Positions 1 through 33,113 of a stretch of DNA of 33,113 bases are shown one piece after another. The stretch spans positions 1 to 33,113 of IMG/VR virus record IMGVR_UViG_3300048928_000655, one strand, 5' to 3'. The notes under the pieces were generated by a model that searched no databases, was not told the origin of the DNA, and saw only the letters and a program-made list of their open reading frames with translations. The translations under genes and the position numbers were made by a program. Each line of letters opens with the position of its first letter. The first letter of the stretch is position 1. The stretch comes from a virus.

Positions 1-2259
1 ATGGTTTCTGTCGTCGCAGTTCAGCAGGAGGGCAACGCCTCCATCGTCGCCGGTCTGAGCCCGGAAGACAGCGCGCGCGTGCTGGAGGCGCTGGCCTTCG
101 TCGAGCCGATTTATCGCGGCAAGCCGATCACGTCGGGGCAGGATGCGCTGGCGTTCGTGCAAGGCGTGGCCGGCGTGCTGACGGCGCTCAACGTCGACGC
201 CGAAACACGCATCGCGGGGTTGCTATTCGAGCTGCATCTGCTTGATCTCGATGTGGCTGCGACAATTGAAGAGCGCTACGGCAAGGACATCGGCGACCTG
301 GTCGCCGGCGTGCGTCAGCTGATGCGTTTCCACGGCCTGACCTTCCAGCAGCCGCAGGAAGTCCTGCGCGGCAAGAACGCCGCGCAACAGGCCGCGGCGC
401 AGATCGAGACGCTGCGCAAGATGCTGCTGGCGATGGCCACCGACATGCGCGTGGTGCTGGTGCGCCTGGCCTCGCGCGTGACGACCTTGCGCTACTTCGC
501 CGAAAACAAGATGGAGAACGAGACCACCGCGCAGTATGCGCGCGAGACTTTCGATCTCTATGCGCCGCTGGCCAATCGCCTCGGCATCTGGCAGCTCAAA
601 TGGGAACTGGAGGATCTGTCCTTCCGCTTCATCGAGCCGGTCACGTACAAGCGCATCGCCAAGATGCTCGAAGAGAAGCGCATCGAGCGCGCCGAGTTTG
701 TCGCCACCGCCATCGAACGCCTGCGCACCGAACTGACCACCGCCGACATCAAGGCGGAGGTCTCGGGCCGCCCCAAGCACATCTACAGCATCTGGAACAA
801 GATGCGCGGCAAGTCCATCGATTTCTCCGAGCTGTACGACGTGCGCGCTTTCCGCGTCATCGTCGACGACGTCAAGGATTGCTACACGGTGCTCGGCATC
901 ATCCACAACATCTGGGTGCCGATTCCCAAGGAATTCGACGATTACATTTCGCGTCCCAAGCAGAACGGCTACCAGTCGCTGCACACCGTGGTGGTGGCCG
1001 AAGACGGCCGTCCGCTGGAAGTGCAGATCCGCACGCGCGAGATGCACCACTTCGCCGAATACGGCGTGGCGGCGCACTGGCGCTACAAGGAAAGCGGCGG
1101 TTCCAATTTCGCCGCGCAGAAGTACGACGAAAAGATCGCCTGGCTGCGCCAGCTGCTGGCATGGAAGAGCGAGGTGTCGGACGCTGTCGTGGAGCAGGAA
1201 GAAGTGCGCCGCGACTGGGTCGAGAAGCTCAAGTCGACTACGCTCGACGAACGTATCTATGTGCTGACCCCGCAGGCGCGCGTGATCGAATTGCCGAGCG
1301 GCGCCACGCCGATCGACTTCGCCTATCACCTGCACAGCGACGTCGGCCATCGCTGCCGCGGCGCACGCGTCGACGGCGTCATGGTGCCGCTCAATACGCC
1401 GCTCAAGAACGGTCAGACCGTCGACATCATCACCGTCAAGAGCGGCCCCGGCGTCGGTCCGTCGCGCGACTGGCTGAGTGCAGGTTATGCCGCCAGTTCG
1501 CGCACGCGCTCCAAAGTGCGCGCCTGGTTCAACGCCATCGAACAGGAAGAAACGCTCGCGCACGGCCGTACCGTGCTGGAAAAAACGCTGCAGCGCGAAG
1601 GCAAGACTGCGGTCAACCTGGAAGAACTGGCGCACAAGCTCGGCTTCGGCAAGGTCGATGATCTGTGCCTGTCGCTGGGCAAGGATGAGTTCAGCCCGCG
1701 CCAGATCGAGCAGATGCTGCATGAAGGCGAGGAGGGCAAGGAGAACCGCCAGACCGAACCCGACGAAGCCTCCATCACGCGCAAAAGCCGCGCCTCGAGC
1801 GTGGTGCAGGGCGCCAAGTCCGGTGTGCTGGTGGTCGGCACCGAAGGCCTGATGACACAGCTGGCTCGTTGCTGCAAGCCGGCGCCACCGGATACCATCG
1901 TGGGCTTCGTCACGCGCGGCAAGGGCGTGTCGATTCATCGGCTGACCTGCAAGAATTTCACCGAGATGAGCAGCAAGGCGCCCGAACGCGTGATCCAGAC
2001 GGAATGGGGCGCTTCCGGCAAGGACACGGTCTACCCGGTCGACATTTTCGTGCTGGCGGGTGATCGCCAGGGTTTGCTGCGCGATATTTCGGAAATCTTC
2101 CTGCGTGAAAAGATCAACGTCATCGGCGTCAGCACGCAAAGCATGAAGGGACAGGCGCGCATGGGCTTTACCGCCGAGATCGGTTCGACCGCGCAATTGC
2201 AGAAGGCGCTGACCGTGATCCGCGAGGTGAAGGGCGTGCTGGAAGCCAGGCGGCAGTAA
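1..2259 (+). CDS. relA: RelA, GTP pyrophosphokinase (ppGpp synthetase I)
   Basis: Synthesises (p)ppGpp from ATP and GDP/GTP on stalled ribosomes (stringent response). The 752-residue protein has the RelA/SpoT domain order. An N-terminal HD hydrolase fold at about residues 30-190 lacks the His-Asp pair (it reads GLLFELHL near residue 73). The synthetase domain spans about 240-390 with the acidic EFDD motif at residues 311-314, which marks monofunctional RelA rather than bifunctional SpoT. A TGS domain starts near 417 (ERIYVLTP), a zinc-finger-like segment holds Cys624-Cys625, and a C-terminal ACT domain covers about 680-750. The first codon is the first base of the window, so an upstream start and the promoter cannot be judged; the length is normal for RelA. 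This is host DNA: it reads toward the tRNA and the prophage integrase reads against it. No clear terminator is visible after the stop. Confidence 0.96.
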   Translation: MVSVVAVQQEGNASIVAGLSPEDSARVLEALAFVEPIYRGKPITSGQDALAFVQGVAGVLTALNVDAETRIAGLLFELHLLDLDVAATIEERYGKDIGDLVAGVRQLMRFHGLTFQQPQEVLRGKNAAQQAAAQIETLRKMLLAMATDMRVVLVRLASRVTTLRYFAENKMENETTAQYARETFDLYAPLANRLGIWQLKWELEDLSFRFIEPVTYKRIAKMLEEKRIERAEFVATAIERLRTELTTADIKAEVSGRPKHIYSIWNKMRGKSIDFSELYDVRAFRVIVDDVKDCYTVLGIIHNIWVPIPKEFDDYISRPKQNGYQSLHTVVVAEDGRPLEVQIRTREMHHFAEYGVAAHWRYKESGGSNFAAQKYDEKIAWLRQLLAWKSEVSDAVVEQEEVRRDWVEKLKSTTLDERIYVLTPQARVIELPSGATPIDFAYHLHSDVGHRCRGARVDGVMVPLNTPLKNGQTVDIITVKSGPGVGPSRDWLSAGYAASSRTRSKVRAWFNAIEQEETLAHGRTVLEKTLQREGKTAVNLEELAHKLGFGKVDDLCLSLGKDEFSPRQIEQMLHEGEEGKENRQTEPDEASITRKSRASSVVQGAKSGVLVVGTEGLMTQLARCCKPAPPDTIVGFVTRGKGVSIHRLTCKNFTEMSSKAPERVIQTEWGASGKDTVYPVDIFVLAGDRQGLLRDISEIFLREKINVIGVSTQSMKGQARMGFTAEIGSTAQLQKALTVIREVKGVLEARRQ

Positions 2260-2330
2260 GGATTGCGGGCGGGTGCCTGGTTTTTGGAAAGCTGTACGAG
2301 AAGATATTTTCAAAAACTTTTCGCCAAGAC

Positions 2331-2359
2331 TAGCCAAAAATAAAAAATGCCCCTATAAT
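2331..2359 (+). promoter_or_regulatory. sigma70-type promoter of tRNA-Val
   Basis: A perfect -10 box TATAAT (2354-2359) lies 17 bp downstream of TAGCCA (2331-2336, 4 of 6 matches to TTGACA). The expected start, near 2366, is a few bases before the mature tRNA 5' end at 2374. It lies on the host side of the attachment site, so prophage integration leaves it intact. Confidence 0.65.
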
Positions 2360-2373
2360 CTCGCTTCTTCACT

Positions 2374-2450
2374 AGGCGCGTAGCTCAGCTGGTTAGAGCA
2401 CTACCTTGACATGGTAGGGGTCGTTGGTTCGAGTCCAATCGTGCCTACCA
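2374..2450 (+). tRNA. tRNA-Val (anticodon GAC)
   Basis: A 77-nt cloverleaf with encoded CCA. The acceptor arm AGGCGCG (2374-2380) pairs with CGTGCCT (2440-2446) with one G-T wobble, followed by ACCA. The TAGCTCAG D-arm is typical. The anticodon stem CTACC/GGTAG encloses the loop TTGACAT with anticodon GAC, which reads the valine codon GUC. The T-arm contains GGTTCGAGTCC. The gene is complete although the prophage is inserted at its 3' end, because the phage attachment core restores that half. Confidence 0.96.
2393..2450. other. candidate attL core in the tRNA-Val 3' half
   Basis: The integrase gene lies directly against the tRNA and its last codons (2393-2450) lie inside the tRNA, which is the usual arrangement when a tyrosine integrase uses a tRNA 3' end as attB. 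Only one copy of this sequence is in the window; the matching attR should lie past the right edge as a partial copy of the tRNA 3' half. The exact core limits cannot be drawn from one junction. Confidence 0.6.
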
Positions 2451-3619
2451 GTATTCTCGGTGTTTCCGGGCATGCTGGGATTATTTTGGGATAGTGACCC
2501 ATTCAGTATCGCTTCCATCTTGGCCTTTTCCCGGCCTCGATCGGCAGCATCAATCCATTTTGCGTACGTCGTGAAAACCATCTTGGGATTAGCATGGCCA
2601 AGCTGGCGAGCGATGTATGCAGGGTTGACTCCTGACATCAGCGCAATCGTTGCGTAGGTGTGCCTGGTCTGATAGGCGCGCCGGTGTCGAATTCCCTTTC
2701 TCTTCAAAGTCGGTGCCCAGTAGTGGTCTCTTTGCGACCGCTCGTCATGCCATGGCTTGCCCGTTACCGGGTTCTCAAACACTTCCTCTGTCTTCAAATA
2801 GGTGTGTTGCCTCATCGTGCGCAGCGCATTCATGGCGCGCTCGACCAGGTCGACGTCGCGGGTCTCGCTCGTCTTGAGCGCCTTGACGGTTCCCTTGAAC
2901 GTCTTGGCAACCTGGATGCGGATGGTGCCATGGTTCCAGTCAATATCCTGCCAGCGCACGGCGATCGCTTCCTCCGGCCGCACGCCTGTCGTAAACATGA
3001 ACTCGAAATAGGCGACGACTCTCGGATCGTATTGCTGTGCCATGTGCGCCAGCACGGACTCCATCTCTTCGGCGCTCAACGGATCCGGAGGTGACTTCTG
3101 GTGCTTGGTGTTGTTGACGCCGCGCATGGGGTTGTCCAGCTCCGGGCGGTCGCGGCCGAGCAATTCAAACAGGCCGCGCAGCGGTATGAGGTAGTTGTTG
3201 CACAGCTTGGCCGTTGGCCAAGGGTGCGAGCCGACGACGCCGGCGATTTCACTGTGGGGGATCGCGGCCAGCGATCGATCAGGTCCGAACTTCTTTTGCC
3301 AAAAGATTAGGGCATTCTTGTATTGCGATAGCGTTGCAGCGGAGAGGCGCCCCTTGGATGCCAGCCATTGATCCGACATCTGTTTCAACGTGACGTCGGC
3401 GTTCGGTTCGCTCTTCGCGATCGCCGAGTTGGGGAAGTAGGTGGCATAGTCAAAGATGCCGGCGGCGATCTTCTTCTTGATCTCGTCCGCCAGCCTGGTG
3501 GCGTACTTGATGTTGGCCGGGGTCGGCTCCATGTTCTCCAGCGTCTCCTTACGCTGCTTGCCCTGCCAGCTGAAGACGATCCGGATGCTGCGCTCACGGA
3601 CTTCTATCCCTCGACCCAT
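2393..3619 (-). CDS. int: phage tyrosine site-specific integrase
   Basis: Catalyses integration and excision between attP and the tRNA-Val attB. The 408-aa protein starts with a DUF3596-type arm-binding domain (MGRGIEVRERSIRIVFSWQG), followed by a core-binding helical domain (about 75-175) and the catalytic domain. Visible catalytic positions are Arg in TGVRPEE, the segment YQTRHTYA (Tyr where many relatives have His of HxxR, common in this subfamily), His in LGHA and the nucleophile Tyr in TTYAKW. GGAG lies about 8 bases before the ATG. The start overlaps the excisionase end by 16 bp, and the gene is the last of the leftward operon. The final 19 or so codons (from about residue 390) and the stop lie within the tRNA gene, so the C-terminal tail after TRTNDPYH is read antisense from tRNA sequence. 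Confidence 0.93.
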   Translation of the reverse strand: MGRGIEVRERSIRIVFSWQGKQRKETLENMEPTPANIKYATRLADEIKKKIAAGIFDYATYFPNSAIAKSEPNADVTLKQMSDQWLASKGRLSAATLSQYKNALIFWQKKFGPDRSLAAIPHSEIAGVVGSHPWPTAKLCNNYLIPLRGLFELLGRDRPELDNPMRGVNNTKHQKSPPDPLSAEEMESVLAHMAQQYDPRVVAYFEFMFTTGVRPEEAIAVRWQDIDWNHGTIRIQVAKTFKGTVKALKTSETRDVDLVERAMNALRTMRQHTYLKTEEVFENPVTGKPWHDERSQRDHYWAPTLKRKGIRHRRAYQTRHTYATIALMSGVNPAYIARQLGHANPKMVFTTYAKWIDAADRGREKAKMEAILNGSLSQNNPSMPGNTENTGRHDWTRTNDPYHVKVVL

Positions 3620-3795
3620 TTGTAATACTCCAACATGTTGATATTGATATGCCCGTCAGGGGCGCGTCTGTAGTGCTTGCCTTCAATCCATACGCCGGAT
3701 TCTATCTTGCGCCGCACCGCCTTGTCAGAATAGCCTGTGAGCGCACAGAACGCCGGAATCAGCACCCACACCACCTGCACTGCGACCGCGTTCAT
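3604..3795 (-). CDS. xis: excisionase-like small DNA-binding protein
   Basis: A 63-aa protein with the pattern of phage excisionases of the winged-helix/MerR-like type: FCALTGYSDKAVRRKIESG (helix-turn-helix), then GVW.EGKHYRRAPDGHI and a C-terminal EYYKWVEG. The family directs integrase toward excision by bending the att arm sites. The ATG at 3795 was chosen over an upstream in-frame start because it overlaps the stop of the preceding gene (ATGA) and the upstream extension (Arg/His-rich, out-of-frame shadow of the next gene) does not look like protein. It sits directly before integrase, and co-transcription would deliver both excision proteins together. Confidence 0.78.
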   Translation of the reverse strand: MNAVAVQVVWVLIPAFCALTGYSDKAVRRKIESGVWIEGKHYRRAPDGHININMLEYYKWVEG

Positions 3796-4034
3796 GGCAT
3801 CACCTCGGCGACCGCCTGCGCGGCGGGATTCTTGCGCTGCTTCGTGAGCCAGCGTTCTTTCTTGGCGACCATCTTCGGGTCGTTGCAGTAACAGTCCTTG
3901 CACCAGGAGTGCGCCTTGCCCTGGCTGAAGAAAAAGAACTCTTTGTCTTCGGGCCAGTATTCCAGACATTTGGAACAGAGGATCTCGGTGCCGAGTTCGG
4001 TGTCGATGCGCGGCCGCGTTGACGGGCGGCTCAC
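3792..4034 (-). CDS. small zinc-ribbon-like phage protein
   Basis: An 80-aa protein of unknown function. It has two CxxC pairs, CSKC (about residue 20) and CKDC (about 45), separated by a segment rich in aromatic residues (YWPEDKEFFFF), a layout typical of small phage zinc-binding proteins of the HNH-associated/zinc-ribbon type, but no His catalytic motif is present. The C-terminal third is basic (KKERWLTKQRK), so nucleic acid binding is plausible. The start is GTG at 4034, overlapping the upstream stop by GTGA; its own stop overlaps the excisionase start by ATGA. Confidence 0.7.
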   Translation of the reverse strand: MSRPSTRPRIDTELGTEILCSKCLEYWPEDKEFFFFSQGKAHSWCKDCYCNDPKMVAKKERWLTKQRKNPAAQAVAEVMP

Positions 4035-4216
4035 GATCTAACCTCGGCAGTGGCGCGGTCGTCCGTGTCGCCATTGGCTGCCGCCTGCAGCGCCATCCAT
4101 GTCTTAAACCCTTCGCGTCGTGCCAGCACCTCAAGTGCTTGGCAGTGGGTCAGGTCGGACGTCTTGCGCATGTGGCGTGCTTCCAGCTTCAGAGACTCGA
4201 TTTGCTTAGGGGTCAT
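4031..4216 (-). CDS. small phage protein of unknown function
   Basis: A 61-aa helical protein (MTPKQIESLKLEARHMRKT...) with the segment QALEVLARREGFKTWMAL, a short motif repeatedly seen in small phage and plasmid proteins. No function is assigned. The ATG at 4216 shares its first base with the TGA of the preceding gene (TGATG). An alternative ATG at 4225 lies only a base or two after GGAGGG, too close for normal initiation, so the downstream start is preferred. Its end overlaps the next gene by 4 bp. Confidence 0.62.
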   Translation of the reverse strand: MTPKQIESLKLEARHMRKTSDLTHCQALEVLARREGFKTWMALQAAANGDTDDRATAEVRS

Positions 4217-5268
4217 CACTTCCATACCCTCCACTTTGCGGACTTCTCCCACGTCTCCAGATCCTCCTTCGACGCCGGCGACAAGGCCTCGACTCCCGCG
4301 AACGTGTAGCCACCCATGCATTGATCACCGTGCCAGCCGCCAGCATGGGGTGCTCGCAGTCGCATGAGGGCGGTCGATCCGGAGCCGTAACGCACGATAT
4401 CGCCAGCACGGAAGCCGTCGAGACGTTTTACGTGGGTTTCCAGACGGTGCACCTGACGCTTGACTGCTGCAGCGAATAGTTCGCCGAAGTGGCGGTTCAG
4501 TACAGGGGCGCAGGCGGCAATCGCTCCCAGCTTCATACGCGCCCCCACGGCCCCCACAGTGATGCCGTCAAGCCTTTTGACGGCAGTCTGCAGGGGTGAA
4601 GTTCCGGTCGGCCCTTGCTGCTCCAGTACGGCCTTCTGCGAGGCCGATTTTAGTGCGGATCGATCGAGGCGCTCGATCTCCGCAAGGATCAGGGCAGCGG
4701 CTTTTTCCAGATTGCGGCGCTTGCCGCCGTTGGGTTTCCACCACCTATGGCTCCACGGCCATCGCTGTTGGTCGCCGGCCTCGCGCCAGCTCATGTAGCC
4801 TTGCGCGTAACAGATTGCGGCTTCCACCATCTCGCCGCCGCTGTGTAAGTCGTCATTCTCGGGCGTCCAACCCTCAACGGACTTCTGACGATTGCGCTCG
4901 GCAAGAACGTCACACGCTGCAGGCGTCTGCCTTGTCGGCGGGGAAGGCTGATGCGGGGCAACGTGCGCTAGTACCGTCATGAGATCGTCGGTCCAAGACG
5001 GGTAGGGCGGCTCTCCACCTGCCTGAGCCGCTCGATCATACTCGGCACGCGCATCGATGGCCTGAATCGTCAGGCGACTTCTCGCGCCGTGCAGACTGAC
5101 GGCGTCCGGACCGGTGTAGAAGTACGCCACTAGTGTGGACTCAACAGGAAGGCGACCGAGGGCGAAGCGGACGACGTCGCGCATGCCGGGGCTGGAAGCA
5201 AGGCCGAGATCCTCTGGATTGAGGATCTGCTGGAGGAGGGCTGTAATCCGTGGGTCGATGGTCGTCAT
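4216..5268 (-). CDS. two-module phage protein of unknown function
   Basis: A 350-aa protein without a safe functional assignment. Three parts are visible: an N-terminal region (1-110); a central block near residues 115-200 with the recurring phage pattern DVLAERNRQKSVEGWTPENDD and then WPW..RWWKP, ending in the helix LEKAAALILAEIERLDR; and a C-terminal block with DIVRYGSGSTALMRL..PHAGGWHG and SKEDLETWEKSAKWR. The central block resembles all-alpha phage proteins often placed near MazG-like pyrophosphohydrolases, but no metal-binding EExxE motif is clear, so enzymatic activity is not claimed. The C-terminal block also occurs as a separate small protein in related phages as far as I recall, so this may be a fusion. 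It is coupled by ATGA to the upstream gene. Confidence 0.8.
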   Translation of the reverse strand: MTTIDPRITALLQQILNPEDLGLASSPGMRDVVRFALGRLPVESTLVAYFYTGPDAVSLHGARSRLTIQAIDARAEYDRAAQAGGEPPYPSWTDDLMTVLAHVAPHQPSPPTRQTPAACDVLAERNRQKSVEGWTPENDDLHSGGEMVEAAICYAQGYMSWREAGDQQRWPWSHRWWKPNGGKRRNLEKAAALILAEIERLDRSALKSASQKAVLEQQGPTGTSPLQTAVKRLDGITVGAVGARMKLGAIAACAPVLNRHFGELFAAAVKRQVHRLETHVKRLDGFRAGDIVRYGSGSTALMRLRAPHAGGWHGDQCMGGYTFAGVEALSPASKEDLETWEKSAKWRVWK

Positions 5269-5708
5269 GGTGCCTCCGCCGCAGTCTGGATCAGGGCGTC
5301 GACGTAGTTCAGATTCATCGTCCGTGTCTCTGCCTTCAAGATCGCCAGCGCTTCACGCACCAGGTCGATGTCCGATTGAAAAATCATCATGCCGTACTTG
5401 AACTTGTTGGCCAGCTGACGGAGCGGGGCGGTCGGCATTTCGCGTTCGGAGATGTGCGCATGCAACTCGTACACCTCGGCGAAGCCAGCGATCGCTGGCG
5501 CGAGTTCGTACCATTCATGGCTGCTCGGCACCTGAAATACTGCAGTGTTGCCCTCGGCGTCGATATCGCCAGTCGTCTGGATAGTGGTGACGATCTGCTC
5601 CATCTGGCCGAACGCCGTGGCGAGTTTCCAGGGCATGCTTGCAATGGTGCGGGTGCCTGGGTCGATCCGCTTATGTGCGCGGCGGTCGCGTCGATTCCAG
5701 CGGCTCAT
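5265..5708 (-). CDS. phage protein of unknown function
   Basis: A 147-aa soluble protein. It starts MSRWNRRDRRAHKRI, a very basic N-terminus, followed by a mixed alpha/beta body without Cys clusters or membrane segments. The ATG at 5708 overlaps the ParB-like gene's stop by ATGA and was preferred over an upstream in-frame start that would run 66 bases into that gene. Position directly behind the ParB-like gene and coupled translation suggest a possible partner role, but nothing in the sequence proves it. Confidence 0.75.
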   Translation of the reverse strand: MSRWNRRDRRAHKRIDPGTRTIASMPWKLATAFGQMEQIVTTIQTTGDIDAEGNTAVFQVPSSHEWYELAPAIAGFAEVYELHAHISEREMPTAPLRQLANKFKYGMMIFQSDIDLVREALAILKAETRTMNLNYVDALIQTAAEAP

Positions 5709-7810
5709 TTTTCCTCCTTCGCGGTAGCGGTGTTCTTTTCTGCGGCCAGTTGTTCCGGCGTCTTGAACGGCCATGCGGACTTGGAAGGAGCCACCGGCTT
5801 GCTCAATGCGAACTCTGCAGCGCCGGCTTCGCGTTCAAACTTGGCGCGCTGAGCGCGACCGATGTTCCAGTGATCGTGCGTCGGCTCGGTCAGCGGGTAG
5901 GGATTCTCTTTCGACAGGTCGGTGCAGTCGTAGCCCTCCTTGTATGCAGGCTGCTTGTCCACATCAACCATGGACCAGTCCTGTTTCTTCGGATCTGCCG
6001 CAGGCGTCGCGGCGGGAGGGGTAGCTGCGGCGGGCTTGGCCGTTGCAGCAGCCTTCTTCGCCTTCGCAGGCGCTTTTGTTGCTGCAGGCTTAGCTGCCGC
6101 AGCGGTAGTCTTTGGTGCGGCGGCGTGAGCGTCGCTCTTGGCCCCTTTCGGTGTGGCAGTAGCGGGCTTCTTCTCCTTCTCCTTGGCCGCTGCCTTGATG
6201 CGTTCTGCGCGGAGCTTGCTGTTCGCTGCAGCCGTAGCTTCGGCCTTGTGTTGAGCTTTTGTCTTCGCCGCGTCGACGCCGTGTCGTTTTGCTGCCTCTG
6301 CCAGATCCGTAGGCATGTCGTCGTTATTGTTGTAGTAGCTGTTTGCTTGCGTGGAGCCGAAGATCGAAGCCGTCCAGATGACGTCTGCCAGTTGGCCAGT
6401 GCTGAGCGACAACAGCTTCTCTGCAAGTTCCTTTCGGCCTTCGTAGGTTGCAAGGCTGACGTCCCAACCAAGATACTTGACCAGCTTGCGGAGCGTGTTG
6501 TTCTCAGTGCGATGCAAGACATGGGCGCAGACCATCTGCCAGTCTTCAAATTGTGGACCCTTATCTTGCATCTTCGTCCGCACTTGGGAGAGCACGTCGA
6601 GGCGAATTTCTGTATTCAGTTTGGCCTTGCGGATGGCTTCTTTCTCGGATGCGCTCTGAGAGCTGACACTCTTGACCGATACGCCGAGATCCTTCATCAG
6701 GGGCTTGAGATCATCCATGCGGATGACTTCGACGACGTCCTGCGTGTGTGGGTTCCGGGCGACGATTGGGTCAATGCCAGCGGCCTTGGCGAGCTGAGCA
6801 AAGGTGCGTTTCTTAGGATCGGAATAGCAGGTGTCAGATGGCTTTTCAAAGCCGTCGCCCAGCGATGAATAGTATTGCGGGAATATCTTCTTTGCCGCAG
6901 TTGAGTCTTCGATGACGACACGGCCTGCTTCCTTGGCCCTGTTGATCTTTATCGTCGACCAGGCGGAACGCTTTTGTGCGAAGCAGGCGGTGTCCGTGCA
7001 GACGTCTGCACTGTCGACATCTGGAAACAAGTCAGGGTTGTTACCCGTACGCTTCGTGCACGTTGTGCACGCGCCGACCTTCGGCAGTAGCTTCTCGTCT
7101 TTGGGATTGAAGGGAGCCTCTTTCAATTTCAACATGAACTTGCGCTGGATGGTTGCGATAGCCACACGCTGAGAGACTGGGTCTCGGTTCTTATTGCCGG
7201 CAATATCCTCGCATGCCTCCATTTGCAACTTCGCTCCTGGGATCCGCGCAATCAGAACGGCCAGCGACGGCGTGAGACTTTTTGCGTAGAACAGTTTGCG
7301 AGCGCCATCGCACAAGTCCAGCAGCTTCATGCTCGCGTCGACGTATGCCTTGCTGCGGTTGATCTTGGCTGCAAGGTCGACGCGTTTGTACCCGTAGGTT
7401 TTGATCAGTTGCTCGAAACCCTCTGCTTCCTCCAATGGATGAAGGTCGCGCCGCTGCAGGTTTTCCAGCACCTGAATTTCATACACTTGCTGATCCGTCA
7501 GGGTGCGAATCAGAACCGGAATCTTCGTGAGGCCTGCGATGCCGGATGCTCTCCAGCGCTGCTCGCCAGCTACCACTTCCAAGTCTTGCGGCTCGGCCTT
7601 AGTCGGGGTAACGCGGCGCATCAGAATCGGTTGAATGATGCCGTGATCCTTGATGCTACCTGCCAGTTCTTTCAGGAAGCTGTCGTCGAAGAATTTGCGA
7701 GGATTGGTTTTTGAGGCGCGAGTGCGACTACGCTCTACGATGTCAAACTCATTGTCGTTGACGAGTTCAAATTTGCCATCGATGGCGGGCGTGGTGGTGG
7801 CGATTTCCAT
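5705..7810 (-). CDS. ParB/Spo0J-like nuclease-fold protein (PRTRC ParB-like), large
   Basis: A 701-aa protein with a clear ParB N-terminal domain: NPRK at residues 36-39, GEQRWRA at 82-88 and ENLQRRDLHPLEEA at 116-129, the three conserved boxes that bind CTP in ParB clamps, followed by a helical DNA-binding region (VDLAAKINRSKAYVDASMKLL). A Cys cluster near residues 250-283 (CTTC, then C-x4-C) may bind zinc, as in PRTRC-type ParB proteins. The C-terminal third has a lysine/alanine/proline-rich linker (about 540-630), histone-tail-like, then a short conserved end. No ParA gene is in the window. The ATG at 7810 was chosen for the AAGGA about 7 bases upstream. In known families such proteins load at parS palindromes and spread; one copy of the recurring palindrome lies inside this gene (6996-7011). 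A function in partition, DNA compaction or regulation is open. Confidence 0.85.
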   Translation of the reverse strand: MEIATTTPAIDGKFELVNDNEFDIVERSRTRASKTNPRKFFDDSFLKELAGSIKDHGIIQPILMRRVTPTKAEPQDLEVVAGEQRWRASGIAGLTKIPVLIRTLTDQQVYEIQVLENLQRRDLHPLEEAEGFEQLIKTYGYKRVDLAAKINRSKAYVDASMKLLDLCDGARKLFYAKSLTPSLAVLIARIPGAKLQMEACEDIAGNKNRDPVSQRVAIATIQRKFMLKLKEAPFNPKDEKLLPKVGACTTCTKRTGNNPDLFPDVDSADVCTDTACFAQKRSAWSTIKINRAKEAGRVVIEDSTAAKKIFPQYYSSLGDGFEKPSDTCYSDPKKRTFAQLAKAAGIDPIVARNPHTQDVVEVIRMDDLKPLMKDLGVSVKSVSSQSASEKEAIRKAKLNTEIRLDVLSQVRTKMQDKGPQFEDWQMVCAHVLHRTENNTLRKLVKYLGWDVSLATYEGRKELAEKLLSLSTGQLADVIWTASIFGSTQANSYYNNNDDMPTDLAEAAKRHGVDAAKTKAQHKAEATAAANSKLRAERIKAAAKEKEKKPATATPKGAKSDAHAAAPKTTAAAAKPAATKAPAKAKKAAATAKPAAATPPAATPAADPKKQDWSMVDVDKQPAYKEGYDCTDLSKENPYPLTEPTHDHWNIGRAQRAKFEREAGAAEFALSKPVAPSKSAWPFKTPEQLAAEKNTATAKEEK
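6996..7011. repeat. dispersed palindrome copy 1, GTGCAGACGTCTGCAC
   Basis: A perfect 16-bp palindrome inside the ParB-like gene, at the codons for its Cys-rich segment. It is read there as GCA GAC GTC TGC, a different codon phase from the other genic copies. Same core as positions 8479, 14825, 21996 and 28007. Confidence 0.9.
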
Positions 7811-7838
7811 GTGTTTTCCTTGGTTAGATGATGGGGCG

Positions 7839-8144
7839 TCAGACGTTTTCAGGGACGTAGAAAAGCAAAGCGCCAGAGGCGCCAACGGTGCGGTCGAGGC
7901 GGGGAAGGGTTACGGTGATCTGCCACGCGGTGCTGCCCTGCAGGCGCGGGGCCTGAAGAGCGCGCACCGGGGCGCTGACTTCGTAGCCCTTCGCTTCCAT
8001 GCGAGTGATCACCTTCGCAAGCGAGTTGGATTCGTCGCGAAGCAGGAGAGCGCCATGAGCTGCGCCGGCGTCGATTGCGTCGCTCAATGCCTGGATGGTG
8101 ATCAGGGCGGCCGGCGCTGGCATAAGAGGATGGTCCCGGCTCAT
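7839..8144 (-). CDS. small phage protein of unknown function
   Basis: A 101-aa protein with no recognised domain; alternating helical and strand segments, no Cys pairs and no membrane segment. The ATG at 8144 (MSRDHPLMPAP) is chosen because it overlaps the upstream stop by ATGA; the longer in-frame extension is a shadow of the neighbouring gene. It ends 28 bases before the ParB-like start, the only true gap in this operon, and that gap holds the ribosome binding site of the ParB-like gene. Confidence 0.68.
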   Translation of the reverse strand: MSRDHPLMPAPAALITIQALSDAIDAGAAHGALLLRDESNSLAKVITRMEAKGYEVSAPVRALQAPRLQGSTAWQITVTLPRLDRTVGASGALLFYVPENV

Positions 8145-8437
8145 TGATCGCTCCGCTTGGCGGTGGCCGTAGAGCTGCAAGCGCGCTGCCGCGCTATGAC
8201 GCCATCGGCTGTGTCTGGCCAAGCCTGATTGCAGATCTCCACCAGCTGTGCCTGGACGACTGGCGTGAGCTTGGGAATGCGAGCGGCCATGATGCCGTGC
8301 GACACCCCTCGCTTATATGCGTTGGTGACGCGTTCGATCTCTTCGTATCGGTGAAAGCGGTTGTAGATGACAAGCAGCACCAGGATGACGACGGCTGCAA
8401 TCACGGTATCGATCAGGATTTGACGGATGCGGTTCAT
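8141..8437 (-). CDS. small single-pass membrane protein
   Basis: A 98-aa protein. One strongly hydrophobic stretch close to the N-terminus (TVIAAVVILVLLVIY, about residues 9-23) follows a short basic start (MNRIRQ), predicting an inner-membrane anchor with a cytoplasmic N-terminus and a soluble C-terminal domain. The position in the early lysogenic operon would fit a superinfection-exclusion or regulatory membrane protein, but that is only inference from context. The ATG at 8437 overlaps the upstream stop (ATGA). Confidence 0.7.
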   Translation of the reverse strand: MNRIRQILIDTVIAAVVILVLLVIYNRFHRYEEIERVTNAYKRGVSHGIMAARIPKLTPVVQAQLVEICNQAWPDTADGVIARQRACSSTATAKRSDQ

Positions 8438-8574
8438 AGTGGTCTCACGAATGTGGCACACAGGCCGAAGCGGTCGAATGCAGACGTCTGCACATCGAAG
8501 CTGGACCGTGCGATTGCGGGATAAGCCCAGCGCTGGCCGGACTCGGTGGTGACGGTGATATGGAAGGCTTTCAC
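8434..8574 (-). CDS. very small phage protein (46 aa)
   Basis: Starts with GTG at 8574, overlapping the upstream TGA (GTGA). The protein begins VKAFHITVTTESG and contains SSFDVQTSAFDRFG; small proteins of this type are common in the early regions of betaproteobacterial prophages, function unknown. Part of the coding sequence is the dispersed palindrome (8479-8492), here read as CAG ACG TCT GCA (QTSA). A longer in-frame version from 8658 was rejected because it runs fully through the neighbouring gene. Confidence 0.6.
   Translation of the reverse strand: MKAFHITVTTESGQRWAYPAIARSSFDVQTSAFDRFGLCATFVRPL
8479..8492. repeat. dispersed palindrome copy 2, TGCAGACGTCTGCA
   Basis: A perfect 14-bp palindrome inside the 46-aa gene. 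The flanking bases (A on the left, C on the right) do not extend the symmetry, so this is the shortest of the five copies and defines the common core. Confidence 0.9.
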
Positions 8575-8747
8575 GATGCCGCCTTGGTACGGACGCAACT
8601 GACGCAGACGCCGTATTGGTGCAGTTGCTTGACGGTGATCTGCTTGCCGCAGTCGCAACGCCGGCGGTTATGGACGTACGGCGGTTTGCTTGCTGCAGTG
8701 GCGGCGCGGAAGAGTTCCGTGCTGAGAGGAGTGAAGCCGATGATCAT
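8571..8747 (-). CDS. small zinc-ribbon-like phage protein (58 aa)
   Basis: A 58-aa protein with CDC and CVSC pairs in its second half (RRRCDCGKQ...GVCVSC), spaced as in small zinc ribbons, and a basic surface that suggests nucleic-acid or protein binding. The ATG at 8747 overlaps the upstream stop (ATGA). No specific function is recognised. Confidence 0.62.
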   Translation of the reverse strand: MIIGFTPLSTELFRAATAASKPPYVHNRRRCDCGKQITVKQLHQYGVCVSCVRTKAAS

Positions 8748-9043
8748 GCTGGCTCCAGTTCGCGGGCCGTAGCTGGCAGGAACAGTTCCAGGATGCGCTT
8801 CTCGCCGGAGTACTCGATGGGAGGGTCTTTGCGACGCAGGTGCTGTTCTTGGACGACATAGATGCCTGCGCGGCAACGGACCACGTAACCCATGACATAG
8901 CCCGGCTGGCCAGACTGGCAGTCGTACGCAGCATGACGTCCGTATGCCTCTTGGACGATGCACTCCTCTCCGTTCAAGCGCTCAAGTGGCGCGGTCAACT
9001 TCTGAAGAAGGCACAGCTCGTCAACGCGAAACCGGCCGTTCAT
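8744..9043 (-). CDS. small phage protein of unknown function
   Basis: A 99-aa protein (MNGRFRVDELCLLQKL...). The pattern of short beta-like segments around EECIVQEAYG, YVMGYVVRC and YVVQEQHLRRK suggests a small beta-barrel fold similar to SH3-like phage proteins; no function can be given. The ATG at 9043 overlaps the preceding stop by ATGA, and the end overlaps the next start by ATGA. Confidence 0.65.
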   Translation of the reverse strand: MNGRFRVDELCLLQKLTAPLERLNGEECIVQEAYGRHAAYDCQSGQPGYVMGYVVRCRAGIYVVQEQHLRRKDPPIEYSGEKRILELFLPATARELEPA

Positions 9044-9237
9044 TTCGCACCTCGCTTGGCCGGCGTGATTAGCTTCTTGAGGTCTACCTTGTCGGCAAGG
9101 ATACGGCTGGGGCTGGATGGCAGCGCCCAATAGCGACGGTTCGTGTTGGGTAGGAAATCCTTACGACCCGTTGACTGCAGGAAGTTGATACGACTTGGCA
9201 ACTGGAAGGCTGCCGCTTTCACTTTTGAGGATGGCAT
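9040..9237 (-). CDS. first gene of leftward operon, 65-aa basic protein
   Basis: A 65-aa basic protein (many Lys/Arg, no Cys, no membrane segment) of unknown function. GGAG stands about 7 bases before the ATG and lies inside one arm of an 11-bp inverted repeat (9240-9270). It is the promoter-proximal gene of the leftward operon, so it would be the first protein made from the left promoter; in lambda this place belongs to early regulators such as N, but no arginine-rich N-like motif is obvious. Confidence 0.68.
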   Translation of the reverse strand: MPSSKVKAAAFQLPSRINFLQSTGRKDFLPNTNRRYWALPSSPSRILADKVDLKKLITPAKRGAK

Positions 9238-9239
9238 TG

Positions 9240-9270
9240 TTCGCTCCGATGGTTAGGACATCGGAGCGAA
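9240..9270. promoter_or_regulatory. 11-bp inverted repeat over start of leftward transcript and RBS
   Basis: Arms TTCGCTCCGAT (9240-9250) and ATCGGAGCGAA (9260-9270) are perfect complements separated by 9 bases. It covers the ribosome binding site of the 65-aa gene and reaches the -10 box of the left promoter. It could act as a DNA operator, or as an RNA hairpin hiding the GGAG if the transcript starts further upstream. Confidence 0.6.
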
Positions 9271-9298
9271 GTATCACTCTAGTGATTTTATGTGTCAA
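9270..9298 (-). promoter_or_regulatory. left early promoter (PL-like)
   Basis: On the minus strand, TTGACA (9298-9293) is followed after 17 bases by GATACT (9275-9270), a perfect -35 and a 4-of-6 -10. The expected start near 9263 leaves a leader of about 26 bases before the 65-aa gene. Two operator-like palindromes overlap the -35 and the spacer/-10, so repressor binding would block it. Confidence 0.7.
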
Positions 9299-9310
9299 CA
9301 CTAAAGTGAT
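9273..9310. promoter_or_regulatory. left operators OL (two sites)
   Basis: Site 1, ATCACTCTAGTGAT (9273-9286), is a perfect palindrome between -35 and -10 of the left promoter. Site 2, AACACTAAAGTGAT (9297-9310), matches with one changed base and overlaps the -35. They share the half-site ATCACT with three sites upstream of the Cro-like gene. Confidence 0.72.
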
Positions 9311-9355
9311 ATTTAGTGTGATTTTTTCAGGAGGGTAGGGTGAGAATCCGCCGTA

Positions 9356-9751
9356 CTACTTCGTATGCCGTCGCTCTGACAGTTCGGCGATTAATTCAGA
9401 GTTGGCTTGTTTCTGGTCTTCAAGATTCTTGAAGAACTCGTCTTGTTGCTTCTTAGTGAGTCCATCAAACAGCGTGAGAATTGCTTTTTGACGCTCCGAC
9501 AAACTTCCCCCGTCGGCTGTGTGCGCATCGTTTGCTGCAGACGGGATCTCGGTTTCTGCGCGCAGATACTCCGGGCTGACCTCCAAAGCATTGGCGATAT
9601 CGACCAGGCTCTCCCCGTAGCCTCTTAGTCCCGATTCAATATTGCCAATCGTCCCTTGTGACACGCCTGCTTTTAGGGCGAGCTGCGCCTGCGTTAGTTT
9701 TCTTAACTTCCGCGTGTCCTTGAGTCGTTTTCCGATGATGTTCGTCGTCAT
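9356..9751 (-). CDS. CI-like repressor, XRE-family, without peptidase domain
   Basis: A 131-aa protein with an N-terminal XRE helix-turn-helix (about residues 8-62: GKRLKDTRKLRKLTQAQLALKAGVS, then TIGNIESG) and a short C-terminal helical tail (ERQKAILTLFDGLTKKQQDEF). It should hold the lysogenic state by binding the ATCACTNNAGTGAT operators on both sides of its gene. Unlike lambda CI it has no S24/LexA self-cleaving domain, so direct RecA-driven autocleavage is not expected; induction would need another route. No Shine-Dalgarno sequence precedes the ATG, and a TTTAAT box lies only 5 bases upstream, so the message may be leaderless. It is divergent from the Cro-like gene. Confidence 0.85.
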   Translation of the reverse strand: MTTNIIGKRLKDTRKLRKLTQAQLALKAGVSQGTIGNIESGLRGYGESLVDIANALEVSPEYLRAETEIPSAANDAHTADGGSLSERQKAILTLFDGLTKKQQDEFFKNLEDQKQANSELIAELSERRHTK

Positions 9752-9756
9752 GAGGA

Positions 9757-9762
9757 ATTAAA
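9757..9762 (-). promoter_or_regulatory. candidate -10 of repressor promoter (PRM-like)
   Basis: TTTAAT on the minus strand, overlapping the edge of operator site 3 and ending 5 bases before the repressor ATG. No good -35 is visible at 16-18 bp, as expected for a weak promoter that depends on activation. Only the -10 is supported. Confidence 0.4.
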
Positions 9763-9811
9763 TCACTTCAGTGAATCACTTAGGTGTTGACCAAATAATC
9801 ACTAGAGTGAT
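9762..9811. promoter_or_regulatory. right operators OR (three sites)
   Basis: Site 3 ATCACTTCAGTGAA (9762-9775), site 4 ATCACTTAGGTGTT (9775-9788, weaker right half) and site 5 ATCACTAGAGTGAT (9798-9811, perfect). Sites 3 and 4 abut; site 4 touches the -35 and site 5 lies in the spacer of the right promoter; site 3 touches the repressor -10. This matches a three-operator lambda-like switch. Confidence 0.75.
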
Positions 9812-9816
9812 TTAAT
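9787..9816 (+). promoter_or_regulatory. right early promoter (PR-like)
   Basis: TTGACC (9787-9792), 18-bp spacer, TTTAAT (9811-9816). Transcription would start about 7 bases later, at or beside the ATG at 9823, so the Cro-like message would have little or no leader. Operators 4 and 5 overlap it. Confidence 0.65.
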
Positions 9817-9822
9817 GCGGGC

Positions 9823-10092
9823 ATGAAACCTCTGGATAAAGCCATTGAACTAGCGGGTGGGGTCACCAAACTCGCGGAAGCCTTGGGGCAGGGACAGTCC
9901 GTCGTCAGCAATTGGCGCGCGCGGGGAACTGTGATCGATCCTAAGAACTGTACTGCCATTGAGCGGCTCACTGCCGGGCAGGTGAGTCGTATCGAATTGC
10001 GGCCGACGGACTGGTGGGAAATATGGCCGGAGCTGATGCCTGTCACTGATCTCTACCCATCCACGCGTGCAGACCAGGGTGCGAGGTCGTGA
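9823..10092 (+). CDS. Cro/YdaS-like DNA-binding protein
   Basis: An 89-aa protein with the YdaS-type helix-turn-helix at its N-terminus: DKAIELAGGVTKLAEALGQGQSVVSNWRARG, then CTAIERLTAGQVSRIELRPTDWWEIWPEL, a layout shared by Cro-like proteins of many proteobacterial prophages. Its position, first gene rightward of the divergent repressor, supports the role of a lytic-switch Cro analogue that would bind the ATCACT operators. No Shine-Dalgarno sequence precedes the ATG. Its last 50 bases overlap a convergent gene on the other strand. Confidence 0.83.
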   Translation: MKPLDKAIELAGGVTKLAEALGQGQSVVSNWRARGTVIDPKNCTAIERLTAGQVSRIELRPTDWWEIWPELMPVTDLYPSTRADQGARS

Positions 10093-10345
10093 TGCGGCCG
10101 GTTAGCTCCATGACGCTGACATTGTCGCCGGGGCGAAGCCTTCCTGTGATGTTCCTAAAGATCAACTCGCTCCCGGCGCTGGCACGTCCGGTCATGGCAA
10201 TCGCTGCTTCGGACGTGAGGACTGCCTCAACGTCATCAAGGTTTGCCTTGATCGCCTGCAGCACGGCGGTCGCTATCACGGGTAGATCGTTGCGGGTGAT
10301 CTTGGACGCGAGATGTACGAGCACCAGGTATTTGGCCGATTCCAT
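10043..10345 (-). CDS. small leftward gene convergent with cro, unknown
   Basis: A 100-aa protein (MESAKYLVLVHLASKITRNDLPVIATAVLQAIKANL...) without a recognised domain; the first half is helical and the second contains short strands. A strong ribosome binding site, GGAGGA, stands about 9 bases before the ATG, the best in this area, which argues that it is a real gene although it is oriented against the rightward early genes. It runs 50 bases into the end of the Cro-like gene tail to tail, so transcription of one interferes with the other. Expressed in the lysogen, it could be a moron or part of the switch; both are inference. Confidence 0.55.
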   Translation of the reverse strand: MESAKYLVLVHLASKITRNDLPVIATAVLQAIKANLDDVEAVLTSEAAIAMTGRASAGSELIFRNITGRLRPGDNVSVMELTGRITTSHPGLHAWMGRDQ

Positions 10346-10431
10346 TTTTCTTATTCCTCCAGTGTTGGATGTGTGGGCGAAGCATAACCACACGCGCAGA
10401 AAAATATAACCACCAGAAAAGGGCATACGTT

Positions 10432-10887
10432 GTGAGTATTCATAAGGCGACACTCGGAATGATCCGAGCAATTGGTTGGGATGCGATGTGCGATAGCCTG
10501 ACCATGACGCGTCAGCAGCTGGAGAATCGGTTGTACGAACGCCGTGGCCAGGGCATTACAGTCGACCTCGCGCTTGAGATGCAAGCGGCAAGTGGGACAG
10601 CGCTGTTTGCTCAGGCCGTAGCGGTCGCCAGCGGCGGCTCGTTCGTCAAGCTGCCTGCCGGCATGGATGGCGACCAGGAGGAGTTGCTCGCCAAGTTCAA
10701 CCGTCTCTATACCCACGTCGGACTGCTGTCGGCTCGGTACGCTGAATACACGGCGGACAACGAAGTCGACAAGCGCGAGCGTGCCGACCTGATCGCGATT
10801 GGCGACGAGATATCACGGGCTACGCAAGAGTTGCTTGCGTTGACATTCCGGACCTTCTGCGCTCCTGATCAAGGGGCGGCCGAGTGA
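10432..10887 (+). CDS. YmfL-like phage regulatory protein
   Basis: A 151-aa protein resembling the YmfL family: HKATLGMIRAIGWDAMC, then LTMTRQQLENRLYERRGQ and VDLALEMQAASGTALFAQAVA, a predicted DNA-binding N-terminal half. In other prophages YmfL follows YdaS/Cro genes and is assumed to be a CII-like regulator of early expression; its precise action is not established. The GTG at 10432 was chosen (VSIHKAT...) with AAGGG about 9 bases upstream; the longer frame from 10369 is unlikely. The end overlaps the helicase start by GTGA. A repeated ATAACCAC (10384 and 10406) lies upstream. Confidence 0.78.
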   Translation: MSIHKATLGMIRAIGWDAMCDSLTMTRQQLENRLYERRGQGITVDLALEMQAASGTALFAQAVAVASGGSFVKLPAGMDGDQEELLAKFNRLYTHVGLLSARYAEYTADNEVDKRERADLIAIGDEISRATQELLALTFRTFCAPDQGAAE

Positions 10888-13394
10888 CGCTTGATGATTT
10901 CCCAGTTGTCGCCGCCGCTGCTCTGCAGTCCATTGATTCGCTGCTCTTTGAATGGTTTCCCAACGGCGTCATTGAGGGCGCGGAGTTTCGTATTGGTTCT
11001 GCTTCCGGCGAAGCCGGCAAATCTCTGAGTGTTCGCCTTCATGGCGAACGCGCAGGTTGGTGGTCAGATTTTTCCATGGACGGCGAAGCCGGCCGTGATC
11101 TCATTTCCCTTTACGCGGTAGCAAAGGGCGTTTCGACTGGGCGAGCCTGCGCGGAACTTGCCTCCCAGCTCGGCGTAGCGATCACCAACGAGGATGGTAC
11201 AAAATCCGTCCCGTCCTTGTTTTCAAAAAATCCACCAAACCGAGCGCCTGCGCAAGCCGGCAAAGGGGTACAAGCCAAGTCCGCGAAGAAACCGGCGACC
11301 GCTTGGGAGCCAATCGTCCCTGTGCCGGACAATGCCCCAGCGTACCCGGCAGCACATCCTATCCGTGGGTTGCCAGAGCGTCGCTGGGAATATCGTGACC
11401 AGGAGCGACGCTTGTTGGGAGTGGTATCGCGCTTCGTGACCTCCGAGGGCGACAAGGACATCATCCCTTGTGTCTACGCGAAGCACCCTGAGACGGGCAA
11501 GTGCGATTGGCGGTGGATTCAGTGGCGCGAACCTCGCCCACTGTACTTGCCGGGACCGCTCGTGCCGGGTCTGCCCGTGCTGGTGGTGGAGGGCGAGAAA
11601 TGCGCCGATGCGGCCTACGCACTGTTCCATGAGACTTGGAACGTAGTGTCGTGGCCGGGCGGCGGCAAGGCCGTCCATAAGGCCGACTGGTCCCCGCTGG
11701 CGGGATATGAAGTGCTGCTGTGGGCAGACGCGGACGCTCAGCTATACAAGGGCAATCACGCGCAAGCAGGCCAGATCAAGCCGGAGTGGGAGCAGCCCGG
11801 TATGAAGGCCATGCACAAGATCGCCGATATCCTGCGCCCGCTCGAATGCCCTGTGTCGTTCGTCGACATTCCTGAGCCGGGCATCAAGCCGGATGGTTGG
11901 GACATCGCGGACCTCATTCATGAAGATGGAGTGACGCCGGAGGACATCGACGCCTGGCTAAACAAACGACGGCCCCAAGCGGATGACGTTGCGGCGTCGG
12001 TCGCACAACAGGCGGAGGCGCCTGCGTCCATGGACGAGATTCCCCCATGGGTTGATGGACCTCCTGATGACGCTGTACCCCTAACCCCAGCTAGCGCGAA
12101 GGCATTGGACTGGCGCGCCCTGCGGGAGCTGATGATTCCGAATAGCTCTGGCGGCGTGAAAGCCTGCCGCGAGAATGTGTTTTTGGCCCTGAAGCATGAT
12201 GCCGCTCTGCAGGGCATTGTGGCTCGCGACACGTTTGCTGAGCTGCAGATGAAGAAACGCTCCCCGCCATGGCAATCGGATGGTGGGGAGTGGAACGAGG
12301 GCGATGACTTCCACCTTGGGATGTATTTGGCGCGGCGGTATGGCCTGGTCATGGCGTCGGTCGGCGAGATCGAGAAAGCCGTGGCGCAAATCGCTCGCGA
12401 GCATTCGTTCAATCCCGTTGCCGACTACATGAACGCCTGCGCCGACAAGTGGGATGGAACAGCTCGCGTTGAAACAGCCTTCGTCACCTATTGGGGTGTA
12501 GAGGATTCTGAATACGTCAGATTGATCTCGACGATGTTCCTGGTCGGCCTTGCCGCCCGGTCGTTCTATCCGGGCGTGAAGCATGACTGCGCGCCGGTGT
12601 TTGAGGGCGGGCAGGGGCGAGGCAAGTCGACCGCGCTCAGCGTACTGGCTGGTGATTGGTATGCGGATACGCCGTTCCGAATGGGCGAGAAAGACGGGTA
12701 CCTGTCTATTCAGGGCGTCCTGCTCTATGAGATCGCCGAGCTGGAGCAATTCAATCGATCCGAGGTCACGGCGGTGAAGGCATTTATGTCGAGCCGGAAT
12801 GACCGCTACCGTGAGCCATATGGCCGCCGCGTGAAGAACGTACCGCGCCGCACCTTGTTCGCTGCGACCACCAACGAGAACCAATACTTCAAAGACCCAA
12901 CCGGCAATCGCCGATTCTGGCCGGTCAACGTCGGCCGCATCGATATCGACAAGCTCACTGCGGACCGTGATCAGCTGTTCGGCGAGGCGGTCCATCTGAT
13001 GCGTGCAAAGACCAAGTGGTATCCGACGCAGGAGCAGCAGATCAGGCTCATCAACGTTCACCAGGAAGACCGGGAGATTCCAGACCCATGGATCGGTCGT
13101 CTGTACGACTACTGCGAAGGCATCGATGGCGAAGGCAGGATCGTGGCCGTCAACCAGCTGGACAAGGTAACCGTCCGTGAGCTGCTGACCAGGGCGTTGC
13201 ACATCGAAATAGGAAAGTTGGGGCCGGCCAAGACGGAGACCATGCGGATTTCTACCTGCATGCGCAAGCTGGGTTGGCGCAAGGACAGGCAGGCATCGGG
13301 TGCGCGGGAATACTTCTACGAACGCATCAAGGAAGAGGCCGTCAGCGTGCAAACGTCGACGGGCGGAGAGGTGGATCATGATCTGCCGCTATAG
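10884..13394 (+). CDS. phage primase/helicase, VapE (VirE) family
   Basis: An 836-aa replication protein. The N-terminal half contains a primase-like part with a Toprim-type core: LVVEGEKC with Glu near residue 236, and the pair D282/D284 in LLWADAD. The C-terminal half is a VapE/VirE-type P-loop domain, Walker A GGQGRGKST at residues 575-583, followed by GVLLYEIAELEQF (Walker B-like) and the family segment TTNENQYFKDPTGNRRFWPV. Such proteins prime and unwind phage or satellite DNA at the origin. The start is GTG, overlapping the upstream TGA by 4 bp. Directly behind it is the CCAACCT/AGGTTGG repeat cluster, so an origin next to its replication protein is plausible. Confidence 0.9.
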   Translation: MTLDDFPVVAAAALQSIDSLLFEWFPNGVIEGAEFRIGSASGEAGKSLSVRLHGERAGWWSDFSMDGEAGRDLISLYAVAKGVSTGRACAELASQLGVAITNEDGTKSVPSLFSKNPPNRAPAQAGKGVQAKSAKKPATAWEPIVPVPDNAPAYPAAHPIRGLPERRWEYRDQERRLLGVVSRFVTSEGDKDIIPCVYAKHPETGKCDWRWIQWREPRPLYLPGPLVPGLPVLVVEGEKCADAAYALFHETWNVVSWPGGGKAVHKADWSPLAGYEVLLWADADAQLYKGNHAQAGQIKPEWEQPGMKAMHKIADILRPLECPVSFVDIPEPGIKPDGWDIADLIHEDGVTPEDIDAWLNKRRPQADDVAASVAQQAEAPASMDEIPPWVDGPPDDAVPLTPASAKALDWRALRELMIPNSSGGVKACRENVFLALKHDAALQGIVARDTFAELQMKKRSPPWQSDGGEWNEGDDFHLGMYLARRYGLVMASVGEIEKAVAQIAREHSFNPVADYMNACADKWDGTARVETAFVTYWGVEDSEYVRLISTMFLVGLAARSFYPGVKHDCAPVFEGGQGRGKSTALSVLAGDWYADTPFRMGEKDGYLSIQGVLLYEIAELEQFNRSEVTAVKAFMSSRNDRYREPYGRRVKNVPRRTLFAATTNENQYFKDPTGNRRFWPVNVGRIDIDKLTADRDQLFGEAVHLMRAKTKWYPTQEQQIRLINVHQEDREIPDPWIGRLYDYCEGIDGEGRIVAVNQLDKVTVRELLTRALHIEIGKLGPAKTETMRISTCMRKLGWRKDRQASGAREYFYERIKEEAVSVQTSTGGEVDHDLPL

Positions 13395-13484
13395 GTCGGG
13401 AATGAATCGTCAGGTACCATTGAGCCAGGGATCGTGCGCGCATCAGTCGCGTGCGGAAAAGGCCTATGCACCTGCTGATTCCTC

Positions 13485-13756
13485 CCAACCTCCCAACCTC
13501 GTCCAACCTTTGATTTTTAAGGTTGGACGGCGGAAAGTCGCTCCGGTGGCCGATCCGCCAACCTCCCAACCTTTTGCAAAAAAATCCTCGCACACACATA
13601 CGCGCCCGCGTGTGTACGCGACGGCTACCGCTTTATTTTTTTTCTATTCCAATCAAAAAGAGGTTAGCGAGGTTAGGAGGTTGGCAAGACCAACACCGAA
13701 GCGGATTACAGCCGTCCAACCTTTCGCCCAACCTTTTCTTGTTCTGAGGAGGTTGG
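13485..13756. repeat. CCAACCT/AGGTTGG cluster, candidate replication origin
   Basis: A 366-bp stretch without a convincing gene (13395-13760) contains ten exact copies of the heptamer CCAACCT or its complement: forward at 13485, 13493, 13503, 13558, 13566, 13716 and 13728; reverse at 13520, 13678 and 13750. Two more (13661, 13670) differ by one base. Copies 13503 and 13520 form a perfect 10-bp hairpin with an 8-base loop (13501-13528). A/T-rich runs (about 13576, and 13632-13643) lie inside. The density and the place behind the primase-helicase fit an iteron-type origin. The last copy also forms part of the ribosome binding site of the next gene. Confidence 0.65.
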
Positions 13757-13760
13757 TCGA

Positions 13761-14045
13761 ATGAAGGATATGCGCAACGACATGCCAACAATTTCGGGAA
13801 TCGTCGACGATCTGCGGCGGCAGTACGGGCTGCTGCCGATCGACCGACAGATACGGCGAGCCATGAGAGGCGAACCGACGTTTTTTGCCAAAGAGAACGG
13901 CCACACCATCGGGACGCCGAGCAAGCGCGGAACGGTCGAGGTCTACTACGACGACCGAGGGATAAGCCAGACGCGCCCGGTAGTGATCCCGGCAACGTAC
14001 ATCGAATTCACGCTGCCTGAAGGCAAGCCAACCAGGGGAAAGTAA
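13761..14045 (+). CDS. phage protein of unknown function (94 aa)
   Basis: A 94-aa protein with a basic helical middle (DLRRQYGLLPIDRQIRRAMRG) and a C-terminal beta-like part (VEVYYDD...PATYIEFTL). No function is recognised. GAGGAGG lies 8 bases before the ATG, a strong ribosome binding site. It overlaps the next start by one base (TAATG), so the two are probably co-translated. Confidence 0.7.
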   Translation: MKDMRNDMPTISGIVDDLRRQYGLLPIDRQIRRAMRGEPTFFAKENGHTIGTPSKRGTVEVYYDDRGISQTRPVVIPATYIEFTLPEGKPTRGK

Positions 14046-14710
14046 TGCTGCACGCAATTTCAAACGATGAAGGAATGTTCAAAGATGTGACGCACGCGCT
14101 GCACGTGGCTTACTTGGTCATGTCGACCGAGGCACGGCAAGATTGCACGACGCGGGCGGCGCTGCTAAAGATGATGGAGTACGCAGAGGATCCATTGACG
14201 GCGGCGCAGGCTGATTGGTTCGAGGAATTGCGCGGCGTTGCCTCGCAGTCGCTCAACTTCAAAGGACTGAGTTCCGACGACATTCGGGCGCAATGCGCCT
14301 TGATCGTCTCGGCTGTTCGTAGCAAGCTGCCAGCTCCGGAGATGTACGCGATGGAGGCGCGCTTCACGCAGACCGAGTTCGAAGACGTGAAGGGCGTCCG
14401 TCGCTTCGCCTTCTCCAGAGAGAAGGCAGCGGCGATCCAAGCACTCGCCGATTGGTTGCGGCCATCAGTCGGAAACCTGCCCGCGCTGGCTTTGGATTGC
14501 TTGGTCGCAAAGCAGTATGCCAACCACAGCCGTACCGCCATCAGTTATCGCGACCTGGCCAACTCATTCAAAATGTCGCACACGACCTTCATCCGTGCGG
14601 GGACCAAAGTGAAGGCAAACCTCGCAGCACTTGAGGTCAGTGCTGCCAAGCGCCTTCAGAACCACTTCGTTCAACAAGGCATCTTGCGCGAGCCGGAAAA
14701 AAGGGCTTGA
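14045..14710 (+). CDS. phage protein, candidate late antiterminator (Q-like position)
   Basis: A 221-aa, mostly helical protein. The C-terminal part contains a helix-turn-helix-like stretch (ISYRDLANSFKMSHTTFIRAGTKVKANL). No family was recognised with certainty. The context is what suggests a role: it is the last early gene, and two strong terminators stand between it and the late operon, as in phages where a Q-type antiterminator allows late transcription. This assignment is inference only; a plain transcriptional activator of late genes is equally possible. Confidence 0.72.
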   Translation: MLHAISNDEGMFKDVTHALHVAYLVMSTEARQDCTTRAALLKMMEYAEDPLTAAQADWFEELRGVASQSLNFKGLSSDDIRAQCALIVSAVRSKLPAPEMYAMEARFTQTEFEDVKGVRRFAFSREKAAAIQALADWLRPSVGNLPALALDCLVAKQYANHSRTAISYRDLANSFKMSHTTFIRAGTKVKANLAALEVSAAKRLQNHFVQQGILREPEKRA

Positions 14711-14763
14711 CCGTGATGTTCCAGCGCGGGTATATTTCGGCCACACTCGACGCAGTTACGTTT

Positions 14764-14797
14764 AAAGCCCTGATGAAGCAATTCATCGGGGCTTTTT
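14764..14797 (+). terminator. intrinsic terminator t1
   Basis: A 14-pair stem, AAAGCCCTGATGAA with TTCATCGGGGCTTT (one T-G wobble), is closed by a GCAA tetraloop and followed by TTTTTC. It is among the strongest terminators in the window and lies 54 bases after the last early gene. Confidence 0.85.
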
Positions 14798-14824
14798 CGT
14801 TTCCGATCGTCGTATCAGGATTTA

Positions 14825-14842
14825 GGTGCAGACGTCTGCACC
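14825..14842. repeat. dispersed palindrome copy 3 (18 bp), intergenic
   Basis: GGTGCAGACGTCTGCACC, perfect over 18 bp. The only copy outside a coding sequence; it lies between terminators t1 and t2 at the early/late boundary. Confidence 0.9.
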
Positions 14843-14868
14843 GGGACTTTCACGGGGTGGAAGCGCTT

Positions 14869-14898
14869 GCCGTGCCTTCGGGCGCGGCTTTTTTATTT
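14869..14898 (+). terminator. intrinsic terminator t2
   Basis: GCCGTGCC pairs with GGCGCGGC (one T-G wobble) around the very stable TTCG tetraloop, followed by TTTTTTATTT. It ends 11 bases before the HNH start codon and argues against any upstream extension of that gene. Confidence 0.82.
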
Positions 14899-14908
14899 GT
14901 GGGCCGCC

Positions 14909-15220
14909 ATGGCAATCGGACAGTACAAGCACCTGTACAACACGAAGCGTTGGTACCGGCTGCGATGGCGGCAGCTGCAGGACTTCCCGCTGTGTGCGAT
15001 GTGCGCGGCGATTGGCCGTGTCGCATCGGCCACGGTCGCAGACCACATCACGCCGCACCGTGGCGATGTGGTGCTGTTCTTCGACGAGCGCAACCTGCAG
15101 TCGTTATGCAAGCCGTGCCACGACGGGGCGAAGCAGCAGCTTGAGAAGAGCGGCACATTGCGCGGCTGCGACGAGAGTGGCTTGCCCCTCGATCGAAATC
15201 ACCATTGGAATCGAAAATGA
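14909..15220 (+). CDS. HNH endonuclease, packaging-associated
   Basis: A 103-aa HNH nuclease. It shows CAMC near residue 30, the core DHITPHRGD with the catalytic His, an Asn in ERNLQSLC and the closing CKPCHDGAK, with two Cys pairs for a structural zinc. In HK97-like cos phages this enzyme sits next to terminase and is needed for DNA cleavage and packaging at cos. The ATG at 14909 (MAIGQYKHLYNT) was chosen because the upstream extension is terminator t2. It is the first gene of the late operon and overlaps the next one by ATGA. Confidence 0.88.
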   Translation: MAIGQYKHLYNTKRWYRLRWRQLQDFPLCAMCAAIGRVASATVADHITPHRGDVVLFFDERNLQSLCKPCHDGAKQQLEKSGTLRGCDESGLPLDRNHHWNRK

Positions 15221-15459
15221 ATTTCACAGAACATCCGAGCAACAACGTCAGGTTGGGCGCGCCCGCTGGTTGGGATCACACAAGCGTGAGGGTGGACACA
15301 CTGCCTGCGACGCGTACAGAGATCGAAGGTCATCCGGTCATCGTGTCCTACTGGCAGCCGAGTGCGGACGAGCTGGCGGCGATCGCAGCCGGCCAGCCTG
15401 TGGCGCTGGTCGTGTGGGGCAGCACCATGCCGCCAGTGGCGGTGGCAGTCGCTCAGTAG
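15217..15459 (+). CDS. small phage protein between HNH and terS
   Basis: An 80-aa protein (MNFTEHPSNNVRLGAPAGWD...), ending in a hydrophobic stretch (PVALVVWGSTMPPVAVAV). Small proteins of this type recur in the same slot of betaproteobacterial prophages; function unknown. The ATG at 15217 overlaps the HNH stop by 4 bp and has GGAA upstream; a TTG 12 bases earlier is less likely. Confidence 0.68.
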   Translation: MNFTEHPSNNVRLGAPAGWDHTSVRVDTLPATRTEIEGHPVIVSYWQPSADELAAIAAGQPVALVVWGSTMPPVAVAVAQ

Positions 15460-15495
15460 TACTGAAAGCCGGAAAAGTTGCACAGAAGTAATCGC

Positions 15496-15562
15496 AGGGG
15501 GAGGGGCGGGTCAAAACTTCCGAGCATTTGCCTCGGACACCGCTCGCCCCCCTTTTTTTTTT
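15496..15562. other. candidate cos region or terminator before terS
   Basis: A G-rich block (15497-15510) and a C-rich block (15545-15552) allow GGGGCG/CGCCCC pairing; between them is the smaller perfect stem TCCGAG/CTCGGA (15519-15524 with 15532-15537). Ten T residues follow (15553-15562). Location between HNH and terminase is where cos lies in related cos phages, but the T run also makes it a possible terminator. A second hairpin, AGGGGG/CCCCCT (15580-15595), stands just before the terS ribosome binding site. Confidence 0.4.
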
Positions 15563-15606
15563 AGAGCGGGAAATATGGGAGGGGGGTATCCCCCTGGGAG
15601 GCATCG

Positions 15607-16122
15607 ATGGCTGGAAATCACAACTCTGGACGCAACGCACTGCCGGCGGCGCTGCACATTATTGGCGGAAATCGGAGCAAAAAAAACGCGGCTGAACTCG
15701 CTGGCGCGGGCGCGCCGGTAGCAGCGCCGAAGGCTCCGCCCGAGTGTCCGGACTTTCTGTCTCTCGATGCCAAGAAGGAATGGCAGCGCATCATCGGCGA
15801 CCTGATGATTATGGGCGTCGCGTCCCGCATCGATCGTGCCGAGCTGGCCATCTATTGCACTGCCTGGTCGGACTGGAAGATGGCTCGCCAGAAGATCAAG
15901 GCGGCCAAAGACGCTGGTTTCGAGGAAATGACTCCCAGCGGATACAAACAAATGTCGGTGTGGTTGCAGATTGCGAACCGTGCGGAAGAGCGCATGAGTA
16001 AGGCCGGCGCGCTGTTCGGCCTGAATCCTTCCGCTCGCGCCAGCCTGAAGGTCAATGCCCCGCAAGGTGAGCTATTCCCAAATGAGCAAAAAGACGCAGC
16101 AAAACGATTCTTCCAGGATTGA
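15607..16122 (+). CDS. terS: terminase small subunit (P27 family)
   Basis: A 171-aa DNA-recognition subunit of the packaging motor. The N-terminus MAGNHNSGRNALPAALHIIGGN and the central ECPDFLSLDAKKEWQRIIGDL followed by LAIYCTAWSDWKMARQKI are typical of the P27-type small terminase; the last part is NPSARASLKVN. GGGAGG is 5 bases before the ATG. Its end overlaps the large-subunit start, which suggests coupled synthesis in fixed ratio. Confidence 0.9.
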   Translation: MAGNHNSGRNALPAALHIIGGNRSKKNAAELAGAGAPVAAPKAPPECPDFLSLDAKKEWQRIIGDLMIMGVASRIDRAELAIYCTAWSDWKMARQKIKAAKDAGFEEMTPSGYKQMSVWLQIANRAEERMSKAGALFGLNPSARASLKVNAPQGELFPNEQKDAAKRFFQD

Positions 16123-17812
16123 TCGGGCGACAGAGTTCGCCCAGGATGTCGTCGGCAAGGGGATTGTGGCCGGGCCGGATGTTCGCGCCGCGTGTCAGCG
16201 GCACCTCAATGACCTAAAGGCAGGGCCAGCACGGGGCTTGCTTTGGGATCTTGATGCAGCCCAGCACGCCATAGCTTTCTTTGAGGAAGTGCTATGCCTG
16301 AACGGCGGCGAGTTTGAGGGTAGTGCATTCGACCTGCTCGGCTGGCAGTGCTTCGTTGTCGGGAGTCTCTTCGGATGGAAAAGCGGCGACGGCACCAGGC
16401 GCTTCCGCGTCGCGTACATCGAGACTGGTAAGGGCAGCGGTAAGTCACCGCTCGCTGCCGGCATCGGCCTATATGGACTCACGGCGGACAACGAGCCGCG
16501 TGCAGAAATCTACGCGGCGGCGACAAAAAAAGAACAGGCGCAGATTCTGTTCCGCGACGCGATCGCGATGTACGAGCAATCGCCCCAGCTGGCCGCACGC
16601 TTGGTCACTTCGGGATCGAAGGGCAAGGAATTTAACTTGGCGTATCACGCCACGTCGAGCTTCTTCCGGACCATCAGCGCCGACGACGGCCAATCGGGGC
16701 CGCGTCCGCACTTTGCTCTAATCGATGAGGTTCACGAACACAAGACGCCGCACGTCATCGAGATGGTGCGTGCGGGAACCAAGAGTCGGCGACAAGCGCT
16801 GATTCTCCTGATCACGAACTCAGGCACGGACAAGCGCACGGTCTGCTGGGACTATCACGACTACGGAAGCAAGATCGCCGCAGGCACACTGATTGACGAC
16901 AGCTTCTTTGCGTTCATCTGTTCCCTGGACGTTGGCGACGATCCATTCAATGATGAGTCCTGCTGGGAAAAGGCGAACCCCAGTTTGGCGCACGGCATTC
17001 CTGGCCTGAAGTATCTGCGTGAGCAGGTAACTCAGGCTCGCGGCATGCCGTCCAAGGAAGCCTTGGTGCGCCGCCTCAACTTCTGTCAATGGACAGAAGC
17101 AGATGCACCGTGGATCTCCGCTGACGTATGGTTCGGCTGCGAGGATTCCGAAACCCCATTGGACAGCTTCTACGGCCGAGCTGGAGCTGCTGGCCTCGAT
17201 CTGTCGAGTACGCAGGATTTGACCGCGCTCGTCGTGGCACTCGACCCGATCGACAGCGATCCTTTCACGCGGGTCATTCCATTCTTCTGGCTTCCCGGCG
17301 ACGGACTGCATGAAAAAGCCGACAAGGATCGCGTGCCATATCTCGCGTGGCGTGACGCCGGATTCCTGGAGGCGTTGCCGGGACGCGCAGTGGATAAGCT
17401 GGCGGTGCTGAAACGTGCCGCGCAGCTCACCGCCATGTTTGAGTTGCGTGAGATTGCATGCGACCGTTGGCGCCTGGAAGACTTCCAACAGTTGGTCCAG
17501 CGGGAAGGGGTGGCGCTGCCGCCGTTGGTTCCGTTCGGTCAGGGCTTCAAGGACATGGCACCGGCCGTCGACGAGTTTGAAAGAAAGCTGCTCGACAAGA
17601 AGCTGCGGCACGACGGTAACCCGGTCATGACCTGGTGCGCGGCGAATGCGGTTGTGGTGACCGACGCCGCAGGCAATCGCAAGATTGCAAAAGAGCGGGC
17701 GACCGGCCGCGTCGACGGCGTAGTCGCTGGCGTGATGGCGGTCGGCCGCGAGCTGGTGGGCGATGAGTCCGACAGCCTTGATGATTTTCTGAGTGATCCA
17801 ATTATCGTATGA
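16082..17812 (+). CDS. terL: terminase large subunit (HK97-type)
   Basis: The ATP-driven packaging motor and nuclease that fills the prohead. In the 576-aa version the Walker A is GKGSGKS at residues 116-122 and Walker B is ALIDE with D215-E216, followed by the coupling segment LLITNSG. The C-terminal nuclease domain has its first acidic residue in GLDLSSTQD and others further on. Start 16082 (MSKKTQQ) was preferred to the ATG at 16055, which lies deeper in terS; both are in frame, so this start is a judgement. It ends with a 4-bp overlap with the portal gene. Confidence 0.92.
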   Translation: MSKKTQQNDSSRIDRATEFAQDVVGKGIVAGPDVRAACQRHLNDLKAGPARGLLWDLDAAQHAIAFFEEVLCLNGGEFEGSAFDLLGWQCFVVGSLFGWKSGDGTRRFRVAYIETGKGSGKSPLAAGIGLYGLTADNEPRAEIYAAATKKEQAQILFRDAIAMYEQSPQLAARLVTSGSKGKEFNLAYHATSSFFRTISADDGQSGPRPHFALIDEVHEHKTPHVIEMVRAGTKSRRQALILLITNSGTDKRTVCWDYHDYGSKIAAGTLIDDSFFAFICSLDVGDDPFNDESCWEKANPSLAHGIPGLKYLREQVTQARGMPSKEALVRRLNFCQWTEADAPWISADVWFGCEDSETPLDSFYGRAGAAGLDLSSTQDLTALVVALDPIDSDPFTRVIPFFWLPGDGLHEKADKDRVPYLAWRDAGFLEALPGRAVDKLAVLKRAAQLTAMFELREIACDRWRLEDFQQLVQREGVALPPLVPFGQGFKDMAPAVDEFERKLLDKKLRHDGNPVMTWCAANAVVVTDAAGNRKIAKERATGRVDGVVAGVMAVGRELVGDESDSLDDFLSDPIIV

Positions 17813-19107
17813 CGACAAAACAAACTATGCCCGGCCGTATTAAGTCGGCGATCACTGGCGCTGTCTCAGGATGGATCGGCAAGGAAATCACGCTGACGGA
17901 CGGATCCTTCTGGCGCGCCTGGTTGGGAAATAACTTTTCCGGCCAGCGCGTTACCGTCGACACCACACTGCAGTTGAGTACGGCCATGGCGTGCGTCAGG
18001 CTGCTGTCGGAAGTGTTGTCGACACTGCCGGTCGGTGTGTTCAAGAAGGGCGCGGACGGCGCATCTGTCGCCGCTTCCGATCACCAGTTGTACTTCCTGC
18101 TGCACACGCAGCCGAACGCGGATATGACAGCCGCAACTTTCTGGCAGGTGTTTATCGCGAGTCTGCTGCTGCATGGAAACTCGTATGTCGAGAAGCTCAT
18201 GTCGGGGAAGACAATCACGTCGCTGGAGCTGCTGCTCCCCCAATTTGTCACCCGCCGCCGCCTGCAGGGCGGCATCGTCGAGTGGCGTTATAACGATCCG
18301 ATCACCGGCGTCAGCCGCACGATCCCAGCCGATCGGATGTGGCACATGCCAGCGTTCACGCTGAATGGCATCGATGGCCTGTCGCCTATCGCGTATGGCG
18401 CGAACGTCTTCGGCGGCGCACTCGCAGCCGATAAGGCGAGCGCCGAAACCTTCACCAGCGGCATGAAGTCCCCCGGCTTGGTCATGGTGGACAACGTTTT
18501 GCAGAAGGGGCAGCGCGAGGAGATCCGGTCGCACATCGAAACGGTAACGAAGACCGGCAGCTTCATGGTAATGGAGAAGGGGCAAGGATTTCAGCGCCTG
18601 CAGATCAATCCCCAGGATGCCGAATTGCTTGGTACTCGCCAATTCAACATCGAAGAAATATGCCGATGGTTTCGGGTCGATCCGTCATTGGTCGGACACG
18701 GCGGCAAGGACAGTAACTGGGGAACCGGTCTCGAAGAAAAAATGACCTGGTTCGTCACGCTGTCGCTACGGCCGTTGGCCGTCATGATTGAGCAGTCGGT
18801 ACGGAAGAACCTGTTGCCGGCGTCGGAGCGGGAGAAGTACTTCGTCGAGATCGCGTTGGAAGGCCTGCTGCGCGGAGATAGCGCTGCGCGAGCGGCGTTC
18901 TACAGTCAGATGGTGCAGAACGGTGTGATGACTCGCGATGAGTGCCGCAAGCTGGAGAATCTGGCACCCCACGGCGGCAACGCTGCTTTGTTGACTGTGC
19001 AGTCGAATCTCCTTCCAGTGGATCGGCTGGGCGCGACAGACGCTGAATCAAGTTCAGTTCGCCAGGCGCTACAGACCTGGCTTTCTCAAGACAAGGTGAA
19101 AGAGTAA
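17809..19107 (+). CDS. portal protein (HK97 family)
   Basis: A 432-aa protein that forms the ring at the head vertex through which DNA passes and to which terminase and connectors bind. The family pattern is clear: STAMACVRLLSEVLSTLPVGVF near residue 60, HGNSYVEKL, WHMPAFTLNGIDGLSPIAYG, and RQFNIEEICRWFRVDPSLVGH in the second half. Length is usual for HK97-type portals. It overlaps the terL end by ATGA and the protease start by one base. Confidence 0.93.
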   Translation: MTTKQTMPGRIKSAITGAVSGWIGKEITLTDGSFWRAWLGNNFSGQRVTVDTTLQLSTAMACVRLLSEVLSTLPVGVFKKGADGASVAASDHQLYFLLHTQPNADMTAATFWQVFIASLLLHGNSYVEKLMSGKTITSLELLLPQFVTRRRLQGGIVEWRYNDPITGVSRTIPADRMWHMPAFTLNGIDGLSPIAYGANVFGGALAADKASAETFTSGMKSPGLVMVDNVLQKGQREEIRSHIETVTKTGSFMVMEKGQGFQRLQINPQDAELLGTRQFNIEEICRWFRVDPSLVGHGGKDSNWGTGLEEKMTWFVTLSLRPLAVMIEQSVRKNLLPASEREKYFVEIALEGLLRGDSAARAAFYSQMVQNGVMTRDECRKLENLAPHGGNAALLTVQSNLLPVDRLGATDAESSSVRQALQTWLSQDKVKE

Positions 19108-19787
19108 TGAGCCATAAATCATCTGCGCGAACCATCGCGCACAAGCGCGTCCCGTTCGTCGCCGACGAGGTGAAGGACGACGGCACGTTCACAGGGTACG
19201 CGTCGATTTTTGGAAACGTGGACCTCGGTCGCGACATTGTCGTGCCTGGCGCGTTCACCAAGAGTCTCGCCAAGCTGAAGGCCGCGGGCGACCCGTTACC
19301 TATGCTTTGGCAACACGATCCGACCCAGCCGATCGGCGGCTACGACGAGTTGGAAGAGGACGAGCGCGGATTGCGCGTCAAAGGTTTTCTTTTGGTCGAC
19401 GATGTTCCGCTGGCAGCGCAAGCACACGCGTTGATGAAGCGGCGCATCGTCAAGGGCCTGTCTATCGGCTACTACGTGCTGGGCGATAGTTGGAACGAAA
19501 AAGACCGCACTCGCTCGCTGACGGAGCTTGATCTGTTGGAAGTGAGTCCAGTGACTTTTCCGATGAACACCGAGGCACAGATCGACAGCATCAAGTCCCG
19601 CCTGCAGGGCGGGCAGCTGCCGAGTCTCCCCGAATTTGAAGACATCCTGCGCGAGGCAGGGTTTTCAAAAAGTCAGGCCGCCGTGATCGCCAATCGCGGC
19701 CTGAAATCCCTGCTCGACCGGAGTGAGTCCGGGGGCGACACACACGGCATCCTGGCTTCACTGAAAGCCTTCAATCTCACTTCATGA
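19107..19787 (+). CDS. prohead maturation protease (HK97/S78 family)
   Basis: A 226-aa serine protease that trims the capsid precursor within the prohead. The fold start is FTGYASIFGNVDLGRDIVVPGAF; His70 in LWQHDPTQP and Ser119 in KGLSIGY are the expected catalytic residues; LLEVSPVTFPMN follows. The TAATG junction with the portal gene implies translational coupling. Confidence 0.92.
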   Translation: MSHKSSARTIAHKRVPFVADEVKDDGTFTGYASIFGNVDLGRDIVVPGAFTKSLAKLKAAGDPLPMLWQHDPTQPIGGYDELEEDERGLRVKGFLLVDDVPLAAQAHALMKRRIVKGLSIGYYVLGDSWNEKDRTRSLTELDLLEVSPVTFPMNTEAQIDSIKSRLQGGQLPSLPEFEDILREAGFSKSQAAVIANRGLKSLLDRSESGGDTHGILASLKAFNLTS

Positions 19788-19794
19788 GGAACCT

Positions 19795-21090
19795 ATGAAA
19801 AAGCAACTGTTTGCAATCAAAGCGGTCGTCGCGATTCACATCGCCACGGCCGCTAAATCTTTGGGCAACCACTTACACGCGTACCTGTTCATGTACATGG
19901 CGCGCACCGGGGCGATTCTCTTCGACAACGATCCGGAGCCGATCATGAAGGAGCTGAAACGGATCGGTGAACAGGTCAAGGACGTCGGCGAGAAGGCGCT
20001 CAAGGAAGCGAAAGAAGCCGGCGACATGGGCCGGGAAACAAAACAGAAGGTCGACGAGCTGCTAGTTAAGCAGGGCGAACTGCAGGCCCGTCTGCAGGAA
20101 GCCGAGCAGAAGCTGGATAAGCACCGCCAAGGGGGTGATCCGGCCGAGCATAAGTCGATCGGCTACCAGTTGGTCGAGTCGGAGCAACTGAAAGAGTATG
20201 TCGCCGAGAAGAACTTCAAGAAGAGTTTCAGCTTCCCGGTCAAGGCAATCACAAGCCTTGCCAATAGCGCAGGCGCGGGCGTCGTGGCGGATCGTCTTCC
20301 AGGCGTGATTTCTCTACCAGAACAGCGCCTGACTGTGCGCGATCTGCTGTCGCCCGGCCGTACCGGTTCCAACTTGGTCCAGTACCTGAAGGAAACCGGC
20401 TTCGTCAACAATGCGGCGACGACGGGGGAAGGTGCAAAGAAGCCGCAGTCCAGCATCGCGTACACGCTCACCTCCGCTCCTGTGGTCAAGATTCCGCATT
20501 TCATCAAGGCATCGACAGAAATCCTCTCGGACTTTCCACAGCTGCAGTCGCTGATTGATGTAAAGCTGCGCTACGGATTGGCGCTGGTCGAAGAAGCCCA
20601 GCTGCTGAAGGGATCGGGTGTCGGCAACAACCTCAACGGCATCTACACGCAAGCCACAGCCTTTGTTGCACCGATCGTTGTCGCAGGCGCCACGCGCATC
20701 GACATCTTGCGCCTGGCATTGCTGCAGGCCGAGCTGGCTGAATATCCGTCGACGGGCATCGTACTCAACCCGATGGACTGGGCCGCGATCGAGCTGCAGA
20801 AAGACACGACTGGTGCATACATCTTCGCCAATCCGCAATCGCTGTCGCAGCCGGCGCTGTGGGGGCGTCCTGTCGTGTCGTCGAAGTCGATGACGCAGGA
20901 CGAGTTCCTGGTGGGTGCATTCAAGCTCGGTGCGCAGATTTTCGACCGTGAGCAGGCGCAGGTCACTATCGCGACCGAGAACGAAGACGACTTCATCAAC
21001 AACCTGGTGACCGTCCTTGCTGAAGAACGCCTGGCACTGGCCGACTATCGGCCGGAAGCGTTCGTCAAAGGCGATCTGACACCCGCGTAA
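19795..21090 (+). CDS. major capsid protein (HK97 fold)
   Basis: A 431-aa capsid precursor. The N-terminal part (about residues 45-115) is a charged, coiled-coil-like delta domain (KELKRIGEQVKDVGEKALKE) that acts as scaffold and is removed by the protease; the mature part follows from the segment about residue 150 on and includes TEILSDFPQLQSLID, ALVEEAQLLKGSG and LNPMDWAAIEL. The start at 19795 has GAGGAA before it. The first 45 residues upstream of the delta domain are unusual but resemble other betaproteobacterial phage capsids. Confidence 0.92.
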   Translation: MKKQLFAIKAVVAIHIATAAKSLGNHLHAYLFMYMARTGAILFDNDPEPIMKELKRIGEQVKDVGEKALKEAKEAGDMGRETKQKVDELLVKQGELQARLQEAEQKLDKHRQGGDPAEHKSIGYQLVESEQLKEYVAEKNFKKSFSFPVKAITSLANSAGAGVVADRLPGVISLPEQRLTVRDLLSPGRTGSNLVQYLKETGFVNNAATTGEGAKKPQSSIAYTLTSAPVVKIPHFIKASTEILSDFPQLQSLIDVKLRYGLALVEEAQLLKGSGVGNNLNGIYTQATAFVAPIVVAGATRIDILRLALLQAELAEYPSTGIVLNPMDWAAIELQKDTTGAYIFANPQSLSQPALWGRPVVSSKSMTQDEFLVGAFKLGAQIFDREQAQVTIATENEDDFINNLVTVLAEERLALADYRPEAFVKGDLTPA

Positions 21091-21105
21091 TCAAGCCGCA
21101 AGGCC

Positions 21106-21128
21106 GGGCGATGGCAGCGCCGTCGCCC
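21106..21128 (+). other. hairpin after capsid gene, no T-tract
   Basis: GGGCGATGGC pairs with GCCGTCGCCC (one T-G wobble) around a 3-base loop, without following T residues. It may protect the 3' end of the capsid message or mark a processing point, not terminate it. Confidence 0.45.
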
Positions 21129-21144
21129 GCAACAGGAGAGAAGC

Positions 21145-21558
21145 ATGGATATTAAGGTGAAAGCACTGCAGTCGTTCGTTCACGGCCGCTTGGGCATGTC
21201 CAAGGGGACGGAGCAGCTGGTCGCGGAGGCGATTGCGAAGGATCTCGTTAAAGCCGGCCTGGTCGTCGCAGCTAGCCCGGATGTGGCTGCGCAGAAGAGG
21301 GTTGCGGCAGACAAGCCCACTGGCGAGAAAGCGTCGAGCGGAAGCCGGAAGAAACCCGCACAGGGCGGCGACAAGGAGCCGTCCAGCAAGCCACCTGCTG
21401 GCAGCACCGAGGGCGGCACTGAACCCGGCACTGAAGGCGGCACCGAAACCGGCACCGAGGGCGGCACCGATACCGGTACCGAAACCGGTACCGAAACCGG
21501 TACCGAAACCGGTACCGAAGGCAGCACCGAGTCGAAAGACCAGAGCGAGGAGCAGTAA
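21145..21558 (+). CDS. head-region protein with variable acidic repeat tail
   Basis: A 137-aa protein. The first 45 residues (MDIKVKALQSFVHGRLGMSKGTEQLVAEAIAKDLVKAGLV) look folded and match a small protein type found between capsid and connector genes, function unknown. The remaining part is low complexity: a Lys/Ser/Gly linker then eleven tetrapeptides of the GTE type. AGGAGAG lies a few bases before the ATG. An exposed or flexible head decoration or adaptor is possible; nothing shows it directly. Confidence 0.72.
   Translation: MDIKVKALQSFVHGRLGMSKGTEQLVAEAIAKDLVKAGLVVAASPDVAAQKRVAADKPTGEKASSGSRKKPAQGGDKEPSSKPPAGSTEGGTEPGTEGGTETGTEGGTDTGTETGTETGTETGTEGSTESKDQSEEQ
21400..21531 (+). repeat. 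12-bp tandem repeat, eleven units in frame
   Basis: Units encode GSTE, GGTE, PGTE, GGTE, TGTE, GGTD, TGTE four times, GSTE. Three copies in a row (21475-21510) are identical at DNA level (GGTACCGAAACC). In-frame unit length means copy number can change by slippage without breaking the gene. Confidence 0.9.
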
Positions 21559-21560
21559 CC

Positions 21561-21908
21561 ATGGCGTTCATCACCACGGATCAGGCAAAGCTGCATCTGA
21601 GGGTGGATGACGCCGACGAAGACTCTGTGATCGAGATTTACCTCGGCGCTGCCGAATCAATGGCGGTGGAGTTCATCAATCGGGCCGTGTACGAGTCGGA
21701 CGATGCGATGGACGCTGCCATCGAGGCAGGCACTGCCGGGGAATATCCCATGGTCATCAATGACGGCATCAAGGGCGCGATCCTGCTCATCCTCGGACAC
21801 CTCTACGTGAACCGCAGCTCCGTGGTGCATGCCGTGCCGAACATCCAGGCGCTGCCACTCGGCTCGCAGGCGCTGCTGCAACCGTTTCGCAAAGGCTTGG
21901 GGGTGTAA
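21561..21908 (+). CDS. head-tail connector protein (gp6-like)
   Basis: A 115-aa protein of the HK97 gp6/SPP1 gp15 type, a ring that joins the portal to the tail. It shows FITTDQAKLHLRVDDADEDSVIEIYLGAAE at the N-terminus and GAILLILGHLYVNRSSV, then a Pro/Gln end (ALLQPFRKGLGV), the normal family pattern and length. It overlaps the next gene by one base. Confidence 0.9.
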   Translation: MAFITTDQAKLHLRVDDADEDSVIEIYLGAAESMAVEFINRAVYESDDAMDAAIEAGTAGEYPMVINDGIKGAILLILGHLYVNRSSVVHAVPNIQALPLGSQALLQPFRKGLGV

Positions 21909-22246
21909 TGGCTATTCAGGAACCGCAGATCGGAGAATTGAATCGACGCGTGCAGCTGCGAGTTAGGACTGATGAGCCCTTTGGGGATTCCGACGTTGTG
22001 CAGACGTCTGCACAACAGCGGCCGCGCTGGGCAAAGATCGAACCAGTCGGCAGCGCAGTGTACGCCGGCAGCGTGCAGATCGACCGCAAGGTGACGCACC
22101 GCATCTACATTCGTTTCCTGGACGGCATCACCGATTCGCATGAGGTGTTGTACAAGGCGCAGCTGTTTGCCGTGCGTCGGGTGTCGGATCTGAACGGGGC
22201 GCATCGCTTCACTGTATTGGAGGCGGAGGAGATCCAGCATGGCTAA
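21908..22246 (+). CDS. head closure protein
   Basis: A 112-aa protein with the head closure family pattern (GELNRRVQLRV near the start, then RWAKIEPVGS..., and YIRFLDGITDSHEVLY). It closes the head after packaging and docks the tail. Residues VQTSAQ are encoded by the dispersed palindrome at 21996-22015, which lies at a loop position where length is variable in relatives. Confidence 0.88.
   Translation: MAIQEPQIGELNRRVQLRVRTDEPFGDSDVVQTSAQQRPRWAKIEPVGSAVYAGSVQIDRKVTHRIYIRFLDGITDSHEVLYKAQLFAVRRVSDLNGAHRFTVLEAEEIQHG
21996..22015. repeat. dispersed palindrome copy 4 (20 bp)
   Basis: The longest copy: the GTGCAGACGTCTGCAC core extended by TT on the left and AA on the right, all symmetric. Lies in the head closure gene, read as CAG ACG TCT GCA. 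Confidence 0.9.
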
Positions 22247-22709
22247 AGACTTGGCGTTCTACATGCACATCGACGGCTTCGACGGCTTCGATAAGTCGAT
22301 CGATTTCGATAAGAAGCAGATTCGTCGTGCCATGAAGCAGGCCGGGAAACTGGTCACCAAGGACGCGCAGAAGGCTGTCGGCAAGACGATGAAGTCTGCG
22401 CCTGGTCAGTATCCCGGCCGCCGCAGCGGTCTGCTGCAGCGATCTATCAAGGCGAAGGTGTCCCGATCGGGCTTTCTCGTTCGTGTCGCGCCACAAATGG
22501 TGCCGGGCATGAAACAGTTCTATCCCGCCTTCCTCTGGTATGGGGTCCGACGCAAGCCAGGTGCGAAGCGTGATAAGCGATCTAAAGGAAGCGCGTCGAC
22601 ACGTATCGAGCCACGCGGCAACTACATGATCGACACGCTTGAAGGGCGCAGCCAGGATATACGCACACTGTTGGCTGATGCCTTCGGCCGCAGCCTCACC
22701 ATCAAATAG
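22239..22709 (+). CDS. tail completion/neck protein (HK97 gp10-like)
   Basis: A 156-aa basic protein. Start MAKDLAFYMHIDGFDGFDKS, and a central Arg/Lys-rich segment with APGQYPGRRSGLLQRSIKAKV; this corresponds to the HK97 gp10-type family that fits between head and tail. GGAGGAG is upstream of the ATG and it overlaps the preceding gene by 8 bases. Confidence 0.82.
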   Translation: MAKDLAFYMHIDGFDGFDKSIDFDKKQIRRAMKQAGKLVTKDAQKAVGKTMKSAPGQYPGRRSGLLQRSIKAKVSRSGFLVRVAPQMVPGMKQFYPAFLWYGVRRKPGAKRDKRSKGSASTRIEPRGNYMIDTLEGRSQDIRTLLADAFGRSLTIK

Positions 22710-22717
22710 GCTTTCAC

Positions 22718-23311
22718 ATGAAGTTATCTCAGATCGTCGCGCACTTGCGCGACCGTTGCGCGTTATTCGAGCGCCGTGTATCTGGCGGAATTGACTGGGA
22801 GGCACTGGAAGACTCCAGCAAGCTGCCCATGCCGGCAGCGCACGTCATCGTGACGGACGATGATCCGGATCCGAACAAGTACCAGAACGTCTCCACTCAG
22901 GACATCAAGGACGGATTCGACGTGTGCGTTGTGCTGGAGGCGCCGGACAACAAGTCGTTGCAGCGGATTGACGAGGTGCACGACATTCGCGCACTGCTGT
23001 TCCTCGCATTGGTCGGATGGGTTCCGATGCCGGACTACGACCCCATTGAATACGAAGGGGGGCAGCTGGTGTTGATCAACCGCTATCGCATGGTCTATCG
23101 GTTTTCGTTCTCCGCTGGATGGACGCTGGGGCGCACGAAAGGCAGCGATCCGCCAGAGACTTGGGAGGAGTGGGAACACGACGGCTTTCCAAAACTTGAG
23201 GGCATCGATATCGACGTCGACGCGATCGATCCGATGGTGGACAAGAACCTGAAGCAAGAAGGCCCGGATGGGCGAATCGAACTAACCATGAAAGGAGATT
23301 TACCGCAATGA
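22718..23311 (+). CDS. tail terminator-like protein (Mu gp37-type position)
   Basis: A 197-aa, acidic protein of mixed fold (HVIVTDDDPDPNKYQN, KDGFDVCVVLEAPDN). It lies in the slot of Mu gp37 (tail terminator), between neck genes and the Mu gp38-like gene, and its N-terminal half has the family shape; the C-terminal part after residue 145 seems longer than in Mu. Function from context, moderately sure. Confidence 0.7.
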   Translation: MKLSQIVAHLRDRCALFERRVSGGIDWEALEDSSKLPMPAAHVIVTDDDPDPNKYQNVSTQDIKDGFDVCVVLEAPDNKSLQRIDEVHDIRALLFLALVGWVPMPDYDPIEYEGGQLVLINRYRMVYRFSFSAGWTLGRTKGSDPPETWEEWEHDGFPKLEGIDIDVDAIDPMVDKNLKQEGPDGRIELTMKGDLPQ

Positions 23312-23505
23312 GCAAAGTACGCACCATTTTTGTCATCCCTGTGGAGGGCCGCATCGTCCCGGATCCGGAACGCGGCGGCGACCTCCCGAAGGAGGGAAAC
23401 AACGTTCCGCGCACGCCGTACTGGCTGCGCGCTGTCACCGCTGGCGACGTGCAGGAGAAGAAGTCCGCGGCCGATAAATCTACTGCCAAGGGGAAAGCAG
23501 AATGA
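23308..23505 (+). CDS. DUF2635 protein (Mu gp38-like)
   Basis: A 65-aa protein: pattern VIPVEGRIVPDPERGGDLPKEGNNVPRTPYWLR matches the DUF2635/Mu gp38 family, which occurs before the sheath gene; role unknown. It overlaps by ATGA with both its neighbours. The Lys/Ala-rich end (KKSAADKSTAKGKAE) is poorly structured. Confidence 0.85.
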   Translation: MSKVRTIFVIPVEGRIVPDPERGGDLPKEGNNVPRTPYWLRAVTAGDVQEKKSAADKSTAKGKAE

Positions 23506-24995
23506 CAGTCCCATTCAATAACACGCCAGCTGATGCCCTGGTTCCTCTGTTCTACGGCGAAGTCGACAACAGCATGGCGAACAGCGGTTCAACAGCGTTG
23601 CGCAGCCTGATCGTCGCGCAGGTGAACGATGACGTCGATCTGGCCGTGAGCGCGCTGCAGATCGTAGCGCGCACCAGCGACGCTATCGCTATCGGTGGCG
23701 ATGGCTCGATGCTGGCGGCCATGCACGCCCGATGGCGCAAGATCGATCTCGGCGGCGAGGTATGGATCCTGCCAGTCAAGGTCGCTACAGGATCGATCGC
23801 CAGCGGTAAGGTGACGTTCACCGGTACCGCGACCGAGGCCGGTCTGATCAATCTGTATATCGGTGCCACGCGGGTGCGGGCATCGGTAGTGGTCGGGCAG
23901 ACTGCGGCCGAAACTGCTACGGCCCTGGCTGCAGCAGTCAACGCCGCGACCGGCTTGCCTGTGACCGCAGAGGCGCTCAACGGCGTCGTAAACCTGTCCT
24001 GCCGCTGGAAAGGCGACACGGGTAACGACATCAAGTTGGCCGTCAATACCAAAGGTGCCGCAGCGAACGAGAAGACCCCTGCGGGGCTGACGGTCGCCCT
24101 GGTGAATCCCGCAGGCGGCACCGGCTCGCCGGACATCGCTCAGCTGCTGGCATTGGTCGGCGACGAGCCGTTTGAGTTCATCTGCCATCCGTACTCGGAC
24201 GTGAATACACTCGACGATTTCCGCGACTGGATGAATGACAGCTCCGGCCGCTGGTCGTATGCGCAGCAGTTGTGGGGGCATGTCTACACAGCACAGCGTG
24301 GCACGCTTGGGCAGCTGGTGGCGGCCGGACGTGTCCGTAACGATGCTCACATGACCATCGCTGGCTTTGAAGCGACCGCACCCGACCCGATTTGGGAAGA
24401 GGCGGCCGCCTACTGCGCGCGACAGTCTGTGTTCCTGTCCGTCGATCCGGCGCGGCCGACGCAGACAGGCGAACTGGTCGGTCTGACGCCAGCACCACCA
24501 GGCCAGCGCTTCATTTGGTCGGAGTTCCAGTCGCTGCTGAAGAATGGCATCGCGACTCAGAATTACGACGGCGGAGCCGTTCGTATCCAGCGGGCGATTA
24601 CAACCTACCAGCGCAACGCCTACGGCCAGCCAGATGATTCCTATCTGGACAGCGAAACCATGCACACGACCGGCTACGTGATGCGCTACCTGCGATCGAT
24701 CATCACCAGCAAGTATGGCCGCCACAAGCTGGCCAACGACGGAACACGCTTTGGTGCCGGCGACGCGCTGGTGACGCCAAGCACCATAAGGGGCGAGCTG
24801 ATCGCTGCGTATCAGGAGCTGGAGCGTCGCGGCATCGTGGAGAACTCGGCCTTGTTTGCAAAGTATCTGATCGTGGAGCGCGTTGCCGGCAGCCCGAATC
24901 GCCTCAATGTGCTGTTCCCGCCGGACTACGTCAATCAGCTGCGTGTCTTCGCTCTGCTGAATCAGTTCCGCCTGCAGTACGCCGAAGCGGCATAA
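23502..24995 (+). CDS. contractile tail sheath protein (Mu gpL-like)
   Basis: A 497-aa sheath subunit; its polymer contracts to drive the tube through the envelope. The N-terminal domain begins with PFNNTPADALVPLFYGEVDNS; a Ser/Thr/Ala-rich immunoglobulin-like part (GKVTFTGTATEAGLINLYIGA, about residues 100-200) follows as in Mu, and the conserved C-terminal half has DARRGT-like positions and ends with VFALLNQFRLQYAEAA. It overlaps the preceding gene by 4 bp. A terminator follows. Confidence 0.9.
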   Translation: MTVPFNNTPADALVPLFYGEVDNSMANSGSTALRSLIVAQVNDDVDLAVSALQIVARTSDAIAIGGDGSMLAAMHARWRKIDLGGEVWILPVKVATGSIASGKVTFTGTATEAGLINLYIGATRVRASVVVGQTAAETATALAAAVNAATGLPVTAEALNGVVNLSCRWKGDTGNDIKLAVNTKGAAANEKTPAGLTVALVNPAGGTGSPDIAQLLALVGDEPFEFICHPYSDVNTLDDFRDWMNDSSGRWSYAQQLWGHVYTAQRGTLGQLVAAGRVRNDAHMTIAGFEATAPDPIWEEAAAYCARQSVFLSVDPARPTQTGELVGLTPAPPGQRFIWSEFQSLLKNGIATQNYDGGAVRIQRAITTYQRNAYGQPDDSYLDSETMHTTGYVMRYLRSIITSKYGRHKLANDGTRFGAGDALVTPSTIRGELIAAYQELERRGIVENSALFAKYLIVERVAGSPNRLNVLFPPDYVNQLRVFALLNQFRLQYAEAA

Positions 24996-25016
24996 CGCCA
25001 ACGTCATCGAAGTAAC

Positions 25017-25046
25017 ACGGCCCGGTATATCCGGGCCGTTTCTTTT
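25017..25046 (+). terminator. terminator between sheath and tube genes
   Basis: ACGGCCCGG and CCGGGCCGT form a perfect 9-bp GC-rich stem with a TATAT loop, followed by TTTCTTTTT. It stands 21 bases after the sheath stop and just before the tube gene. Confidence 0.75.
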
Positions 25047-25059
25047 TAGGGAGTCTCAC

Positions 25060-25407
25060 ATGGGACAAAAAACAGCGGGTACCTGCTACGTGAAGGTAGA
25101 CGGTTCCCAACTGACGATCACGGGCGGCTGCGAAGCGCCGCTGATGGACGTCAAGCGCGAGACGATCGTGCCGGGCTTCTTCAAGGAAGAAGACCTGGTG
25201 CCATACGTCAAGGTCGACGCGGTGCACACACCGGACTTTCCGCTGGAGAAGTTGACCACCGGGACCGACATGACGGTCACGGTCGAGTTCAAGAACGGGA
25301 AGGTTTACGTGCTGGCCGGTGCATACATCGTCGGTGAGCCAAACAGCGCGGGCGATGACGGCAAGGTCGCTCTGGAATTCAACGGCATCAAAGGGACATG
25401 GCAATGA
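25060..25407 (+). CDS. tail tube protein (Mu gpM-like)
   Basis: A 115-aa protein that polymerises to the inner tail tube. Family pattern: GTCYVKVDGSQLTITGGCEAPL, then VPYVKVDAVHTPDFPLEKLTTGTDMTVTVEFKNGKVYVL. The normal length is as in Mu. AGGGAG stands upstream. It overlaps the next start by ATGA. Confidence 0.9.
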   Translation: MGQKTAGTCYVKVDGSQLTITGGCEAPLMDVKRETIVPGFFKEEDLVPYVKVDAVHTPDFPLEKLTTGTDMTVTVEFKNGKVYVLAGAYIVGEPNSAGDDGKVALEFNGIKGTWQ

Positions 25408-25679
25408 AACTGAAAAAACCGATTACCGCTCATGGCGATGAGGTTACCGAAATCACTCTCAAAGAGCCGACCGGGCAAGACTGCCGGGCGGTCGGTGGAC
25501 TGCCGTACTCGATTGCGGCGGACGAAACTGTTTCCATCAATGCCGCTGTGGCGATGAAGTATATCGGCCGTTGCGCCGGCCTTCCGCCGTCATCTGTCGA
25601 TCAGATTTGTCCGTCCGATCTCAACACGCTGTGCTGGGAGATCGCGGGTTTTTTCTTGAGCGAGACCTCCGCAACGTAG
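25404..25679 (+). CDS. tail assembly chaperone, short form (Mu gp41-like)
   Basis: A 91-aa chaperone: MKLKKPITAHGDEVTEITLKEPTGQDCRAVGG and a helical C-terminal part, pattern of the Mu gp41 / tail assembly chaperone family. ATG 25404 was chosen since it overlaps the tube stop (ATGA) and has AGGG at a good distance; ATG 25398 is too close to it. It ends at TAG 25677-25679. In -1 frame a second coding stretch continues to 25825. Confidence 0.86.
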   Translation: MKLKKPITAHGDEVTEITLKEPTGQDCRAVGGLPYSIAADETVSINAAVAMKYIGRCAGLPPSSVDQICPSDLNTLCWEIAGFFLSETSAT

Positions 25680-25825
25680 ACGAGCTGATCGACCTGGCGT
25701 TCAACTGCGCGGACTTCTGGCGGGTTGATCCCGAAGTGGAATTGACCCGTCCCATCTCCGTAATCATGCAACACAACGCCCAGGCATGGCGTCTCGCTCA
25801 ATCAAGGAAGAACGATGGCCGATAA
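25404..25825 (+). CDS. tail assembly chaperone, frameshifted long form
   Basis: Reading in frame through G GGT TTT at 25646-25652 and then slipping back one base continues as FLERDLRNVDELIDLAFNC and on to QAWRLAQSRKNDGR, stop 25823-25825. The long form has 140 residues: 83 shared and 57 from the -1 frame. The ratio of short and long forms sets tape measure binding during tail assembly in lambda and relatives; in this phage only the sequence and gene position support it. The end overlaps the tape measure start. Confidence 0.75.
25646..25652 (+). other. -1 slippery heptamer GGGTTTT
   Basis: Canonical X XXY YYZ pattern in the frame of the chaperone gene (G GGT TTT). The -1 frame from here is open for 57 codons up to the tape measure gene. 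Confidence 0.78.
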
Positions 25826-27602
25826 GTTTCAACTGAAGGCGCTGATCACAGGCGTCGACAAGTTGTCGCCTGCGCTGGCCGGTATCAGAAAGAACGTCGC
25901 GCAGTTCCGCAAGCAACTGAAGACGAGCAGCCTTGGCGACAAAATCTCCTTCGGCGAACTGCTGCAGGGCGGCGCTCTCGCGCTGCCGTTCATCGCAGGC
26001 GCCAAAGCCGCCATCGACTTCGAGTCGGCGATGGCTGACGTGCGCAAGGTGGTCAATTTTGATTCGCCGCAGCAGTTCAAAGACATGAGCAAGGACGTGC
26101 TGGATCTGTCCAAGCGCCTGCCGATGGCTGCAAAGGATATCGCCGCGATCGTCGCGGCCGGTGGGCAGGCCGGGTTCGATAAGAGCGAGCTGGGCCGCTT
26201 CGCCGAGGATGCCGTCAAGATGGGCGTCGCGTTTGACCAAGGTGCTGGCGAGGCCGGCGAGATGATGGCGAAGTGGCGCACGGCGTTCCGCATGACGCAG
26301 GACGAGGTGGTATCGCTGGCGGACAAGATTAACTACCTCGGCAACAACGGTCCTGCCAAAGCAAAGCAGATATCAGCCATCGTGACGCGGATTGGTCCGC
26401 TGGCCGAGGTGGCGGGACTTGCTTCTGGTCAGATTGCAGCAATGGGCGCGACGCTGGCCGGTGTCGGTATTCAGGAGGATGTCGCGGCCACTGGCATGAA
26501 GAATTTCTTCTTGACCCTGACGGCTGGCGCATCCGCTACCAAGCAGCAAAAGGAAACGTTCAAGGCGCTCCGCATGGACGCGAAGACCCTCGCGAAAGAC
26601 ATGCAGAAAGATGCGCAGGGGACGATGCTCCGAGTCTTGACGGCCATCAGCAAGGTCGACAAGTCAAAGCAGGCTTCGGTGCTGCAGCAGCTGTTTGGAC
26701 GGGAGTCCATTGAAGCGATCGCGCCACTGCTTACCAACCTGTCCCTGCTGACCGGAAATCTTGAGAAGGTCGGCGACGTGACGAAGTATGCCGGGTCCAT
26801 GAACCAAGAGTATGCATCGCGGGCGGCAACCACGGCAAACAACATCCAATTGTTCACCAATCGCGTGGTCGCCTTGGGGATCAACGTCGGCAACATTCTT
26901 TTGCCGCCGCTGAATTCGTTCTTGGCCGTGGCCGCACCCATGATTGAAATGGTGGCGAGTCTGGCGAGCGCTTGCCCATGGCTGACCAAGGGCATTCTTG
27001 GAGCTGCGGTGGGGTTCGGCGTCCTGCGTCTGGCTGTACTTGCGGCGACGATCGCTTCCAAGATGTTCTTGGCGGTGACGAGCCTGACGCCGATTGGCCT
27101 TGCTGTGCGCCTCTTGGCCTTGGCCGCCGGCTTCCTGATCGCAAACTGGCGATACATCGGCCCCTTCTTTGCTGCGCTGTGGGAGGGTGTTAAGGCCGTC
27201 TTCAGTGCCGGATGGGAGTTGGTTAAAACCATCTTCGGATTCTCTCCGCTCGGCATGATCATCGCCAACTGGGAGCCGATTGTTGCCTGGTTCAAGGGGA
27301 TGTGGGAACGAATCCGACCTTACGTGCAGCCGCTGATTGACGGCTTCAAGTGGGTCACAGGCAGCAGCGACAAGCTGAAGCCTGCGGGCGGCGCTCCGGG
27401 ACAGGGCGCGGATCCTGCGGCGTGGCGGCAACAGGTCATTGCAGGCCAGGCTGGCCAGCCACAGCTTAAGGGGGACATGGTGGTGCGGTTTGAGAACGCG
27501 CCTCCAGGCATGCGCGTCGACCCAGCGCAAACCAATCAGCCAGGATTGTCGGTAACACCACGCGTGGGATATCGCACGCTAGGAATGGGGACAAACAAAT
27601 GA
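25815..27602 (+). CDS. tape measure protein (TP901 family)
   Basis: A 595-aa protein that sets tail length and is a plug in the tube. N-terminal part with the TP901 pattern: FESAMADVRKVVNF at about residue 70, KDIAAIVAAGGQAG, MMAKWRTAFRMTQDEVVSLADKIN. Hydrophobic segments follow in the second half (about 390-445), as common in tape measures. At 595 residues it would give a shortish tail. It overlaps the long chaperone form by 11 bases. Confidence 0.92.
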   Translation: MADKFQLKALITGVDKLSPALAGIRKNVAQFRKQLKTSSLGDKISFGELLQGGALALPFIAGAKAAIDFESAMADVRKVVNFDSPQQFKDMSKDVLDLSKRLPMAAKDIAAIVAAGGQAGFDKSELGRFAEDAVKMGVAFDQGAGEAGEMMAKWRTAFRMTQDEVVSLADKINYLGNNGPAKAKQISAIVTRIGPLAEVAGLASGQIAAMGATLAGVGIQEDVAATGMKNFFLTLTAGASATKQQKETFKALRMDAKTLAKDMQKDAQGTMLRVLTAISKVDKSKQASVLQQLFGRESIEAIAPLLTNLSLLTGNLEKVGDVTKYAGSMNQEYASRAATTANNIQLFTNRVVALGINVGNILLPPLNSFLAVAAPMIEMVASLASACPWLTKGILGAAVGFGVLRLAVLAATIASKMFLAVTSLTPIGLAVRLLALAAGFLIANWRYIGPFFAALWEGVKAVFSAGWELVKTIFGFSPLGMIIANWEPIVAWFKGMWERIRPYVQPLIDGFKWVTGSSDKLKPAGGAPGQGADPAAWRQQVIAGQAGQPQLKGDMVVRFENAPPGMRVDPAQTNQPGLSVTPRVGYRTLGMGTNK

Positions 27603-28834
27603 GTGATTGGAGAAAGCGCCTGCAGCCGGCGTCGTTTCGCGGTGTGCCGTTCAAGGTTGACAGCGATTCGTCGCCGGTCGGGCGGGACGTGGTGGTGCAT
27701 GAGTATCCACGGAAGGACAAGCCTTACGTCGAGGATGCAGGGCGAAAAACACGGGTTTTCCGCTTTCCAGGTTATGTCATAGGGCCGGATTGCTTCGATC
27801 AACGCGATGCGCTGCTCGCGGCGCTGGAGACAGCTGGATCCGGCGAGCTGGTGCATCCGTGGTACGGCCGCATGAAAGTGACGGCCAATGGCGATTGCAC
27901 GGCCTCACATGATCGCCGTGAGGGGGGCATGGTGCGGTTTGACCTTGCGTTCGTAGAAGCGGGAGAGTTGAGCTTTCCCACGGTCAAGCCGAACAATTCC
28001 AAGCAAGTGCAGACGTCTGCACAAGCAGTAAGTACCTCGGCATCGAGCCGCTTTGCGGATGCTCTCGCGCAGGTGAATATGGCGAAGGTGAAAGTCAACA
28101 ACATCACCAGCAGCATTTCCTCAATGTACGCGACGATCAATGACAATCTGCGACCGCTGACGTCACTGTTCTCGTCGACCAGCGGCATGATCAACAGCAT
28201 CATGAATGCGCCGCAGAACATGGCGGGGATGGTGTTCGGTACGTTGAGTGATCTCGAACGCAGCTTCTCCAGCTTCGCCGGCTCCGGCAGTTCTATCGGG
28301 GGCAGTTCTGCAGCGGTGCAGTCCTTTGCGGCAGCACCGTCACCGCCTGGTGCGGATGCGGGAAAGCTGCACAGCGCTCTGGTTGGTCTCCTGCAGGACG
28401 CGTCGATCTACAACGGGTTGCTCGATACGGCGCAGATTCCCGTGGTGTCTGCGCCCGATCCAGCAGGTAGCGTCCCTGATCTGGATACGCAGCTGGCCCA
28501 GCAGCCCGACGGCGTCGATGTGCCAATCACATCGGACATCATCGACGTCCGCGACGGGCTGAATGATGCCATCCATGCCGTGGCGATGTCGGCCGCTGGG
28601 GATCATTACCTGGTGCTGACCGACGCACGACAGGCCGCCAACCTACACCTGTCCAACGTGGCGCGGGCGGGCATACGGTTGATTTCATATTCACCGTTGG
28701 CTACTACGCCGGCACTGGTGCTGGCATACCGGCTTTATGCGGATGCTTCGCGTGCTGGAGAGATAGTTAGTCGAAACAAACTGCGGCACCCCGGCTTCGT
28801 GCCGGCGGTGCCGTTGCAAGTAGCGAGCAAATAA
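27599..28834 (+). CDS. Mu gp43-like DNA circularisation/baseplate protein
   Basis: A 411-aa protein beginning DWRKRLQPASFRGVPFKVDSD and then RRVVVHEYP-like (here GRDVVVHEYPRKDKPYVEDAG), the typical N-terminal domain of the Mu gpN family; the domain is named for DNA circularisation, but in Mu it is a baseplate/tail protein. The central part is Ser-rich, helical (SSISSMYATINDNLRPLTSL). One dispersed palindrome lies at 28007-28022 (VQTSA), just after the N-terminal domain at the linker. Confidence 0.86.
   Translation: MSDWRKRLQPASFRGVPFKVDSDSSPVGRDVVVHEYPRKDKPYVEDAGRKTRVFRFPGYVIGPDCFDQRDALLAALETAGSGELVHPWYGRMKVTANGDCTASHDRREGGMVRFDLAFVEAGELSFPTVKPNNSKQVQTSAQAVSTSASSRFADALAQVNMAKVKVNNITSSISSMYATINDNLRPLTSLFSSTSGMINSIMNAPQNMAGMVFGTLSDLERSFSSFAGSGSSIGGSSAAVQSFAAAPSPPGADAGKLHSALVGLLQDASIYNGLLDTAQIPVVSAPDPAGSVPDLDTQLAQQPDGVDVPITSDIIDVRDGLNDAIHAVAMSAAGDHYLVLTDARQAANLHLSNVARAGIRLISYSPLATTPALVLAYRLYADASRAGEIVSRNKLRHPGFVPAVPLQVASK
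28007..28022. repeat. dispersed palindrome copy 5, GTGCAGACGTCTGCAC
   Basis: A perfect 16-bp palindrome in the gp43-like gene, at the border between the N-terminal domain and the Ser-rich region, read as CAG ACG TCT GCA. Confidence 0.9.
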
Positions 28835-29946
28835 TGAGTAACGACGACGATGTGACGTTGACCGTGAACGGTTACGACTATGGCGGGTGGACAGAGGTAG
28901 ACATCAACGCCGGCGTCGAGCGCCAAGCGCGGGATTTTTCTCTCGGCATCACTTGGGAGTGGCCCGGCAGCGGAGCTGCGGCAGTGCGCATCAAGAAGGA
29001 AGATCGCTGCGAAGTCCGGATCGGTAATGACCTGGTCCTGACTGGCTACGTGTTCGCCACACCGATCGAATGGGACAACCAGCAAATCCAATTGACGATC
29101 AAAGGCCGATCGTTGACGGCGGACTTGGTGGATGCCTGTCCGGACGATAAGCCGGGTCAGTGGCGCAATCAATCCATTGAGCAGATTGTGCGCGCCCTGG
29201 TGGCTCCGTATGGCATCCAAGTAGTGAACGAAGGGCGCGACACAACCGTCGTGAAGGATCACACAGTGAAGCCGGGGGAGACGGTCTTTGAGTCGATTGA
29301 CCGCCTGCTGACCGTGTCACGTTTGTTTTCCACCGACGACGGCCGGGGCCGCCTGGTGATGGCGCGGCCCGGAAGCAAGGGCAGGGCATCCAACGCGCTG
29401 GAGCTGGGCGTCAACCTGCTAACGGGGAATGCTCCGCTGGACTTCTCATCCGTATTTTCAGAGTACGTCTGCAAAGGACAGAAGAGTTCATCCGATGAAG
29501 ATGACGACAACGAAAGCAGCGCCGAGATCTCCGCCAGCGCGACCGACGACCGCGTTGGGCGGCACCGGCGATTGGTGATCCATGAGTCGGGGCAGGTAAG
29601 TAAAGAGTTAGCTCAATGGCGCGCCGATTGGGAGCGTGAACACCGCATCAGTAAGGCGCTGGAGGCAACGTACAGCGTCCAAGGGTGGCGGCAGTCCAAC
29701 GGCCAGCTGTGGATGCCGAATCTGATGGCGCATGTGATTGATCCTATTGTCGGCTTTGATCGGGACATGCTCATCGCGGAAGTCGGGTATCACCGAAGCC
29801 GGAAGCGAGGAACGCTAACCACAGTAAAGGTCGCGCCACCGGACGGATTTGAGCCGGAACCGAATGACAAGCGCAAGCGGCAGAAGCTGAAGAAGTCGAA
29901 GGACGGCTTTGAGTATTTGCTGCCGGCAGATTGGGAGAAGAGTTAA
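28834..29946 (+). CDS. baseplate hub protein (Mu gp44-like)
   Basis: A 370-aa protein with the Mu gpP/gp44 pattern: VTLTVNGYDYGGWTEVDINAGVE at the start, LVLTGYVFATPIEWDNQQIQLTIKGRS, IEQIVRALVAPYGI and DRLLTVSRLFSTDDGRG. It forms the hub at the tail tip that carries the spike. An acidic insert (SSSDEDDDNESSAE) lies near residue 215. TAATG junctions on both sides couple it to its neighbours. Confidence 0.9.
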   Translation: MSNDDDVTLTVNGYDYGGWTEVDINAGVERQARDFSLGITWEWPGSGAAAVRIKKEDRCEVRIGNDLVLTGYVFATPIEWDNQQIQLTIKGRSLTADLVDACPDDKPGQWRNQSIEQIVRALVAPYGIQVVNEGRDTTVVKDHTVKPGETVFESIDRLLTVSRLFSTDDGRGRLVMARPGSKGRASNALELGVNLLTGNAPLDFSSVFSEYVCKGQKSSSDEDDDNESSAEISASATDDRVGRHRRLVIHESGQVSKELAQWRADWEREHRISKALEATYSVQGWRQSNGQLWMPNLMAHVIDPIVGFDRDMLIAEVGYHRSRKRGTLTTVKVAPPDGFEPEPNDKRKRQKLKKSKDGFEYLLPADWEKS

Positions 29947-30482
29947 TGAGCGCAGACACACTTTTGGCGCGTTGTACCGTGGTTCTGTCGAATCCAAAGG
30001 CCAAAACGCAGCGCCTGCAGGTCCGTGTACTGGCAGGCGAGACCAAGGACGATATGGAGCTGTTTGAGCAGTACGGCATCACATCCGTACCACTCCAAGG
30101 TGCCGGCGGCCTGGCCCTGTTCTTTGGAGGTGACCGCTCACATGGCGTTGTCATTATGCCGGGAGACAAACGCTACCGGCCCACGGATCTGGAAGCGGGC
30201 GAGCTGGCGATCTATACGCACGAAGGAGCGAAGATCGTCATGCGCAATGGCAAGATCATCGAGGTTGAGTGCGACGAGTATCGAGTGAAGACGAAGCGCT
30301 ACTCCGTTCAGGCTGACGAGACCATCTCTCTCAAGTCTGCTGCCTTCGCACTCGATGCTGAAAGTGCCACGTCGTCAACGGCGATCGAGGCGCCGGATGT
30401 GATCCTGGACGGCGAGAGCATGGTGGACCACCATCACGAGGAACACGACGGGCCAAACACCGGGGGGCCAATCAATGGCTGA
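29946..30482 (+). CDS. baseplate spike protein (Mu gp45-like)
   Basis: A 178-aa protein; the trimer forms the membrane-piercing spike in Mu. Family pattern: LLARCTVVLSNPKAKTQRLQVRVL, GDKRYRPTDLEAGELAIYTHEGAKIVM and a C-terminal beta-helix-like part. The final HHHEEHDGPNTGGP matches the metal-binding HxH tip of such spikes. Start ATG 29946 (TAATG) with GGGAGAAGAG upstream. Confidence 0.89.
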   Translation: MSADTLLARCTVVLSNPKAKTQRLQVRVLAGETKDDMELFEQYGITSVPLQGAGGLALFFGGDRSHGVVIMPGDKRYRPTDLEAGELAIYTHEGAKIVMRNGKIIEVECDEYRVKTKRYSVQADETISLKSAAFALDAESATSSTAIEAPDVILDGESMVDHHHEEHDGPNTGGPING

Positions 30483-30879
30483 AGTAGCTGAAGAGGAACG
30501 CCGGGCGTTGCTGCGGCGTGCCGCCATCATCAGTCTGTTCTCATGGCGTCGAGCGGATCCGAGCGATCAGCCCGACGACAGTGACCAGCTCGGGTGGTGG
30601 GGCGATAGCTTTCCCAGCGTCGCCAATGATCAGACCGGATCGCGGCTCTACTTGTTGCGTCGGCGGACGCTGGTTGACCAGACCTTAAGGGACGCCGTCG
30701 ACTACGCGAAGGAGGCGCTTGCGTGGTTTGTAGAGGACGGCCACGCCAGCGGCGTGACGGTAACGATGGAGCGGCGTGGTACCAGCGGAGTGGCGATGCG
30801 AGCGGTCATTGACCTGCTTAACGACGATCCCCTGGTGCTGGAACTTGACGATATTTGGAGCGTGATACATGCCGTTTAA
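30475..30879 (+). CDS. baseplate protein (Mu gp46-like)
   Basis: A 134-aa protein of the GP46 family: ISLFSWRRADPSDQPDDSDQLGWWGDSFP, and LLRRRTLVDQTLRDAVDYAKEALAWFVEDG, both typical. It resembles T4 gp25-type wedge proteins and is part of the baseplate. It overlaps its neighbours by 8 and 11 bases. Confidence 0.9.
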   Translation: MAEVAEEERRALLRRAAIISLFSWRRADPSDQPDDSDQLGWWGDSFPSVANDQTGSRLYLLRRRTLVDQTLRDAVDYAKEALAWFVEDGHASGVTVTMERRGTSGVAMRAVIDLLNDDPLVLELDDIWSVIHAV

Positions 30880-31915
30880 CTCGGATTCTTTACCCGTCAT
30901 CATCAAGCGATCCCGAGCCGATCTGGCTCCGGCCAGCAGCAGCGGAGCGCTGCGCCGGTCGGACGCGGAAGTGATAGCACGGGTCCATGGCGGTACGAGC
31001 TTCGCACTGCGCGAGCATCAGCGAATGATCGCTGATGAAATCCTGCCGGATAAATGCAGTGACGAGATGCTGCTGCGTCAGGCAAACCTCCGGCTGCAGC
31101 GCGGACTGCTTCCGGCGACGACGGCCGCCGGAAGCATCATTTGCACAGGGCAGGCCGGCGGGATAGTGACTGCCGGTGCGATCTACCAGACAGACGACGG
31201 ACGTCGCGTCTTGGTAGGTGCAGATACACCACTGGCGGGAAACACGGTCGTTCCTGCAGTCGCACTCGTGGCCGGTGCAGCGGGGAACATTGAGGCCGGG
31301 ACTGCATTGACTGCAGTCTCTCCAGTAGACCAGGTCAATGACGCTGCCGTTGTTGGCCCTGCCGGGATAGCGGGCGGGACGGAGCAGGAAACGATGGCTC
31401 AATTGCGGGCTAAGGTCATCCGCTCATATCGGATCGTCGCCCACGGCGGATCGGCTGACGACTATGAAACGTGGGGACTGGAGGTTCCTGGTGTTACTCG
31501 TGCCTGGTGCCGTCGCAACTGGTTTGGTCCTGGCACCGTCGGCCTGTTCATCATGTGCGACGGCAATCCGAATCCGTTTCCGGACGCTGCCAAGCTCGCG
31601 GAGGCGCAGGCGTACATCGAGGCGCTGTATCCGGTTGGTGCGGAGCTGGCGGTGTTGGCTCCCACGCCGAAGCCGGTGCACTTCGTAATCCACCCAGTTC
31701 CGGACACGGTCGCGGTGCGAGCATCGATCGACGCTGCGCTGCGCGACCTGATCTTCTCCGAAGCGGCTCTTGGCACGACGCTACTGCATACGCACCAGAC
31801 GCAGGCGATTAGCAATGCCACTGGCGAAGAGGATCACGGCTTGATCGAGCCGGCCGGGAATGTGGTTGCCGCACCAGGAGAGTTGATCACGTTCGGGGAT
31901 ATCGCATGGGCATAG
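30869..31915 (+). CDS. baseplate J-like wedge protein (Mu gp47)
   Basis: A 348-aa protein of the baseplate J-like family. Pattern: DAEVIARVHGGTSFALREHQRMIADEILPD, a beta-rich middle with AGNIEAGTALTAVSPVD, then AQLRAKVIRSYRIVAHGGSADDYETWGLEVPGVTRAWC, and NGSVAV-like end. It forms the arms of the baseplate wedges. It overlaps the gp48-like start by 10 bases. Confidence 0.93.
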   Translation: MPFNSDSLPVIIKRSRADLAPASSSGALRRSDAEVIARVHGGTSFALREHQRMIADEILPDKCSDEMLLRQANLRLQRGLLPATTAAGSIICTGQAGGIVTAGAIYQTDDGRRVLVGADTPLAGNTVVPAVALVAGAAGNIEAGTALTAVSPVDQVNDAAVVGPAGIAGGTEQETMAQLRAKVIRSYRIVAHGGSADDYETWGLEVPGVTRAWCRRNWFGPGTVGLFIMCDGNPNPFPDAAKLAEAQAYIEALYPVGAELAVLAPTPKPVHFVIHPVPDTVAVRASIDAALRDLIFSEAALGTTLLHTHQTQAISNATGEEDHGLIEPAGNVVAAPGELITFGDIAWA

Positions 31916-32496
31916 CTGAAGACTATCTCGACCAAATGCGCCAACTCCTGCCGCCTGGTCCTGCGTGGGACAAGGCGTTTGGTGATGAGGTCGACCAGGT
32001 GCTGCAGGGCTTGGCTCCGGAGTTCGCCCGCGTCGATGCACGCGGCGACGATCTTCTGGCTGAGATGTATCCGGGCAGTCTGCGTGAGTTGCTGACGGAT
32101 TGGGAGCGCGTCATGCAGCTGCCCGATCCCTGCTTGGGTGATAGCCAAGGATTTGAGGAGCGTCGCACTGCAGTGGTTCGCAGGATGATCGTCGGCGGCG
32201 GGCAGAGCGCGCTCTATTTTGAAGGGATCGCCATCAGCATGGGGTATCCGGACGCTGAGGTAACGCGGCATCGAGCGCCGCGCTTCGGCGGCGCGCGCTG
32301 CGGTCGTGACCGCTTCGGTACTTGGTCACAACAGTTTTTCTGGACCCTGCAGCTGGGGACGCCCCGACCAGGAGGCCGACGCTTTGGCGTCTCGGTGTGG
32401 GGGGAACGCTTCGGCTCCAATCCGAACGAGGGCATCGAGTGCGTGGTGCGGCGATGGGCGCCTGCACACACGATCGTCAATTTTGAATACGACTGA
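31906..32496 (+). CDS. baseplate protein (Mu gp48/YmfQ-like, DUF2313)
   Basis: A 196-aa protein: DYLDQMRQLLPPGPAWDKAFGD, VDARGDDLLAEMYPGSLRELLTDWERVMQLPDPC and the C-terminal RRWAPAHTIVNFEY pattern of the family. It connects the baseplate with the tail fibres; the next gene is the fibre. Confidence 0.92.
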   Translation: MGIAEDYLDQMRQLLPPGPAWDKAFGDEVDQVLQGLAPEFARVDARGDDLLAEMYPGSLRELLTDWERVMQLPDPCLGDSQGFEERRTAVVRRMIVGGGQSALYFEGIAISMGYPDAEVTRHRAPRFGGARCGRDRFGTWSQQFFWTLQLGTPRPGGRRFGVSVWGERFGSNPNEGIECVVRRWAPAHTIVNFEYD

Positions 32497-32507
32497 CAAG
32501 GACAAAT

Positions 32508-33113
32508 ATGGATTTTCCAAAGAGCGTACCAGGCGTTGGCCTGGTAGACGGTAAGTTCGTCGACGAGAACAAGGCGACAGGCCAAGCGGGGTCATTGATC
32601 CCTAGCCAGTGGGGCAACGGGGTCACCGACGAGATTCTGAATGTGATCCGCTTTGTCAACTTGGTTCCAGCCGAAGGCAACAACACTCAGTTGCTGCAGG
32701 CCATCGGCATCATGCTGGCCAACCAAGGTTCTGCCCTGAACCGGTACCCCACAGTGCCGGCAGTGAAGGGTGACGACGAAATCTACGTGCGGGGGCGTGG
32801 CGAGATGATCTGGACGGAGACCGCATACTTCGTCGGCTACCGGTCGCCGCACTGCGGCCGTCCCGTCGACGGTCATACGAATGTCCCTTTGACCCGCGAA
32901 GTCGACGCGGTCGGAGGACTTTTGTCGAAAACGGATTATGCGGGATTGTGGGCTTACGCCCAGGAGCAGGCGTTAGTCGTCACGCAGGCTGTATGGACCG
33001 CAAACGTAGGCGCACACTACTTTGTAGACGTGTCAGGCACCCAGTTCCGGATCCCCGATCTGCGCAACATGTTCCGCCGATTTACCGGAACTGACGCTGA
33101 CACTGCAAATGCA
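32508..33113 (+). CDS. tail fibre/collar protein (partial, cut by window edge)
   Basis: The first 202 codons of a gene that continues past the edge. It starts MDFPKSVPGVGLVDGKFVDEN, with GTVVPAEG-like helical region following, and then the collar-type patch VDVSGTQFRIPDLRNMFRRFTG, which is the conserved end of the phage tail collar domain. Proteins of this type carry the receptor-binding tail in their later part, which is not visible here. It starts 12 bases after the gp48-like stop with AAGGA upstream. Confidence 0.85.
   Translation, partial: MDFPKSVPGVGLVDGKFVDENKATGQAGSLIPSQWGNGVTDEILNVIRFVNLVPAEGNNTQLLQAIGIMLANQGSALNRYPTVPAVKGDDEIYVRGRGEMIWTETAYFVGYRSPHCGRPVDGHTNVPLTREVDAVGGLLSKTDYAGLWAYAQEQALVVTQAVWTANVGAHYFVDVSGTQFRIPDLRNMFRRFTGTDADTANA

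Follow-up and report, generated by a model that had tools for sequence, protein, structure and literature searches.

The window, by which we mean the whole 33,113-nucleotide stretch of viral DNA analysed (IMG/VR record IMGVR_UViG_3300048928_000655), holds the genes of an integrating phage, an orphan ParB-family protein among them, and five copies of a short palindrome scattered between and within these genes (Table 1). A scan of the window finds exact matches to TGCAGACGTCTGCA at all five places where the sequence-only reading had claimed perfect copies, and no occurrence of the reversed pattern. The palindrome lengths given by that reading (14, 16, 16, 18 and 20 bp), and its span of 21996-22015 for the fourth copy, were slightly off and are corrected in the table. 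Gene frames contain four of the five sites, and the remaining one is, as had been noticed, intergenic, with a terminator-like stem-loop at either side. The presence of two codon phases is also borne out, as the copy inside parB reads S-A-D-V-C-T and three others read VQTSA in a different phase. The frame at 8434-8658, around the second site, is a mechanical ORF.

Table 1. Features of the window, with the exact TGCAGACGTCTGCA matches and the extent of perfect symmetry of each palindrome copy
Feature	Position	Strand	TGCAGACGTCTGCA match	Perfect symmetry	Remarks
Tyrosine integrase	2393..3619	-			3′ end overlaps tRNA-Val (2374-2450)
Excisionase-like protein	3604..4134	-			
Gene second after parB	4216..5268	-			has homologues close to parB in Acidovorax phage Aval and Variovorax phage VarioGold
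Orphan ParB-family protein	5705..7810	-			701 aa from ATG at 7810; listed ORF to 7885, 726 aa
parS-like site 1 (GTGCAGACGTCTGCAC)	6996..7011	.	6997-7010	16 bp	inside parB, codons of D-S-A-D-V-C-T-D, cysteine knuckle
parS-like site 2	8479..8492	.	8479-8492	14 bp	upstream of parB
Repressor-like HTH protein	9356..9751	-			
VapE-type primase/helicase	10884..13394	+			
parS-like site 3	14825..14842	.	14827-14840	18 bp	intergenic; upstream of HNH gene and terminase genes
Major capsid protein	19795..21090	+			anchor of recurrent site position
parS-like site 4	21995..22016	.	21999-22012	22 bp	in head-closure gene, ~0.9 kb past capsid gene
parS-like site 5	28007..28022	.	28008-28021	16 bp	in baseplate hub gene

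Arrangement of the sites and constraint on their codons

Across 32 contigs there are two to eight sites each, 160 in total, with a median spacing of about 6.4 kb, and this spacing is more regular than chance would give (0 of 2000 by squared gaps, 1 of 2000 by the largest gap). The positions recur as well. In 8 of 20 contigs a site follows the capsid gene by at most 100 bp, a number that none of 5000 circular shifts reaches, and in 21 of the 32 contigs a site lies no more than 3 kb upstream of parB, with as many in none of 3000 shifts. The site profile is a mean of the two strands with near-exact sites as its training set, so that its symmetry and core are there by construction; the flanking G (81%) is its sole new feature.

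The copy inside parB coincides exactly with the conserved cysteine-knuckle peptide SADVCTD, as would be the case if this peptide merely happened to be spelled as a palindrome. We give such a coincidence next to no probability, and as a full explanation it is refuted by the codon skew and by the 133 of the 160 sites that lie outside parB. The exact core is present in 23 of 50 protein-selected parB genes, as against 0.47% expected from their own codon usage; the serine before the motif is encoded by AGT in 23 of 25 parB genes, compared to 5.9% in the remainder of these genes, and the alanine of the motif by GCA in 41 of 50, compared to 13.1%. The aspartate immediately outside the palindrome follows ordinary codon usage, and the skew of the cysteine and threonine codons inside the parB motif is not significant. 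The earlier statement that selection on protein sequence cannot explain the copies is hence too broad for parB, where the copy does sit on a conserved peptide, but holds in that codon choice reveals a constraint on the DNA there too.

The ParB-family protein and its linkage with the palindrome

The N-terminal fold, the CTP-pocket motifs and HTH_ParB place the window protein, by sequence and structure model, in the ParB/RepB/Spo0J superfamily. Its predicted architecture consists of a ParB_N fold, HTH_ParB, a four-cysteine knuckle and a long Ala- and Lys-rich tail. Pfam PF02195 matches it at 1.9e-24 (86 bits, cut-off 26.3) and PF17762 (HTH_ParB) at 8.2e-12 (45.6 bits, cut-off 22.6), TIGR00180 scores above its cut-off, and the structure model (mean pLDDT 79) has ParB, Noc and KorB as its fold matches; Pfam reports no C-terminal ParB dimerisation domain on the protein. 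A single-sequence search of viral contigs found no relative, so an alignment query was used instead. Of the CTP-pocket motifs, GERRxRA is present in 102 of the 116 relatives and ENxQRxD in 106.

Palindrome and protein tend to occur together. In 80 IMG/VR records chosen by their ParB, 9 of which are also in the palindrome-chosen set, TGCANACGTNTGCA is found in 43, as against 3 for the reversed control, and in 34 of 71 once the shared records are dropped. The top palindromic 14-mer of the ParB-chosen loci, parB included, is this same palindrome (29 of 80; the runner-up reaches 4). With parB excluded, 78 loci hold 14 exact and 22 one-mismatch sites, whilst 100 permuted palindromes of equal composition average 0 and 0.25 in the same loci (maximum 0 and 2), in agreement with the earlier claim that the copies are not due to chance. 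Taken from the other side, the 16-mer picks out 73 records, of which 45 encode PF17762, among them 36 of the 40 that measure at least 30 kb. The sequence-only reading had proposed looking at phages without the ParB-like gene and at the density of the palindrome in hosts, and both comparisons favour the linkage. There are no exact sites in 31 terminase relatives lacking a full-length ParB of the window type (~1.0 Mb examined); full-length ParB occurs in only 2 of the 33 records of this sample, one with sites and the other (G452) without, so that by itself the sample is not significant (p 0.06). Nor is the 16-mer evenly spread over 300 host genomes of one order: it is present in 8, phage-type ParB in 8 and both in 5, where 0.2 would be expected (Fisher p 1.6e-7), and in two genomes three copies lie at most 35 kb from the phage-type ParB gene on the same contig.

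The linkage has its exceptions. Three of the 300 genomes carry phage-type ParB and no 16-mer, and three carry one 16-mer and no phage-type ParB. A 14-mer scan of genome contigs gave, among the matches listed (at least 120 loci), a ParB match within the DNA examined in 9, one of them weak, and the 16-mer in 7 of these 9 and in 28 of the 111 others; most of the 14-mer matches in genome contigs are probably chance. TGCANACGTNTGCA is missing from 37 of the 80 ParB-chosen records, 19 of which contain a version with at most two mismatches in the DNA examined. One ParB clade, of which seven contigs were scanned (G116 up to base 40,000), lacks the palindrome, and a scan of it for an alternative, in which the positive control yielded the known site at once, returned GC-rich words with no clear leader. 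Contig G059, with two exact and three one-mismatch sites and another gene at the expected place of parB, and contig G009, with three exact sites and ParB not found, look like real exceptions of sites without ParB, whilst G043, also with the palindrome and no ParB, probably stops short of the parB region.

Possible functions of the array

Two of these kinds of exception, G009 and the three host genomes with a single 16-mer, are what one would expect of a host-protein binding site or of a selfish palindrome widespread in the host lineage, the alternative named by the sequence-only reading. We consider it very improbable, given that the 16-mer is absent from 292 of the 300 genomes, that exact sites are absent from the 31 terminase relatives, and that the codon-level constraint sits in parB itself. 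Dispersed sites in a temperate phage could also be operators of the phage repressor, like the stoperators reportedly scattered over mycobacteriophage L5. This is exceedingly unlikely, as the interval between the repressor gene and the Cro-like gene has different repeats, of the ATCACT..AGTGAT type, and no copy of the palindrome.

Partition of a plasmid-like prophage stage by a ParABS system, with the palindromes as parS sites, was one of the uses put forward earlier. The replicon does carry palindromic parS-like sites at which ParB is predicted to bind, the protein is of the ParB family, the palindrome has an ACGT centre as in chromosomal parS (TGTTTCACGTGAAACA), and the centromere sites IR1-4 of SopB in the plasmid prophage N15, reportedly dispersed over its genome, would be a precedent. 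Partition is nonetheless highly unlikely here: the integrase gene overlaps a tRNA gene, the apparent attachment site of the phage; the ParA family PF13614 was found in none of 41 related records (the window being outside that search) and in all 14 controls; no ParA family matched among the window proteins scanned; and the N-terminal ParA-binding motif is absent from all 116 ParBs, that of the window included. As no ParA was found, the output of the array is probably something other than partition. A regulatory role in the manner of KorB or VirB, where ParB clamps from dispersed sites would reach promoters and silence or de-silence phage genes, with genome organisation secondary, is unlikely but deserves more credit. 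The recurrent places of the sites do include the region upstream of parB, the intergenic border at 14825 that precedes the late genes, and the region behind the capsid gene; KorB can reach promoters at distances of up to 1.5 kb by sliding (PMC11790492). Against it stand the location of four of the five window sites in gene frames, their absence between the repressor and Cro-like genes, and the 6.4 kb median spacing.

The dispersed parS-like array of the sequence-only reading is thus supported by the ParB linkage in phages and in host genomes, and the palindrome is likely to be the recognition and loading site, a counterpart of parS with its own specificity, of the ParB of the same phage. ParB dimers would bind the 16-bp GTGCAGACGTCTGCAC via the helix-turn-helix; the protein would then probably bind CTP, close as a clamp and slide onto the DNA at either side, in the manner of chromosomal ParB, Noc and KorB. 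We infer this direct binding, CTP switching and sliding, the latter two being candidate properties suggested by motifs and fold. Sites at intervals of ~6 kb, spread through the early, capsid and tail regions and present in parB too, could let clamps cover the entire genome, and the array would most likely mark, bundle or protect the phage chromosome in early infection or lytic growth. The role of the coated DNA is the least certain part. KorB, which is a clamp from the same family, left its DNA uncondensed in vitro (PMC11790492). Our overall proposal for these integrating phages, held only tentatively, is that an orphan ParB loads onto a private, genome-wide parS-like array and coats the chromosome, which would thereby be marked, condensed or shielded, with one site kept in, and maybe arisen from, the cysteine-knuckle codons of parB. 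The joint occurrence of a ParB cousin and scattered 16-letter candidate landing sites in many phages of the window type suggests that they organise or mark their own DNA in this way and, if clamps do coat the whole phage genome, this would be a new viral way of organising or protecting DNA.

Known relatives and the specificity of the site

Noc, whose sites (NBS, ATTTCCCGGGAAAT) are palindromes dispersed over the replicon, resembles the phage protein in being a ParB relative without ParA-binding motif, and its NCBIfam model TIGR04285 matches with 131 bits; the phage gene is nevertheless below the 315-bit Noc cut-off and differs in specificity residues and site. Chromosomal ParB/Spo0J shares the ParB_N fold and HTH_ParB, a 16-bp palindrome with ACGT centre and several sites per replicon, whereas the phage has another half-site, sites that are genome-wide rather than origin-proximal, no ParA or ParA-binding motif found, a four-cysteine knuckle and a long tail. 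The PRTRC-system ParB model (TIGR03734) matches residues 60-307 with 116.9 bits, yet below its cut-off of 278.6. KorB of plasmid RK2 is likewise a ParB relative with operators (OB) on one mobile replicon, and a CTP-dependent sliding clamp as predicted for the phage protein, but acts with KorA at promoters, whilst many phage sites are inside genes (PMC11790492). SopB of N15 is also a ParB-family protein of a temperate phage, with four inverted-repeat sites, although N15 is extrachromosomal with active partition and the window phage has an integrase and no ParA found (PMC7205306). Orphan phage ParB proteins are an already known class (PMC12704722). The literature, partially covered, yielded no description of the site or array (PMC9658991, PMC12704722, PMC7383237, PMC5512222, PMC7205306, PMC9879122 and PMC11790492 included) and no report on the DNA targets of orphan phage ParBs or on why a phage without ParA keeps ParB; a concrete target is now proposed.

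This target likely represents a third specificity within the ParB fold. ParB keeps R173 and G201, and Noc uses Q173, K179, K184 and R201 (QKKR; Jalal 2020). The window ParB has K, S, D and S at 173, 179, 184 and 201, which is not the Noc set, in a family with mostly R/K, R, A/D and S (among 116 relatives, position 173 is R in 74 and K in 30, position 179 is R in 100 and position 201 is S in 96); its S at 179 takes the place of the usual R. There is also a small covariation series, in which the residue basis was sought and gave weak clade-specific columns only. Half-site position 5 is predominantly C in three contigs (0.67-0.80, compared to at most 0.33 in the other 29), which gives the C-type site GTGCACACGTGTGCAC, and these three belong to one ParB clade (SH-aLRT 97), a clade-level change of site which supports ParB as the recognising protein.

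Palindromes in the window and in related contigs

The five copies of the palindrome that the sequence-only reading had claimed for the window are all exact, and its core idea, a link between the palindrome and the ParB encoded by the phage, is supported by the computational evidence collected here; the palindrome is very probably the site at which the orphan ParB of this phage loads. The window, a single virus record from IMG/VR (33,113 bases), holds a temperate phage that has a tail sheath gene and an integrase overlapping a tRNA-Val, and that is adjoined by a RelA/SpoT-family gene. Its leftward block runs through integrase, excisionase, unknown genes, ParB, small frames and repressor, and is followed by Cro-like, CII-like, VapE primase, HNH, terminase, portal, protease, capsid and tail genes.

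Features of the window and of contig G059, with their coordinates
Feature	Coordinates	Length	Remark
parB (window)	5705-7810 (-)		orphan ParB-family protein
Palindrome	6996-7011	16 bp
Palindrome	8479-8492	14 bp
Palindrome	14825-14842	18 bp
Palindrome	21995-22016	22 bp
Palindrome	28007-28022	16 bp
ATCACT..AGTGAT-type repeats	9751-9823		repressor/Cro-like interval; probably operators of the window repressor
Tandem repeat, CGGCACCGAAAC-type	21414-21530	12-base unit, about 10 copies	few hundred bases past the capsid gene; relatives often have the palindrome in the same stretch
Frame in G059 (L380/L381)	31589-34621	1011 aa	between repressor and integrase; P-loop-like stretch, hydrophobic segments

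The array was described in 32 contigs, namely the window, the Acidovorax phage Aval, the Variovorax phage VarioGold and 29 IMG/VR records in which sites had been found before, whose 1.26 Mb contain 130 exact TGCANACGTNTGCA sites and 30 with one mismatch, against means of 0.15 and 2.9 for 80 permuted patterns. A site lies within parB in 26 of these contigs.

Co-occurrence of the palindrome with ParB

Scanning of viral contigs returned at least 120 stretches matching GTGCAGACGTCTGCAC, and none for a single control palindrome with matching composition. The 80 stretches listed come from 73 records, and among these listed matches 45 of the 73 records (30/50 and 15/23) encode an HTH_ParB protein, i.e., 36 of the 40 records of at least 30 kb and 9 of the 33 below that length. 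Each of these 45 proteins matches the window ParB, and the remaining 28 records have no match with the ParB alignment either (48 proteins, 45 of them from palindrome-picked contigs). Since one site sits within parB this sample is biased, and samples picked by other criteria were therefore added.

Eighty records, out of 535 relatives, were picked by protein match to the alignment; TGCANACGTNTGCA occurs in 43 of them, against 3 for the reversed pattern, and in 34 of the 71 left when nine records also picked by the palindrome are set aside. TGCAGACGTCTGCA is the top palindromic 14-mer in the examined DNA, parB included (29 of the 80 loci, the runner-up reaching 4). With the parB frame excluded, 78 loci (the 80 minus two with identical ParB) hold 14 exact and 22 one-mismatch copies, against means of 0 and 0.25 for 100 permuted palindromes. 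The pattern is absent from 37 of the 80 records, 19 of which match at up to two mismatches in the examined DNA. One ParB clade of 48-58 kb contigs (the records of loci L308, L313, L314, L320, L321, L333 and L343) has a ParB relative, and neither the palindrome nor any other clear palindrome was found there.

Another 80 records were picked by the large terminase of the window. The 33 that reach 20 kb were examined, and two of them encode a full-length ParB relative and two a partial or weak one. The expectation that the palindrome be missing where the ParB gene is missing held in the 31 records without full-length ParB (no exact site in 1.0 Mb, 11 records being read partly) and apparently failed in two other contigs, G059 and G009, which keep sites. 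Because only one of the two records with full-length ParB has sites (G061, with none in G452), the link within the terminase sample is not significant (p 0.06). G059 keeps its sites although a 1011-aa frame occupies the expected position of parB, possibly by a recent replacement that left palindromes elsewhere in the contig. The siphophage contig G009 (L375, L376), which encodes a lambda-type TerL, portal and tail fibre J, holds the 14-mer palindrome in three exact copies; no member of this ParB family was found in it.

The count in host genomes that had been proposed also favoured the link. Among 300 genomes of one order, centred on G147 (itself out of the palindrome scan), the 16-mer is present in 8 and a phage-type ParB in 8, the latter by a cut set post hoc (9 hits in 8 genomes at E 5e-100 or better, the rest at 1e-59 or worse), and both occur together in 5 (Fisher p 1.6e-7). 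Two host genomes, G319 and G387, have three copies each within 35 kb of the phage-type ParB gene; off this pattern are three genomes with one copy and no phage-type ParB, and three with ParB and no 16-mer.

Constraint on the site and its specificity

Within parB, the site spans the stretch that encodes a conserved cysteine-knuckle peptide, S-A-D-V-C-T-D, by which 50 of the 78 protein-picked genes were taken and the other 28 excluded. Palindrome-spelling codons are skewed there, with Ser AGT in 23/25 (against 5.9% elsewhere in these genes), Gly GGT in 11/15 (10.9%), Ala GCA in 41/50 (13.1%), Asp GAC in 43/47 (67.5%) and Val GTC in 31/43 (40.7%), although binomial p-values for these overstate the significance, as the parB genes are related. 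The Cys and Thr codons within the site show no significant skew; the next Asp, beyond the palindrome, is ordinary, and a conserved Ala elsewhere in the protein, in an EEA motif, shows the usual GCC and GCG. The exact core occurs in 23 of the 50 genes, against 0.47% predicted from their own codon usage. Given this and the codon skew, the DNA at the site is under selection beyond that on the protein.

In 81% of half-sites a flanking G extends the site. The centre of parS is ACGT, which the phage palindrome shares. Position 5 of the half-site is mostly C in three contigs (0.80, 0.75 and 0.67), and C reaches at most 0.33 in the other 29, some of which were picked by the G form; the ParBs of the three C-type contigs form one clade (SH-aLRT 97). 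At the four residue positions by which, according to Jalal 2020, ParB specificity can be changed to that of Noc, the relatives mostly have R or K, then R, then A or D, then S, and the window ParB has K, S, D and S.

The protein and possible roles of the array

Most of 116 ParB relatives have intact CTP-pocket motifs and HTH, and about 200 residues of the AlphaFold model of the window ParB (model mean pLDDT 79) can be matched to structures of ParB, Noc and KorB. ParA was found in none of 41 related records, and a ParA-binding motif in none of the 116 relatives; a role of the array in partition is unlikely. Plasmid and prophage ParB-like proteins are almost always orphan, according to the accessible text of a 2025 survey (PMC12704722), and that of the VarioGold paper names ParB and no sites.

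Our best guess is that ParB clamps could coat the whole genome, for its organisation or protection, the main rival being long-range regulation by ParB from the dispersed sites. The 32 contigs have 2 to 8 sites each with a median gap of 6.4 kb, and in the 25 with at least four merged sites, taken as circles, spacing is evener than random (squared gaps 0/2000 simulations, largest gap 1/2000). Of the 20 contigs in which the capsid gene was identified, 8 have a site within 100 bp 3' of it (circular shifts 0/5000), and 21 of the 32 have one in the 3 kb upstream of parB (0/3000).

Follow-up and report, generated by a model that had tools for sequence, protein, structure and literature searches.

A candidate iteron-type replication origin behind the VapE primase-helicase gene of a contractile-tailed temperate phage

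Positions 13421–13756 of the window (the whole stretch of 33,113 nucleotides analysed here) very probably represent the replication origin of a prophage, whose short repeats, or iterons, would be bound by the C-terminal end of the VapE-type primase-helicase encoded directly upstream. The sequence-only reading had proposed a replication origin for part of this region, and the proposal is now supported by the conservation of the element together with VapE, by its iteron-origin layout and by homology to PriRep1 from SaPI. An iteron origin read by VapE is the best reading, because the VapE helicase matches PriRep1, whose relatives bind iterons located behind their own gene.

The window is an IMG/VR virus record close to the Herbaspirillum prophage L001, with which it shares a 93% identical VapE. 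Its genes include those for an integrase, a ParB-like protein, a repressor, a cII-like protein, VapE, terminase, portal, capsid, tail sheath, tape measure and baseplate, a set that identifies it as a whole temperate phage with a contractile tail and not as a satellite. A tRNA-Val gene (2374–2450) overlaps the end of the phage integrase gene (2393–3619), an overlap which is likely to be the attachment site. A second local peak of repeats is found at 21145–21558, where a small protein encoded beside the capsid gene has a C-terminus of repeated Gly-Thr-Glu units.

The VapE protein holds a DnaG-like zinc-binding/TOPRIM N-terminus, a VapE (SF3/AAA+) helicase and a C-terminal winged helix at about residues 735–815. 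Profile comparisons match residues 21–101 with the DnaG zinc-binding domain (1d0q, 2au3) and residues about 390–740 with the helicase of SaPI PriRep1 (PDB 7pds, E=4.6e-89), which is also the best Foldseek match (E=4.5e-30) of the AlphaFold model (mean pLDDT 86). This model exhibits a helix-helix-hairpin end at 735–814, predicted to be of the winged-helix kind. Phages commonly encode replication proteins of the VapE type, and 1052 records of the phage collection match this one.

Repeats and modules behind the VapE gene

The ten exact copies of CCAACCT/AGGTTGG in 272 bp on which the original proposal was built were all recovered by a sequence scan, and the two copies with one change are both AGGTTAG (13661–13667 and 13670–13676). 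In 2000 dinucleotide shuffles of the spacer, this heptamer appeared at most twice (mean 0.055) and no 7-mer of any kind occurred more than five times, versus ten here. The whole window contains 14 exact heptamers against 2.9 expected (100 shuffles, maximum 9). The perfect hairpin reported at 13501–13528, where GTCCAACCTT (13501–13510) pairs with AAGGTTGGAC (13519–13528), exists, and its stem is in fact of 11 bp (13500–13529) when the C13500–G13529 pair is counted. The A/T-rich runs were likewise borne out, with a GC content of 0.325 at 13620–13659, around the run listed in Table 1. What required revision was the unit itself: the heptamer copies are real, while the conserved unit is longer, GTCCAACCT, and the cluster is only a part of the larger conserved element at 13421–13756.

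Table 1. Features of the putative origin and its surroundings in the window
Feature	Position	Strand	Description
VapE-type primase-helicase, presumed initiator	10884..13394	+	836 aa; PF05272 E=7e-72
Linker frame	13402..13764	+	open through the whole putative origin; stop overlaps next start (ATGA); peptide not conserved
Hairpin H	13421..13465	+	outer stem, 5'-AGGGAU / 5'-GGAAAA internal loop, inner stem; covariation, model R1 57 bits
Forward CCAACCT copies	13485, 13493, 13503, 13558, 13566, 13716, 13728	+	exact
Reverse AGGTTGG copies	13520, 13678, 13750	-	exact
Outer left iterons	13485..13509	+	three forward copies (13485, 13493, 13503); same layout in L001, L003, L008
Left module	13520..13572	+	AGGTTGGACGGC-N3-AA-N-CCGC-like ... 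CCAACCTCCCAACCT; one reverse and two forward iterons
Alternating purine-pyrimidine (Z-DNA-prone) tract	13588..13620		run length compared with shuffles
A/T-rich, pyrimidine-rich run, presumed melting site	13631..13659		GC content
Inner right iterons	13661..13684	-	three reverse (AGGTTAG, AGGTTAG, AGGTTGG); same triple in L001, L003, L008, L015
Right module	13678..13722	-	inverted copy of left module; 54-nt inverted repeat, 76%
Outer right iteron	13728..13734	+	exact copy
Last iteron	13750..13756	-	overlaps ribosome-binding region of next gene (ATG 13761); same place in relatives

Two sets of iterons (13485–13572 and 13661–13756) flank the A/T-rich run. Each set contains one of two composite modules (consensus AGGTTGGACGGCTGGAACCCGCATGGATACTGG..CGYCCAACCTCCC), which lie in inverted orientation about 180–195 bp apart and in which AGGTTRGACGGC and AA-N-CC are nearly invariant. 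Between them sit the A/T-rich run and the alternating purine-pyrimidine tract, whose longest run averages 24.5 nt over 65 loci, compared to 9.2 nt in shuffles, with 55 of the 65 loci matched by no more than 5 of 100 shuffles. The tract and the A/T-rich run are the places where the strands would most naturally open.

The two arms of one element agree at 16.9 of 26 positions, compared to 15.6 of 26 between elements, a difference above all 2000 shuffles in which the contribution of relatedness is still included. A long-range RNA stem between the arms was considered and rejected, since mismatches of the G-T type (76) are fewer than those of the A-C type (135), a pattern unlike that accepted in paired RNA. 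A local inner stem inside each module was discarded as well: its pairing is no higher than independence predicts, and it exhibits no covariation. Because of these mismatch types and the lack of local covariation, the two modules look like duplicated protein-binding DNA sites rather than an RNA stem.

By homology with SaPI Rep, binding through the C-terminal domain, self-loading and origin function are all predicted for VapE and its element. The winged-helix end of the 836-aa protein would bind the GTCCAACCT iterons of both inverted modules, as proposed by analogy with SaPI Rep, and hexamers assembled at the modules would melt the A/T-rich centre. VapE would then load itself as the replicative helicase, again as in SaPI Rep, while its fused DnaG-like primase would make the primers; the hairpin H that precedes the repeats might conceivably serve this primase half, for instance as a single-strand priming site. 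The sequence-only reading had also suggested looking for a GC-skew switch at the spacer. None is present, the skew staying positive across 10–33 kb; for a temperate phage in its integrated state, this result speaks neither for nor against an origin.

Conservation of the element and its tie to VapE

Alignment of the motif in related phages, suggested earlier as a check, revealed that it is kept in those with the same helicase. All relatives with 56–93% identical VapE hold the cluster between the VapE stop codon and the next gene, and the layout is retained over VapE identities of 27–93%. The shared order comprises three forward iterons, one reverse, a composite arm, two forward, the tract, three reverse, the inverted composite arm, two forward and one reverse, with single copies degenerate or missing in some relatives.

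The same association was recovered independently of any protein information. A DNA-only pattern derived from the module arm (AGGTTNGACGGC-N3-AANCCGC) was run on IMG/VR and matched 73 stretches, 61 of which have a VapE ORF within the DNA retrieved. The remaining 12 comprise eight where the fetched DNA or the contig is cut at its end, two belonging to a group in which the element is displaced and two chance matches, located inside another gene (L146 and L170). In an order-wide scan of 399 genomes, the module was present in three. Comparison of the relatives' spacers with phage and plasmid records by nucleotide similarity gave no match, since only short motifs of the element are conserved. In two VapE relatives, L190 (10196–10600) and L191, the stop codon is followed by only one arm and by few iterons, possibly the remains of decayed origins. 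The contig of another VapE phage, L029, bears an Rfam sRNA-Xcc1 match just above threshold (9469–9557).

Although the element lies directly 3' of the VapE gene in the window and in nearly all informative relatives, a complete copy including H is found away from VapE in L149 (about 2800–2965), L195, L172 and L178. In L149 it is separated from VapE by about 3.4 kb, between an antirepressor-like gene and HNH/terminase genes. As judged from these sequences, the whole element, hairpin H included, travels as a unit. Adjacency to VapE is thus not obligatory, and the displacement fits an origin.

This distribution also bears on whether the repeats could instead be an operator or leader of the downstream operon, controlling the gene at 13761 through the binding of a regulator or through RNA folding. 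Such a role would agree with the last iteron overlapping the start region and the ribosome-binding site of that gene, and with a reading frame through the element that is kept open up to an ATGA. However, several unrelated families follow the element downstream, whereas the protein encoded upstream is VapE in nearly all cases, and in L149 and its relatives the element has other neighbours altogether. RNA folding is further disfavoured by the arms, whose pairing is not enriched in G-U type pairs on the coding strand, and by the module stem, which lacks covariation. A role as operator or leader is therefore considered improbable.

The iteron sequence itself points to the part of VapE that would read it. 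The letters of the iteron tend to switch in concert within an element, giving GTCCAACCT, GTCTAACCT or GTCCTACCT, although C and T forms occur together in some elements, among them that of the window. Most elements are of the CCAACCT type, while CTAACCT is found in L003 and L014, CCTACCT in L029, CCATACCT in L217 and GTCCCTACC in L269. In L228–L231, the front half of VapE is unrelated (Prim-Pol/PriCT_2 or Toprim_3), yet the iteron is GTCCAACC. These four loci form a natural domain-swap series in which GTCCAACC is kept and H is absent. Since the iteron is retained through these swaps of the front half, the iteron type follows the helicase/C-terminal half of VapE, and its concerted switching would provide a natural code for the specificity of VapE C-terminal domains.

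The same behaviour argues against the repeats serving the ParB-like protein (5705–7885) as a parS-like partition site or in copy control. A ParB-like protein is present in the window as well as in Aval and VarioGold; nevertheless, the element follows VapE, and its iteron switches with the VapE type. In addition, parS sites are usually perfect palindromes of 14–16 bp and not arrays around an A/T-rich centre. A partition or copy-control function is consequently regarded as very unlikely.

Hairpin H and the linker frame

Between VapE and the repeats, directly 3' of the VapE gene, lies the hairpin H (CCAGGGAT-stem-GGAAAAGG). Over 32 gapless sequences its 15 pairs are 86% paired, with two-sided changes in 42 cells compared to 18 in shuffles. 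The covariation score is 0.257 versus 0.135, a value reached by none of 500 shuffles, and structures slid along the alignment score at most 0.109. Among wider relatives, the outer stem is wholly changed (GACC/GGTC, GAGC/GCTC, GATC/GATC), while AGNGA and GAAAA remain unchanged. Nucleotides rather than amino acids are conserved here: CAG, GGA and TCG are invariant at their third positions in the 32 aligned sequences, a G/A/C change falls at a first codon position, and GGAAAAGG is read in three phases among relatives.

A search pattern for H with a free gap proved too loose on its own, matching the unrelated L075, L073 and L043, and the specific AGCGA form was used. It recovered 14 stretches, in 13 of which H starts 2 nt past the last sense codon of VapE, which is to say inside the stop codon; the fourteenth lies at the end of its fetched stretch, with no VapE in view. 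In L003 (8622–8729) and L015 (3323–3541), H is tandemly duplicated together with its flanking sequence. None of the Rfam 15 families matched the element or H above the gathering threshold in the window and 22 relatives, and the matches to radC, mir-1789 and mir-363, weak and far below thresholds, were rejected. Candidate structured nucleic acids near helicase genes have reportedly been described under the name 'ssNA-helicase', whereas the comparison of H covered Rfam families.

H accompanies 50 of the 71 VapE genes with a DnaG-like front half and none of the 52 with other front halves (shuffle rate 0.03%), a count uncorrected for relatedness; the scan overlooked slightly deviating forms of H in a few of the 21 negatives. 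Together with the natural swaps, which lose H with the front half and keep the iteron, this split raises the tentative idea that H is a new single-strand element with an AGNGA/GAAAA internal loop and covarying stems, a priming site recognised by the DnaG-like half, so that VapE would read H with this half and the iterons with its helicase/C-terminal half. This remains rather doubtful, and a somewhat stronger case, though still short of an even chance, can be made for H being a structured RNA in the vapE messenger, acting in protection of the 3' end, reinitiation or antitermination independently of replication. The strong covariation, G-U pairs on the coding strand included, the frequent construction of H onto the VapE stop codon (a gap of 2 in 13 of 14 loci) and the open linker frame that begins beside H would all suit a messenger function. 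On the other hand, H moves with the putative origin away from vapE in L149, and its restriction to one type of front half is more natural for a replication element, even though shared ancestry may explain it. A messenger role of this kind would bear on H alone and leaves the reading of the iterons as the origin intact.

The spacer had been described as lacking a convincing gene. This holds insofar as the peptide is not conserved, but one forward frame does run through it and is kept open. Counted over 53 elements, stops number 39 in the frame shifted one base forward of VapE, compared to 210 and 181 in the other two, and in 37 of the elements this frame has no stop at all over 350 nt. With spacer lengths of 271–430, this linker frame ends in an ATGA with the next gene in many loci, and the next start is in its phase in 28 of 42 loci, according to an automatic and rough assignment of starts. 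These observations would favour the region being a gene and its repeats coding repeats, and a conserved open frame had been named beforehand as a sign against the origin. The frame is conserved in form but not in substance: its pN/pS of 0.62–1.11 is like that of the other two frames, and the reading frame in which a given DNA motif falls varies among relatives, the peptides varying accordingly, as also seen for the phases of H. Because selection on the peptide is absent, the open frame does not overturn the reading as an iteron origin, and a coding artefact is held to be most unlikely. The frame may instead lead ribosomes across the origin into the next gene, its product not mattering.

A different stretch of about 50 codons is conserved between VapE and the iterons in a clade including the Acidovorax phage Aval (L005, 7639–7791; L215, L218, L219 and L227). 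It ends in CGAVAGxSxHAPMT*, holds stem-like segments, and is annotated as gp17 in Aval.

Relation to known replication origins

Primase-helicase initiators acting on short repeated sites are exemplified by the alpha protein of phage P4, whose ori and crr hold such sites in two arrays. These arrays are separate sites with an iteron different from GTCCAACCT. In the literature searched, no description was found of origins of VapE-type proteins in complete phages.

The archaeal plasmid pRN1 resembles the element in having a cis element with a stem-loop directly behind the gene of a fused primase-helicase (orf904), and origins of this type have also been proposed for BIP-1 phages (PMC4234260). However, pRN1 has a single stem-loop of 100 bp, no iterons and an AEP primase. 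The putative origin of SCCmec Cch2 is similar in that its helicase is self-loading and, as an isolated C-terminal domain, binds AAGTG iterons immediately behind its own gene (PMC7581432), although Cch2 belongs to a different helicase subfamily (D5-like) and has three iterons of different sequence.

The closest resemblance is to the origins of PICIs and SaPIs, where a homologous VapE-type helicase is encoded in front of two iteron sets flanking an A/T-rich region (PMC6092414, PMC7581432). In both SaPI Rep and Cch2, the C-terminal domain binds the iterons directly behind their own genes (PMC7581432). The origin of Gram-negative PICIs always lies 3' of pri-rep and consists of two iteron sets with an A/T-rich region between them; plasmid maintenance was assayed with a cloned pri-rep-ori segment, and the authors called the organisation unique to those islands (PMC6092414). 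Unlike these islands, the window represents a complete contractile-tailed phage and not a satellite, and the front half of its initiator is DnaG-like rather than AEP. The dependence on a helper phage for virion genes that characterizes PICIs does not apply, since portal, capsid, sheath, tape measure and baseplate genes are all present. Further differences are the GTCCAACCT iteron, the inverted composite modules, the alternating tract and the extra hairpin H.

By analogy, the element would thus be an initiator-adjacent iteron origin of PICI-type organisation in a complete phage, which is itself not a PICI. What is new here is the GTCCAACCT iteron, the inverted composite modules and the accompanying hairpin, which matched no described family. 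The element offers a searchable origin consensus for a large group of uncultured phages, and H, a covarying hairpin without a match in Rfam 15, comes with a testable partner. The presence of a PICI-like origin layout in full phages, finally, bears on where those islands came from.
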